This document shows positions 1 through 54,958 of a stretch of 54,958 bases of DNA, in pieces. The position numbers and the translations under genes are program-made. The DNA is taken from positions 1 to 54,958 of the forward strand of contig CANPXK010000009.1 of the NCBI GenBank assembly GCA_947585965.1, read 5' to 3'. Position 1 is the stretch's first letter. The number at the start of each line of letters is the position of its first letter. The notes below the pieces were generated by a model. It did not search any database, had not been told where the DNA came from, and worked only from the letters and a program-made list of their open reading frames with translations. The DNA comes from an uncultured Clostridia bacterium. Its GTDB lineage: Bacteria; Bacillota; Clostridia; Oscillospirales; Acutalibacteraceae.

Positions 1-1
1 G

Positions 2-2269
2 GTCTGCGGAAAAAATCTTTCCGATACATCGGCACCCGAAACGTTTAAAACCGCTGCCGTCAATACTCAGACTGCCGGATCCGTTGCCGTTCCCAACCCG
101 GGAAATAAGTGTCCCGACTGCGGTACCGAATTAAAGCCCGGTGCAGAATTCTGTCCGGTCTGCGGAAAAAATCTATCCGATACATCGGGATCCGAAACGT
201 TTAAAACCTCTGACTTCAATGCTCCGACTGCTGAACTCGTTGCCGCTCCCGATCCGGGCAATAAGTGTCCCGACTGCGGTGCCGAATTAAAACCCGGTGC
301 AAAATTCTGTCCGGTCTGCGGAAAGAATCTTTCCGACAGCACTGCTCCTGTTCATAACTTCGATTCCAATGCTCCGACGGCAGTTATCCCTGCTGTACCG
401 CCAGAAATAAATACACCTGTTCCCGCTGCAGCACCCGCTTCTCCGTATGGTTACGGTACTGCCGGGGCTGCACCCGTTAATACGGTAAAAAAGCCGTTCA
501 ATTTCAAACCGCTTATTATTGTCGGTGCCGCGGCTGTTGTGGTTGTTGTAGCTATAATAGTGATTGTCAACATATTGAACCGTCCGCCGACAATCAATCT
601 TGACGATTATATCGTTGTTGATTTCACCGGTACTGACGGATACGGCTCTGCAAGCGTAAGCTTCAATGAGGATAAATTTGAAGAAGACTGGGCAGATAAG
701 CTCGAGTACATCGGGGATCAGGCACAGGTATCAACCACTATTTTCGACTATGATATTGACGATTATTTCAGTGCGACAGATTATATTTCATCTGCACTTT
801 ACGGCTGTTATTCGCTGGACAAGTCATCAAATCTTTCTAACGGTGATAAAGTTAAGATAAAATGGAAAATCTCAAACAGCCTAAAAGAGGCTATTGCAAG
901 AAATGTAAAATGTGAGCTTCAGTACTCCGCTAAGGAGTTTACGGTTGAAGGTCTCGACGAACTGCAGGAGGTAGATGTATTTGAAGGTGTAACTGTTTCA
1001 TTTGCCGGTCAGGAACCTGATGGTGTAGCTGCCATAGAGGGTTACGGAAAATATAACCTCGAATACAATATTGACAAATCAGAGGGACTTTCAAACGGTG
1101 ATGAGGTAAAGGTTACGGCTTCAGCTTCCGGCTATGACAAAATTGATGATTATCTTGCCGAGTATTATCAGGTGAAGGCAAAGGCAACAGAAAAGACCTT
1201 CACCGTGGACGGTCTTCCGGAGACTGTTGATACGGTTGCGAAAATACCTGCCGAAGCACTCGAAAGCATGAAGAAGGAAACCGAGGACTTCATCATGTCC
1301 GACACTGCCCAAGATGATTTCACTCTCAAGAATTACGAGTATGTCGGAGCTATAATATTAAATCCCAAGAATCGCAGCGATTGGTCTTATGATACAAGGG
1401 AAACCTATATTATATACAAAGTAAATATTACAGTAAACGGAACAAAAGACGATAAGCCGGTTAAGACAGAGGATTCATATTATACATTCTATAAATTTGG
1501 TGAAATTACCATTGTTGACGGCACCGCTTCATATGATATTAACGGAGAGGCTCCAAGCAATTACATCAACTTTGATAATGTATGGTCTGAACTGCGGGGA
1601 TATGTGGATTATCCGTCATTGTTCAACAGAGTTGTTACACAGAATCTTACCAATTACACCTACGACACGGATATAAAAGATAATAACGACCCTGCTCAGG
1701 ATTCCGAGCCTGAGGAAAGCAGCAAACCGGAAGAGGTCAGCAAATCGGAAGAAAGCAGCAAGTCTGAGGAGAGCAGCAAGTCCGGGGAAAGCAGTAAGTC
1801 CGGTGAGAGCAGCAAGTCAGGTGAAAGCAGCAAGTCCGGTGAGAGCAGCAAATCCGGGGAGAGCAGTAAGTCCGGTGAGAGCAGCAAATCCGGGGAGAGC
1901 AGTAAGTCCGGTGAAAGCAGCACTCATACTTCCACAGCCGGTCTTCTCTCGCTAAAGGATTATTTTGAGGATGAAACATACCGTACTCAGTTTGACGAGC
2001 TTGAAAAGAGCAATTCAAATTCAACATTTGATATGACAATAGATCTTGACGGCGATTCCACCATTGTATTTACTACCAAACTCAAGGATAAAATGGATGT
2101 TGACGATGATGTAAAAAATCAATTCAAGACACAGACAGATGCCCAGAAATCCGTTTATGAAAATTTAATCCAAACCCTTGAAGAAAACACTACAACCGAG
2201 GATATTTCGATTAAAATTAAATATGTTAATGCAGACAACACTACGATATACGAAACAGAATTTGATTAA
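2..2269 (+). CDS. Zinc-ribbon repeat membrane protein, 5'-partial
   Basis: The frame is open from the first bases of the window, so the start lies outside it; 755 codons are seen. The N-terminal part holds tandem zinc ribbons of the form CPxCG...FCPxCGK: two complete and one partial, repeating every 156 nt (52 residues). A Pro/Ala-rich linker follows, then one strongly hydrophobic membrane segment encoded at about 520-580. The rest is a probable extracytoplasmic part rich in Asp, Tyr and Thr. It includes a low-complexity stalk of 6-residue Ser-Lys-Ser-Gly-Glu-Ser units (about 1738-1923) before a last folded domain. Ribbons inside, one membrane pass and a large outer domain suggest a membrane sensor or envelope protein, but no specific function is recognised. 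A shorter protein of the same plan lies at 51261-52028. An ATG-less start at 539 inside the membrane segment would be wrong. Confidence 0.8.
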   Translation, partial: VCGKNLSDTSAPETFKTAAVNTQTAGSVAVPNPGNKCPDCGTELKPGAEFCPVCGKNLSDTSGSETFKTSDFNAPTAELVAAPDPGNKCPDCGAELKPGAKFCPVCGKNLSDSTAPVHNFDSNAPTAVIPAVPPEINTPVPAAAPASPYGYGTAGAAPVNTVKKPFNFKPLIIVGAAAVVVVVAIIVIVNILNRPPTINLDDYIVVDFTGTDGYGSASVSFNEDKFEEDWADKLEYIGDQAQVSTTIFDYDIDDYFSATDYISSALYGCYSLDKSSNLSNGDKVKIKWKISNSLKEAIARNVKCELQYSAKEFTVEGLDELQEVDVFEGVTVSFAGQEPDGVAAIEGYGKYNLEYNIDKSEGLSNGDEVKVTASASGYDKIDDYLAEYYQVKAKATEKTFTVDGLPETVDTVAKIPAEALESMKKETEDFIMSDTAQDDFTLKNYEYVGAIILNPKNRSDWSYDTRETYIIYKVNITVNGTKDDKPVKTEDSYYTFYKFGEITIVDGTASYDINGEAPSNYINFDNVWSELRGYVDYPSLFNRVVTQNLTNYTYDTDIKDNNDPAQDSEPEESSKPEEVSKSEESSKSEESSKSGESSKSGESSKSGESSKSGESSKSGESSKSGESSKSGESSKSGESSTHTSTAGLLSLKDYFEDETYRTQFDELEKSNSNSTFDMTIDLDGDSTIVFTTKLKDKMDVDDDVKNQFKTQTDAQKSVYENLIQTLEENTTTEDISIKIKYVNADNTTIYETEFD
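104..345 (+). repeat. Tandem 156-nt zinc-ribbon-coding repeat
   Basis: The stretch beginning AATAAGTGTCCCGACTGCGG recurs at 104 and 260, and the paired downstream half (GGTCTGCGGAAA...) recurs near 1, 157 and 313. Each unit encodes one four-cysteine ribbon plus linker. Near-identity of the copies points to recent duplication, and more copies may lie upstream of the window. Confidence 0.85.
1738..1923 (+). repeat. 18-nt tandem repeat (SSKSGE stalk)
   Basis: About ten copies of an 18-nt unit similar to AGCAGCAAGTCCGGTGAG encode Ser-Ser-Lys-Ser-Gly/Glu-Glu. It stays in frame and forms a flexible hydrophilic spacer in the zinc-ribbon membrane protein. Such units tend to vary in number between strains. 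Confidence 0.9.
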
Positions 2270-2285
2270 GGCTCTGCAATAGGGT

Positions 2286-2328
2286 AGACGGAGGGTTGAC
2301 CGATTCAGGTCCGCCCTCCGTCTTTTTT
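2286..2328 (+). terminator. Rho-independent terminator of zinc-ribbon gene
   Basis: A 10-bp perfect stem, AGACGGAGGG (2286-2295) with CCCTCCGTCT (2314-2323), is followed by a T run to 2328. It lies 17 nt after the stop codon at 2269. The rest of the 2270-2635 gap holds no convincing gene; a 74-codon open frame there has no coding character. Confidence 0.9.
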
Positions 2329-2530
2329 GCTGTTTTCAAAATCCCAGGCGGGAGCTGATAATTCATAACATTAGTTGACACCGTCTGCAAAAACAGGGTA
2401 TTGAATTTGCACCCTTCCGCTTCATACCCTGTTTGTATTACCGCAAACAGCTTGCACTTCGCAACACTTGCCTTTAACTCCCTGTTGCAGGACTCTCACC
2501 GTCAGATTAGTGTCATGCCCGACAAACGTG

Positions 2531-2558
2531 AAAAAAGCACCGCTTATGCGATGCTTTT
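2531..2558 (-). terminator. Terminator of HAD phosphatase gene
   Basis: An inverted repeat with arms 2533-2543 and 2548-2558 (one mismatch, TTAT loop) is followed on the minus strand by a run of six T (complement of 2531-2536). It lies about 80 nt past the stop of the minus-strand HAD gene. Confidence 0.65.
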
Positions 2559-2635
2559 AAATATCATTTTATTTTTCTTTTCGATAACGCCCTGCCTTAT
2601 GACATCACGCTTTTTTATTATGTAAATTAATATGT

Positions 2636-3364
2636 TCATACACCAAAAAGCATCTTTCTTGCCTCTTCAAGACTTCCGCTCATGACTGTATAATTAGCAT
2701 AAAGTTCTCCCTTTATCTCAGGAGATATATTTGTATGGAGATACAGCGAATCCAGACCGGCATCATGTGAACCCTTTATGTCCGTTATATAATCATTTCC
2801 TATCATAATGCTTTCTTCTTTTTTCAGATTATGCTTTTTCAATATATATTCATAAAACATTCTGTCGGGCTTTGCACAGCCTGTATCGGACGATATGATT
2901 ATATCATCAAAGTCATCATATATCCCGAGCATACGGATTTCCGGTTCTGTAAATATACGCTGTGCATTGGACAAAAGAAATATCTTTCCCCCGTTTGTAC
3001 GTATCGCCGCGAAAAGCTCTTTTACACCGTCATACAGCTTTATATACTTTAGTGACAATGCCCTGAAAACCCTGCCGGTATATTCGGCAGTTTCCTTTGA
3101 ACATTCCACCCCCTTATCGGTATAGAGCCTCATAAAAACCTTTGTAATTTCCGGCTCGGGATTTGTGGAATATTTGTCGTCCGGAATATTCTCTATCTCC
3201 TCCTTAAGATAATCACCGTAAGCCCTTTTCAATTCCTGCGGGGTATATCCGGCTCCCCCCATGGAATATATCATCGACATATTTTTCCACAGACTTGACT
3301 TCCACTCATTGGTATTGATATCAACCAATGTACCGTATAAATCAAAAATATAATTCTTATACAT
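2636..3364 (-). CDS. HAD-superfamily hydrolase (subfamily IA phosphatase-like)
   Basis: A 242-residue cytoplasmic hydrolase with all four HAD motifs in order: I is FDLYGTLVD (nucleophile D8), II is LLSNAQ (S132), III is the CAKPD lysine K165, and IV is IGNDYITD (D191, D195). A helical cap domain lies at about 20-105. The Y at +2 after the nucleophile, instead of D, occurs in many IA members, including YjjG- and haloacid-dehalogenase-like proteins. The expected activity is dephosphorylation of a small phosphorylated metabolite or nucleotide; the substrate cannot be read from sequence. The ATG at 3364 has AGGAGG nine bases upstream. The gene stands alone. Confidence 0.88.
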   Translation of the reverse strand: MYKNYIFDLYGTLVDINTNEWKSSLWKNMSMIYSMGGAGYTPQELKRAYGDYLKEEIENIPDDKYSTNPEPEITKVFMRLYTDKGVECSKETAEYTGRVFRALSLKYIKLYDGVKELFAAIRTNGGKIFLLSNAQRIFTEPEIRMLGIYDDFDDIIISSDTGCAKPDRMFYEYILKKHNLKKEESIMIGNDYITDIKGSHDAGLDSLYLHTNISPEIKGELYANYTVMSGSLEEARKMLFGV

Positions 3365-3740
3365 GATATCTGCCTCCTGTTTTATCCCTTATTAAGTTGT
3401 CGGAATACCATAAACAGATTATAATATATCTGTCTGTTTTTTTCAATAGGGTAGACTGAGGGATACTCTGTCCTTCAACTTCCTTGTTACGGAAGAGAAC
3501 GTATGTATATGGCACTAATACAAGTAACCGTTGTTTTGTATCCAAAATAATATATATCAGCCCTCTCAGAGAATTTCTGACAGGGCTGTTTTCAGGCAAC
3601 AGTTCAATTTGCAGCAGTGCAGTCAATTCTCAGCCTTTTCCGTTGCTTTGGTTGAGGTTACTCCTGCTGCATTTTCTTTAATATTCAGAACGATAATCCG
3701 GGATAAAACGAGAATTATCTGCGGGGCATCAATACAGCTG
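3365..3740. other. 376-nt gap without a recognised gene
   Basis: No frame here has both a good ribosome site and a recognisable product. Two things are visible. An imperfect inverted repeat at 3559-3586 (AGCCCT...AGGGCT arms, GAAT loop) may be a weak terminator between the HAD gene and the flavodoxin operon. The 19-mer at 3444-3462 differs by one base from 2277-2295, just after the zinc-ribbon gene. Confidence 0.5.
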
Positions 3741-4163
3741 TTATGCAAGCGAAGCTCCCAGTTCTTCGCATTTAGCCAATCCCTCATCATCGGGAGTCTC
3801 ATTTATAATAAGACTTTCCGAGGTGAGTTCTGCACCTGCATTTTTACAGTTTTCCTCCCATATACGCATCCATTCGCCGTCACCCCATCCGTATGAACCG
3901 AACAAGGCAATTTTTTTACCGGAAAGCTTATCGGTCAGTGAATCAAACATAGGCTGAAATTCGGAATCCTCAAGCTCCTCCGCACCCATAGCCGGACAGC
4001 CGAAAGCTACGGCATCATATTCATCAATCATATCCGCATTAAACCCGGCAGAGGTAAAAAGATTTACTTCCGCCCCTTTGTCCTTTGCACCCTTCACAAC
4101 AGCCTTAGCCATAGACTCGGTGTTGCCCGTGCCGCTCCAATATACAACTGCAATTTTACTCAT
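3741..4163 (-). CDS. Flavodoxin
   Basis: A 140-residue flavodoxin: an FMN-binding electron carrier that can replace ferredoxin when iron is short. The phosphate-binding loop WSGTGNTES lies at about residues 9-17 after a hydrophobic strand. The conserved second flavin loop (CPAMG) and the GSYGWGDGEWM stretch follow, and the length is typical of short-chain flavodoxins. The ATG at 4163 has AAAGGA nine bases upstream; a TTG nine bases earlier lies between that ribosome site and the ATG and is unlikely. It is the last gene of a minus-strand set with DUF3793 (42 nt upstream) and DUF2325. This grouping and the operator-like promoter fit iron-limitation control (inference). Confidence 0.93.
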   Translation of the reverse strand: MSKIAVVYWSGTGNTESMAKAVVKGAKDKGAEVNLFTSAGFNADMIDEYDAVAFGCPAMGAEELEDSEFQPMFDSLTDKLSGKKIALFGSYGWGDGEWMRIWEENCKNAGAELTSESLIINETPDDEGLAKCEELGASLA

Positions 4164-4204
4164 TTCCAACAATCCTTTCAGAATATAATTTTATGTCAGC
4201 CATG

Positions 4205-4756
4205 TCAGTATGACACGGCAAGCATATCCGCTGTAAAACCCTTTTCTACGAGGGAACAGCAAAGCTCGGTGCATTTTTTGTATTTGTCAAAGGTGTGCCT
4301 TGCCTTGATCTCATCGCCGTATACTTTCCAACATCCTACACATTTACAGCACCTTGCCTTGTTTTCTATAAATCCGTATACATCCTCGGGCGGATACCCC
4401 AGAAATAAACCTATCTCATGCGGGAAATCATTATTTCCGCGTAGCCTTTGGATAAGCCTGACAATACACTTGTTTATACTGTCACAGGAATAGCCTGATT
4501 GTTCAAGTAAGCTGTGAGCCATGCTGTTTTTAAGATCCTTTTTTAAAAGGGAGGGTCTGTAGACATATATAAGAGTGCTTCCGTTATGCCTTCTCAGGGG
4601 TATAACTCTGAGCCCCTTTGAAACAAGACGCTGATTCAGGCTTTTGATATAATCCCTTTCTGATTTTTCACTTTCAAACCGACAGGTAAACATATTACCC
4701 GTTTTCATTCTCAGAATAGTAGGGGAACAATGTCTTACAAATAATTTGTCGGACAA
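4205..4756 (-). CDS. DUF3793 family protein
   Basis: 183 residues. It matches from memory the DUF3793 family of Clostridia: the core FPHEIGLFLGYPPEDVYGFI is followed by a cysteine-rich CCKCVGCWKVYGD motif and a CTELCC segment near the C-terminus. The cysteines could bind metal or an Fe-S cluster, but the function is unknown. Family members commonly sit beside flavodoxin and iron-uptake genes, as here. The start is a TTG at 4756 with GGAGG eight bases upstream; no better ATG exists nearby. It lies between DUF2325 (117-nt gap) and flavodoxin (42-nt gap) and is probably cotranscribed with both. Confidence 0.85.
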   Translation of the reverse strand: MSDKLFVRHCSPTILRMKTGNMFTCRFESEKSERDYIKSLNQRLVSKGLRVIPLRRHNGSTLIYVYRPSLLKKDLKNSMAHSLLEQSGYSCDSINKCIVRLIQRLRGNNDFPHEIGLFLGYPPEDVYGFIENKARCCKCVGCWKVYGDEIKARHTFDKYKKCTELCCSLVEKGFTADMLAVSY

Positions 4757-4873
4757 TTACCTCACCTCCGTTAAATATTGCCGTGCCTGCAATGCTATTT
4801 CATAAATTATTTTTTCCTTACATCATTTCATGTCCGGAGAAACAATAAACCCGGAATGAAATCAATAATCCTA

Positions 4874-5164
4874 TCAAACTGCCTTATTGCTCAGGTATTT
4901 TTCAAGAATATTTTTAAGTGCGGATTTAGAACTTTTATGTGAACGTGCAATCGGTATATCAAGATTTTTTACATTATCAAGAGCACATTTTACCATTTTA
5001 TGGGAAACGGTATCCGTAAAAAGTACGAGCAAATCCGGACTGCCTAAATTCTGCAAACCTCTGCTCATTTTAGGATATACCTTTGCACTGCAATTATACA
5101 TCTTGCAAAGCTCCACATATTCTCTTATCATACATTCATTTCCGCCGACAATTACAAGACTCAT
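4874..5164 (-). CDS. DUF2325 family protein
   Basis: 96 residues with the hallmarks of DUF2325: an N-terminal VIVGGNECM strand-loop, the central SPDLLVLFTDTVSHKMV core, and the C-terminal ARSHKSSKSALKNIL tail. The family is small, cytoplasmic and uncharacterised, with a Rossmann-like predicted fold. The ATG at 5164 has AGGTGAGG six bases upstream. It is the first gene of the minus-strand operon with DUF3793 and flavodoxin. The promoter 5' of it carries three overlapping palindromes (5194-5280), suggesting tight repression. Confidence 0.87.
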   Translation of the reverse strand: MSLVIVGGNECMIREYVELCKMYNCSAKVYPKMSRGLQNLGSPDLLVLFTDTVSHKMVKCALDNVKNLDIPIARSHKSSKSALKNILEKYLSNKAV

Positions 5165-5193
5165 TTTTCCTCACCTTACACTACGGAATTGGC

Positions 5194-5280
5194 GGTTAAA
5201 CCAATCTAACCCTTGATTTAAAATATAAGTCAGATAAGTTTGATTTATCTAACCGTAATTAAGTTTAATACATCTTACCG
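5194..5280. promoter_or_regulatory. Triple palindromic operator, DtxR/IdeR-like candidate
   Basis: Three related inverted repeats lie between the DUF2325 start and its -35 box. A is 5194-5211 (GGTTA...TAACC ends), B is 5229-5253 (minus strand GTTAGATA...TTATCTGAC), and C is 5253-5280 (GTAAGAT...TTAC). Minus-strand B and C align as TTAGATAAATCAAACTTA and TAAGATGTATTAAACTTA. Two sites would overlap the promoter or the transcription start, as a repressor operator does. The TTAG/CTAA half-sites resemble DtxR-family iron boxes; the regulator's identity is inferred. Confidence 0.5.
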
Positions 5281-5290
5281 TCTTTGTCAA
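5262..5290 (-). promoter_or_regulatory. Promoter of DUF2325-DUF3793-flavodoxin operon
   Basis: On the minus strand, a perfect -35 TTGACA (5290-5285) is separated by 17 nt from a -10-like TAAACT (5267-5262). The -10 region lies inside palindrome C (5253-5280), and palindrome B (5229-5253) begins just downstream of it. Confidence 0.7.
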
Positions 5291-5442
5291 TACTTTTTTT
5301 AAAAAAAATTCCTGTAATTTTCCCAAATACTATTTTGTGTGGAATTAAAATAAATATAATACAATAAAAATAATACAATAAAAATAATACAATAAAATGT
5401 ACAATTTACTATTTGATTTTTAGAAAAAAATTTGTTAAAACG

Positions 5443-5471
5443 TTGAAATTAATATGATAATTATATATAAT
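5443..5471 (+). promoter_or_regulatory. Promoter of the MoxR/DUF5682/VWA/SWIM cluster
   Basis: -35 TTGAAA (5443-5448), a 17-nt spacer and a perfect -10 TATAAT (5466-5471). Transcription would begin near 5478, which rules out the in-frame TTG at 5476 as the start of the AAA gene. The surrounding 5281-5440 is very AT-rich with an ATAATACAATAAA-type short repeat. Confidence 0.85.
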
Positions 5472-5508
5472 TACCTTGTATAGTTTATTTAATTCGGAAG
5501 GGAGTAAA

Positions 5509-6624
5509 ATGATGGAACAAAAATATATCAAGCCGCCTGTTGAAGTGCGGTATAGAGCCGAGCTTGAAGCTCTTGCAGCAGTTGATACAGGAAGAAAACC
5601 TGAAAACTGGAAGCTTTCCCCGAAGGCGGTGAGGGCTTTCATATTAGGTTTATCGAAACCCTTTAATTATAACGGACAGAAAATTGAAATACACAAGAAA
5701 TTCTTTGGAAATGACGCACTTGTAGAACGCTGTATAATCACCCTTGCAGGCAGCAGAGGACTTATGCTTATCGGTGAACCCGGAACGGCAAAGACAATGT
5801 TATCCGAGCTTCTTTCCGCAGCGATTAGCGGTACGAGTACAAACACAGTACAAGGAACAGCCGGAACAACAGAGGATATGATAAAATACAGTTGGAATTA
5901 TGCACTTCTGCTTGCAAAGGGACCCGTTAAGGAGGCTCTTGTTCCGTCACCGCTTTATGTTGGTATGACAAAAGGAATAATTACACGCTTTGAAGAAATA
6001 ACGCGTACACCGGCAGAAATTCAGGACAGCCTTATTTCTGTCATGAGTGATAAAGTACTCAATGTACCTGAGCTTGAGGAGGACGGACTTGTGTTTGCAA
6101 AACCGGGATTTAATATAATCGGCACGGCAAATATAAGGGATAAGGGCGTAAATGAAATGTCGAGTGCTTTGAAAAGGCGATTTAATTTTGAAACCGTAGA
6201 GCCCGTAAAGGATGTACGTCTTGAAAAGCAGATTATTCTTAACGAGGTGGAGCAGAGTGCGGCGGAAGGTAAGATAGAAATGCCTGTCGATACGGATGTT
6301 GCCGAGCTTCTCGCCACAACATATCATGAACTCAGAGAGGGTATTTCCGATTCGGGAATGAAAATAGAAAAGCCTGCCGCCGTTATGAGTACGGCGGAGG
6401 CGGTATCGGTTTATTATCAGACCCTTTCAAACGCGTGGTATTATGAAGAAGACGGCATGAGTATTGCAGAGCTGACAAAGAACCTGAACAATGCCGTATG
6501 TAAGGATACAAAGGATGATCTTGAAAAACTCAAGGCTTATTTTAATACGGTTGTAAAATTCAAGTCGGAAAAGGTCGGTGGGTTATGGAAGAAATTTTAC
6601 GAAGCAAGGAAATATTTAAAATAA
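5509..6624 (+). CDS. MoxR-type AAA+ ATPase (YehL-like)
   Basis: 371 residues. Walker A is GEPGTAKT (residues 89-96). The Walker B-like strand is IITRFEEITR (157-166), with FEE in place of the usual DE pair. Sensor 1 is IIGTANIRD, and an arginine-finger-like ALKRRF follows. MoxR ATPases act as remodelling chaperones with a VWA partner, here encoded two genes downstream. The domain set of the cluster matches E. coli yehL-yehM-yehP-yehQ plus yehI, so this is the YehL counterpart (from memory of gene content). GGAAGGGAG at 5496-5504 sits four bases before the ATG at 5509 and seven before the ATG at 5512, so either may be used. The end overlaps the next gene by 40 nt, implying coupled translation. 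Confidence 0.9.
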   Translation: MMEQKYIKPPVEVRYRAELEALAAVDTGRKPENWKLSPKAVRAFILGLSKPFNYNGQKIEIHKKFFGNDALVERCIITLAGSRGLMLIGEPGTAKTMLSELLSAAISGTSTNTVQGTAGTTEDMIKYSWNYALLLAKGPVKEALVPSPLYVGMTKGIITRFEEITRTPAEIQDSLISVMSDKVLNVPELEEDGLVFAKPGFNIIGTANIRDKGVNEMSSALKRRFNFETVEPVKDVRLEKQIILNEVEQSAAEGKIEMPVDTDVAELLATTYHELREGISDSGMKIEKPAAVMSTAEAVSVYYQTLSNAWYYEEDGMSIAELTKNLNNAVCKDTKDDLEKLKAYFNTVVKFKSEKVGGLWKKFYEARKYLK

Positions 6625-8993
6625 TCCCGTTTGATTATAATTTGCCGGTTCTGTTCTTTCCCGTGCGGCACCACAGTCCTGCCTGTTCCTACCATCTCCA
6701 AAAGGTAATGGAGGAATATAAGCCCGACTGCATACTTGTTGAGGGACCGCAGAATGCGAATAAGCTGATTTCCGTGCTTACGGATGAGGGAACGGTGCCG
6801 CCTGTGGCTTTTTATTATTACTACAAGGACAGCGAAAAGCATATAAGTGAAGATGCCGATGATTATAAATGCTATTATCCTTTTCTGAGTACCTCACCGG
6901 AATATAATGCACTTGTTTATGCGAGAAAAAATAATATAGATTGTGCCTTTATTGATTTACCGTACGGTGAGATACTCATTAATACAGCAGCGGGTAAGGG
7001 ACTTCGCCGCAAAAGTGAGGTTCCGGGCTACAGTGATGATTACTATTTGTCCGAGGGTAAGTATTTTGCCGCATTATGCGAAAAAACAGGAATGAGAAGC
7101 TTTGAGGAATTTTGGGAAAGCTTTTTTGAAACCGATGCACTTTATATAAGTACAGAGGAATTTATAGCAAGAATGTACACATATTGTTATTTGTTGAGAG
7201 AGAATACGCCAAAGGAAGATATGCTGTCGGACGGCTGTATTGTGCGTGAAAGTCATATGTCGGAATGTATTAAAAATGCCATGAAAACACACAGCAGAGT
7301 GCTTGTCGTAACGGGCGGATTTCATTCCTATGGTTTATATAATCTTGTCCGGGGCAGCGAAAACCCGATTAAAGTAAAACTACATAATTTCAGTGATAAG
7401 GTGCAGGATGTATATCCGATGTGTTATTCATATGAATCTGCCGATGCACTCAACGGATATGCCTCGGGTATGCAGAATCCCGGATTTTATAACGCGGTAT
7501 GGACGGAAATTAAAAATAAAACCGAAGCCGGTGAGAGTATAGATAATACATACGATAATGTAATAATGGACACACTTCTGAAATGCGGCAAGGGTTGCAG
7601 TAAATCCGGACTTCTTATAACAATGTCGGATATATCTTCGGCAGTGACAATGTACAGAGGTCTTGCCGCCGTGCGTGATAAGAAGTCGGCAGGTCTTTAT
7701 GAATTATATGATGCGGTGCAAAGCTGTTTTGTCAAGGGTGAACTTAGTGCATCAAGCAGACTGCCGCTTGAAATACTCAATAAAATAGCGGCAGGAAGCG
7801 GTATAGGAAAACTCAGCGACAGGGCGGATAAGGTGCCGATAATAAAGGATTTTGAAGATACGGCACAGAAATTCAGGCTTAAAATAAATACGGTAATTGA
7901 GCAGAAAATTGAGCTTGATATTTTTTCAAAGCCGAGCCATATGGAGATAAGCAGACTATTCTACCGACTGAGCTTTCTTGAAACAGGCTTTGCAAAGAGG
8001 ATAAAGGGTGCGGATATTATCAATAATACCGACCGAAGCAGGATAAGGGAGATATGGTCATATAAAAGAAATGCCGAAAGTGACGCATCACTTATTGATG
8101 CAAGTCTGTACGGTGCGACCATTGAGGAGGCTTGTACAGTATGTGCCGCACGCAGACTTTCGGATGTACAAAGGGCAGAAGAAGCCGCAAAGCTGTATGT
8201 AGAATCCTTCCTTATGGGTATAGATATCACGGAAAGCTTTGCGGAAAAAATGCAGGATATAATTATTGATGACGGAGATTTCTTTTCGATAGGAAAGGCG
8301 GCCTACTATTTCAATATGCTCCGTTCATTAAAGAGGCTTTACGGTGTAAAAAACAATAATGAGGAATTTTTCCTGATAAAATGCTTTGATAAAGCGGTGA
8401 CAATGCTTGCATCAATGATAAATGTCAGTGATGACTATGCTGATGAATGTATCAAAATATGCAGACTTTTGTACAGTCTTGTAACTAATACATTTCTGAG
8501 TGACAGATATATTGTTCTCATGGATGCGTTTAGGAGAATGACAAAGGCGAGTGACCCACAGCCTGCCGTATATGGGGCGGTACTGGGACTTCTGTACGGC
8601 AGTGACGGAAAGTACAAGGACAATATAAGCTCCGCATTGAACGGATATCTTATGGGAACGAAAGAAATGCAGAAACAAGGAGCAGTTTTTCTGAGAGGAC
8701 TTTTTAGTACTGCCCGTGATATTGTGCTTGTGGGAAATGAATTTATTAATATAACTGACAGGCTTATAAAAGAACTGAGTATGGAGGATTTTATGGAGGT
8801 ACTTCCCGAACTGAGGCTTGCGTTCAGTTATTTTACTCCGTATGAAACAGACAGCATTTCTAAAAGAGCAGCGGAGCTTTACGGCACCGACTATTTTGAA
8901 ATGCTGCAAAATGTCAATATTTATTCACGCATTTATCCGATGGGAATTGAACTTGAAAAGGAAATATGCAATGAAACGGGGGTGAGCCTGTGA
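6585..8993 (+). CDS. DUF5682 family protein (YehM-like)
   Basis: 802 residues. The N-terminal motif FFPVRHHSPACSYHL (about 25-39) followed by DCILVEGP (about 49-56) marks DUF5682. A second conserved spot is VVTGGFHSYGL (about 240-250). These His- and Glu-containing motifs recall the EreA/ChaN/TraB-type fold, so an enzymatic or metal-binding role is possible, but that is inference. The C-terminal half is alpha-helical without a recognised domain. It starts 40 nt before the end of the AAA gene and ends in a GTGA overlap with the VWA gene. Tight coupling of the three suggests one complex. E. coli YehM is the matching uncharacterised protein. Confidence 0.85.
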   Translation: MEEILRSKEIFKIIPFDYNLPVLFFPVRHHSPACSYHLQKVMEEYKPDCILVEGPQNANKLISVLTDEGTVPPVAFYYYYKDSEKHISEDADDYKCYYPFLSTSPEYNALVYARKNNIDCAFIDLPYGEILINTAAGKGLRRKSEVPGYSDDYYLSEGKYFAALCEKTGMRSFEEFWESFFETDALYISTEEFIARMYTYCYLLRENTPKEDMLSDGCIVRESHMSECIKNAMKTHSRVLVVTGGFHSYGLYNLVRGSENPIKVKLHNFSDKVQDVYPMCYSYESADALNGYASGMQNPGFYNAVWTEIKNKTEAGESIDNTYDNVIMDTLLKCGKGCSKSGLLITMSDISSAVTMYRGLAAVRDKKSAGLYELYDAVQSCFVKGELSASSRLPLEILNKIAAGSGIGKLSDRADKVPIIKDFEDTAQKFRLKINTVIEQKIELDIFSKPSHMEISRLFYRLSFLETGFAKRIKGADIINNTDRSRIREIWSYKRNAESDASLIDASLYGATIEEACTVCAARRLSDVQRAEEAAKLYVESFLMGIDITESFAEKMQDIIIDDGDFFSIGKAAYYFNMLRSLKRLYGVKNNNEEFFLIKCFDKAVTMLASMINVSDDYADECIKICRLLYSLVTNTFLSDRYIVLMDAFRRMTKASDPQPAVYGAVLGLLYGSDGKYKDNISSALNGYLMGTKEMQKQGAVFLRGLFSTARDIVLVGNEFINITDRLIKELSMEDFMEVLPELRLAFSYFTPYETDSISKRAAELYGTDYFEMLQNVNIYSRIYPMGIELEKEICNETGVSL

Positions 8994-10132
8994 CGGATAC
9001 CGAGAATATGGAAGGTCTTAATAAATGGCGGCTTATTTTAGGAAAAAATGCGGAAGGGCATATTGATTTTTCTGGAAGTGCCGAAGATGTACAGATGTTC
9101 CATAGCATGGAAAACACTCTTGATTTTCTGTACAATATGGAATACGGCAGCGATGTTATGAGAACAGAAGACCGCAGCGGCGGTTCGGGGGCATCTTCTC
9201 TGTATGTTGCAGACTGGATAAATGAGGTGAGGAAGCTTTTCCCGAAAAGAACGGTTGAAATACTTGAAAAGCAGGCAATAGAACATTTTAATCTGACGGA
9301 GCTTTTGCTTGACAAAAAAATACTCCAAAAAATAGAGCCGAATATGGATCTTCTCAAAACAATACTGCAATTTAAGCATTTGATGAAAAACGATGTAATA
9401 AAAGAAGCGAGGAAGATAATCCAAAAGGTCGTTGATGAGCTTACGGAAAAGCTGCAAACCGAGATAAAACGCTCACTTCTCGGAAAGCTTAACAGAAATT
9501 TACCGTCTAATGTAAAATCAATAAGAAACCTTGATATAAAGCGTACAATAAAACGGAATCTTAAGAATTATGATACCGAAAAAAAGCAGATTGTTTTGAA
9601 GAATGTATATTTTAACAGCCGCACAAGACGTTACAATAAATGGAAGGTAATAATTGCGGTTGATGAAAGCGGATCAATGCTTGATAGTGTGATATATAGT
9701 GCAGTTATGGCAGGAATATTTGCAAAGCTGCCGATGATTGATACAAAGCTTATAATTTTTGATACGAATGTAGTAGATCTGAGCGGATATGCCGATGATC
9801 CTGTGGAGGTACTTCTCGGTATGCAGCTTGGCGGTGGTACGGACATAGGAAAAGCTATAACATATTGTGAGAGTCTTTGTACTAATCCGCATAATACGAT
9901 TTATGTAACCGTAACAGATTTGTATGAGGGAGGAAGTCCCGGACAGCTTATAAAAACCTGTGGTGATATAATAGCGTCGGGGAGTAAGATGATATTTCTT
10001 ACCGCACTTGACAGGGAAGCCAACCCTGTGTATGACATGAGTATTGCACAGACACTTGTGAATATGGGAGCGTTTGTAGGTGCTATGACTCCCGAACAGC
10101 TTGGAGATTACATAGGTAAAATGATTGGTTAG
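8990..10132 (+). CDS. VWA domain protein (YehP/CoxE-like)
   Basis: 380 residues. The N-terminal 200 are helical and charged; the C-terminal von Willebrand A domain (about 218-378) has a complete metal-ion site: D225-x-S-x-S in VDESGS, T284 in GGGTDIG, and D310 in VTDLYEG. VWA partners of MoxR ATPases typically hold the substrate or insert the metal-dependent domain into the ATPase ring. The GTG start at 8990 overlaps the upstream TGA (GTGA), with GGGGGTGAG just before it. There is no signal peptide or membrane segment, so it is cytoplasmic. It is the third gene of the coupled set. Confidence 0.9.
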   Translation: MTDTENMEGLNKWRLILGKNAEGHIDFSGSAEDVQMFHSMENTLDFLYNMEYGSDVMRTEDRSGGSGASSLYVADWINEVRKLFPKRTVEILEKQAIEHFNLTELLLDKKILQKIEPNMDLLKTILQFKHLMKNDVIKEARKIIQKVVDELTEKLQTEIKRSLLGKLNRNLPSNVKSIRNLDIKRTIKRNLKNYDTEKKQIVLKNVYFNSRTRRYNKWKVIIAVDESGSMLDSVIYSAVMAGIFAKLPMIDTKLIIFDTNVVDLSGYADDPVEVLLGMQLGGGTDIGKAITYCESLCTNPHNTIYVTVTDLYEGGSPGQLIKTCGDIIASGSKMIFLTALDREANPVYDMSIAQTLVNMGAFVGAMTPEQLGDYIGKMIG

Positions 10133-10222
10133 GGTGGTGAAAGCAATTGCACCCGACAGAAGAGTAAAACAGAACGGCTGTAAATTTGCAGCGTATTTTT
10201 CCTTTTAGGAGTTGCAGTAATA

Positions 10223-12253
10223 ATGGAAGGATTAAAGAAAAATCTGATGTCGGCTGATGACGAATATCTGATAAGCCTTAGTAATAAGGGAATACTCAAA
10301 AGAGCCTGTAAGGATATTGAATCGGCAAAAATAAAAGTATCATATATTGACGGTTCGGCTTATGTTGATATAGATGGAGTACAGTGTGTTATACTTGACC
10401 CACTTGCCGAAAGCACTTGTACCTGTCCGTCAAGAAGTATATGTCGCCATATAATTACAGCGATTTTATGGCTTAAAAAAGAACTTCTTTCTGAGAATGA
10501 AACGGATAAATCAGAGGAAAATAATAAGCAATCAGCCGTAAAAGAAAAGGCGGAGCAGCTTGATAGGGAATTGAGGGAATTTCCGATTGAAAAGCTGCAA
10601 AAGGCAATGAAGAAAAAATATTATAATGAATATCTTGATAAGGTAAAGTTAGGTATTCTGCCAAAGGTCGAGGAAATGTCGGTAATCACGGTTGAGATAC
10701 CCGAGGATAACGCAACAGTAAAGCTTATTTCTCCGCTTGAATATTCAGCCTGTACCTGTCACAGCAAGGAATTATGTAAGCATAAGGCGGCGGCAATCCT
10801 TACATGGCAGCTAAAGCATAATGTGACAAGTGCGGAGAAACTTCTGCCTGCCGAGGAAAAACAGGTGGAGCTTGATATCGGAGCGATACATGATTGTGCG
10901 GATTATGCTTTGAAATTTCTTGAAAAAATTCTTTCTGACGGGCTTGTAAGAACCCCTGATGATGCGGCGGAAACGGCTGAATCCGTTGCTGTTATGTGTC
11001 ACAATGCACAGCTTGCAGATACGGAAAAAAGCATGAGGGAAATAGGAAACAGGTTAAACGGCTATATAACACATTCACCCGAATTTAATTCCAATATACT
11101 TTTTGAAAATATAATGGATGTTATAATTGTACTTAAATCTATTATATCTGAAAATGATGAGGAAAAGCTAAGGGAGCTTATGGGGGAATTTAAAAGTAAA
11201 TACACAATAACAGACGCACTTGAAATAATTCCGCTAACGCAAAGGTACTTTTCCTCAAGTGCAGGCTATGAGGGAGAAATATATTATTTTGTAAATAAAG
11301 ATCCCACCTCACCGAACAGCTATTTTACATATTCCGATATACGTCCAACATTTTATGAAACAAATAATCGCCGTAATATGTCAAAAGCACCTTGGGGACT
11401 ATACGGTGGTGTAGATATAATAATGAAATATGAGATTCGGCTTACATTACCAAAGCTTTCAGGTATAAAGCTTTCGTCATCAAATGATACAAGGGCGGAG
11501 GAGATATGTAAACCGAATCTTAATCAAAAAGCAATATATGAAAGAATATATACGGATTTTCTGAAACTTATAAAGGATAATTTTTTATCGGGTACAGAAG
11601 ATGAGAGGGAAACGCTTGTTATGTTGATGCCGGAAAAATGTATAAGCTCGGTATCAGATGAGATAACGCAAACACATAATATAATTGTTGAGGATAAATA
11701 CGGACAGCGTATAACTCTTAAAACAAGATACAGAAGTAATGAAAAGATATTTTTTGAACAGTTTGTAAAAGCAGGAGAAATAATGCTGAAAGATCCCGAA
11801 AAAAGGTATGTTATATTCGGAAATGCATATATAGAAAATTCAAAATGCTGTATATATCCGATAGCGATATTCGATAAAATCACTCCTCCCGAGATTGGTG
11901 CGGACGAGGACGAAATATTCGGATATGATGAAAGATACGGGCATTTTGCCAATCTGTTCAAAAATATAAAAAGTATTTTATGTGATATAATACAGTGCGG
12001 AATAAATACATTTGACTTCTATACTCAGATTGAGGATATTAGTGAGGAATGTAAAAAATCAGGACTTATCCTGCTTGCTGAAAAACTGAAAAATCTTTCT
12101 GATATGCTCAGAGCAAAAAATCATACATACAGAAATGATAACTCCGAAATAATCGGAATATTAACAGAAATTTACCTGTATCTGAAAACAGGCATAAAGA
12201 AAACCGAGATAAGACAGGCAATCAATAACTTATATTATAAAGGAGATAATTAG
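10223..12253 (+). CDS. Double SWIM zinc-finger protein (YehQ-like)
   Basis: 676 residues. Two CxCx(n)CxH SWIM fingers lie in the first 200 residues: C66-C68-C74-H76 (STCTCPSRSICRH) and C177-C179-C185-H187 (SACTCHSKELCKH). SWIM fingers bind nucleic acid or protein. The remaining 480 residues carry no domain I recognise; they are mixed, with an Asn/Tyr-rich segment near 355-390 that lacks hydrophobic membrane stretches. AGGAG lies 11 bases before the ATG at 10223. It follows the VWA gene after 90 nt without a visible terminator, so it is probably in the same transcript. The match in E. coli is YehQ. Two SWIM motifs in one chain are unusual. Confidence 0.85.
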   Translation: MEGLKKNLMSADDEYLISLSNKGILKRACKDIESAKIKVSYIDGSAYVDIDGVQCVILDPLAESTCTCPSRSICRHIITAILWLKKELLSENETDKSEENNKQSAVKEKAEQLDRELREFPIEKLQKAMKKKYYNEYLDKVKLGILPKVEEMSVITVEIPEDNATVKLISPLEYSACTCHSKELCKHKAAAILTWQLKHNVTSAEKLLPAEEKQVELDIGAIHDCADYALKFLEKILSDGLVRTPDDAAETAESVAVMCHNAQLADTEKSMREIGNRLNGYITHSPEFNSNILFENIMDVIIVLKSIISENDEEKLRELMGEFKSKYTITDALEIIPLTQRYFSSSAGYEGEIYYFVNKDPTSPNSYFTYSDIRPTFYETNNRRNMSKAPWGLYGGVDIIMKYEIRLTLPKLSGIKLSSSNDTRAEEICKPNLNQKAIYERIYTDFLKLIKDNFLSGTEDERETLVMLMPEKCISSVSDEITQTHNIIVEDKYGQRITLKTRYRSNEKIFFEQFVKAGEIMLKDPEKRYVIFGNAYIENSKCCIYPIAIFDKITPPEIGADEDEIFGYDERYGHFANLFKNIKSILCDIIQCGINTFDFYTQIEDISEECKKSGLILLAEKLKNLSDMLRAKNHTYRNDNSEIIGILTEIYLYLKTGIKKTEIRQAINNLYYKGDN

Positions 12254-12399
12254 TGCCTGCTTTTGTTTATCCTCCCTAAAGACTGATAAACAGTAGAATT
12301 TTGTGATATTAATATGCTGTGTGAAATGGTCGGGTACGGCTATTGAAAATGCATTAATAATACTAAATAAAAAAATTTTATGAAAGTGAGGAAATGAAA

Positions 12400-15300
12400 A
12401 TGAATCTTCTGACAACTACTGTAAATGACGGTGATATTACCCCAAAAATACTCCATGTGTTGGGACAGCTTGGAATTTGCGGGGAAGAAGAGGATATTGC
12501 AAGAGAGTTTTTTGATTTTTCAAAGGAGGCTGATTTGTCCCTGCTTACTCGGCTGAAATTGAAAAATCTGAATTATGATTCGGCTCATAATGACAGTAAT
12601 ATGCTTTTTGACGAGATCAAATATCTGCCGATAAAAATAACAATGGAAGTGTCCGATAGATTTATTCTGTTTCTTGATGCACTTTGTGGGAATACGATAG
12701 GTCGTTTTTTGTTTCGTATGTATGATGAGTATGAAAATCCGGGATTAAGGAATAGATTATGCCATGCTTACGAAAGAAAATATACCGCAGAAGAATTGCA
12801 GCCCAAAATGCTGGCTTTTTTGGCATTTGGTATGAGCATTGGGAAAAATCTCTACACGAACAGCATTATTTTAGCGGCTGCAAAGAATCCCCGTGATGCC
12901 TACATAGCCGGAAAGAACTATTGTATCAAAGATAACAGTCTGGCTCGTGAGAGACTTTATGCCCTTGCCCTTGCTTACCGGAAAGATGGTATGTTCAGTG
13001 CCGAAGAACTGGAGGAAATGGAAGGCTGTCTTTTGCAGACAGAAAAAGGTATGCCCTCTCATTACACTGCCGATCAGGAAAATATGGTTCTCCTGTTGTA
13101 TATGAGCATGAATTACGGGGATGAACTTCGTCATAGATTTAAACTCAGAATGAAAATGAATTATTATACCCTGCTGTCAGCAATCCTTCAATTCGTACCC
13201 AATAACTATTTCAAAAATAACATGGAGATAGTGGCTGAGGTAGGCGAAACTGCACTAAATTCAAGCGTGGACAAAATGATAAAACGCACAGTACAGAGTG
13301 CGGTAATTGTCGATGCGTTCAAGATGCCGGAATCAGGATATCAGGCAAAGAACTCTCTTTGTTTTTTAGAAATGCTGGCAAAAAAATACACTGAACAATT
13401 CATATCGTGTATGCCCTCCAACGAACCCTTGGGAGTCGGAGCAAAGTGGGGCTATATGTTTGACTGTTATCAGTACCTGTATAAAATACTGGAAAGGGCT
13501 GTGCCTGATGTAAAAGAAAAATATGACTTTGATACTGAAAATATAATGATAGACAATGTTATTCATAGGGAGGTAACGGATGTAAAAAACACTATCCGAC
13601 GGGAAGTTATGGATTATCTGAAAGGAAATGCAGATGTCAGCGTTTTGGAGTCGGTTAGAGATGAACTGTATGAGGATTATAAAGAATGGAGTTACGAACA
13701 GCATGAGATAAACTTACTAAGTCAGCTTTCCGGATTTGGGGAATTTTATAACCGGTATTTGGCACTTAAAATCATTCAGAATCCTCGCTGTATTGCAAAA
13801 TACATCAGAGCGGCATTCCAAGGAAATGAAAATGAATTAGCGAAAACGACCATGATCAATGTTTTTAGAGGTGTTATCCGAGAGCATATTTCGCCGGAGG
13901 ACAGAATAGGTTTATTTGAATTGATATACAGCCAAAATTTAGATTTTGAAGAAAGAAAAACTGTGATAGCGGATGCTTTGGTCGCCATTATGGAAGAAAA
14001 CAGTAAAGAATCAGATAAATACTACGAGAAAATATGTCCGGAGCAAGATGTGTTTTTTCGTTGCTGTTATACCCGTTATCTTGAAAAAACCAATACTGAC
14101 GGCAGGAATAAAGAGCGTTTGATTGCTATGTGTGGCGACAGTTCAAAGGAAGTACGCCGCACCATAACGGAAATTATCGGACAGCACAGGGAATATGAAA
14201 ATGAGATATTATCAATGCTTTCCTCAAAAAAGCAGTTTGTGCGTGATACGGCGATAGAAATACTTTCGTCTTGGGGTGCGGATAATTACCGTGATGCTTT
14301 TGCGAAAGCACTTGAAACAGAAAAAAGTGCGAAAATCACAGATAAATTAATACGAATTTTGAATGTATCCGACTCTGAGGAAACGGTGCAAAATGAAATT
14401 TCGGCGGAGCAGTTGGTTGAAAATCTGCACAAGGGCGGAAAAAATAAAAAACTACTTTGGCTTTACGAAAATACAAATCCCGTTGTACATTTCAAAAGCG
14501 GAGAAGTAGCTGAAGATAAATATATGCAGGCAATAATACTTTGCTATGCAAATATGCAGACAGTCGGCAGAAATGATTATGCAATAATGCTTGCCGATAA
14601 ACTCAATGAAGATGAACTGTCTAAATTTGCTATGGAGATATTCTCAAAATGGCTGAGTGACGGTGCGGAGTCAAAAAAGAAATGGGCATTGTATTTTTCG
14701 GTAATTCACGGCGGAGATGTAATGGTAGAAACCGCACTTTCATACATAAAGGAATGGGCGGAAAATATGAGAGGCGCAATAGCCGCCGAAGCAGTAAAGG
14801 CAATAGCACTTAACGGAAGTTCGCTTGCACTTATGACTGTGGATAATTTAGCACATAAATTTAAGCAAAAGCAGGTAAAGAAAGCCGCAGTCGAGGCAAT
14901 GGACACAGCGGCCGAGGCACTCGGTATTACCGCTGATGAACTTGGTGATAAGATAGTACCCGACCTCGGTTTTGATGAGAATATGCTAAGAATATTTGAT
15001 TATGGAACAAGAAAGTTCAAGGTATTTATAAATCCTGCATTGGAACTTGAGGTTTATGACGAAACCAACAAAAAACTTAAAACAATGCCCTCACCGGGCA
15101 AGAAAGATGATGAAGAAACAGCAAAGGTGGCTAATACGGAATTTAAGCAGATGAAAAAGCAGCTTAAAAATGTTATTGCTATACAGAAAATGCGTCTTGA
15201 AACAGCACTGCTCGCTGACAGAAGATGGAGTAAGGACAACTGGGAAAAACTGTTTGTAAAAAATCCTGTTATGCATAGTTTTGCAATAGGTTTGATATGG

Positions 15301-15960
15301 GCGGCATACGACGGGGATAATATGGTTCAGACGTTCCGATATATGGAGGACGGTACGTTTAATACCGTAGATGAGGAAGAATATGAACTTGCAGACAATG
15401 TAAAAATCGGACTTGTACACCCGATAGACCTTGATGAGGATACACTTTCCGCATGGAAAGAGCAGTTAAGCGACTATGAGATATCACAGCCGATAGAACA
15501 GCTTGAACGTATGGTTTACAGAATAAATAACGAAGAAATAGGAAAACTTGACCTTAACCGTTTCAGCGGCAGAGAGCTTAACGGTATGTCACTTTTAGGC
15601 AGAACCTCAAAATTTGGTTGGTCTAAGGGTTCGATACAGGATGCCGGAGGATTTTACGTATTTTACCGTGAGGACGTTACCGAGAGAATTAAAAATTCTG
15701 ACGGTACGGTAAGCCTCAAGGGAAATGCGGTTGAACTTCATTTCAGTGGTATGTATGTCGGTGGTGAAGATGAAAATGTAACAATAGAAAATGTGCGTTT
15801 CTATACCCCCGGAACAGTACAACATGGAAGTTATGTTTATGACGAAGCAGACGACAACAAAGCGATAATGCTTGATAAGGTAAATCCGAGGTATTTCAGT
15901 GAGATTTTAAATCAGCTTGAAGAGATAACAAGGCAAGCAGAAAGCAGTGTAAAAGAGTAA
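12400..15960 (+). CDS. DUF4132 protein (YehI/MolR-like)
   Basis: 1186 residues. The DUF4132 region lies in the C-terminal third (about 870-1095), with a conserved segment around LLADRRWSKDNWEKLFVKNPVM and FAIGLIWAAYDGD. The middle (about 560-660) reads as HEAT-like helical repeats (SSKEVRRTITEIIGQH, KKQFVRDTAIEIL). MolR/YehI of E. coli is the known family member and its role is unsettled. The ATG at 12400 has GAGG eight bases upstream; the ATG at 12394 is only two bases from it. A 146-nt gap separates it from the SWIM gene and no terminator is seen, so read-through is likely, but a separate weak promoter is possible. It closes the five-gene cluster. Confidence 0.85.
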   Translation: MNLLTTTVNDGDITPKILHVLGQLGICGEEEDIAREFFDFSKEADLSLLTRLKLKNLNYDSAHNDSNMLFDEIKYLPIKITMEVSDRFILFLDALCGNTIGRFLFRMYDEYENPGLRNRLCHAYERKYTAEELQPKMLAFLAFGMSIGKNLYTNSIILAAAKNPRDAYIAGKNYCIKDNSLARERLYALALAYRKDGMFSAEELEEMEGCLLQTEKGMPSHYTADQENMVLLLYMSMNYGDELRHRFKLRMKMNYYTLLSAILQFVPNNYFKNNMEIVAEVGETALNSSVDKMIKRTVQSAVIVDAFKMPESGYQAKNSLCFLEMLAKKYTEQFISCMPSNEPLGVGAKWGYMFDCYQYLYKILERAVPDVKEKYDFDTENIMIDNVIHREVTDVKNTIRREVMDYLKGNADVSVLESVRDELYEDYKEWSYEQHEINLLSQLSGFGEFYNRYLALKIIQNPRCIAKYIRAAFQGNENELAKTTMINVFRGVIREHISPEDRIGLFELIYSQNLDFEERKTVIADALVAIMEENSKESDKYYEKICPEQDVFFRCCYTRYLEKTNTDGRNKERLIAMCGDSSKEVRRTITEIIGQHREYENEILSMLSSKKQFVRDTAIEILSSWGADNYRDAFAKALETEKSAKITDKLIRILNVSDSEETVQNEISAEQLVENLHKGGKNKKLLWLYENTNPVVHFKSGEVAEDKYMQAIILCYANMQTVGRNDYAIMLADKLNEDELSKFAMEIFSKWLSDGAESKKKWALYFSVIHGGDVMVETALSYIKEWAENMRGAIAAEAVKAIALNGSSLALMTVDNLAHKFKQKQVKKAAVEAMDTAAEALGITADELGDKIVPDLGFDENMLRIFDYGTRKFKVFINPALELEVYDETNKKLKTMPSPGKKDDEETAKVANTEFKQMKKQLKNVIAIQKMRLETALLADRRWSKDNWEKLFVKNPVMHSFAIGLIWAAYDGDNMVQTFRYMEDGTFNTVDEEEYELADNVKIGLVHPIDLDEDTLSAWKEQLSDYEISQPIEQLERMVYRINNEEIGKLDLNRFSGRELNGMSLLGRTSKFGWSKGSIQDAGGFYVFYREDVTERIKNSDGTVSLKGNAVELHFSGMYVGGEDENVTIENVRFYTPGTVQHGSYVYDEADDNKAIMLDKVNPRYFSEILNQLEEITRQAESSVKE

Positions 15961-15965
15961 AAAAT

Positions 15966-15993
15966 TTCCCTGCCGCATAATTGCGACAGGGAA
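15966..15993 (-). terminator. Terminator of dapF
   Basis: Arms TTCCCTG (15966-15972) and CAGGGAA (15987-15993), extended by CGC/GCG pairs, are followed on the minus strand by an A/T-rich run with six T (complement of 15958-15964). It lies between the convergent DUF4132 and dapF genes and may serve both. Confidence 0.75.
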
Positions 15994-15997
15994 GACA

Positions 15998-16852
15998 TTA
16001 TTCTAAATCATCTGTATCTATAACTCCCTCAAATACCTTAACAGCGTTACCCTCCATTATCACGGTATCATCATCTTTGAATGTGTCTGTAAGGATACCG
16101 CCGCGAAGATGTATATTAATCGGTGTATTTCTCCTGCAATAGCCGTTAAGTACACTTGCGGCTGTTGCAGCACATGAGCCTGTTCCGCAAGCTAAGGTTT
16201 CCCCCGAGCCACGTTCCCATACCCTCATCTGAATATTGTTTTCGTCAATGACACGTATAAATTCAGTATTGACCCTGTCAGGGAAAATCGGGTGATTTTC
16301 AAACATGGGACCGATTTTTTCAAGCTCTATGCCGTCAACATCATCAACGAATGTAACACAATGCGGATTGCCCATTGAAACGGCTGTGCAGAGATATGTT
16401 TTTCCGCAAACCTCCAACGGCTGATTTATAAAGCTTTCGCCGTCATAAATCATAGGTATATCCTTTGGTATGAAAATAGCTTTTCCCATATCTGCCTTTG
16501 CACCAATAAATTTGTCGTTTTCACTTTTTATTTCAATGGTCTTTATACCGCTTTTTGTTTCAATGGTTACGATATTCTTATGAGCATAGTTATTGTCATA
16601 AATAAATTTTGCAACACATCTTATTGCATTGCCGCACATTGCACCCTCCGAACCGTCAATATTGAACATACGCATCTGTGCATCAGCCTTATCGGACGGG
16701 CATATAAGAACAATACCGTCGCCGCCGATACCCTTGTGCCTGTCGGAAATCAGAATACTTAAAGCATCAGGATTATTAATTTTGTATTCAAAGCAATTAA
16801 TATAGATATAATCATTGCCTGCACCGTGCATTTTGGTAAAGTGTATTTTCAC
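15998..16852 (-). CDS. dapF: Diaminopimelate epimerase
   Basis: 284 residues, full length for the family. It converts LL- to meso-diaminopimelate for lysine and peptidoglycan synthesis without a cofactor. The two catalytic cysteines are C73 in MCGNAIRC and C222 in ACGTGSCAAT. The N-terminal KMHGAGNDYIYI and GGDGIVLI signatures are also present. The start is a GTG at 16852 with a perfect AAGGAGG about seven bases upstream. Its own promoter lies at 16887-16915. It is divergent from the UDG-like gene. Confidence 0.97.
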   Translation of the reverse strand: MKIHFTKMHGAGNDYIYINCFEYKINNPDALSILISDRHKGIGGDGIVLICPSDKADAQMRMFNIDGSEGAMCGNAIRCVAKFIYDNNYAHKNIVTIETKSGIKTIEIKSENDKFIGAKADMGKAIFIPKDIPMIYDGESFINQPLEVCGKTYLCTAVSMGNPHCVTFVDDVDGIELEKIGPMFENHPIFPDRVNTEFIRVIDENNIQMRVWERGSGETLACGTGSCAATAASVLNGYCRRNTPINIHLRGGILTDTFKDDDTVIMEGNAVKVFEGVIDTDDLE

Positions 16853-16886
16853 AAAAATTCCTCCTTCAGATACGGTTGCTTTGTTT

Positions 16887-16915
16887 TGATTATATCAGCT
16901 TTGTTTGATTTTTAC
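16887..16915 (-). promoter_or_regulatory. dapF promoter
   Basis: On the minus strand, -35 TTGTAA (16915-16910), a 17-nt spacer and a perfect -10 TATAAT (16892-16887) lie about 35 nt before the GTG start. Confidence 0.8.
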
Positions 16916-16959
16916 AATAGTGCATAAAAAATATATTAAAGAAAAGGAGTCAAAAGCCT

Positions 16960-17529
16960 ATGGGTGAAACCGTATTAAGAGTAAAAAGAAATGAGGGAAG
17001 GGGAGATATAAAAACAGCATTTATATTTTCATGCCCCGGACAGGAGGAGCTTAAAAGCGGTCTGCTTTTAAACGGTCAGACTGGAAAAAATCTTGATATG
17101 ATGCTTACAATACTGAATAAACAGCGGCCGGATATTTTCCCCTCGACAAACCGTTATGATTACCGTATAACAAACTCATCGGAAATTGTACACTATAAGG
17201 CACATGATAACCGTACCGAGGCAAAGCCGGCCGAAATAACCGAGCCTGAAAATCTAAAACGTCTTAAGGAAGATATAGCAGGATATAATTGTGTCATTAC
17301 ATTCGGAAGGTGTTCTGCATTGGGCACCGAAAGTATTAAAAATGATGATGAATGTAAGGATACGATTTTCGTATATTCTCAGCACCTGTCCTTTATGAGC
17401 CTTAATTCAAGCATAAAAACTGACATAAACGGCAATCCGATTGAAAGGGGAAGTCCGGACGGAACATATAGACGTATAGAGGTTGCCGCATGGAAGATAC
17501 TTGACCGGATTACTGCTTCTGAAAAATAG
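16960..17529 (+). CDS. Uracil-DNA-glycosylase-superfamily-like protein
   Basis: 189 residues, cytoplasmic. The N-terminal FIFSCPGQEE segment followed by LLNGQTGKNLDMML resembles the PG(x)E loop of family-4/5-type uracil-DNA glycosylases. ITNSSEIVHYK and VITFGRCSALG could be the following strand-loop elements. I do not see the four Fe-S cysteines of family 4, and a catalytic residue cannot be assigned, so a DNA-repair role is tentative. The ATG at 16960 has AAAGGAG upstream. It is divergent from dapF, and its last 20 nt overlap the end of the convergent M23 gene. Confidence 0.6.
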   Translation: MGETVLRVKRNEGRGDIKTAFIFSCPGQEELKSGLLLNGQTGKNLDMMLTILNKQRPDIFPSTNRYDYRITNSSEIVHYKAHDNRTEAKPAEITEPENLKRLKEDIAGYNCVITFGRCSALGTESIKNDDECKDTIFVYSQHLSFMSLNSSIKTDINGNPIERGSPDGTYRRIEVAAWKILDRITASEK

Positions 17530-18481
17530 AATAATATTCCTTTGTTTCCGCAACTCTTACGGTTTTTGATTTATGCTTTTGAAGAAGCTTTGTCAGGGCA
17601 TACAGGTCAATCCATATCTCATTATCACATTCCTTCTGACTTTCGTCAAAGATCAGCTCCATACCCCAATGCAGGTGCGGAGTTTCTATGTTATTGACAT
17701 TTTCCTTTGCACTGTAGCCTGTCCGACCTGCATAGCCTATTACCTCTCCCGCATGAACAGTCATACCCTCTTTGAGGTCGCAGTGATATGGACGGTTCTG
17801 TCTTAGGTGTGCATAGTAATAATACCGCTTTTTATCATTACTTCTTATACCTATCCTCCAGCCGCCGTATTGGTTCCAGCCCATACATTCGACAGTACCG
17901 TCCTCAACGCATATAATCGGAGTACCGACTGCACACATCATATCATGTCCCATATGCTGCCGTTTATAACCGTAGCTTCTTGACGCTCCGAAATCGTCAA
18001 AATCGGAAAAAGGAAAGGTTGCGGCGATGGGGGAGCAGCATTTCAGACCGTACTTCTTTTCGGATGTAATATTTTCCCCCTCGCCGCTGTATTCGTTATA
18101 TTCTCCCAGCATACCACCGAGTACGGCGGAATAGACCTGATTATAGTAATTATAATATTTCATATCCCCGGTTATGGCTTCTATTTTTTCTCCGGCTTTA
18201 AGTCTGTTTATGATATCATCCATGTCCTTGCTTGAATATCGCTTAAAATCACCGCCGTATTTTGCACCGAGATAAGCGAGTACTTCTATCCAGTTAATAT
18301 GAATATCCTCACCATAGGTATCTATATCAATATTCATAGCCTTTTCAAGGGCAGGATAAGTAACGTTAAATTCGGCATATTTGATAAAGTCTTTTTTACC
18401 CGAAGATGCACCTGTAAGACAGAATATTGCAGCTCCCGAAAATATAAGAGAAGCCAAAATAATTGATAAAATTTTTTTCAT
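17510..18481 (-). CDS. Secreted M23 family metallopeptidase
   Basis: 323 residues. The signal peptide or anchor (MKKILSIILASLIFSGAAIF) is followed by a helical region and a LytM/M23 domain at about 165-285. The zinc and catalytic residues are visible: H176-x-G-x-D180, H225 in YYAHLR, and H269-x-H271 in PHLHWG. M23 enzymes cut peptidoglycan cross-bridges, or act as wall-morphogenesis scaffolds when degenerate; here the motif set is complete. The ATG at 18481 has GGGTGA six bases upstream, and the upstream extension lacks a ribosome site. It lies between glyS and the convergent UDG-like gene. Confidence 0.9.
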   Translation of the reverse strand: MKKILSIILASLIFSGAAIFCLTGASSGKKDFIKYAEFNVTYPALEKAMNIDIDTYGEDIHINWIEVLAYLGAKYGGDFKRYSSKDMDDIINRLKAGEKIEAITGDMKYYNYYNQVYSAVLGGMLGEYNEYSGEGENITSEKKYGLKCCSPIAATFPFSDFDDFGASRSYGYKRQHMGHDMMCAVGTPIICVEDGTVECMGWNQYGGWRIGIRSNDKKRYYYYAHLRQNRPYHCDLKEGMTVHAGEVIGYAGRTGYSAKENVNNIETPHLHWGMELIFDESQKECDNEIWIDLYALTKLLQKHKSKTVRVAETKEYYSIFQKQ

Positions 18482-18527
18482 CTGTTTCACCCGATAGATA
18501 ATATGCGTAATTCTATAATAATATGAT

Positions 18528-18568
18528 AAGGCTGCCCTGTTCAACTATATGTATAGCAGGGCAGCCTT
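18528..18568. terminator. Hairpin between glyS and M23 gene
   Basis: A 12-bp stem, AAGGCTGCCCTG (18528-18539) with its complement ending at 18568. It follows glyS on the minus strand and precedes the M23 start. Neither side has a long T run next to the stem, so it is a probable but imperfect terminator. Confidence 0.6.
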
Positions 18569-18589
18569 GGATTTTATTTTATAACATAT

Positions 18590-19966
18590 TTAAAACTTAA
18601 TTTTTTCAGAGATATAATCATTGAGTTTATCAATTGCAACTCTTTCCTGATTCATTGTATCTCTATCGCGGACAGTTACACAATTATCATCAAGACTATC
18701 AAAGTCAAAGGTTATACACATAGGTGTGCCTATTTCGTCCTGACGGCGATAACGCTTACCAATAGAGCCTGTATCGTCAAATTCGACCATAAAGTCTTTT
18801 GAAAGTTGTTCATATACTTTTTCAGCCTTTTCGGAAAGCTTTTTTGAAAGCGGAAGAACGGCAGCTTTTATCGGAGCAAGAGCAGGGTGCAGATGAAGAA
18901 CTGTACGTGTATCCTTTTCGTCAATTTTTTCCTCGTCATATGCTTCACAAAGAACGGCAAGGAAAAGACGTTCAACTCCGAGTGACGGCTCAATGACGTA
19001 AGGTATATATTTTTCGTTAGTTGTCGGATCAAAATATTCAAGACTCTTGCCGCTTGTATTGATATGCTGTGTAAGGTCGTAATCCGTTCTGTCCGCAACA
19101 CCCCACAGCTCACCCCAGCCGAACGGGAAGAGGTATTCAAAGTCTGTCGTTGCCTTTGAATAGAAGCAAAGCTCCTCGGGGTCGTGGTCACGGAGTCTGA
19201 GATTTTCCTCACTTATTCCGAGTGAATACAGCCAGTCGCGGCAGAAGCCTCTCCAGTATGTGAACCATTCGAGATCGGTTCCGGGTTTGCAGAAAAATTC
19301 AAGCTCCATCTGCTCAAATTCACGCACACGGAAGATAAATTTACCGGGAGTTATTTCATTTCTGAAAGATTTACCGATTTGTGCAACTCCGAAAGGCACT
19401 TTTTTTCTTGTTGTTCTTTGGATATTAGCAAAGTTTACGAAGATACCCTGAGCGGTTTCGGGACGAAGATAAAGGGTATCCTTGCTGTCCTCCGTAACGC
19501 CCTGAAAAGTTTTGAACATAAGATTAAACTGACGTATTTCCGTAAAATTATGTTTCCCGCAGACGGGGCAAGGTATATTCTTTTCATTTATATAATCTGC
19601 AAGCTGCTCATTAGACCAGCCGGCGACATTTGTACCGTCAAAATCCTCAATAATATTATCGGCTCTGTGTCTTGTCTTACATTCCTTACAATCCATAAGC
19701 GGATCGGAAAAGCCGCCGAGGTGACCTGAAGCTACCCATGTTTGCGGATTCATAAGGATAGCGGCATCAAGACCGACGTTATATTTATTTTCCTGCACAA
19801 ATTTCTTAAGCCATAAATTTTTGATATTATTTTTCAGAGCCGAGCCGAGAGGACCGTAATCCCATGTGTTTGCAAGACCTCCGTATATTTCCGAGCCGGG
19901 ATACACAAATCCTCTGTTTTTGCAGAGATTTGCGATAGTATCAAGATTTTTTTCCGTATTTTTCAT
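18590..19966 (-). CDS. glyS: Glycyl-tRNA synthetase, single-chain (alpha2) type
   Basis: 458 residues, the usual length for the bacterial/eukaryal-type homodimer. It charges tRNA-Gly. Class II motifs are clear: [18 protein letters not shown] at the N-terminus, motif 2 [19 protein letters not shown], and motif 3 [10 protein letters not shown]. Two CxxC pairs (DCKECKTRH and CPVCGKH) probably bind zinc in the insertion. The C-terminal anticodon domain is complete. The ATG at 19966 has GGAGG eight bases upstream; an in-frame TTG overlaps that ribosome site and is not the start. The 5' leader is about 25-30 nt, too short for a T-box. Confidence 0.97.
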
Positions 19967-19998
19967 TTTTTTATCCTCCAATTAAAATCATATACACT

Positions 19999-20027
19999 AT
20001 TCTATCATTTTTTTCCCGATACTGCAA
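19999..20027 (-). promoter_or_regulatory. glyS promoter
   Basis: On the minus strand, -35 TTGCAG (20027-20022), a 17-nt spacer and -10 TAGAAT (20004-19999), about 33 nt before the ATG. Confidence 0.75.
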
Positions 20028-20117
20028 GACATAATATAAAAGTCGGCAAGGTTATGAGTAAACAAATTATGACCGGATTTATTGTTTGTGCAAATTTATT
20101 AAAATTACGTAAGTTGG

Positions 20118-20146
20118 TTGAATTGTAACTTTTTGTATGATATAAT
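20118..20146 (+). promoter_or_regulatory. Promoter of the giant surface-protein gene
   Basis: -35 TTGAAT (20118-20123), a 17-nt spacer and a perfect extended -10, TGA-TATAAT (20141-20146). It leaves a leader of roughly 95 nt, in which CATGACCG (20161) can pair with CGGTCAT (20219-20225). Confidence 0.8.
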
Positions 20147-20247
20147 TTGTAATGAGAGTACATGACCGTAAATTGCGGTAAAACAGATACATTAATAAGA
20201 CGTAATTTAATTGTAGTGTTCGGTCATAAGAAAAGGGGCTGCTGATT

Positions 20248-23200
20248 ATGGGTAGGAATTTAAAATTATTTACGGTATTTACAACACTTCTTATCTGCCT
20301 TTTTACGACAACTATGTCTGTAAATGCGGCGGAAAATATTGTCTTGAGTGCAGATACCGAAAGGGTTGAGAGAGGAGGCAGTGTTGTCATTTCGCTTGAC
20401 CTTGGGGAAGATGCCGATCTTTATGCATATGCGGCAAAGCTGAGTTATGATAAGAATGTATTTGAGCCTATTGAAAAGAGCAGCTTTCAGGCTCAGGATA
20501 ATTGGTCCGATATTGTTTATAACAGTGAAAACAATAAGTTCGGACTTATCAATAAATCAGGTCAGAGCGGTTCCGATGTCCTTGAGATAAGGCTAAGGGT
20601 AAGGGACGATGCAAAGGCGGGGACAACCTCGGTAGTTGTGGATAATGTCAGTATTTCGGATGGAGATAAGGCATCATCGCTATCGGGTGATTCAGTTCAG
20701 ATTTATGTTAAAGAAAATGCATTGGATGATAAAGAAGCAACTGATGCGGATGTTGAAATAACCGATGGGGGTATTTCGGTTTCATCGGGTTCGGGCAACA
20801 CATGGATAGGTATACTCCTTGTTGCAGCGGCTGCCTTAATTATTTTGGTTGCGGTCGTGTTCTTTATCAGGTCAAAGAATACAAAAAACAGAGTGATAGC
20901 AGCTTCAATCAGTGCCGTTGCTGCGGCAGGACTGATAATTGCGTCAATTGTGGTGTTTACATCAAAACAGCCTGACGTAAACACTGACGGAAAGGTGGAT
21001 TATGATGATGCAAAGGAGGTTCTTGAATATCTTCTCGGTATAGATAACGATAAGGACAGCGATGAGTCCGACACTCAGACTTCCGGTGATGACGATACCC
21101 AAAGTACGGAAAGCTCATCCGACTCCGACAGCAGTACGGATAATTCGGGTGATACTGACAATCCGGGTGATACAGAAAATCCGAGTGATACGGACAATCC
21201 GGGCAATTCCGAAAATACAGAGACTCAAAGCAGCCCGGGTACGGAAGGTACGAATACAAATAATCCCGATTTGGACGTAAATAACGACGGCAATGTCGAT
21301 ATAAATGATGTCGGAATTATTATTGACGATGCCGGCAATGATACCGATTATGAGGCGGATCTCGGAAAGGTAGAGTTTTCTGCTCAGAGCGGACAGACTT
21401 CCGAACTTATTGACGGTATTTATTACACGACAAAGGGAGAAAAGAATATACTTTTCGGATTTGAGGCGACAATAAATCCTCACACTCTCATTAAAAAGGT
21501 TGTGATTAACGGCAAGAGCTATCCGGTAACGGCGACAAAGATAAGTGATAAAAAATATTACTATACGGCAAAAGTGCCGACCCCGGAAGCGGCAGGCAAA
21601 AAGACGGATTTGTCTGTTTCACGGGTAATACTGGATAACGGTAAAAAGCTTGACGTAAGCGGCAAAATTTCCGTTGAGATTTTAAAGGATAAACCTGCTC
21701 TCAAAAATTATACATTAAATGATGGAAAGAACGGATATAATATTTCGTTCGATATAGACGACCCCGACAACTCACTTGTAAGCGGAACTATTATTGTCAG
21801 AGGACAAAACGGTGAGAGCGTTGAGGTTACACCGGACGGAATGAAGTCGGGCAGGAATGTTTATACCCTTAAGGGACTTAAGGCAGGGGTAAAATATACC
21901 GTTGTGGCAAGTGCAAAATATGATCTTGACAGTGAGAGAGATAACGGGGCTCATGAAGATATTGAAATGATCCTGACAAAGGAGATCGAGGCTGTCGATT
22001 ATGCACTTGACGTAAGAAATGCAAGCGTTTCCGTTGACAGGAATAACCGAAAGCTGGTTATAGAATTTGAAAGCACGACAGCGGTCGAAGGACGGCATAT
22101 TGAAAAGGTCGTAGTCAACGGAAAGACATACCAGGCAAAGCGTGTTGGTTCTGCGAATAAATATAAGGTTGAAATACCGTATAAGAGCGAAAGCGCTGCG
22201 GAATATAAAATCACAGATGTTATACTCGACAATGAAGTGCAGATTGAAATGGATCGGTCGATTGGACTGAAGGTATTCAAGACGGCTCCTACTGTGAAGA
22301 ACACCAAGCTCATACATAACAAAACCGGCAATACGATTGATTTCAGTTGGAGCCTTGATGATAAGGACGGTACTGTTTCGTCCGTTTACGCTGTACTCAA
22401 GAGGAACGGCAGGACAATTGAAACAAAGAAAGTTTCAAAGAACGTGACGAGTGTAAGTTTTGACGTATCCGGGGATAAGTGTGCAGGTGTGTATAAGGCA
22501 GAGGTAGCAGCAGACTTTGAGCTCGTCGATGGCAAGTCACACAAAAAGGAGGTTCTCAACTCTGCCGATCTCGAAATTGCAATCAAGGCAGCAATAAAGG
22601 ACTTAAGCACATCAGAGCCGTACCCGACAAAGGGACAAACTGTCAGTCTTGAGATGCGTATTGATTCCAATACTGCCGATGATGCAACGGGTGTTGTTAT
22701 AAACGGCAAAGAGTATCCCGTCAGCAAAAATAAGGACGGAAAATATTCACTGAAATACACGGTACAGAAAAATGCCGGAGCGGAAACAATTAAGGTCGAG
22801 AAGGTGATTTTCTCCGATGCTTCGGCAAATGCAAGTGCGAGTGTGTCGGTGGACGTACTTAAGGATAAGCCGACAATCAAAGATTTTGTATTTGATGACA
22901 GCGAGGATAAACATATCGTGTCGTTCACACTTAATGATAAGGACAGTGCGTTTATAAAGGGAGAAATAGTTGTTGTCAGCGAGAACGGAGATAAGGTTCA
23001 GACTATAGCCCTTGATACAGGAAAAAAAGATTACAAGTATCAGCTGAAGCTCAGCGAGAACGGAGTATACCATATAAGTGTGAGTATAACCTATGATCTC
23101 GACAGCAACAGACGGAATGAAGATAATCAATTTACCATCGCTGCGGCAGAGAAAGACGTTGAGGTACTTGTAGATTACAAGTTTACGTTCAGCAATGCAA

Positions 23201-26200
23201 AAATCGACTCCGTAAACTATGATGACAAGAGCGTTACAATCAGCTTCAACAGCACTAATGTCTCAAAGTATTACGGTGTTTCAAAGGTAGTTGTAAACAA
23301 CAAGGAATATAGTGTAAGCAGGGACGGGGATAACTATACCGTCAGAGTTCCTCTTGAAAACAGAGATAAGACTGTGCTGACGATAACGCAGATTGTGCTT
23401 GAGGATCGGAAAAGATTTGACATAGATTCCGCTGAAACGGGATTTGTTGTATTCAAAAACCATCCTGCCGCTGAGGTTGAGCTTGATACGGAAAAGACCT
23501 CGGTAGAGGTAAGATATAATATCCTTGATGATGACAAGACAGTAAAAGAGTTCAGCATCGAGTTAAAGGATTCCGTAGGAAATGCTGTGGCAAGTAAAAC
23601 TTCGGAGGAGCTTGGTTCAAAGACATCGGGAAGCGTTAAGTTTGATGATCTGACGGCAGGCGAATATACTGCTGATGTTATTGCAGACTTTGATGTCGTT
23701 GACGGACTTTCCCATAAAAATGAAGTAATAGGAACAAAGACAGCTTCTATTGATATTACGGCGGAAATAACAAAATGTGATGTTGACAGGAAGTATGTAA
23801 ATAAAAATGAGGAGGTAGGCATCTCCTACACGATAGAAACAAATACAAATGAGAAACTGACTGCCGTTACGATTAACGGCAAGGATTATCCTGTTGTTAA
23901 TCAGGAGGGTAATGTTTACACAATATCCTATACCGCGGGAGATAAAGCAGGAAAACAGGATATTAATGTGACCTCATTGAAATTTGCCGACACATCGGTT
24001 GCAGCGGAGCATAGCGACAGCATAGAGGTACTCAAAACGGCTCCGACCGTATCCGAGATAGACTATGACGGTGCCGATAAGCCATGTGTATCATTCACAC
24101 TTACAGATGACGACGATGCCTTTATCAGCGGAATCTTAGTTGTGACGGGTGAAAACGGCTATAAGAACGAGATATCTATCGACAAAGAAAAGAGCAGCTA
24201 TGACCTCGGAATTGAAGATAACGGATTGTATAACATAAGTGTTAAGCTTACATATGACCTTGACAGCGACAAGCAGGATGAGGATAACCGTGAAGTAAAA
24301 GAGCTTGCCGCCAAGGAAATTGAGGTTATAGTAAAATACGACTTTACCTTTACCGATTCCGCCGTAAAATCCGTTGATTATGATGCCAAGACGGTTACAA
24401 TAGGCTTCAACAGCACAAATGCGTCCATTTATAAGGTATCAAAGCTCACTGTGAACGGGACGGATTATGACGTTACGGCAGACGGAGATACCTATACGGT
24501 TACAATACAGCTTGACAGTACAGACAGAGCGGAGCTGAATATAACTCAGGCAGAACTTGAAGATCATAAGAAGTTTACCGTAAACGAAAGCTTTACGGTA
24601 TTCAAGAAAGCCCCGACTGCGGTTGTAAATCCGATAACAGGCGAGGATAAGATTGATGTAAGCTATATAATTGTTGATCAGGAGAGTATAGCCGAGAATT
24701 TCAAGTTAGTGTTAAAGACTGCCGACGGTACTGTGGCTGATACCAAGGCTGTCAGTGATTACGAAGGAACAGTTACATTCCCGGCAAGGGCGGGGGCATA
24801 TATTGTCGAGATAACTGCAAGCTATGATGCTGTTGACGGAAGGATCCATAAGAATGAAGTGATTGGAGCGGACGATGTTATCATGCCCATTGATATAGAC
24901 AGTATATCGGGCAAGGCAGTAAAGGACTATGTCAACAAGGGTGAAACGGCAGATATAATTTATACCGTTGAGGACAATACCTATGAGGATATAGAATCGT
25001 TTACAATAAACGGCAGGGATTATCCCGCAGAAAAACAGAGCGATGATACATACAAAGTCAGCTTCAGGGTCGGCAATGATGCGGGAATGGAAACTCTTAA
25101 TGTAACTGCTGTGCAGTATTCCACCGAGTCTGTGCCGGTACAGTGCAGCAGCACGGTTGAGGTACTCAAAGGAGTTCCCGCCTTGACCGGTTTTGACTAC
25201 GACGGAAATGAAAAAACAGTAGTATCCTTTATTCTGAACGACTCCGACAATGCCTTTATCGCCGGAAAAATCATTGTGACCGATTCTCAGGGCGGAAAGA
25301 CGGAGGTTGAGATAGAAAAGGGTAAGGAAGCATATGATCTCGGACTTAAGGAGAACGGAACATACGGTATAAGCATTAATGTTACATACGACCTTGACAG
25401 CAACAGGGATGACAAGGCGAACCGAAAGACCGAGGAACTGTACAGCGGTGAAATTCAGGTTATTACAGATTATAAATTTACCTTTAAAAATGCAGCCGTT
25501 AAGTCGGTAGACTATAAGAACAGGACGGTCGTGTTAAGCTTTGACAGCACGAATGCATCGGATTATCCGGTAACAAAGGTTACCGTAAACGGAAACGAGT
25601 ATGACACCGAGAAAAACGGTGATGCTTACACAGTCAGGATAACCCTTGACAGCTGCGACAGGACAGTGCTCGGCATTACGTCCGCAGAACTTGAAAATCA
25701 CAAGAAATTCAGTGTCAGTGCAGATCTCGTGGTATTTAAAACCGCTCCGACAGCGATCCTGAACATAGTACCCGGTGAGGATAAGATTGATGTCGGCTAT
25801 GCTGTTATAGATAACGAGGGAATTGCCGATGATGTAAAGCTTGTTCTCTGTGACGTATATGGAGCTGCTATTGAGACAAAGAATATCAAGTCAGGATCTT
25901 TTGAAGGTTCCTCCGAATTTTCCATAGAAAAGGCAGGAACGTATACAGTCAAGATTCTTGCTTCATATGATGTAGTTGACGGCAGACAGCATATTGACGA
26001 GGAACTTACTTCGGATGAGATCGTATTTAATATTGATATTGACAACATTACGTGTAAGGTTTCAAAGGATTATGCCGACAAGAATGAAAGAGTCGACATA
26101 TTCTGCACAGTTGATGATAATACATATGAGTACGTAAAGTCTTTCACAATCGGAGGAAAGGATTATCCTGCCGAAAAGCTGGGTGACAATGAGTACAAGA

Positions 26201-29200
26201 TCAGCTACACCGCGGGTAATAAGGCGGGAATTGAAAACATAGACATAACCGCCGTAAATTATGAAAATGAGAGTGTCAACGTATCATGTACCGGAACGAT
26301 AGAAGTGCTAAAGGATGTTCCCACAATAGACGGCTTTACTTACGATGGAAGCAATGAGCCGAGAATATCATTCAAGCTCAATGACCCCGACGACACATTC
26401 ATAAGCGGTACAATAGTTGTCAGAGGTGCGGACGGTTATGAAAAAGAAATTCCTGTTATAAGGCTTGTTGAGGATTATGACCTTGATATATCCAAAAACG
26501 GATTATACAATATAAGCATCAACATTACCTATGACCGTGACAGCAACAAGGAGGATGACGATAATCAGGCAAGTACCGAGCTTACGAGCGGCGAGATACA
26601 GGTATTGGTCGACTATGGATTCAAATTCACCAACGCAAAAATAAAATCCGTTGATAACGAGAAAAAGACGGTTACAATTACATTTGACAGCACAAATGCT
26701 TCAATCTATAAGATATCGGATGTAATTATAAACGGCAAAGATTACAAGCCGACTGTCAAGGGTGATACATACACCGTCACAGTAACATTGGATAAACGCA
26801 GCAGAACAGAGCTTAAAATGACACAGGCTGAGCTTGAGGATAAAAAGACCTTCAAACTCAGTAAGAGCTTCGTTGTATTTAAGAAGGTTCCGACAGCAGA
26901 ATTAAAAACAGTCATTGAGGATGATGTTATACATACAAGCTATACAGTGACCGATGAAGAGAAGATTGCTGAGGACATAAGGCTTGTACTGCGTGACGTG
27001 AACGGAGATATTATCAACACCGTGCCATGTCAGGAGCTGAAGGGCAGTGTTGACTTCAGTATCGAGTATGCGGGTGCGTATACGGTTGAAATCATTGCAA
27101 GCTATGATGCAGTTGACGGACTCACCCATAAGGATGAGGTATTGAAGTCGGGCAGCACCGAATTTTCAATAAATGTAGACAGCGTAACCGGAGAAATTGC
27201 AAAGAAGTATTTCGAGAAAAACGAAAAAGCAGAAATATTCTACACAGTAGATGACAATACATATGAGGATGTTTCAACGTTTACCTTAAACGGAAGGAAA
27301 TATAAGGCGGAAAAGCAGAGTGACGGAAGGTATAAGGTTATTTATACTACGGGTGACAAGGCAGGAGAAGAAAAGATCGAGCTTACCGCAGTCGGTTATT
27401 CAAACGAGGAGGTAAACTTTAAGTACAGCAATTCCATAGAGGTGCTGAAGGATGCTCCGGGCATAACCGATTTCGATTATGACGGTTCGGAAAAGTCAGA
27501 GATATCTTTCAGACTCAGTGACCCGGATAATTCGTTCATAAGCGGTGGGATAACTGTTACTGATTCAAACGGAGTTGTCAGTGAGATACCTGTGGAGAAG
27601 GACAGGGAAACTTACGACCTCGGTATTAAGAAGAACGGAATGTATACTGTAGGCATAACTGTCCTTTATGATAGGGATAAGGACACAAGCAATACCGAGA
27701 ATCAGTCCGAGAAAGAGTTGTACAGCAATACAATTCAGGTATTTACCGATTATGAGTTTACGTATTCCAACCCCGTGCTTAAATCCGTGGATAACAGGAC
27801 AAAGACCGTAATATTAGGTTTTGAGAGTACAAACGCATCCGTATATAATGTTGCAAAGGTTACGATTAACGGCAAGGATTATGATGCCGTAAGAACAGGC
27901 AATACGTATACTGTAAGTGTTACTCTTGACAAGGCTGAAAAGACCGTGCTCAATATTACGGGCGTAGAGCTTGAAAACCATAAAAAGTTTGAGGCTGACG
28001 GAAGCTTTACGGTATTTATGAATAAACCGAAGGTGAAGCTTAGCGCGGCAAAGGACGGCAGCAACGTGAATGTCGGATACTCGGTAACCGATGAGGATAA
28101 TACTCTTACGGGTGCAAATGTGGTTCTCAGGGATTTGAACGGAACAATAATTGACAGCGTTCCGTACAGCGGATTGAGCGGTACCGCATCATTCACGGTT
28201 GAAAATGCAGGCAGCTATACTGTAGAGTTCGCCGCAAGCTATGATGCGGCAGACGGTCTGACCCATATTGACGAAGTGATTGCATCCGAGAACATTGAGT
28301 TTGCGATAAATGTCAAGAGTGTCAGCTCGACCGCTGCAAATAAATATGTCGGCAAGAATGAGAAAACGGAGATAATCTACACAGTAGAGGACAACACATA
28401 TGAGGATGTATCTGCTTTTGTTATCAACGGCAGCGAGTATGCCGCAGAGAAGCAGAGCAACGGTTCATATAAGGTAATATATACCGCAGACAGTAAGGCA
28501 GGAAACGTGAAACTCAACCTGACCGCAGTCAGATATGCCGGCGGTAATGTCAAGGCTGAAAATACGGTTGAAATAGAGGTATTGAAGGATGCACCGACAA
28601 TAACCGATTTTGACTATGACGGCAGTGAGGAACCGAAGATTTCCTTTAAGCTTAATGATGCCGACAATGCGTTTATCAGCGGAAGAATTACCGTTACGGA
28701 TCTTAACGGCAGAAAGGCTGCCGAAACAGCCGTAGAAAAAGGCAAGGACAGCTATGCCCTCGGAGTAGAGGAAAACGGAATTTATGCGGTAAGTATAAAT
28801 GTCCTGTATGACCTTGACAGCAATGAGAAAGACAGTGCAAATCAATATGAGAGGGAGCTTCTGAGTCAGTCCGTTCAGGTATTTGTTGACTATGATTTCA
28901 AGATAACGGAACCGAAATTGTACTCCGCAGATACAACCGGCAATACGGTAACCCTTTCGTTTGAAAGCACGAATGCATCAATATATAAAGTATCTAAGGT
29001 TACCGTAAACAACAAAGAGTATGAGGTTACGGGAATCGGCGGCAATACCTATACTGTAGAAATAAAGCTTAATATCCTCGGCAGAACATTCTTTGAATTT
29101 TCGCAGGCGGAGCTTGAGGATCATAAGAAATTCAGCGTAGAGGAGAGCATAGTCGTATTCAGGACTCAGCCGACTGCTAACCTTAGTGTTGATGTTAAGG

Positions 29201-32200
29201 ACTCGGTTGTAACAGCGGATTATGAGCTTACGGACAGTGATAATACAATAGGCTCGGCTGATATTGTGTTCAAAAACAGCAGCGGAGATATACTTGATAC
29301 ACAACCGTGCAGCGGAAATTCGGGTACAGTCCGGTTTACTGCTGAAACAAGCGGGACATATACTGTTGAGCTTGTTGCCGACTGTGACCTTGCAGACGGA
29401 AACGGAAGTTTAAGCAGAGTACTCTCATCTCAGAGCATAAAGCAGCCTGTAAAGGCGACCGTAAAGGAAAGCAGAACTGACGGCGAATTTGCTCAAAAAG
29501 GTGCTGGGGTAGGCATATTCTATAAGGTGACAGACAATACCGATGAGATGGTGACATCGTTTACGATAAACGGAGTCGATTATCCCGCCATACAGCAGGA
29601 GAATGGCGAATACCGCATTTCCTATGTTGTAGGCTCAAAAGCCGGCGATGAGGATATATCAGTCAGCGCTGTTAATTATCCGTCAGGAAATGCAAGTGTT
29701 AAGTATAAGAGCAGCATAGAGGTACTGAGGGATAAGCCGACGGCTGATGTGATTTTTGATAATTCGGGAGAGCAGCCGAAGCTTACGGTCAAGTTTACAG
29801 ATAACGACAGTGCGGCAATAACGGCTGTTGCATCTGTGATGCTTGGCGGGGAGATAGTAAGTGAAACTCCGTTAAAAGCAGGAGAAAACGATATTGACAT
29901 AACCTCACTTGATAATAACCGGGCATATATTGTCAATGTTGCTGTCGATTATGACCTTGATAAAAACAAGGATGACGGAAAGAACCGTGATAAACTTAAT
30001 CAGAGTACGCAATTGCTGATTATTAAGGATTATAATTTTAAGCTTGATAATTTTGCACTTGAAACCATTGATAAGGAGGATAAGGAAGTAACATTATCTT
30101 TTGAAAGCTCGAATATTTCACAGGTTCACTTCGTTGATAAGGTGGTTATAAACGGCGAAACATACGGTGTATCAAGAATTTCTCAGGTCAGGGAAACGGA
30201 GTTCGGCACTGTATATAAGTACAATGTGATAGTACCTTATGACAATGAGGAAAGGCAGGAGTTTGTTCTCACGCAGGCAATTCTTGACAACATGAAGACT
30301 TTCGGCGGACTTTCACAGAAGGTTGTCATATTCAAAAATGCCCCGACTGTCAATAATTCAAAGCTTGTGCTTGATTCACAGGAAATATTTAACCTTACAT
30401 TCGATGTTAAGGATGCGGATAATACGCTTTCGGCTCTGTATGCGACATTGAAAGACTATAAGGGAGACACAGTCGAAACGGTAAAGATTGATGTCGGAGC
30501 CGGAACAAAATACAGCTGCAAGTTCAGCAGGTTCAGTGTTCATGCGGGAATATACACGGTTGATGTAACGGCGGACTATAATCTGACGGACGGCAGCAGC
30601 GGCTGCAAGGATAAGGTTCTCAGTACGGCATCATACGAGGTAATGATTCTTATTAACAGCGCAGATGCAGCTGCCGGAAAGGATTATGCGGAAAAGAATG
30701 AGCAGGTTGATATAACATTTACCATAACCGACAACGCACCGTACAATGTTAAGAACTTTGAGATAATAAGCACAGTTGACGGTAAGGATACAACCGCTCT
30801 CTATGATGTTGCAACTGTTTCCGAAAACGGCAGCGAAGGCGTATATAAAGTTAATGTGACAATGCCCGATAAGGCGGGAGTTGTTAAGTACACGCTTTCA
30901 AAGATAAACTATATTGATAATGATATTGATGCGGAGTATACAGCGGAAGTCAACAATTGTGTAACGAGTGTTGAGGTGCTCAGGTCGGCTCCGGAGAACA
31001 CAAACTATACACTGGACGAGAAGAAAAAAACCATAACCTTTGAAGTTGCTGACAGTGACAAAGCAGTGACAACAGTAACAGCTTTGGCAACGGATAAAGC
31101 CGCAGATAGTGTAACGGAACTCCGGGTTGAGAAGGACAGCGGTAATACCTATACCATAAATCTTTCTTTACTTGCCGAAACAGCATATGACATAAAGATA
31201 ATGGTTAATTATGATCGTGATTCCGACACGAAGAACAATAAGAACAACGGAGTGCTTACGATAGACAGGGAGATAGACTTCTCGGTCAATTATCAGGCTT
31301 CAATCAGCAGCGTAAGAGTAACTAAGGTTGATACCACCGAAAAGTTGGTAACGATATCGTTGGGTGCGGAGGTAACCGCGAACGGTGAGAAAACATCGGC
31401 AGTCAATGTCCGGTATGTAACAGTAAAGGGAAATACATACGAAGTAACAAGGGATTCCGAAAGCGGACAATACACTGTCCGTATTCCGTATGACGGAGAT
31501 AATGAGCAGACGCTCACTATTGAGTCGATCACCTTGACAAACGGACTTAAATTTGATTGCAGGAAGGATAATTCGGTTACAATCTTCAAGACTGCACCAA
31601 AGGCGAGTGACCTTACAGTCGAGGTGAACAGCGGAACTATAAGTGCAAAGTTTAAGCTGACCGATACGGCAGGTACGCTTTCGGGCTTCAAGGCAGTGCT
31701 GAAAGACAGCTCGGGCAATGTTCTGTCATCAAAGCAATTCAATAAGATTCCGCAGGGCGGAATTGTAAGCGTAAGCTTTGATGATTACAAGGCAAATTCT
31801 GCCGGAAAATACACGGTTACCGTTCTTGCGACCTACAACAGGCTTGACGGTGTGACACACTCGGACGAGGAGCTTATATCCTCGGATGCGGATGTTGATA
31901 TAACTTCAACAATAACGAAACACACAGGTGTATCAAAGTATGCTGCAAAGGGCGAGGATATCAATATAACCTATACGATTAGTGACAATACGGACGTCCC
32001 TGTTACCGCACTTGTAATAAACGGCGAAAAGTATGATGCGGTGCAAGCTGAAACCGACGGACAGTATACCGTAACCGTCAAGGCTCCCGAGAGTGCGGGC
32101 AAGACATCATTCAAGGCAGATAAGGCTGTTTATAATGGCAGGGAGATTGCTCTCTCCAAGGTTTATACCGTTGATACCGAGGTATTGAAAACTGTGCCGC

Positions 32201-35200
32201 AGGTTATAGATTATACGGTAGATCCCGACAATTACAAGGTATCGTTCAATCTTGTTGATGATGATAATGCCCTCATCAGCGGCGAGGCGGTAATTACTGA
32301 CGGCAATACGGACAGGAGCGTATGCAGTATCACTGAAAAGGGAAATCAGAGTTTTGAAATCCCCGAGGATTTGAACAGCGATGCGGAATATCGCATTGTT
32401 ATAAAGCTCACCTATGACCTTGACAGTGATAAAAAGGCGGACAGCGACAACTATCACGCTGACGATGAGATACGCTCGGAGGTTCTGGAGCTTAAGGCTG
32501 ATAAGGATATCGGAATAAGGGAAATAAAGACGGTCAGCGTTGATAAGGATGAAAGGACGGTTGATATATCCTTTACCGCCGATGACGACAGCAGACATCA
32601 CATTACAAGAATATTCATTGAGGATCAGGAATTCTATACGGAATATAACGAGGAAACCGGTATATATACCGTCAATGATATTCCGTATACAGGTGAGGAA
32701 AACGAAAGGCAGGAGATAAGACTAAGCAAATTCTATACAGAAACGGGCATTGAATATGATCTGAGTGAAAAGGACATATCGTTCGTGATTTTCAAAAATA
32801 ATCCGACTGTCGAGAATATGGAGATTGCGGTAAGCGGCAAGGAGGTATATCTGAGCTTCGACATTGTTGACGAAGATAAAACCATTTCAAGTCTTTCCGC
32901 ATCTCTTACAAAGAGCACGTTTAACGAGGTTTACGGCAACACTACCATAGATACTCTCGATACGGAAGAGTTGGAGATAGGAAGCGGCGGTAAATATTCC
33001 GTAAAACTTCAGCTTACGGATATAAGCACTGCCTATAACTTCAACGTAAACATTCTGGCCGATTATGATGTTGTTGACGGCGAGGAACACAATGGGGTAA
33101 CAATCGGTACAAAGGTAGGAACCGTTAAAGTGGTTGCTAATATTATCAGCGACTCCATTACATCTGACGAGGATCTCGGCGGCGACGAGGTGGGCGAAAC
33201 TATCGAAAAGAACCGTAAGATAAGAGTAGCCTTTGAGATTTCCGACAATACGGAGTGGGATGCAACCAGAATGGTAATAGACGGAACGGTGTACAACGTA
33301 AGCAAAGACAGACCCACCGATAACGGAGATATCTACTTTGCCGATGTCATAACACCCAAGACCGCAGGTAAAAGACCGTTTACCGTATCGAGAATATACT
33401 ACGGAGATAACGAGTCGGAAGTTGATTATAAAACAAGAGAGGTAACAATTCTTAAGGCAAAACCCGGGGTTGAGAATTATACGGACGGCGGCACAGCGGA
33501 TAAACCGTATCTTAAATTCACTTTCTCCGATCCGGACGGAGCATTGACAAGCGATGCGGTCTTTACAATGCGGGATGAAGAAACGCAGAAGGTTTATTAC
33601 ACCAAAACGCTGACACCGGGTGAGGAAGTCAACCTTGATCTCAGTGATCAGGAGAAATTCCCGGAGGGTATCTATCAGATCATCATAAAAGCATCATATA
33701 ATATCTATGACGATAAGGAAAAAGAGGTTAAAGATGCGAGCCTGTTGAACGACAATGTTCTCGGACTTGAAAAGAGACTCCAGATAAAGAAGGGATATAA
33801 TTTCAGCGCCACACTAACTCCGGTTGAAATATTTGATGATTATATGCCGTTTGCGTTTTTCGTAAATATGGAAAGCCTTACAGCTGACAAGACGATAACC
33901 GGCTTTAACCTTGTCAAGCTTACTGAGTTGCCTGATGGTACATACAAAAGAGAGGAATTTGAATGTTCCGAGGTGTACCCGTGGGAGGATGACTACAGTG
34001 CATTCATATCCGGCTGGAAATACGAAAGGGGTATGACCCATGTTTACTATGAATCCGCAACACTTAATGACGGTGAGAAGCTTATTCTCGACTGGTTCAG
34101 TGATTACACTATAGTAAGCACGTATCCGACAGTTACAAAGACTACTCTGAAAGAGGACACTATCAACGATTGTGTGTATGCAACCGCAGCCGTTTCAGAC
34201 CCCGACAGTACAATTAACCGTCTGAGGTTCAGACTCAAAGCGGCGAATAACAGAGTGCTTGATGAAAAATTCCTCAATAAGAGTCAGGTTAAGGAGCTTA
34301 CAGAGGTTGTCTTTGACAAGAAAATGCCAATGACGAGTCAGTACAAGCTTGAAGTCATAGCCGAATTTGATCCCGAGGGCAGAGGAAACTATTATACATC
34401 TACACTTGCAACAAACTCGGTAAAATCGGCGGAACGTGTTGTAATAAGGGATCATCTCATCGCCGATCCGTACCCGGAAAAAGGCGGAGATGTTGTTATA
34501 GGTTACCGGATGGCACATAACCTTGCGGCGGGTATAGAGATAGTCGGAATGAAGATAAACGGCGAGCAGATAGACCTGAGTTCACAGGACGGAGACTGGT
34601 ATAAGTTTGTAATGCCTGCTCCGACAAACAGCGGCGTTTACGATTATACCGCGACGGCAATAATACTCAGCAGCACTACCTATAATCTTGCAAAGAAGGA
34701 TCCTGATGAAAACGGCGAGGGCGGCTATAACCTCCAGCCGACCGACAGCATAGACGTTCTTAAGGACAGACCTTATGCTGCCGATATAAAGCTTGAGGAC
34801 GATCCGGCGACTAATACCGCAACTTTCAGCTTCAGGGTTGAAGATCCGGACAATGCTCTGTTGGACGGAGACGCGGGAGTTGCTGTGATAAACGGCAATT
34901 CACAGACTATTACCCCCGAAGATAACCGTCTGACATTTACGAATATTCCCAAGGATCAGGAACTCAGCTTTAATATCATAGGTAATTATGATCTTGATAC
35001 AAACACGCTTGAAAACGGAGCAGCGAACAGTAATTCGTATAATGATAGTATTCTCGACGGCGGTAAGCCTGTTCCGGTAATGTTGCTTGACGACTACGGT
35101 CTGACTGTAACAAATGTTAAAGCGGTTGATTCAGACGGCAAGGAGAAATACAACTTTGAAAAGGGTGTTTCAATAGATATGACGTTTGAGAGCACCAATA

Positions 35201-38200
35201 AGACACCCGCAGATATTGACAATGTAGTTGTAAACGGCAGCACATATGACGTAACCCGCAACGAGGACGGAACGTATAAGACGAAAATCAAGGGACTTAC
35301 CGATGCCGGAAAAACAGAACTCAAAATTGACAGTGTGATTCTTGAAAACGGCAAAACCCTCGATGCAGCGGATATCGGAGATCCTGCAAGCATAGAGATA
35401 CTCAAGGATAAGGTATCTGTTCAGAAGTTCAGTTCGACCGGAAACGGGGATTCGATGACGTTGTCAGTAAACATTAAGGATGAGGATCATTCTTTGATTG
35501 GTGATACGCTCGATGTAACGATAACCGACTCATCGACAAATCGGTTGGTAACAACAACCGAGATTAAGCCGAACAAGGTTAATGAGATAAGGTTCAATAC
35601 GACTGACAGCAGGAAATATGATGTCAGCATAAAGGCGGACTATACAAGAGATATAGGACACACAGACGTTAAGAATGATGAGGAGATATATCAGAAGAAG
35701 GTTTCAATGGACAGCAGGGCAATTGAAATGAAGGATGTTCTTGATGTCAATTTGTTCAAGGTTGAGAACGGCAAGAATACTCAGATGAACATTGTGGATT
35801 CTGACGATATACAAAAGAACCTCAAAGATTATGTGGTACGTGTCGATATGGAAAATCTTCCGTCATTCTACTCTGACATAGAGAGTGTTGAGGTAAGGGA
35901 TGATAAGCTCATTCTCAGGGTAAGCTACGAAGGTGCGGTAGATTATTCAAATAATAAGACGAATACCGAATATATCGAAATTGAGTATCAGTACATTAAA
36001 AATTCAGACGGAAAATACACATATGACGGTTCGTTTGAGTCCCTGATACGCAGGATGCGTGAAGATCCGACGGGTGAGTTTGTACTGACGAAGAATTATG
36101 ATGCATCAACATATGTAACTGATGATGCGACATACTTCGGTACGGATAAGTTCAAGGGAACTCTTGACGGCAACGGTTACACGATAAGCAACCTTTCCAA
36201 GCCTCTGTTCACTACGCTTGAAAATGCGACTGTAAAGGATCTGTATATCACGGATGTTGTACTTACTTCTCTTCAGGGTGCAAAGGCACCGCTTGCAAAC
36301 AACGCTTCCGGTACGAATGTATCAGGAGTTCATGTCAACAACGTGAAGATTACTGCGTATAGCAACACCACCACGGGATACGGCTCAAGTGCAGGTCTTA
36401 TGGGTGAAGTTTCAAACAACACAAAAATAAGCGAATGCAGTGTGACGAACCTTACACTCGGCAATATCTACCTGACCCAGCTCTCCGGCGGTATTGTACG
36501 TGAGCTTAAGGGATCGAGCATATCCAACTGCTATGTTGAGGGTATCTCAACAACAGGATGGTGGGGCAACGGCGGTATCGTCGGTACGGCGGATCAGTAT
36601 TCAACGATTGAAAATTGTATTTCAAATCAGTCGCTGTCAATGTATATCAATGATAAGAACGCAGGTATCGTCGGATCATCAAACGGAGCAACGCTGAAAA
36701 ATAATATAGCAATAGCTACCGGAAATAATGCTCAGGCTATGAAGGTTTACGGTAATACGCTTGGCAGTGCTTCGGAAAATAACTATCAGCTTTCTGATGT
36801 TCCGGGAAATAATAACGAGCATCAGGCTGTCAAGAGTATATCGAGCAGTCAGCTCAGCGAGAGCTTTTATGGAAATCAGCTGAAGCTTGACCCGAAAATA
36901 TGGGATTTCAGCAATGCATCGCAGACAAAGATTCCGACCCTCAGAAATAATGCCAACTATGCCCCGTATGTTCCGAGTCGGGATCGTGTAATGGAGAATA
37001 AGGATTACGACCCGAGCAAGGAGATTGCTTATAACAATCTGTATAAGCTTATGCCGTTCTATGATGCATCCTATATCATTACGGACGCTGCAAATAACAT
37101 AAGGGTAGGCGATGATCTCAACACTAAGAGAGTAAACGGAGTTATCCCGTACGATTCCGACGGAAATATTGTTTATGTTCTGGATACCGGGAATTATGAC
37201 AAGCTGTCAAAGATAACCATAGTTTACGATGACCTTACAATGCAGACCTATGATGTCAGCTACGACATCTGCTTCGGTAATGTTGCCTGCTATGATATAC
37301 CGGCACTGAAGCTTAAATACACATATAACCACTATGTGATTAATTCGGAATCGCCGGTTATAGATGAGCTTGTTGATGAGCTTCTTGCAGCAGGAACCTA
37401 CAGTAAAGCACTTGATACGATTACCCCCAACAAAGATCACGATACCTATAAGTACTATTACGATGAGGAAATCGGAACAAGAGAAAATCTCAGGGATTTT
37501 GTCATTAAGGTGCTTGCAAACGGCAACTATGCGGTTACGACAAGTGACTCTGTTGTCAACACTGCGATCCGTTCGGAGCTGACAAACAACAAAAAACTGC
37601 TCAATATGCTTTATGCTTATAACTACTATATGCGCTGGTACAGCTTCGACATAGAGCAGTTCAGCATTGCCGATATGTTGATGTTCAAGGGAGACATATT
37701 CAGCAGTAACCTTAACCTTGAAAATCTTACAACGGCATTGCTGTCAAATCCCGGAAGTACGATGAGGACAAACGCAACTAATGAATTCTACAATAGTTAC
37801 GTTAGTGCCTACACGGGAATAAAAACACTTCCCGACTTCCTCAACTTCTTTATCAAGGCAACAGGAAAATACACGGATGAAACCATTAACGACTGGTTTA
37901 CGGATAACTTTAACGGTGTATTGCGTGAAATGAAGATGGATAAGATAGAGGATGTTGATATTGAGTATGACAAGATTAAGTACAGAGCATGGGCGCACAT
38001 GAGTGTACGACCGCATGTTATGCTGCCGCTGCTCAATATGCCTGATAATTCAACCTACATTCTGTCATACCCGACCGCAATGGCAATCGGTTCTGTCAGA
38101 ACATACATAAGGGATCCCTCTGATGAAGAACAGATGAAGAACTTCAATACAAGCATTGACAATTGGGCAATGAAAATGAAGGTTTACTACAATATGTATC

Positions 38201-40797
38201 TGGGTATTCTCAGTAAAACCGATGTGGTAACTCTGTTCAACTCCAAGGACGATTACGTTTATGACAGCACAAGAGTTTATGAAACGCCGGATGCCAAAAA
38301 CAGGGTATTTGCGAGCAACACCACACAGGAGCCTCACTTAAAATGGTTTTCGATTCCGCTCGGTGTGAACTATTACCATCCCGATAACTATGCCGTAGCT
38401 AACGGTCATGATGTATTATATGCACAGGGCGACTACTTCGGAAATATGCTCCTCTACAGCCATGAAGCGGCTCACAATCAGGACGGTCCTGTTTACTTCA
38501 AGGGAGCGGGAAGAAGATTGGGAGCAGGTGCTGAGGATTTCACTACAAGTTTCTTCACTCAGAGTATGCCGGACGGAAGTCCGCAGATTAACGGCACATA
38601 CTTCTATGATGAAAACTCAAGCTTTACCGCCAACCTCACCCCCGATAGAATTAATTCCTATCAGAAGATAAACGACTTCTATAAGAAGATGTTCCAGACC
38701 TCTTACTTCCTTGATTACCTTATGGGTGAGGCATTCCTGGAGCTTACACCCGACCAACAGGCGAAAGTTGCAACAAAGGTCATGGGTGTCAGCGGTTCAC
38801 AATCGCCAAAGAGTGTAAGCAAGGCCGATATTGAATCAATGGATCTTCATACAGTCGAGGATCTTGTAAAAAATAAGCTTATTCTTTCAAACACATTTAC
38901 TCAGTCTGTCTATAGTATTCGTTGGTATGACGTTCATTCAACAAGCGGAATAGAGTCAGGTACGGTATTCCACTATCTTGCATATGCAATGCTCGGATAT
39001 GCGGGTTATGATGACGGCTTTATCAGGTACTGCGGTAATTTCTATAATGGAGATTTGGAAACACTTATAGAAATATCAAAGCTTGCCGGTGATAACTATA
39101 AAACGTTCGAGGAATTCAAGAATGGCGAATTCAAGAAGCTGATGGAACACAGAGACGAGATATCTTACATCGACCCCGAACAGGTAGTTGAGGAATTCCG
39201 TCAGGCACTTGTTCTTGATTCACAGGATGCAGTTACTGCACGTCAGGTCAAGAATGCAACCGAACTGAAGAAGAAGTATTATCTCCTCATCAAGAAAAAT
39301 ACTGATGATTTCAGAGGAGAGATTTTCCAGAGCAAGGATAAGGCTGATATACACGTTTCAACAGCAAAGGATTTTGTTGAAAAGATTACGAAAAACAAGT
39401 ATGCAAACATAATAGTTGATGATGATCTTGATTTCTCTGCTTACACATCAGGCACGAGTGTTGTCGGAATAACCTTCTTAGGCTCCGTGGACGGCGGCGG
39501 TCATAAGTTGAAGAATCTCTCAAGGTCTTTGTTCAGAAGTCTCGGAACAGGAGTTGAAATTAAGAATCTTACTATTGCGGATGCCGATATTGCCCTCAGC
39601 TATGAGGGTGCGGGAGCACTTTCGAGGACGGTCGATAATGTGACCGTCTCGGGTGTGACTCTGGAGAATGTCAAGGTAGATTCCGGCAACAAGAATAATG
39701 CGGGCGGATTGTTCGGTTATGCAGCTAATTCAACGTTCAATAACGTAGGTGCGAAAAATGTTACGGTTAGCGGCGGCAAGTATGTCGGCGGTATAATCGG
39801 AAATCTTGTAAACAGTACCGTCAAAGGCGGCAAGATTGATGAAGTTTACGTAACAGGCACTTCGGATATTGTCGGCGGAGTTATAGGCGAGGCTGACAAT
39901 ACGAGTATAACAGATATAGCTGTTTCTCAGGTTACCGTAACAGGCAAGAGCTATTCCGGCGGACTTATCGGCAACGCTGTAGATTCAGAAACAGACAATG
40001 CGTCAGCACTTGACGTGACGATTGAAAACGCAAGGAACAATGTCGGCGGTCTTGTCGGTAACCTGACCTCGGCAGGAAGTATACTTGAGGACGGTTCAAC
40101 GAGCCATTCAACCATAACGAACAGTTATGCACGAAATATTAAGATAACAGGCGTAACAAAGCTTGGCGGTCTTGTCGGCAATGCCGATAAAGGAAGCGTA
40201 ATAACAATGAGCAGCAGTGCATATGCAGATGTAAGCGGTTCTGCTGATTCGGTCGGAGGCTTTATCGGCGAACTCAGTGAAGTTGAAATAGACGACTGCT
40301 ACAGTATATATGCAACTCTCAGCGGCAAAAGCTATATAGGCGGTTTTGCAGGCTACACTGTAAGCCCGACGATAACAAATTGTTACGCACACGGAAATGT
40401 TACAGGTACATCGGCATACGCGGGATTTATCGGAACGGCAAGGACGAAGGCAAAGCTTGAAAATAATGTGACGTTCGTCACGGTTACCGAAGGTTATTAC
40501 AAGTTTGACCCGACCACAGGTCTTGATTTAATCAACGGCGGATACAAGAATAACTATGAAATAACAGAATATCCCGGTCGTCCTGCAAAGGATAGGGGAA
40601 ATCTGAGTGAGAATACCATTACCTCCATAAGTATTGACGATATCAATAATGAATTCTTCAACGAAACCCTCGGTTGGAGCAAGGAAAAATGGGATCTTAC
40701 AAAGGTACTGTCCGGCGGACTCCCGAAGCTTGTCGGCAGCGGCAACGCTATGAATGATACGGATAGTTTTACGCTTAAACAGCCGGCAGCAGACTGA
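20248..40797 (+). CDS. Giant modular surface protein with M26 zinc peptidase
   Basis: 6849 residues, unbroken over 20.5 kb. Order: signal peptide (1-27); cohesin-like beta domain (about 29-165); transmembrane segment W186-I207; basic loop RSKNTKNR (208-215); second segment 216-237; dockerin-like loop from D243; Ser/Asp/Asn linker; second dockerin-like loop from D343; modules C-D, then about 12 copies of an A-B-C-D beta-module set (about residues 370-5170); GLUG-type repeats (about 5300-5570); peptidase (about 5600-6370); a second GLUG block (about 6405-6790). The zinc site is H6072-E-x-x-H6076 with E6096, 24 residues on, and the GxGRRxGxGxE pattern of family M26 (streptococcal IgA1 protease, ZmpB). 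No LPxTG motif is present. A membrane-anchored peptidase on a very long stalk, acting on host or neighbour glycoproteins, is inferred. AGGGG lies about ten bases before the ATG. Confidence 0.88.
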   Translation: MGRNLKLFTVFTTLLICLFTTTMSVNAAENIVLSADTERVERGGSVVISLDLGEDADLYAYAAKLSYDKNVFEPIEKSSFQAQDNWSDIVYNSENNKFGLINKSGQSGSDVLEIRLRVRDDAKAGTTSVVVDNVSISDGDKASSLSGDSVQIYVKENALDDKEATDADVEITDGGISVSSGSGNTWIGILLVAAAALIILVAVVFFIRSKNTKNRVIAASISAVAAAGLIIASIVVFTSKQPDVNTDGKVDYDDAKEVLEYLLGIDNDKDSDESDTQTSGDDDTQSTESSSDSDSSTDNSGDTDNPGDTENPSDTDNPGNSENTETQSSPGTEGTNTNNPDLDVNNDGNVDINDVGIIIDDAGNDTDYEADLGKVEFSAQSGQTSELIDGIYYTTKGEKNILFGFEATINPHTLIKKVVINGKSYPVTATKISDKKYYYTAKVPTPEAAGKKTDLSVSRVILDNGKKLDVSGKISVEILKDKPALKNYTLNDGKNGYNISFDIDDPDNSLVSGTIIVRGQNGESVEVTPDGMKSGRNVYTLKGLKAGVKYTVVASAKYDLDSERDNGAHEDIEMILTKEIEAVDYALDVRNASVSVDRNNRKLVIEFESTTAVEGRHIEKVVVNGKTYQAKRVGSANKYKVEIPYKSESAAEYKITDVILDNEVQIEMDRSIGLKVFKTAPTVKNTKLIHNKTGNTIDFSWSLDDKDGTVSSVYAVLKRNGRTIETKKVSKNVTSVSFDVSGDKCAGVYKAEVAADFELVDGKSHKKEVLNSADLEIAIKAAIKDLSTSEPYPTKGQTVSLEMRIDSNTADDATGVVINGKEYPVSKNKDGKYSLKYTVQKNAGAETIKVEKVIFSDASANASASVSVDVLKDKPTIKDFVFDDSEDKHIVSFTLNDKDSAFIKGEIVVVSENGDKVQTIALDTGKKDYKYQLKLSENGVYHISVSITYDLDSNRRNEDNQFTIAAAEKDVEVLVDYKFTFSNAKIDSVNYDDKSVTISFNSTNVSKYYGVSKVVVNNKEYSVSRDGDNYTVRVPLENRDKTVLTITQIVLEDRKRFDIDSAETGFVVFKNHPAAEVELDTEKTSVEVRYNILDDDKTVKEFSIELKDSVGNAVASKTSEELGSKTSGSVKFDDLTAGEYTADVIADFDVVDGLSHKNEVIGTKTASIDITAEITKCDVDRKYVNKNEEVGISYTIETNTNEKLTAVTINGKDYPVVNQEGNVYTISYTAGDKAGKQDINVTSLKFADTSVAAEHSDSIEVLKTAPTVSEIDYDGADKPCVSFTLTDDDDAFISGILVVTGENGYKNEISIDKEKSSYDLGIEDNGLYNISVKLTYDLDSDKQDEDNREVKELAAKEIEVIVKYDFTFTDSAVKSVDYDAKTVTIGFNSTNASIYKVSKLTVNGTDYDVTADGDTYTVTIQLDSTDRAELNITQAELEDHKKFTVNESFTVFKKAPTAVVNPITGEDKIDVSYIIVDQESIAENFKLVLKTADGTVADTKAVSDYEGTVTFPARAGAYIVEITASYDAVDGRIHKNEVIGADDVIMPIDIDSISGKAVKDYVNKGETADIIYTVEDNTYEDIESFTINGRDYPAEKQSDDTYKVSFRVGNDAGMETLNVTAVQYSTESVPVQCSSTVEVLKGVPALTGFDYDGNEKTVVSFILNDSDNAFIAGKIIVTDSQGGKTEVEIEKGKEAYDLGLKENGTYGISINVTYDLDSNRDDKANRKTEELYSGEIQVITDYKFTFKNAAVKSVDYKNRTVVLSFDSTNASDYPVTKVTVNGNEYDTEKNGDAYTVRITLDSCDRTVLGITSAELENHKKFSVSADLVVFKTAPTAILNIVPGEDKIDVGYAVIDNEGIADDVKLVLCDVYGAAIETKNIKSGSFEGSSEFSIEKAGTYTVKILASYDVVDGRQHIDEELTSDEIVFNIDIDNITCKVSKDYADKNERVDIFCTVDDNTYEYVKSFTIGGKDYPAEKLGDNEYKISYTAGNKAGIENIDITAVNYENESVNVSCTGTIEVLKDVPTIDGFTYDGSNEPRISFKLNDPDDTFISGTIVVRGADGYEKEIPVIRLVEDYDLDISKNGLYNISINITYDRDSNKEDDDNQASTELTSGEIQVLVDYGFKFTNAKIKSVDNEKKTVTITFDSTNASIYKISDVIINGKDYKPTVKGDTYTVTVTLDKRSRTELKMTQAELEDKKTFKLSKSFVVFKKVPTAELKTVIEDDVIHTSYTVTDEEKIAEDIRLVLRDVNGDIINTVPCQELKGSVDFSIEYAGAYTVEIIASYDAVDGLTHKDEVLKSGSTEFSINVDSVTGEIAKKYFEKNEKAEIFYTVDDNTYEDVSTFTLNGRKYKAEKQSDGRYKVIYTTGDKAGEEKIELTAVGYSNEEVNFKYSNSIEVLKDAPGITDFDYDGSEKSEISFRLSDPDNSFISGGITVTDSNGVVSEIPVEKDRETYDLGIKKNGMYTVGITVLYDRDKDTSNTENQSEKELYSNTIQVFTDYEFTYSNPVLKSVDNRTKTVILGFESTNASVYNVAKVTINGKDYDAVRTGNTYTVSVTLDKAEKTVLNITGVELENHKKFEADGSFTVFMNKPKVKLSAAKDGSNVNVGYSVTDEDNTLTGANVVLRDLNGTIIDSVPYSGLSGTASFTVENAGSYTVEFAASYDAADGLTHIDEVIASENIEFAINVKSVSSTAANKYVGKNEKTEIIYTVEDNTYEDVSAFVINGSEYAAEKQSNGSYKVIYTADSKAGNVKLNLTAVRYAGGNVKAENTVEIEVLKDAPTITDFDYDGSEEPKISFKLNDADNAFISGRITVTDLNGRKAAETAVEKGKDSYALGVEENGIYAVSINVLYDLDSNEKDSANQYERELLSQSVQVFVDYDFKITEPKLYSADTTGNTVTLSFESTNASIYKVSKVTVNNKEYEVTGIGGNTYTVEIKLNILGRTFFEFSQAELEDHKKFSVEESIVVFRTQPTANLSVDVKDSVVTADYELTDSDNTIGSADIVFKNSSGDILDTQPCSGNSGTVRFTAETSGTYTVELVADCDLADGNGSLSRVLSSQSIKQPVKATVKESRTDGEFAQKGAGVGIFYKVTDNTDEMVTSFTINGVDYPAIQQENGEYRISYVVGSKAGDEDISVSAVNYPSGNASVKYKSSIEVLRDKPTADVIFDNSGEQPKLTVKFTDNDSAAITAVASVMLGGEIVSETPLKAGENDIDITSLDNNRAYIVNVAVDYDLDKNKDDGKNRDKLNQSTQLLIIKDYNFKLDNFALETIDKEDKEVTLSFESSNISQVHFVDKVVINGETYGVSRISQVRETEFGTVYKYNVIVPYDNEERQEFVLTQAILDNMKTFGGLSQKVVIFKNAPTVNNSKLVLDSQEIFNLTFDVKDADNTLSALYATLKDYKGDTVETVKIDVGAGTKYSCKFSRFSVHAGIYTVDVTADYNLTDGSSGCKDKVLSTASYEVMILINSADAAAGKDYAEKNEQVDITFTITDNAPYNVKNFEIISTVDGKDTTALYDVATVSENGSEGVYKVNVTMPDKAGVVKYTLSKINYIDNDIDAEYTAEVNNCVTSVEVLRSAPENTNYTLDEKKKTITFEVADSDKAVTTVTALATDKAADSVTELRVEKDSGNTYTINLSLLAETAYDIKIMVNYDRDSDTKNNKNNGVLTIDREIDFSVNYQASISSVRVTKVDTTEKLVTISLGAEVTANGEKTSAVNVRYVTVKGNTYEVTRDSESGQYTVRIPYDGDNEQTLTIESITLTNGLKFDCRKDNSVTIFKTAPKASDLTVEVNSGTISAKFKLTDTAGTLSGFKAVLKDSSGNVLSSKQFNKIPQGGIVSVSFDDYKANSAGKYTVTVLATYNRLDGVTHSDEELISSDADVDITSTITKHTGVSKYAAKGEDINITYTISDNTDVPVTALVINGEKYDAVQAETDGQYTVTVKAPESAGKTSFKADKAVYNGREIALSKVYTVDTEVLKTVPQVIDYTVDPDNYKVSFNLVDDDNALISGEAVITDGNTDRSVCSITEKGNQSFEIPEDLNSDAEYRIVIKLTYDLDSDKKADSDNYHADDEIRSEVLELKADKDIGIREIKTVSVDKDERTVDISFTADDDSRHHITRIFIEDQEFYTEYNEETGIYTVNDIPYTGEENERQEIRLSKFYTETGIEYDLSEKDISFVIFKNNPTVENMEIAVSGKEVYLSFDIVDEDKTISSLSASLTKSTFNEVYGNTTIDTLDTEELEIGSGGKYSVKLQLTDISTAYNFNVNILADYDVVDGEEHNGVTIGTKVGTVKVVANIISDSITSDEDLGGDEVGETIEKNRKIRVAFEISDNTEWDATRMVIDGTVYNVSKDRPTDNGDIYFADVITPKTAGKRPFTVSRIYYGDNESEVDYKTREVTILKAKPGVENYTDGGTADKPYLKFTFSDPDGALTSDAVFTMRDEETQKVYYTKTLTPGEEVNLDLSDQEKFPEGIYQIIIKASYNIYDDKEKEVKDASLLNDNVLGLEKRLQIKKGYNFSATLTPVEIFDDYMPFAFFVNMESLTADKTITGFNLVKLTELPDGTYKREEFECSEVYPWEDDYSAFISGWKYERGMTHVYYESATLNDGEKLILDWFSDYTIVSTYPTVTKTTLKEDTINDCVYATAAVSDPDSTINRLRFRLKAANNRVLDEKFLNKSQVKELTEVVFDKKMPMTSQYKLEVIAEFDPEGRGNYYTSTLATNSVKSAERVVIRDHLIADPYPEKGGDVVIGYRMAHNLAAGIEIVGMKINGEQIDLSSQDGDWYKFVMPAPTNSGVYDYTATAIILSSTTYNLAKKDPDENGEGGYNLQPTDSIDVLKDRPYAADIKLEDDPATNTATFSFRVEDPDNALLDGDAGVAVINGNSQTITPEDNRLTFTNIPKDQELSFNIIGNYDLDTNTLENGAANSNSYNDSILDGGKPVPVMLLDDYGLTVTNVKAVDSDGKEKYNFEKGVSIDMTFESTNKTPADIDNVVVNGSTYDVTRNEDGTYKTKIKGLTDAGKTELKIDSVILENGKTLDAADIGDPASIEILKDKVSVQKFSSTGNGDSMTLSVNIKDEDHSLIGDTLDVTITDSSTNRLVTTTEIKPNKVNEIRFNTTDSRKYDVSIKADYTRDIGHTDVKNDEEIYQKKVSMDSRAIEMKDVLDVNLFKVENGKNTQMNIVDSDDIQKNLKDYVVRVDMENLPSFYSDIESVEVRDDKLILRVSYEGAVDYSNNKTNTEYIEIEYQYIKNSDGKYTYDGSFESLIRRMREDPTGEFVLTKNYDASTYVTDDATYFGTDKFKGTLDGNGYTISNLSKPLFTTLENATVKDLYITDVVLTSLQGAKAPLANNASGTNVSGVHVNNVKITAYSNTTTGYGSSAGLMGEVSNNTKISECSVTNLTLGNIYLTQLSGGIVRELKGSSISNCYVEGISTTGWWGNGGIVGTADQYSTIENCISNQSLSMYINDKNAGIVGSSNGATLKNNIAIATGNNAQAMKVYGNTLGSASENNYQLSDVPGNNNEHQAVKSISSSQLSESFYGNQLKLDPKIWDFSNASQTKIPTLRNNANYAPYVPSRDRVMENKDYDPSKEIAYNNLYKLMPFYDASYIITDAANNIRVGDDLNTKRVNGVIPYDSDGNIVYVLDTGNYDKLSKITIVYDDLTMQTYDVSYDICFGNVACYDIPALKLKYTYNHYVINSESPVIDELVDELLAAGTYSKALDTITPNKDHDTYKYYYDEEIGTRENLRDFVIKVLANGNYAVTTSDSVVNTAIRSELTNNKKLLNMLYAYNYYMRWYSFDIEQFSIADMLMFKGDIFSSNLNLENLTTALLSNPGSTMRTNATNEFYNSYVSAYTGIKTLPDFLNFFIKATGKYTDETINDWFTDNFNGVLREMKMDKIEDVDIEYDKIKYRAWAHMSVRPHVMLPLLNMPDNSTYILSYPTAMAIGSVRTYIRDPSDEEQMKNFNTSIDNWAMKMKVYYNMYLGILSKTDVVTLFNSKDDYVYDSTRVYETPDAKNRVFASNTTQEPHLKWFSIPLGVNYYHPDNYAVANGHDVLYAQGDYFGNMLLYSHEAAHNQDGPVYFKGAGRRLGAGAEDFTTSFFTQSMPDGSPQINGTYFYDENSSFTANLTPDRINSYQKINDFYKKMFQTSYFLDYLMGEAFLELTPDQQAKVATKVMGVSGSQSPKSVSKADIESMDLHTVEDLVKNKLILSNTFTQSVYSIRWYDVHSTSGIESGTVFHYLAYAMLGYAGYDDGFIRYCGNFYNGDLETLIEISKLAGDNYKTFEEFKNGEFKKLMEHRDEISYIDPEQVVEEFRQALVLDSQDAVTARQVKNATELKKKYYLLIKKNTDDFRGEIFQSKDKADIHVSTAKDFVEKITKNKYANIIVDDDLDFSAYTSGTSVVGITFLGSVDGGGHKLKNLSRSLFRSLGTGVEIKNLTIADADIALSYEGAGALSRTVDNVTVSGVTLENVKVDSGNKNNAGGLFGYAANSTFNNVGAKNVTVSGGKYVGGIIGNLVNSTVKGGKIDEVYVTGTSDIVGGVIGEADNTSITDIAVSQVTVTGKSYSGGLIGNAVDSETDNASALDVTIENARNNVGGLVGNLTSAGSILEDGSTSHSTITNSYARNIKITGVTKLGGLVGNADKGSVITMSSSAYADVSGSADSVGGFIGELSEVEIDDCYSIYATLSGKSYIGGFAGYTVSPTITNCYAHGNVTGTSAYAGFIGTARTKAKLENNVTFVTVTEGYYKFDPTTGLDLINGGYKNNYEITEYPGRPAKDRGNLSENTITSISIDDINNEFFNETLGWSKEKWDLTKVLSGGLPKLVGSGNAMNDTDSFTLKQPAAD
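21361..35750 (+). repeat. Tandem four-module (A-B-C-D) protein repeat, about 12 copies
   Basis: Module A landmarks start at about 21997, 23176, 24340, 25470, 26610, 27750, 28888, 30025, 31285, 32500, 33788 and 35089. The spacings are 1179, 1164, 1130, 1140, 1140, 1138, 1137, 1260, 1215, 1288 and 1301 nt. A ends in a VFKxAPT motif. B carries ASYDxVDGxxHxDEV. C carries VDNTYEDVxSFTINGKxYPAEKQ and ends in SIEVLKDAPT. D carries LNDxDNAFISG and a YDLDSN acidic loop. A lone C-D pair precedes the first full copy, and the last copy is incomplete. The central copies are the most uniform in length. Confidence 0.9.
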
Positions 40798-40847
40798 ACA
40801 GAGAGGAGCCGACCGACATAAAGCTGTATATGATTAGTTAAAAAACC

Positions 40848-40870
40848 GTTATCAAGCTTTTCTTGATAAC
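40848..40870 (+). terminator. Small hairpin after the giant gene
   Basis: A 9-bp stem, GTTATCAAG (40848-40856) with CTTGATAAC (40862-40870), lies 50 nt after the stop at 40797 and just upstream of the stronger terminator at 40875-40924. Confidence 0.5.
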
Positions 40871-40874
40871 TGAA

Positions 40875-40924
40875 AGCACCTGTCAACAGAGTATGACTCT
40901 TGTTGGCAGGTGCTCATTTTTTTT
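40875..40924 (+). terminator. Terminator of the giant gene
   Basis: Arms AGCACCTGTCAAC (40875-40887) and GTTGGCAGGTGCT (40902-40914) pair over 13 positions and are followed by an eight-T run (40917-40924). Confidence 0.92.
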
Positions 40925-41008
40925 GTCGTGCATAGCACTCCGATAAGTTGTAAAAATTTTAATGGGGATTCAACTAACGTAAGATGTGAATACGAGGTAT
41001 GAAGCAAT

Positions 41009-41037
41009 AAAAAAACGCACCCGAAAAAATCGGATGC
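41009..41037 (-). terminator. Terminator of the tRNA-Thr/tRNA-Tyr transcript
   Basis: On the minus strand, GCATCCG (41037-41031) pairs with CGGGTGC (41023-41017) and is followed by seven T (41015-41009), ten nt past tRNA-Tyr. Confidence 0.85.
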
Positions 41038-41046
41038 AAATAAAAG

Positions 41047-41127
41047 TGGGGGAGGGCGGATTCGAACCACCGAAGCCGAAGCAACAGATTTACAGTCTGC
41101 CCCATTTGACCGCTCTGGAACTCCCCC
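41047..41127 (-). tRNA. tRNA-Tyr (anticodon GTA)
   Basis: A class II tRNA of about 81 nt with a long variable arm. The acceptor pairs GGGGGAG (41127-41121) with CTCCCCC (41054-41048), the T-arm has GGTTCGAATCC, and the anticodon GTA sits at 41093-41091. No CCA is encoded. It is transcribed after tRNA-Thr from one promoter. Confidence 0.95.
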
Positions 41128-41135
41128 AAATTATA

Positions 41136-41210
41136 AAGCTGGTGGACAGACTCGAACTCCCGACCTGCTGATTACAAATCAGCTGCTCTACCAACTGAGC
41201 TACACCAGCT
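41136..41210 (-). tRNA. tRNA-Thr (anticodon TGT)
   Basis: About 75 nt. The acceptor pairs AGCTGGT (41210-41204) with ACCAGCT (41143-41137), the T-arm has GAGTTCGAGTC, and the anticodon loop is ATTTGTAATC. No CCA is encoded. It is the first gene of a two-tRNA minus-strand transcript. Confidence 0.95.
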
Positions 41211-41243
41211 TGTTTTTTTCCGCCGTTTTCCAACGGCTTTATT

Positions 41244-41272
41244 ATAATACCACATAACCGAACATTTGTCAA
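41244..41272 (-). promoter_or_regulatory. Promoter of tRNA-Thr/tRNA-Tyr
   Basis: On the minus strand, a perfect -35 TTGACA (41272-41267), a 17-nt spacer and -10 TATTAT (41249-41244), about 34 nt before tRNA-Thr. Confidence 0.88.
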
Positions 41273-41400
41273 CAGTTTTTTTATTATTTTTTTAAAAAAA
41301 ATAATATCACAATTATTAAGATAAATATTACGAAAATAAGCAGGAAAATACAGGCATACTACACCTTTTATATCGTATAAAAAACATACGGTACTATAAT

Positions 41401-41838
41401 TCAGATTACATAATCATTTTCATATTTTTCCTTTTGCATATCAAGGATATCCTGTAGGGTTATACCATATAAATAATCACAAATAACCTTCTTCAAGCCC
41501 TGCCATACGGGGAGAGTGGCACAATCAGCACTGCGCGGACATTCAACAGGGTCGTGGTCAAGGCAGGCGACAGGTGACAGACTTCCTTCCGTAAGAAGAA
41601 GGATATCGCCTACGGTATATTTATCGGGAGATTTGGCGAGCTTATATCCTCCCTGATATCCGCGGTTCGTGCTGAGAATATCCGATCTGTTAAGAACAGG
41701 AACAATCTGTTCAAGATATTTTTTTGATATGTTCTGACGTGCGGCAATATCCTTAAGTGCAATATAGCCCTCATTTTGGTGCTCGGCAAGATCCAGGAGC
41801 ATACGGAGGGCATATCGTCCTTTTGTTGAAATTCTCAA
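41401..41838 (-). CDS. Rrf2 family transcription regulator (IscR-like)
   Basis: 145 residues. The N-terminal winged helix begins MRISTKGRYALRMLLDLA, with the recognition segment QNISKKYLEQIVPVLN and the wing around GYQGGYKL. Three cysteines, C92, C100 and C106, sit where IscR binds its Fe-S cluster, so Fe-S or redox sensing is likely. The usual cysteine-metabolism or isc genes are not next to it. The start is a TTG at 41838 with AAGGAGG eight bases upstream; no ATG fits better. It is a single gene, divergent from the helicase-nuclease gene. Confidence 0.93.
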   Translation of the reverse strand: MRISTKGRYALRMLLDLAEHQNEGYIALKDIAARQNISKKYLEQIVPVLNRSDILSTNRGYQGGYKLAKSPDKYTVGDILLLTEGSLSPVACLDHDPVECPRSADCATLPVWQGLKKVICDYLYGITLQDILDMQKEKYENDYVI

Positions 41839-41873
41839 TTAAAATACCTCCTTGTTTATTTAACGCTAATACC

Positions 41874-41902
41874 ATATTATCATATGTTTAATAGGTTTTC
41901 AA
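41874..41902 (-). promoter_or_regulatory. Promoter of the Rrf2 gene
   Basis: On the minus strand, -35 TTGAAA (41902-41897), a 17-nt spacer and -10 TAATAT (41879-41874). The AT-rich GGTATTAGCGTTAAATA just downstream could be an autoregulatory site. Confidence 0.65.
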
Positions 41903-41962
41903 GAGTAAATTACGTATAGAGGGGAGAATATTTTATAAACAGGGATAATTTGTAAATCAGCC

Positions 41963-41991
41963 TTGTACGAAAATCCCGGATATGGTATACT
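41963..41991 (+). promoter_or_regulatory. Promoter of the helicase-nuclease gene
   Basis: -35 TTGTAC (41963-41968), a 17-nt spacer and -10 TATACT (41986-41991), about 75 nt before the ATG at 42066. Confidence 0.65.
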
Positions 41992-42065
41992 ATAATTGCT
42001 ATTGACATTTTCTGCGGAGAAATACCGAGTATGCAAAAGAATATATGTGCAAAGGCGGAGATAGA

Positions 42066-45000
42066 ATGAATACGGAAAAACTTGACAAATTGGCTGAATT
42101 ATTGCTTGATACCGGAAAACGAAACAATTTGATAAATTTCAGGGATACAAAGACAGGGACAGCGGAGGTTTTGCTGCCGGCGGCAGACGTACTTTTTGAA
42201 AAAATTGACAGTGACATGACCTTCGAGGTTTATGACCCGAAAATTACAGAGGACGATGAAACAGAGGATGCTCCGGAAACCGAAAAGATACAGATAAAAA
42301 AGGAAGAAACAGACGAAAAATCAGCATATCTTGCCGAATATTCACCTAAAATAAAAAAGCAGAGTCTGATACTTTTGTATAATGCCGCTGCAAACCCGCT
42401 TACCGCATTAAAGAATATAGATAAGAAAACAAGGGAATTTATGGAAGAAACAGGTGTAAATGTTGCATATATGGCATTCGGTTTCATTAATTGGAGGGAG
42501 AGTGAATCGTCAGATGTTACATACAGTGCACCGATACTTCTTGTACCTGTTCAGTTCAGTCAAAGCTCGGCGGTTGATCCGTATTATATAAAATCCGCCG
42601 GGGATGATATAATAGTAAATCCCACATTTGCGTACAAATTGGATGCGGAGTTCGGGATAAAGCTTCCCGAATACAATGACGAAGGTCTGACGAAATATCT
42701 TGAAAAGATAAAGAAAATAGTTGAAAAACTACAGTGGTCAGTATCGTCGGAGTGTAAGATCGGAATTTTCTCTTTTTTGAAAATCAATATGTACCGTGAT
42801 CTCAAGGATAACAAGGAGGTAATTTTAGCTAACAAAAATGTCCGTCAGATTCTTGGAGAGCCTGATAATTCTTATCCCGAAAGCGAAAACGTGAATAATA
42901 CGGAAGAGTTATTGACGGATTTACATAGTGTTGTAGATGCTGATTCAAGTCAGGTTGAAGCGATAAAAATGGCAAAATCAGGGAAAAGCTTTGTTCTACA
43001 GGGACCTCCGGGAACGGGAAAAAGTCAGACAATTACAAATATTATTGCAGAATGTCTGAGTGACGGCAAAAAGGTATTGTTTGTTTCGGAAAAGCTTGCC
43101 GCACTTAATGTGGTATATGATAAGCTGAAAAATGTCGGTCTTTCGGAGTTCTGCCTTCAGCTTCACAGCCATAAGGCGAATAAAAAGGATATTATAGCGG
43201 ATATCTGTCATACGCTCCGCACAAATAAGAGTACGGTATCATCAAAGGCTGACAGTGAAATTGCAATAAAGGAGCAGGTACAAAAGCAGCTGGATGAATA
43301 TGCCGCCGAGCTCCATAAGCAGCATCCTGTCATTGAAAAGAGCCTGTTTGAACTGTATGAAGCCTTTTCTTCGGTAAGGTCTGCACCTGATGTAGAATGG
43401 GCAATACCACAGCTCACGGAAAAAGGAGAAAGGTATCTCGCCGAGGCAGTTCGCCTTTTGGAGCAGTATACCGAATATATTCCGTCGGTGGGCTATAATT
43501 ACAAAAATAATCCGTGGTACGGATATATAAACAGGTCTGCTTCATATCAGACGAAAACTGAAGTAAAGAATAATCTCACTGCTATAGTAAAGCTTATGCA
43601 GTGTGTGCAGCCTGTTTTATATGAGATTTCCGAAAAATACGGGATGCCGTGTACAAATATTGAAACGGCACATTTTTGCAGTTCGTTTTTCCGGTTTGCC
43701 GCTGATTCCCGGATAATCACACCGTCTTTGCTTAAAAAGGATAATTTTGATATTACATATTCCGCATTGAAGGATCTGCAAATACAGGGAAATGATATAC
43801 TCTCAAGTAAATCTGTAATTGAAGAAGAATATGATGAGGATATTTATAAAATCAATGGTTCGGAATACAATAAAAAGCTTACAAGAGAATTTAGCGGAGT
43901 TTTTTCAAGGCTTTTCGGTTCCGAATACAGACAGATGATAAAGTCACTTAGACTGTGCAGAAAAAGCGGTAAAAAGCCCTCATACAGTGAAGCGGTTGAG
44001 ATTACCCGAAAACTTGCCGATTATCAGCAAAAACAGGAAGAATTTGCTAAAACAGAAGCTCCGATAAAATCTCTTGTCGGATCCGGATATAAAGGTGTAC
44101 AGACCGACTGGACTTATGTAATAAATCAGATGAATATACTCAAGGCTATGCTTTCAAGGGGTATTTCATTTGGCAGGCTGCCCGAATATGCTGATTTTGA
44201 ACCGGAACGCGGCAATTTTTCGGATTATGCGGACAGACTTGACCGGGCATTCTCAAACTGTGATGAAGCCGCATTGGATAATACCGCCGTATATTTTGAC
44301 AGTTCTGTCTTTAATATATTTACAGATGATTGTTCAAGGGTACAGATGAAGTGTAACGATTGCCTGAATGTATTTGATGAGCTTGATAACTGGAGTCATT
44401 TTGCCGCCCTGCTTTCCGAGCTTGAACAAATGCAGGTTACTGCATATATTGAAGCTGCGGTCGACCGTAAGGTTCCCGAAAAATTTATTGTAAATTCATT
44501 CAAAAAACAGTTTTATTTTCAATGGATACATAGAATATTATCCGAATCGCCCGTTGTTTCCGCGGCAGACAGAATTTCTCAGGATAAGGCGGTACGCACA
44601 TTTTCGGAAAAGGATAAGGAGCAGTTTAAAATAAACAAGGCAAGGATACGTGCGGAGCTGTCGGAAAAGCGTCCCTCTTTAAGTATGATAGCACCCGGAA
44701 GTGCGGTTGCGGTATTGCTGCGTGAGGGGGAGAAAAAGAGAAAGCAAAAGAGTATACGTACCCTGCTTGCGGAAACAGGTGAGCTTGTACAGTGTATAAA
44801 ACCATGCTTTTTGATGTCACCGCTAAGCGTAAGCACATTTCTTGCATCCGGCTCCGTCAGGTTTGATGTGGTTGTATTTGATGAGGCTTCACAGATATTC
44901 CCACAGGATGCAATCGGAGCAATATACAGAGCTGATCAGTTAATTGTTGTCGGTGACTCGAAACAGATGCCGCCGAGTAATTTCTTCAATGCCACGGTTG

Positions 45001-46685
45001 AGGAAAATGATGACGAAGAGGAAACTGAGGAAATAAAGGACTTTGAATCCATTTTGGATTTATGCTCGACCTTTATGCGGCAGCTCCGTCTGCGTTGGCA
45101 CTACAGAAGCCGTTATGAGCAGCTTATTACATTTTCAAATAAAAATTTTTATGATAATGACCTTGTAACATTCCCGTCTTCAAAAACAGATGCTGACGGA
45201 ATAGGAGTTGACTATTACCATGTAGACGGTGTGTTTGACCGTAAGTCACATACAAACCGCAAGGAAGCAGAATTTATAGTTGACCTTATATATAAGAATA
45301 TTGAAAAATATCCTGACAGAAGCTTAGGTGTTGTAGCGTTCAGTGTAGCTCAGCAGAATCTTATTGATAAGCTTTTGTCAAAACGCAGACAGAGTATGCC
45401 CGATAAGGAATACTTCTTCAAGGATGACAGAAGGGAGCCGTTCTTTATAAAGAACCTTGAAACCGTTCAGGGTGATGAACGCGATACGATTATATTCAGC
45501 GTTGCATACGGAATTGACGCACAGGGCAAACTTCTGCATAATTTCGGACCGCTTAACCGTGTGGGAGGAGAGCGGAGGCTGAATGTTGCGGTTACCCGTG
45601 CAAAGGATAATATACAGCTGGTATCTTCCATGCATTACAGTGATATTGATTTGGGAAGGACCTCGGCGGAGGGGGCAAAGCTTCTCAGGGAGTACCTTGA
45701 TTATGCCGAAAACGGAGATATAGCCTTAAAACGTGCCGAAGGTGTAAATGATTATGATAAGTCGGAGACTTGTTTTGAAACGGAGATATGTGAATTATTA
45801 CGCAAATATAATTATTCTGTTGATACACAGGTCGGCTGTTCCGGATTTAAGATTGACGTTGCAGTGAAGAAGCCTGACAGCTCAGATTATGTGCTTGCAA
45901 TCGAATGTGACGGTGCAGACTATCATTCATCAAAGAATGCACGTGACCGTGACCGTCTGCGTCAGGAGATACTGGAGCGTATGGGCTGGAAATTCTACCG
46001 TATATGGTCTACAGACTGGTTCCGCAACAGAAACGGCGAACAGATGAGACTTCTGGAGGCTGCGGCAGAGGTTATACAAAATCCCGCAAAGGAAGAAGCT
46101 ATACCGATTGAAGAGGTAAGTGCGGATGTTGAAAGCTTTGAGGAAACAGCCGAGGAAAAAAAGTTTTCATTTCCGCCGTATAAGGCGGCTGATATAGAAA
46201 ATCTCAGCAAAAAATATCTCCCAAAGAATTTCAGAGGAATGGTAAAAGAAATACTTGAGGTCGAAGCACCTCTTTCCGAAGATTTTCTTCTCAAAAGGAC
46301 AGTTCAGTATTTCGGCAGGGAAAAGGTAACAAATGTAGTTGAGCAGAGATATAAGGAAATTATGGAGGGATGTGAAGCAGACGGAATTATCCGACGCGGC
46401 GGTTTTCTTTATCTCAATAATGACAGTGCCGATAAAATACAATTCCGCTGTGAGGGAGATATCGAACGTGAGATAAAGCAGATTGCACCCGAGGAGCTTG
46501 GTGCAGGAATGCTTGAAATCATAAAGCAGAATGTATCCATTGACAAAAACAGCCTGTACCGTTATTTAGGAAGTCAGTGCGGAATGAGTCGTGTTACAAA
46601 GGCGGCGGGTGCATATTTTGATACAGCACTCGGCACAATCGAAAATTTCATTGAAATTACTGACGGACAGATTGTATTGAAATAA
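42066..46685 (+). CDS. DUF4011-SF1 helicase-Vsr-like nuclease-DUF3320 protein
   Basis: 1539 residues. DUF4011 is N-terminal (LLDTGKRNNLINFRD; NVAYMAFGFINW). The superfamily 1 helicase has Walker A QGPPGTGKS (about 311-319), Walker B VVFDEAS (about 939), GDSKQMPPSNFF, QGDERDTIIFS, and LNVAVTRAKDN. A Vsr/DUF559-like nuclease follows (about 1245-1330) with GFKIDVAV, LAIECDGADYHSS and RMGWKFYRIWSTDWF. DUF3320 is C-terminal (about 1390-1539). Proteins of this architecture are regarded as anti-phage defence genes, and a DUF4011-helicase-Vsr gene was, to my memory, tested as protective. All motifs look intact. The ATG at 42066 has GGAG five bases upstream; an earlier ATG at 42045 has none. Two unrecognised genes follow closely. 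Confidence 0.9.
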   Translation: MNTEKLDKLAELLLDTGKRNNLINFRDTKTGTAEVLLPAADVLFEKIDSDMTFEVYDPKITEDDETEDAPETEKIQIKKEETDEKSAYLAEYSPKIKKQSLILLYNAAANPLTALKNIDKKTREFMEETGVNVAYMAFGFINWRESESSDVTYSAPILLVPVQFSQSSAVDPYYIKSAGDDIIVNPTFAYKLDAEFGIKLPEYNDEGLTKYLEKIKKIVEKLQWSVSSECKIGIFSFLKINMYRDLKDNKEVILANKNVRQILGEPDNSYPESENVNNTEELLTDLHSVVDADSSQVEAIKMAKSGKSFVLQGPPGTGKSQTITNIIAECLSDGKKVLFVSEKLAALNVVYDKLKNVGLSEFCLQLHSHKANKKDIIADICHTLRTNKSTVSSKADSEIAIKEQVQKQLDEYAAELHKQHPVIEKSLFELYEAFSSVRSAPDVEWAIPQLTEKGERYLAEAVRLLEQYTEYIPSVGYNYKNNPWYGYINRSASYQTKTEVKNNLTAIVKLMQCVQPVLYEISEKYGMPCTNIETAHFCSSFFRFAADSRIITPSLLKKDNFDITYSALKDLQIQGNDILSSKSVIEEEYDEDIYKINGSEYNKKLTREFSGVFSRLFGSEYRQMIKSLRLCRKSGKKPSYSEAVEITRKLADYQQKQEEFAKTEAPIKSLVGSGYKGVQTDWTYVINQMNILKAMLSRGISFGRLPEYADFEPERGNFSDYADRLDRAFSNCDEAALDNTAVYFDSSVFNIFTDDCSRVQMKCNDCLNVFDELDNWSHFAALLSELEQMQVTAYIEAAVDRKVPEKFIVNSFKKQFYFQWIHRILSESPVVSAADRISQDKAVRTFSEKDKEQFKINKARIRAELSEKRPSLSMIAPGSAVAVLLREGEKKRKQKSIRTLLAETGELVQCIKPCFLMSPLSVSTFLASGSVRFDVVVFDEASQIFPQDAIGAIYRADQLIVVGDSKQMPPSNFFNATVEENDDEEETEEIKDFESILDLCSTFMRQLRLRWHYRSRYEQLITFSNKNFYDNDLVTFPSSKTDADGIGVDYYHVDGVFDRKSHTNRKEAEFIVDLIYKNIEKYPDRSLGVVAFSVAQQNLIDKLLSKRRQSMPDKEYFFKDDRREPFFIKNLETVQGDERDTIIFSVAYGIDAQGKLLHNFGPLNRVGGERRLNVAVTRAKDNIQLVSSMHYSDIDLGRTSAEGAKLLREYLDYAENGDIALKRAEGVNDYDKSETCFETEICELLRKYNYSVDTQVGCSGFKIDVAVKKPDSSDYVLAIECDGADYHSSKNARDRDRLRQEILERMGWKFYRIWSTDWFRNRNGEQMRLLEAAAEVIQNPAKEEAIPIEEVSADVESFEETAEEKKFSFPPYKAADIENLSKKYLPKNFRGMVKEILEVEAPLSEDFLLKRTVQYFGREKVTNVVEQRYKEIMEGCEADGIIRRGGFLYLNNDSADKIQFRCEGDIEREIKQIAPEELGAGMLEIIKQNVSIDKNSLYRYLGSQCGMSRVTKAAGAYFDTALGTIENFIEITDGQIVLK

Positions 46686-46730
46686 TACAAATCGAATATT
46701 TGCATTATCGGGAGGTTTGGAGGTGTGAAA

Positions 46731-47954
46731 ATGTATGATAATACTCCGCAGACAGAGCTGATAAAGAAGCTTGATGTCAGCGGATACGGTTGGTGCAGAG
46801 AGGCTGTACTGGTGTATGTTAAAAACGGCAGAGGGGTACTGAAAAGTATTATCGGAAAAGCCGATGAGGATTATCAATACAAAGCCTCCTTGCTTCTGAA
46901 CAATAAACATCTGATTTACGGAGAGTACCCGATATTCCCGACCTGCAGTGCTATGCTTGCGAGAGGTTATGGTATAGAAAATGCGGATTGTATAGAGATA
47001 GAGCAGATAAGAAGCAGGATAAACTCAGCATATATTTCAATTGAAAATTCCGTTGAGGATTTAAGTCCGATAACAGGACTTCTGAAAAGCGGCTATTATG
47101 TTATAGCAGACGCACCGCAATACCCGACTGTCGGAGATGAACATTTCTTTGCCAATGTTCCGGATGAGCTTACGTATAGGCAGTCTGCCTGTGCTGAGTA
47201 TTACAGCAACAAATACCTCGCTGTTCTTGGGGGATATCCTGCATATATTTATCCCACACAATCAAACAGTTGTCTTAATCCCGACAGGGCGAATGAATAT
47301 CTTGCGATAATAGATAAGCCTTGCTCACCGAGGGCGATAGCACTGTATAATTACGGATTTATAAGTGCATTGCTTGACGGTCATCATAAGGCTTATGCGG
47401 CTGCCCGAAAGGGTTGTATGCTTCAATGTCTTGTAATAATACCGTTGACGGTACATATTTGCAACGGGCGGGAATTCGCCTGTTTTTCCGATATAAAAAT
47501 CCCCATGTCGGATCTGCCGCTTTATTGTAAAGACAGGAATGGGAGATATAAGAATATTCTTAAACCAAAAATTACGGCGAATAAAAAAATACCCGAGAAT
47601 AATTTTACATTGAGATATCCCACAATAAAGGAATTGGCTGAATATTCTCTGATAGATCCCGAAAGGAACGGAATGACCGTTGAGGAAGCGACAGAAAAAT
47701 GGATGCGGGAGGATATAGAAAGACTTGAAACTCTTATCGTTTATCTTGCACGTACAATGCCCGAAAAAGCCTTCAGTATCTGCCGAAATATCGTTAAATC
47801 GGAAAACGCCGATGCGTATGCGCTGAGTGTGGCTTTTCGGACATTACTTAATGATAAAACACCCGAAACGGAGCAGCTTTTTATAGATTATATTGTTGAA
47901 AACGATCCGGGCGGCAAATGTTGGGATATAGTAAATTCCTATTGGAATAATTAA
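46731..47954 (+). CDS. Unrecognised protein with ParB-like DGHH motif
   Basis: 407 residues, cytoplasmic, family not recognised. The most telling segment is ALLDGHHKAYAAARKG (about 214-229). It matches the D-G-H-H/N-R-x-x-A-A-x-x-x-G pattern of ParB/sulfiredoxin-like and DUF1015-like proteins, which use it to bind a nucleotide or phosphate. The N-terminal 200 residues are rich in Tyr and Ser and the last 120 are helical. The ATG at 46731 has GGAGG seven bases upstream; the GTG at 46725 is too close to it. It starts 45 nt after the helicase-nuclease stop, with no terminator between, so it is probably cotranscribed. It may be an accessory of the nuclease or unrelated. Confidence 0.75.
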   Translation: MYDNTPQTELIKKLDVSGYGWCREAVLVYVKNGRGVLKSIIGKADEDYQYKASLLLNNKHLIYGEYPIFPTCSAMLARGYGIENADCIEIEQIRSRINSAYISIENSVEDLSPITGLLKSGYYVIADAPQYPTVGDEHFFANVPDELTYRQSACAEYYSNKYLAVLGGYPAYIYPTQSNSCLNPDRANEYLAIIDKPCSPRAIALYNYGFISALLDGHHKAYAAARKGCMLQCLVIIPLTVHICNGREFACFSDIKIPMSDLPLYCKDRNGRYKNILKPKITANKKIPENNFTLRYPTIKELAEYSLIDPERNGMTVEEATEKWMREDIERLETLIVYLARTMPEKAFSICRNIVKSENADAYALSVAFRTLLNDKTPETEQLFIDYIVENDPGGKCWDIVNSYWNN

Positions 47955-47986
47955 ATCTGAAATATTAATTTTAAGGATGTGCTGTT

Positions 47987-48640
47987 ATGTCGGAAACTCT
48001 TTCCCAAGAAACGAAAAACTTAATTTATACTTACCTTGATGCTTCATGCAATTTGTACGGATTAATTCCGATAAAGAAAATTTTCAGTATTTATAACAGT
48101 CAGAACGAGCCTGTAAGCGAGGAGGACTTTGCTGAAGTTATATCGGACATTGATTTCGATAATGTATTTTACCGCGTTATAGGATATGAAGATATATATG
48201 AAGATGTCGAAGAAACAAGGGTAATGGATAAAGTGCTTGTTGCCGAGCATATTATTATGGATGGTTTTGAGGATTACTTCTATATGCGAAAAATGCAAAT
48301 AGGGACAGAATATTATGTACCCGAAAAGAAACAGCTGCTGAAATATGCAGATCAGTATTATTTTGAGAAAACACCTGAATTTATAAGCATGAGGGCATTT
48401 TTCAGAAATATGCCGGATGTCGACAGAGAAAAAGCCGATTCTATAGCAGAAGATATAATGCTGGTAATGAGCATGGAAATTAATCCGTATCAGCCATGCT
48501 TTTACGAGGCTTACGTAAGGAATTTGAAATTCAATCAACAGCAGGAGAATGAATTAAAGATGTTGTTGTATGAACTTAACAGAAAGGTAAGAAAGAATTA
48601 TTATTGCGGACATAATCTTGACGAGATTGAGCAAATGTGA
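47987..48640 (+). CDS. Unrecognised helical acidic protein
   Basis: 217 residues, family not recognised with confidence. Conserved-looking stretches are LYGLIPIKKIFSIYNSQNE near the N-terminus, IGTEYYVPEKKQLLKYADQYY in the middle, and a YYCGHNLDEIE tail. These recall proteins that often end in a SEC-C zinc motif, but no such motif is present here. It is predicted cytoplasmic, acidic and helical. AAGGATGTGCTGTT precedes the ATG. It lies 32 nt after the DGHH gene, so it is likely the last gene of the transcript from 41963. Confidence 0.72.
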   Translation: MSETLSQETKNLIYTYLDASCNLYGLIPIKKIFSIYNSQNEPVSEEDFAEVISDIDFDNVFYRVIGYEDIYEDVEETRVMDKVLVAEHIIMDGFEDYFYMRKMQIGTEYYVPEKKQLLKYADQYYFEKTPEFISMRAFFRNMPDVDREKADSIAEDIMLVMSMEINPYQPCFYEAYVRNLKFNQQQENELKMLLYELNRKVRKNYYCGHNLDEIEQM

Positions 48641-48692
48641 TTTTATTGGTATTTAAGGTCTGTCAATACATAAAGAATACATAAAAGAATAA

Positions 48693-48737
48693 AGTCGGAG
48701 CCCTGTATCGGAAATAACCGGAACAGCGGCTTCGACA
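48693..48737. terminator. Hairpin between convergent genes
   Basis: Imperfect arms GTCGGAGCCCTGT (from 48695) and ACAGCGGCTTCGAC (to 48737) fold into a long stem between the ends of the 217-residue gene and the minus-strand HTH gene. The T tracts are weak. Confidence 0.5.
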
Positions 48738-48750
48738 AATATTTGAGTAG

Positions 48751-49182
48751 CTATGAATGACTAAGAGTATGCTGTTTATGGTCGTACAAAAGCTTATCTA
48801 CCTCCGTCAGCGTAAGTTTATGCTTGATACCGTACAGTATAATGGAATCACGGGGATCCTTGACATAAAGCGGAGATACCTTAAGAGCGAGAAGTAATGC
48901 TCTTGTTTCCTTTTCGTTTGCGTTCATGCCTATACAGAGCTTTATCAGAGTATCTCTTTTGGGACTTTGTCCGCCGTTTAATATATGGTGTATAAAGCTT
49001 CTGTCAACATTTGATCTGTTCGCCCATTCGGTTACTCCCATATTTTTCTTGTTAAAAACAGCATTGATGGCTTCCTTGAAGCTGAGCTTTAAAAAGCTTT
49101 CCTGATTTTCCGTGAGATACTGTTCAATGGGTACATTTTTCTTTAAAATACTGTTTAACTCATCTGTGGATTTAATTTTCAT
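48751..49182 (-). CDS. HTH protein paired with a kinase
   Basis: 143 residues. After a 35-residue lead, a lambda-repressor-like helix-turn-helix is visible at about 45-95: MGVTEWANRSNVDRSFIHHI, then GGQSPKRDTLIKLCIGMNAN. The tail (LLALKVSPLYVKDPRDSIIL) is of the type seen in short regulators paired with Ser/Thr kinases in Firmicutes. It may be the kinase's substrate or repress the shared intergenic region. The ATG at 49182 has AAGGA nine bases upstream; earlier in-frame starts have no ribosome site. It is divergent from the kinase gene across 185 nt. Confidence 0.75.
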   Translation of the reverse strand: MKIKSTDELNSILKKNVPIEQYLTENQESFLKLSFKEAINAVFNKKNMGVTEWANRSNVDRSFIHHILNGGQSPKRDTLIKLCIGMNANEKETRALLLALKVSPLYVKDPRDSIILYGIKHKLTLTEVDKLLYDHKQHTLSHS

Positions 49183-49220
49183 CTTCTGACATCCTTTCAT
49201 AAAAATCAGAGTTCCGACCA

Positions 49221-49256
49221 CCTGACAGGAGCCTGAAAGCTCTGCCTGACTTAGGC
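49221..49256. repeat. CCTGA motif cluster between HTH and kinase genes
   Basis: CCTGA occurs at 49221, 49232 and 49245. The first lies within the palindrome CCTGACAGG, and the last lies within GCCTGACTTAGGC. It is a candidate binding site for the divergent HTH regulator. Confidence 0.4.
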
Positions 49257-49367
49257 GACTGCATTTTGCGTTGACTGTCGAATGTTTAATAATTCTCTTG
49301 ATACAATTATTTTGTAGAAAATTATATTATTATAATACTATAGTTTTTTAAGAAAAGGAAGACTAAA

Positions 49368-50444
49368 ATGGATATAAATGAAAATTTTTTGCTTTGGCAA
49401 TTTGATGAATTGAAAAAGATTAATGACAAAACCGAGCTTGTAATCAATAAAAGCACTAAACGGCTTATGATCAAGAAAATAATGCATGAAAGCGAGTATA
49501 AAATTCATAAAGAGCTTTGTTCAGTCAGCCACAGAAATTTATTGAAAATATATGATGTTATATCGGACAGCGGAATATGCACGGTTCTTGAAGAATACAT
49601 AAACGGTTCAACGCTGAGTCAGTACTGTGAAAGATATCAGCTCAGCAATATGCAGATTGTTGATATAATACTTCAGCTTTGCAGAGGACTCAGTGTATTG
49701 CATGAGAAGAATATAATACACAGGGATATAACTCCTACAAATGTAATGATAGATAATTACGGGACGGTAAAAATAATTGATTTCGATATTTCGAGAATAA
49801 CAAACGATACTTCAAGGCATGACACGCATATCCTGGGAACGGAGGGTTTTGCCGCCCCCGAGCAGTACGGTTTCAGACAGTCGGGACCACAGACTGACAT
49901 TTATGCTGTAGGCGCTCTGATAAACTATATGAAAAAGGGCAAAACACTTGATGAGGAACAATTGGATGATGAAAGCTGTCTGACGGACATAATGAAAAAA
50001 TGTATAGAATTTGACCCCGAAAAAAGATATGAAAATATAGGTCTTCTTATAGACGACCTTGAAAAATATAAAGCTTATCCGGATAAAAGAATAAAATCGG
50101 CAAAAGGGAAAAAGGATTTGCTGATAAGCAGGCTAATTCTTGGTCTGCCCGGAATAAAATCGAAAAAAATATCCCGGAAAGTATTTGCGGTAACCTGTTA
50201 TATATTATTCATTATTTATGTATATTCAATATTCAGTGAACCGGAAAATACTTCTCAGTTCTATCAGGGAATAGTAATACAGGTATTTGAAATTATAATA
50301 CCTTTTTTCTGTTTCTCAAATTACCTTTCGTTTCAGGAAAAAATCTTTAGAAACTACAGTATTTCTTCCAAAAGAACCGCTTTCAAGCTTTTAGGTGCAA
50401 TAAGTATCGTTGTCGGTTCATTCTTATCTTCAATGATAAAATAA
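49368..50444 (+). CDS. Membrane-anchored Ser/Thr protein kinase, atypical
   Basis: 358 residues. The kinase domain is at about 8-255: catalytic loop H118-R-D120-ITPTN125, metal-binding motif D138-F-D140 (DFD, not DFG), and APE at 163-165 in GTEGFAAPEQYG. The probable ATP lysine is in RLMIKKI (K36/K37). The usual glycine-rich loop is not recognisable at the N-terminus. Three hydrophobic segments after residue 270 (VTCYILFIIYVYSIF; IVIQVFEIIIPFFCF; LLGAISIVVGSFL) anchor it, with the kinase domain inside. HRDxTPxN is common in such Firmicutes kinases. AAAAGGAAG lies just upstream of the ATG at 49368. It is divergent from the HTH gene, with which it probably forms a regulatory pair. Confidence 0.88.
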   Translation: MDINENFLLWQFDELKKINDKTELVINKSTKRLMIKKIMHESEYKIHKELCSVSHRNLLKIYDVISDSGICTVLEEYINGSTLSQYCERYQLSNMQIVDIILQLCRGLSVLHEKNIIHRDITPTNVMIDNYGTVKIIDFDISRITNDTSRHDTHILGTEGFAAPEQYGFRQSGPQTDIYAVGALINYMKKGKTLDEEQLDDESCLTDIMKKCIEFDPEKRYENIGLLIDDLEKYKAYPDKRIKSAKGKKDLLISRLILGLPGIKSKKISRKVFAVTCYILFIIYVYSIFSEPENTSQFYQGIVIQVFEIIIPFFCFSNYLSFQEKIFRNYSISSKRTAFKLLGAISIVVGSFLSSMIK

Positions 50445-50474
50445 TATTAATTTGTGGTCTTACAATCCACCAAA

Positions 50475-50522
50475 ACCTCCGAAATTTAGTATATTATGGT
50501 AATAAACTGAATTTACGGAGGT
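50475..50522 (+). promoter_or_regulatory. Inverted repeat covering a ribosome binding site
   Basis: ACCTCCG (50475-50481) is complementary to CGGAGGT (50516-50522), which is the ribosome binding site of the 81-residue gene. The pairing extends a further 5-6 bp after a one-base bulge. If transcription starts upstream, the stem would hide the ribosome site; if it starts inside, the repeat may be an operator. Confidence 0.45.
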
Positions 50523-50529
50523 ATTTATT

Positions 50530-50775
50530 ATGAAAATGAATGGTGTGACAATCAGATCCATTGAGGAGCTGAAAAGAAATTTTGCAATCGACGATCTGGT
50601 GGATGAGTATTTCAGCGGAGCTCTGGAGTTTTTCCTTGAAGATATAGGTGATACCGAGAGATACGGAAAAATCCGTAATATCGACAGGAATAATGCCTAT
50701 CTCCTCATAAAGCTTTATGAAATACTAGGTATTCCCACCGAGCTTTCCGAGGAGGAGGTCAGAAAAATTTCTTGA
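50530..50775 (+). CDS. Small acidic protein, unrecognised
   Basis: 81 residues. It begins MKMNGVTIRSIEELKRNF and continues with a compact helical, acidic body (YFSGALEFFLEDIG). I recall short N-terminal domains of similar look (SIEELKxNF...xxGxLExFL) in Clostridial proteins, but cannot name a family. CGGAGGT lies seven bases before the ATG at 50530. It follows the kinase by 85 nt, and its end overlaps the convergent XRE gene by 17 nt. Reading frame, ribosome site and charged composition support it as real. Confidence 0.65.
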   Translation: MKMNGVTIRSIEELKRNFAIDDLVDEYFSGALEFFLEDIGDTERYGKIRNIDRNNAYLLIKLYEILGIPTELSEEEVRKIS

Positions 50776-51112
50776 GGGATATGATTCTCTCCATAATTTC
50801 GGCAATTTCCACTGCTTCGCTTTCCGACAGCCCGTACAAAGCGTTTTTTATTCTTTCGAGTGCTTCGTTATTTGTAGGCTTGATATCCGCCGATATATCA
50901 AGCAATTCGGGCAGAGGTATCTTGAGTCCGGTTGATATTTTATAAAGCGTATCAAGGGTGGGACATCTTTCACCCCGTTCTACTCTGCCAAGATAGGCAG
51001 GGTGCATTTCGGAAGCAAGTGCAAGCTCTTCCTGACTTAATTTTCTCTGGGTCCTGAATTTCTGGATTCTTTTTCCGATTAAATGGGAGATATCTTTACG
51101 ATCTATATCCAT
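50759..51112 (-). CDS. XRE-family HTH regulator
   Basis: 117 residues. The helix-turn-helix (about 12-66) follows the HTH_3 pattern: IGKRIQKFRTQRKLSQEELA, then HPAYLGRVERGERCPTLDTLYKI and the stabilising helix KIPLPELL. The C-terminal part is a short helical domain for dimerisation. It is a cytoplasmic DNA-binding regulator with unknown targets. GAGG lies seven bases before the ATG at 51112. It is convergent with the 81-residue gene and divergent from the zinc-ribbon gene, whose promoter region it may control. Confidence 0.9.
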   Translation of the reverse strand: MDIDRKDISHLIGKRIQKFRTQRKLSQEELALASEMHPAYLGRVERGERCPTLDTLYKISTGLKIPLPELLDISADIKPTNNEALERIKNALYGLSESEAVEIAEIMERIISLKKFF

Positions 51113-51260
51113 GGCAAATCCTCTTTCGTTAATATATGTACAATTCTAATTTAAGGGTTTTTGTATGCCATTTCAACGACATATAGGATATAAATATTAT
51201 TAACTATTTATTTACATTTATGCTGTAATATGTTATAATATAAATAATAAAGGAGATGTT

Positions 51261-52028
51261 ATGATTATGTTTTGCGGAAAATGCGGAAAAGAAATACCGG
51301 CGGGGAATATGTTCTGTAATTATTGCGGTACAAGAGTTGCTTCAAACGACAGAGATTTCAGCAGTCAGAATCCGACAAATAATTTCGGAAAATCAGATGA
51401 AAGGGAGGGGAACGTCAGATTCGGATTTAGTGAAAATGTTGCATCTGCCAAAAATAATCAGAATTTAAAAATAGGGCTGATAGCAATCGGAATAATTATT
51501 CTGATTTTTATTATCATCAGCTGTTTAGGAAGGAATCAGACTGAGGATAATACAGAAACGGAAAATACCGGAGGAACTTACATCTCGTCAAGTTCTTTAT
51601 CGGATGATGTTGTGGGTACGGGCGAACCCTCGGGTGATCATTCGATAAAATACGACCCTCCCGGAGGTCCGCTGCGTCTTGGGGAGAGCGGTTATTTTTC
51701 CGATAATTCGGTAGCATTCAGCCTTGATGTAGAAAAAGTATCCGTGGAAAAAAACTACGGCTATACTTATGTTTATGTTTATTGCAGGGTTACGAATATT
51801 TCGGATGAAACGTGTGAATACAGTCCGATTTTTAGTGTAGATCTCGAAAACGACGGAATAATTGCTTCCTGTGGATATTCGGAAAATTCGGGCAAGAGTC
51901 TGGTGCCGGGGAAAACTATAAGCGACAAGCTTTCTTTTCATTTCGATGAAGATGCCGATACGGACATAGATAATATGACAATATCAACCGATTTCTCAAG
52001 TCTGGATCTTTCCTATGACGGTGAATAA
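51261..52028 (+). CDS. Zinc-ribbon single-pass membrane protein
   Basis: 255 residues. A four-cysteine ribbon (MFCGKCGKEIPAGNMFCNYCG) at residues 3-23 is followed by a polar linker, one membrane segment (about 72-93, LIAIGIIILIFIIISCL), an outer Ser/Thr linker, and a beta-rich domain (about 140-255). That domain resembles DUF4352-type immunoglobulin-like domains (VYVYCRVTNISDE...LVPGKT). The ribbon is cytoplasmic and the beta domain outside. The architecture repeats that of the gene at 2-2269 in small form. AAGGAG lies five bases before the ATG at 51261. A strong terminator follows. Confidence 0.82.
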   Translation: MIMFCGKCGKEIPAGNMFCNYCGTRVASNDRDFSSQNPTNNFGKSDEREGNVRFGFSENVASAKNNQNLKIGLIAIGIIILIFIIISCLGRNQTEDNTETENTGGTYISSSSLSDDVVGTGEPSGDHSIKYDPPGGPLRLGESGYFSDNSVAFSLDVEKVSVEKNYGYTYVYVYCRVTNISDETCEYSPIFSVDLENDGIIASCGYSENSGKSLVPGKTISDKLSFHFDEDADTDIDNMTISTDFSSLDLSYDGE

Positions 52029-52054
52029 ACCTTTATGATCTCCCGTTAAAAAAC

Positions 52055-52099
52055 GGCGGTGTTTTTTCCTGCCAATGAATGTAACACCGCCCATTTTTT
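52055..52099 (+). terminator. Terminator of zinc-ribbon gene
   Basis: A perfect 9-bp stem, GGCGGTGTT (52055-52063) with AACACCGCC (52083-52091), is followed by six T (52094-52099). The 150 nt after it, up to the tRNA-Ser promoter, shows no gene. Confidence 0.9.
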
Positions 52100-52247
52100 A
52101 TTGAAACGGATTAATACGGGTGCATATATGGTATATTTAAGGTTTCGCCCCGGGCGGTCAGGATTAAAATAATAGGCGTAATCCCATGATTATCAGGATA
52201 TATAATTCAGACTTATGAAAAGACATAAAAAATCACTGAATTTTCTA

Positions 52248-52276
52248 TTGACATTTTAAACCGGATATGATATTAT
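52248..52276 (+). promoter_or_regulatory. Promoter of tRNA-Ser genes
   Basis: A perfect -35 TTGACA (52248-52253), a 17-nt spacer and -10 TATTAT (52271-52276), 26 nt before tRNA-Ser(TGA). Confidence 0.85.
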
Positions 52277-52302
52277 AATAAAGTCGCAGACGAAAGACAC
52301 AC

Positions 52303-52391
52303 GGAGAGGTATCGAAGCGGTCATAACGAGGCGGTCTTGAAAACCGTTTGTCCGAAAGGACACATGGGTTCGAATCCCATCCTCTCCGCCA
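52303..52391 (+). tRNA. tRNA-Ser (anticodon TGA), CCA encoded
   Basis: A class II tRNA of 89 nt. The acceptor GGAGAGG (52303-52309) pairs with CCTCTCC (52381-52387), followed by G and an encoded CCA. It has a long variable arm, a GGGTTCGAATCCC T-arm, and anticodon TGA in TCTTGAAAA. Confidence 0.96.
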
Positions 52392-52439
52392 CATATTTAT
52401 CCCGGTATCTTCGGGTATCGGGATGGTATATTCACCTTT

Positions 52440-52526
52440 GGAGGATTACCCAAGTGGTGAAGGGGATCCCCTGCTAAGGGATTAGGTCGGGAAACCGGCG
52501 CGAGGGTTCGAATCCCTTGTCCTCCG
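52440..52526 (+). tRNA. tRNA-Ser (anticodon GCT)
   Basis: A class II tRNA of 87 nt. The acceptor GGAGGAT pairs with GTCCTCC (one wobble), the anticodon GCT lies at 52473-52475, the variable arm is long, and the T-arm is GGGTTCGAATCCC. No CCA is encoded. An integrase remnant lies about 100 nt downstream, so its 3' end is the likely attachment site of the decayed prophage. Confidence 0.95.
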
Positions 52527-52536
52527 CTTAATACTT

Positions 52537-52563
52537 AAAAATCCGCTTGTTGAGCGGATTTTT
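52537..52563 (+). terminator. Terminator of tRNA-Ser genes
   Basis: A perfect 11-bp stem, AAAAATCCGCT (52537-52547) with AGCGGATTTTT (52553-52563), ends in a T run ten nt after tRNA-Ser(GCT). Confidence 0.9.
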
Positions 52564-52577
52564 AATTTATATCCCCG

Positions 52578-52626
52578 AAAAATCCCCGAATTATCGTTTA
52601 TTAATCGGTAATTCGGGGATTTTTTA
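52578..52626 (-). terminator. Terminator of the integrase remnant
   Basis: A long stem has arms near 52578-52596 (AAAAATCCCCGAATTATCG) and 52607-52625. A/T runs on both sides make it bidirectional. It overlaps the integrase stop codon at 52624-52626. Confidence 0.75.
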
Positions 52627-52835
52627 AATTATATTATCAAGAACCTGCAAAGCTCTTTCGCTTTTTTTCGGATATAAATGCGAGTAGGTTTGCAGAGTCA
52701 TTTTAATATCTGAATGTCCGAGCCTGCGTGCAATTTCTTGAATGTTAATACCGTTATCGGCGAGCAACGAAGCATGGGAATGTCTGAGATTGTGGATATG
52801 GATTTGTTTTAAGGTAACACCGCATAATTGCGAAA
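52624..52835 (-). pseudogene. Tyrosine-recombinase integrase, 3' remnant
   Basis: Only the last roughly 70 codons remain. They encode the catalytic end of a phage-type tyrosine recombinase: HNLRHSHASLL (His and Arg of box II), RRLGHSDIKMTL, and the tyrosine in QTYSHLYP, then the family-typical tail ending LQVLDNII. The frame stays open to about 52835, where resemblance stops next to an IS remnant, and about 300 upstream codons are missing. It points away from the phage genes towards tRNA-Ser(GCT), the usual layout of a tRNA-integrated prophage. Confidence 0.87.
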
Positions 52836-52863
52836 TAGATAAAAATATGATATAAATAAAAAC

Positions 52864-52997
52864 ATGAACAGACAGATGATACTGGCAGAAATGAACGATG
52901 AGTCTGGTGCAGCCGGAACCAATAAAAAGATTTTCTGAATAAGATGGATAGCATCATTCCATGGTGGACATTCGTAAAAGAAATAGAGCCGTACTAA
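52864..52997 (+). mobile_element. IS5-type transposase N-terminal remnant
   Basis: Two frames joined near 52926-52936 give an N-terminal transposase signature: MNRQMILAEMNDESG... in the first frame, then FLNKMDSIIPWWTFVKEIEPY in the next. The second half matches the MDxIIPWxxxxxxIxPYY start of IS5-type transposases. The frameshift and the stop at 52995-52997 show it is dead. No terminal inverted repeat is visible. It sits exactly between the integrase stump and the truncated capsid gene. Confidence 0.65.
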
Positions 52998-53025
52998 TGC
53001 ACTTGTAGAATCAACTATTCATGAT

Positions 53026-54333
53026 ATGAACAAAGCCGAATACGCTGTTTTAAGACGTGCAGACGACCAATACAGGCAGATAATATATAATGCTCAGGTT
53101 TATGCAAACACGGGGGCAGGAACGTACGCAAAGGCTGTTGATATGGCAACCCGTGACTTTCTCCGTGCCGGAATTAACAGTATCGAGTACAAAAACGGCA
53201 GCCGCCACACAATTTCGGATTATGCGGATATGGCAATCAAAACAGCCGCAAAACGGGCATATTTGCAGGGTGAGGGAGAAATGCGGAGGGGCTGGGGAAT
53301 ATCAACGGTCATTCTGAATAAGAGGAGCTGTCCTTGTCCGCTGTGTGCTCCGTTTGTCGGCAAGATATTTATAGATGATGTGTGGAGCGGCGGAACGGCT
53401 GAGGAGGCAAGGGCAAAAGGCTATCCTCTTTTGTCGGAGGCGATTGCACAAGGGTTATATCATCCGCGCTGTAAGGATGTGCATACTACATACTTTGAGG
53501 ATATCACGACCTCAGAGGAAAGCTACAGCAAAAAGGAACTTGACGAACAAAAGGAAAAATACACCGCAGAGGAAAAGCAAGCCTATTGCAAGCGGCAGGA
53601 AAAACGCTTTTCACGCATGAGCAAATACAGCCTTGACGCCGATAACAGGCGTATGTATGGTGCAAGAGCTGAACAGTGGAGGGAAAAGGCAGATAGTTTT
53701 TCTATTCCTAATGACAGTAAAGTGCAATATTATAAACCTATAACTGAAACAAAAGAAATCGAAAGGCTTATAAGAAAAGATAAAGAGATAACTTTGCGTA
53801 AGACTACATCATCAAATGATATTTATTTATCGGAGAGTGTAAAAATTAAGCGAAAAGCCTTCCGTAAATTTGATACAAATATCAGTGAAGTTTATAAGTT
53901 GTTGGGTAAAATAGATTCTGTAAATAAGCCTAAAATTTATATAATCGCACCTGCTGAGATGACCTCAAATGCAGTGGCTTCATACCAACCTATTGAAAAT
54001 ATTCTCAATATAAATTCTGTGTTATTTAATACAGATAATTTAAAAGAATTGCAAAAAGATTTTGCTTGTCCGGATAGCGAAATCAGTACAATTCTGCACG
54101 AACTTATACATTGGCGAGACGCATATGAATATAAAAGAAAGTTTGGTGAAATTACAGATTTTAGTAAATATATTGAGTATTTGAATAAAAAGTTTGCCAC
54201 AAAGCTTGAAAAATTACAAAAGAAAGGATATAATATTTATGATATAAGTCCTTATGCCAAAAAACAATATAGCATTGGAAGATTTGATGAGACATACACA
54301 GAATACAGAACAAAAGAATTATTGAAAGGGTGA
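53026..54333 (+). CDS. Phage minor capsid protein with metallopeptidase-like C-terminus, 5'-truncated
   Basis: 435 codons from the ATG. Resemblance to phage minor capsid (Phage_min_cap2) proteins starts before it: the in-frame codons from about 52998 continue the homology, so the real N-terminus is lost at the IS junction. Residues 1-160 carry the capsid signature (ATRDFLRAGINSIEYKNG; TAAKRAYLQGEGEMRRGWG; CPLCAPFVGKIFIDDVWSGG; GLYHPRCKD). After a charged helical linker, residues about 225-435 form an added domain with HELIHWRDAYEYK, a zinc-peptidase HExxH, and a later acidic DETYTEYR. Capsid (MuF-type) proteins with appended toxin domains are known in temperate phages, so this may be such a toxin (inference). 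No good ribosome site precedes the ATG. Confidence 0.75.
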   Translation: MNKAEYAVLRRADDQYRQIIYNAQVYANTGAGTYAKAVDMATRDFLRAGINSIEYKNGSRHTISDYADMAIKTAAKRAYLQGEGEMRRGWGISTVILNKRSCPCPLCAPFVGKIFIDDVWSGGTAEEARAKGYPLLSEAIAQGLYHPRCKDVHTTYFEDITTSEESYSKKELDEQKEKYTAEEKQAYCKRQEKRFSRMSKYSLDADNRRMYGARAEQWREKADSFSIPNDSKVQYYKPITETKEIERLIRKDKEITLRKTTSSNDIYLSESVKIKRKAFRKFDTNISEVYKLLGKIDSVNKPKIYIIAPAEMTSNAVASYQPIENILNINSVLFNTDNLKELQKDFACPDSEISTILHELIHWRDAYEYKRKFGEITDFSKYIEYLNKKFATKLEKLQKKGYNIYDISPYAKKQYSIGRFDETYTEYRTKELLKG

Positions 54334-54337
54334 TTGT

Positions 54338-54526
54338 GTGAGACTGATATATTCCGATGAGGCTAATCGTTTGTATGATATGGTCGAGCCATATATCGAA
54401 TTTAGCACAAAAGGCTCACATATAAAGGATGATGCACCGGAAGAAATAAAAAAGGCATATAAAAAATGGCAAGAACTTGCGAATAAAGAGTATCATGATG
54501 CTTTGGTAGCTGATGGATTAATTTAA
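54338..54526 (+). CDS. Small protein after capsid gene, unrecognised
   Basis: 62 residues, not recognised. GTG start at 54338, four nt after the capsid gene stop, with AAAGGGTGATT upstream overlapping that stop. It is acidic and helical (DEANRLYDMVEPYIEF; IKKAYKKWQELANKEYHDAL). Its position directly behind a putative capsid-linked toxin is where an immunity gene would be expected, but sequence alone does not show that. A terminator follows at 54525-54548. Confidence 0.6.
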   Translation: MRLIYSDEANRLYDMVEPYIEFSTKGSHIKDDAPEEIKKAYKKWQELANKEYHDALVADGLI

Positions 54527-54548
54527 CCGCTCCTCGTGGGCGGTTTTA
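54525..54548 (+). terminator. Terminator after the 62-codon gene
   Basis: Stem AACCGC (54525-54530) with GCGGTT (54540-54545), followed by TTT. It is short and overlaps the stop codon. Confidence 0.6.
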
Positions 54549-54572
54549 TTATGCCCGAAAAGAGGTGAAAGA

Positions 54573-54896
54573 ATGGATAATTTTACAATAATTTATAATA
54601 TTTTAAAGACCTTAGAAAAAGCTATGAGTCTTGAGGAGTTTGATAAGGATACTATCTCTGCGGAGAGCCAAAAAATACCGTTTCCGCTGTGGTGCAGAAT
54701 TATAAAAATCATGTATGATAATAACTACATAACAGGGGTAGAGGTTTGGGAAACTTTTGATTGTAATTATCCCAAAGCGGCTCTTATACGACCCGAAATA
54801 ACATTAAAAGGCTTAGAATATCTTAATGAAAATTCAATTATGAAGAAAATAGCGAATGCCGCCAAAGGAATAAAGGAAAGTATTCCGGGTTTATAA
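54573..54896 (+). CDS. YjcQ-like phage protein
   Basis: 107 residues. The layout fits the YjcQ family of small winged-helix-like proteins found in Gram-positive prophages: an N-terminal helix NFTIIYNILKTLEKAM, a middle IMYDNNYITGVEV, then ITLKGLEYLNENS and a short KKIANAAKGIKE tail. The role is unknown. The ATG at 54573 has GAGGTGAAAG upstream. It is probably the last gene of the prophage relic in the window. Confidence 0.72.
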   Translation: MDNFTIIYNILKTLEKAMSLEEFDKDTISAESQKIPFPLWCRIIKIMYDNNYITGVEVWETFDCNYPKAALIRPEITLKGLEYLNENSIMKKIANAAKGIKESIPGL

Positions 54897-54919
54897 GACA
54901 CGATAAAACCGAATAAATT

Positions 54920-54958
54920 AAGCACTTGAAAAGGCAATGCCCTAAATCAAGTGCTTTT
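54920..54958 (+). terminator. Terminator of the YjcQ-like gene
   Basis: Stem AAGCACTTGA (54920-54929) with TCAAGTGCTT (54947-54956), ending in a T run at the window edge. Confidence 0.8.

What the first reader, a model, noticed from the sequence alone, without database searches (positions are those of the whole stretch)
20248..40797. A 6849-residue membrane-anchored M26 peptidase
One unbroken 20.5-kb frame ends in a peptidase whose HExxH...E spacing (24 residues) and GxGRRxGxGxE context match M26 enzymes, best known from streptococci as IgA1 proteases and ZmpB. The length is several times that of known M26 proteins, and the anchor is not a sortase motif. For a gut anaerobe this suggests cleavage of host IgA or mucin-type proteins, or contact with other cells, at a long distance from the membrane.
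Basis: partly seen in the sequence, partly recalled or inferred. Interest (0 to 1): 0.78.

Follow-up and report, generated by a model that had tools for sequence, protein, structure and literature searches.

The report
Giant M26 protease on extended stalk
A probable gut bacterium encodes an unusually long membrane-anchored relative of streptococcal IgA proteases, held away from the cell by about fifty repeated modules and carrying a cellulosome-type docking module at its base; its target is unknown.

Summary
The 6849-aa frame (20248-40797) is real: other assemblies carry the same protein (one complete, 7362 aa), nine tested regions show purifying selection, and the longest exact direct repeat is 24 bp. 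Its C-terminal quarter is an M26 peptidase by Pfam and by match to solved IgA1 proteases, with HEAAH and a Glu 24 residues on. M26 is supported; 'IgA1 protease' is not (no LPXTG, no G5; a streptococcal-like control has both), and the substrate is untested. New here: the N-terminus is a cohesin, then a two-helix membrane hairpin, then two dockerin-type loops split by a linker (below Pfam's cut-off). Five shorter relatives (2497-2862 aa) share the plan with an intact dockerin and 8 stalk domains; a sixth, from another family, has LPKTG between cohesin and hairpin. The giant arose by amplifying a 380-residue four-domain FN3-like block (47 domains counted; 51 in a relative) and lacks the sorting motif. 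Cohesin is the best conserved of nine regions compared. I propose a cohesin-dockerin clasp at the base; that is inference. New variant of a known kind.

The parts
20248..40797 (+). whole gene, 6849 aa
   Evidence: homologues
20248..20328 (+). signal peptide (by hydropathy only)
   Evidence: 14/27 identical in G358
20353..20667 (+). cohesin domain, residues 36-140
   Evidence: Pfam PF00963 31.9 bits, cut-off 24.1, 31.1 bits in the genome search; not listed when longer pieces were scanned
20812..20868 (+). TM1, residues 189-207
   Evidence: hydropathy 3.4
20902..20958 (+). TM2, residues 219-237, after a basic loop RSKNTKNR
   Evidence: hydropathy 2.38; anchor table
20968..21051 (+). first dockerin-type calcium loop, residues 241-268
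   Evidence: PF00404 18.9 bits, below the cut-off 22.9; 25/28 identical in G358
21052..21264 (+). Ser/Asp/Thr-rich linker of 71 residues splitting the dockerin
   Evidence: composition; absent from the 5 shorter relatives
21265..21357 (+). second dockerin-type calcium loop, residues 340-370
   Evidence: motif; both loops together 19.2 bits, below cut-off; alone no Pfam match; 19/28 identical in G358
21433..33207 (+). amplified arm: A-B-C-D blocks of about 380 aa, four FN3/Ig-like domains each
   Evidence: AF2 of one block pLDDT 92.4
33208..35697 (+). stalk segment homologous to the whole 8-domain stalk of the shorter relatives
   Evidence: own 4321-6688 aligns with G325 333-2734
35611..36339 (+). 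Peptidase_M26_N, residues 5122-5364 (overlaps the beta-helix gating domain NTD2 of IgA1P: inference)
   Evidence: 96.6 bits, 102.2 bits
37279..39159 (+). Peptidase_M26_C, catalytic region, residues 5678-6304
   Evidence: 116.5 bits; solved IgA1P E 6e-37
38461..38475 (+). HEAAH zinc-binding motif, residues 6072-6076
   Evidence: aligned with the HExxH of 6xjb
38533..38535 (+). E6096, predicted third zinc ligand
   Evidence: aligned with the Glu of GRRxGxGPE in 6xjb; +24 checked
39373..40794 (+). second, C-terminal GLUG-containing region, probably a beta-helix
   Evidence: Glug 51.1 bits; weak M26_N 24.2 bits, below cut-off 27.7

Best explanation
It is a surface-displayed zinc endopeptidase of family M26. 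The chain is exported, the N-terminal cohesin stays outside close to the membrane, a two-helix hairpin holds the protein in the membrane, and the rest faces outward: a rod of at least 47 FN3-like domains ending in the M26 catalytic unit and a second GLUG region. The rod carries the active site through and beyond the cell wall; fully extended, about 165 nm at the roughly 3.5 nm per FN3 domain that I recall for fibronectin. At the base the cohesin probably grips a dockerin: its own split one (a clasp) or a partner's. In relatives with an xPxTG motif before TM1 and an AxA-like end to TM2, I infer that the chain is cut on both sides of the hairpin and that the clasp keeps the protease on the wall. 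In this giant both cut sites look lost, so the hairpin is the anchor. Shown by sequence: domain composition, catalytic motif, repeat amplification, conservation. Inferred: topology, cuts, clasp, reach, and an extracellular host or mucus protein as substrate.
For: M26. Cohesin over cut-off in the window protein. Dockerin I in shorter relatives: profile of 4 of the 5; G080, G203, G325, G426 M26 frames; G900b. Of 9 class members whose N-terminus was read (own, G358, G080, G219, G203, G325, G426, G900a, G900b), 8 show cohesin-like region, hairpin, dockerin loops in that order and 1 (G900a) does not. Motif before TM1: LPKTG (G900b), NPMTG/NPITG (G325/G426), xxTGD (G080, G219), none (G203, G358, own). 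Own versus G358: cohesin 82.7% identity, pN 0.096, the lowest of nine regions, against 74.7%, pN 0.143 for the catalytic region; first dockerin loop 25/28. 9 arm blocks are positionally orthologous (61-67% to the counterpart, at most 53% within the protein), G358 having one extra block.
Against: The split dockerin of this protein scores 19.2 bits, under Pfam's cut-off of 22.9, and its second half is less conserved (19/28). The cohesin profile did not match the M26 frames of G080 and G203 in the genome search and scored 21.4, under cut-off, in G900b, so there the cohesin rests on position and alignment. The genome holds one other cohesin and one other dockerin protein, so a partner elsewhere is possible. 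G900a has a dockerin but neither cohesin nor hairpin. No cohesin-dockerin contact was modelled. The catalytic AF2 model failed (pLDDT 43), so the active-site fold rests on sequence only. TM segments and cut sites are by hydropathy and eye.
Confidence: 0.6

Rival explanations
1. A true IgA protease of a host-adapted gut commensal: the arm carries an IgA-hinge-cleaving M26 unit into mucus.
For: All 4 PDB sequences matched at E<=1 are IgA1 proteases; M26_N is present, and the beta-helix domain NTD2 gates IgA1 entry in two solved enzymes (PMC9637739, passages).
Against: No LPXTG and no G5 in the M26 frame, while the streptococcal-like control frame has 3 G5; NCBIfam ZmpA 126 bits against a cut-off of 3000; PMC9637739 says that members about 30% identical, ZmpB-D, do not cleave IgA1.
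Confidence: 0.2
2. A cell-surface member of a mucinolysome or cellulosome-like complex: the cohesin recruits dockerin-bearing glycan-degrading enzymes of the same cell while M26 cuts the mucin backbone or other host glycoproteins.
For: The profile of 7 cohesin regions matches NagJ (E 0.005) and a cellulosome-anchoring protein (E 0.007) in the PDB; G358, G407 and G080 have 26, 39 and 66 dockerin matches; Limousia mucinolysomes hold dockerin peptidases (PMC12997984, abstract and passages).
Against: The window's genome has 1 dockerin and 2 cohesin matches; G203, G325 and G426 have 1, 2 and 2 dockerin matches, one of them on the M26 protein itself in each.
Confidence: 0.25
3. The arm is chiefly an adhesin and the peptidase is vestigial.
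Against: HExxH and Glu+24 are kept in own, G358, G407 and the cut frame G216, and pN of the catalytic region (0.143) is lower than that of the arm (0.20-0.22).
Confidence: 0.1
4. Assembly or frame artefact.
For: The window's genome is a 196-contig draft.
Against: Homologues in other MAGs, no exact direct repeat over 24 bp, purifying selection in nine regions.
Confidence: 0.02

Closest known systems
Streptococcal/Gemella metallo-IgA1 protease (ZmpA, MEROPS M26)
   Same: M26_N, M26_C, HExxH and Glu at +24, N-terminal hydrophobic hairpin (seen in the streptococcal-like G1465), catalytic unit in the C-terminal part
   Different: no LPXTG, no G5 (3 in the G1465 M26 frame), cohesin and split dockerin added, at least 47 FN3-like domains (1 counted in G1465), second C-terminal GLUG region, about 3 times longer
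ZmpC (M26)
   Same: NCBIfam ZmpC 109 bits over residues 5362-6279
   Different: far below the model's cut-off of 3000; different N-terminal half
NagJ cohesin (C. perfringens, organism recalled) and mucinolysome proteins (PMC12997984)
   Same: cohesin of a surface enzyme; dockerin peptidases known in mucinolysomes
   Different: here cohesin and dockerin loops flank a membrane hairpin in one M26 chain; the paper's main text does not hold the term M26
Giant adhesins with beta-sandwich extenders (6xi3 and 4p99, an ice-binding adhesin; SiiE, 2yn3/2yn5)
   Same: long tandem beta-sandwich rods
   Different: a peptidase near the far end; hairpin membrane anchor at the base

Membership tests
Peptidase family M26 | match to M26_N and M26_C over cut-off | tested here: met
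   96.6 and 116.5 bits
Peptidase family M26 | HExxH with downstream Glu zinc ligand | tested here: met
   HEAAH 6072 and E6096 aligned with 6xjb; H1604, H1608 and E1628 are the ligands in PMC7695701 (passages)
Peptidase family M26 | MD and CTD folds forming the active site | tested here: inconclusive
   AF2 pLDDT 43 with 6 rows
Metallo-IgA1 protease (ZmpA) | N-terminal LPXTG | tested here: not met
Metallo-IgA1 protease (ZmpA) | G5 domain | tested here: not met
   genome search: the only G5 match of the window's genome lies in another frame (C60, 396 aa), control G1465 M26 frame has 3; no G5 row in Pfam scans of pieces covering residues 1-6849, which however also missed the cohesin
Metallo-IgA1 protease (ZmpA) | NCBIfam ZmpA cut-off | tested here: not met
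   126.4 bits, cut-off 3000
Metallo-IgA1 protease (ZmpA) | cleavage of IgA1 hinge | not testable with these tools
   needs enzyme assay
Cohesin-bearing protein | PF00963 over cut-off | tested here: met
   31.9 bits, cut-off 24.1, when residues 27-165 are scanned alone; 31.1 bits; not listed in scans of 500, 1000 or 2666 residues
Cohesin-bearing protein | binds a dockerin | not testable with these tools
   needs a binding assay or complex model
Type I dockerin protein | PF00404 over cut-off | tested here: not met
   19.2 bits, cut-off 22.9; met in shorter relatives (50.9 bits for G080)
Mucinolysome/cellulosome | several dockerin enzymes and multi-cohesin scaffoldin in the genome | tested here: not met
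   2 cohesin and 1 dockerin matches in own genome, 97.6% complete; the profile can miss divergent cohesins
Sortase-anchored protein | sorting motif | tested here: not met
   own genome has 11 sortase-domain matches

The most novel reading that the evidence does not exclude
Clostridial M26 proteases use a built-in cohesin-dockerin clasp as their surface anchor: the chain is cut at a sorting motif and after the second helix, and the wall-linked cohesin then recaptures the dockerin that begins the mature protease; in the giant lineage the cuts were lost and the clasp now organises the base of a stalk of up to about 165 nm. Cohesin-dockerin pairing would then act within one polypeptide rather than between scaffold and enzyme.
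Probability: 0.3. Interest if true: 0.72.

Novelty: new variant of a known kind. Interest (0 to 1): 0.55.

Why it matters
It links two fields kept apart: M26 immune-evasion proteases and cohesin-dockerin assembly. A search of the held library for cohesin, dockerin, peptidase and M26 together returned 0 papers. If the clasp is real, it would explain how an N-terminally sorted, then cut protease can stay on the cell. The size series of 8, 47 and 51 counted stalk domains under the same kind of catalytic unit makes the effect of reach on proteolysis testable.

Tried and rejected
AF2 of the catalytic region (6 rows) gave pLDDT 43 and was not used for any fold claim. Viral contigs gave no relative. 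Recent horizontal transfer: not supported. A class II tRNA synthetase (Pfam) is 83-84% identical to three g31 genomes while the M26 catalytic region is 72% (printed before that script broke); none of 17 window proteins had a tblastn hit at E<=1e-3 in the 14 stretches held around the relatives' M26 genes, while a control query of the catalytic region hit all 14 (repeating). Presence in 1 of 64 genus genomes stays unexplained. Stretches of the same-genus genomes G038 and G008 share only the synthetase with the window, so no empty site could be read. Loss of sortases as the reason for motif loss: rejected, own genome has 11 sortase matches. Arm relation to solved proteins by sequence: 4 weak hits at E<=1. 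In the VIA list many animal receptors with FN3 domains appear; that says fold only. G900a does not have Glu at +24 after its HETGH, so it may use another ligand or be inactive. Rows dropped: G176 (cut frames), G216 and G407 (cut at a contig end) were left out of N-terminal comparisons; G325 was left out of the dockerin profile because a script picked the wrong start; G219 and G900 were not in the cohesin and dockerin genome searches. The arm-domain count kept matches with score >=3 and length >=45, so 47, 51 and 8 are lower bounds (about 50 by length here). The C-terminal end of G900a was cut by the stretch I fetched. G718's frame was not found in its stretch. The tree has long branches (G1465, G900a, G900b) and a weak fork (82/81), so the polarity of the motif series is not proven.

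Full report
The frame is real. ORF 20248-40797 encodes 6849 residues without a stop, with a GGGG about 10 nt before the ATG. Searching Pfam's M26_C across genomes finds it in 1 of 64 genomes of the window's genus, 10 of 398 drawn from its family, 2 of 394 from the order, 2 of 391 from the class and 2 of 398 from the phylum; the window's genome is one in each count. Two further giants in genus g31 have frames of 6341 (cut at a contig end) and 7368 codons; their contig lengths equal those of the Clostridia MAG records 'Lapin-021 bin44' and 'Lapin-004 bin52'; rabbit gut is my reading of that name. G358 (7362 aa from its first Met) aligns with the window protein at 65% over 6478 columns. The longest exact direct repeat in the gene is 24 bp, and in nine regions compared with G358 pS is 0.68-0.75 while pN is 0.10-0.22 in eight and 0.34 in the hairpin and linker region (NG86 counts of my own, synonymous sites close to saturation; residues 386-679 not included). 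An artefact is not a serious option.

The peptidase is M26. M26_N covers residues 5122-5364 and M26_C 5678-6304, far over cut-off. phmmer finds 4 PDB sequences at E<=1, all IgA1 proteases (best E 6e-37; a 2201-residue chain at 3.4e-34). In the alignment HEAAH meets HExxH and E6096 meets the glutamate of GRRxGxGPE; PMC7695701 (passages read) names H1604, E1605, H1608 and E1628 as the catalytic residues. HEAAH and Glu at +24 are kept in own, G358, G407 and the cut frame G216, and as HETAH in all 5 shorter relatives of the family. My AF2 model of this part failed (pLDDT 43), so fold membership rests on sequence.

It is not shown to be an IgA protease. PMC9637739 (passages read) gives metallo-IgA1 proteases three common features, N-terminal LPXTG, a G5 domain and the M26 region, and says that more distant members, ZmpB to ZmpD, about 30% identical, do not cleave IgA1. 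Here LPXTG is absent. The only G5 match of the window's genome is in another frame, and no M26 frame of the clostridial genomes searched has one, while the M26 frame of the streptococcal-like control G1465 has three. The review PMC13271334 (passages read) names streptococci, not Clostridia, for M26 activity in the passages I saw.

The base of the protein was overlooked. Residues 36-140 are a cohesin: 31.9 bits, cut-off 24.1, when scanned as a short piece, 31.1 bits in the genome search. Scans of pieces of 500, 1000 and 2666 residues did not list it. Of the 7 aligned members, own included, 6 match Cohesin at E<=1. In the genome search the profile matches the M26 frames of own, G358, G325 and G426 and a 919-aa frame of G407 that also carries arm domains, but not those of G080 and G203. 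A profile of the seven finds NagJ and a cellulosome-anchoring protein weakly in the PDB (E 0.005-0.007). Then come two hydrophobic segments with a basic loop between them, and two dockerin-type loops. In the shorter relatives these loops form one clear type I dockerin (profile of 4 of the 5, E 3.8e-8 to 1ohz; 50.9 bits for G080); in the two giants whose N-terminus was read a Ser-rich linker of 71 and 75 residues separates them, and the window's score falls to 19.2 bits, under the cut-off of 22.9.

The anchor region forms a series. A streptococcal-like M26 (G1465) has LPQTG, TM1, basic loop, TM2. A clostridial M26 from another family (G900b) has cohesin (21.4 bits, below cut-off), LPKTG, TM1, TM2, dockerin (43.3 bits). 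G325 and G426 have NPMTG and NPITG; G080 and G219 only TGD; G203, G358 and the window nothing. TM2 of the shorter relatives ends in AYA or VYA just before the dockerin (VYG in G900b, VWA in G358), which resembles a signal-peptidase site (my reading by eye); the window has IVV. The second M26 of G900 (G900a) has one N-terminal hydrophobic segment, a dockerin and no cohesin or hairpin. PMC9637739 states that the LPXTG-bearing enzymes are cut 56 residues downstream of that motif. From this I infer that in the clostridial forms the mature protease starts with the dockerin and is recaptured by the cohesin left on the wall, and that the giants have lost the cuts and rely on the hairpin. The tree of the catalytic regions separates giants and shorter forms, but its long branches leave the direction of change open.

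Two observations bear on the clasp. Cohesin is the best conserved of the nine regions between the window and G358: 82.7% identity, pN 0.096, against 74.7% and 0.143 for the catalytic part, and the first dockerin loop is 25 of 28 identical, the second 19 of 28, the hairpin 31 of 55. And the window's genome has only 2 cohesin matches and 1 dockerin match: the giant's cohesin, a cohesin protein in a 470-codon frame with a C-terminal hydrophobic segment, and a protein in a 493-codon frame with a C-terminal dockerin. G203 has one dockerin match in all, on its M26 protein, and no cohesin match. Against this, G358, G407 and G080 have 26, 39 and 66 dockerin matches, so there the cohesin could bind others, as in the mucinolysome of PMC12997984 (abstract and passages read).

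Length alone is not new: proteins over 5000 residues are surveyed in PMC11573180 (start of abstract and passages seen). What appears new is the combination. Searches of the held library for cohesin+dockerin+peptidase+M26 and 'M26 peptidase'+metagenome found no paper; IgA protease+M26+gut+Clostridia found 2; cohesin+dockerin+sortase+protease+IgA found 6, of which I saw only the listing, and no title names an M26 or IgA protease. Subscription journals are mostly not held, so this is weak evidence of absence.

Noticed in passing
window 42045-46685: 1546-aa DUF4011/AAA/MTES_1575 protein; PADLOC candidate defence model PDC-S37 at 1460 bits, followed by two ORFs without a Pfam or PADLOC match and a protein kinase gene (49368-50444; best PADLOC rows mad6 and PD-T4-6).
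   Followed up: partly
window 5476-15960: Cluster of AAA_5 ATPase, DUF5682, VWA_CoxE, SWIM and DUF4132/HEAT proteins, perhaps a MoxR-vWA-type system; no PADLOC match.
   Followed up: partly
window 53026-54333: Phage minor capsid protein 2-like ORF (93 bits) after two tRNA-Ser genes: possible prophage edge at the contig end.
   Followed up: no
G000:C11 (L035), G008:C20 (L039), G325:C44 (L036), G426:C71 (L038): Proteins in frames of 493-603 codons with a C-terminal dockerin occur in genomes that have only 1-2 dockerin matches; their partner is unknown.
   Followed up: partly
G900:C8 and C10 (L041, L042): One genome with two M26 proteins: one with cohesin-like region, LPKTG, hairpin and dockerin, the other with dockerin only and no Glu at +24.
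   Followed up: partly
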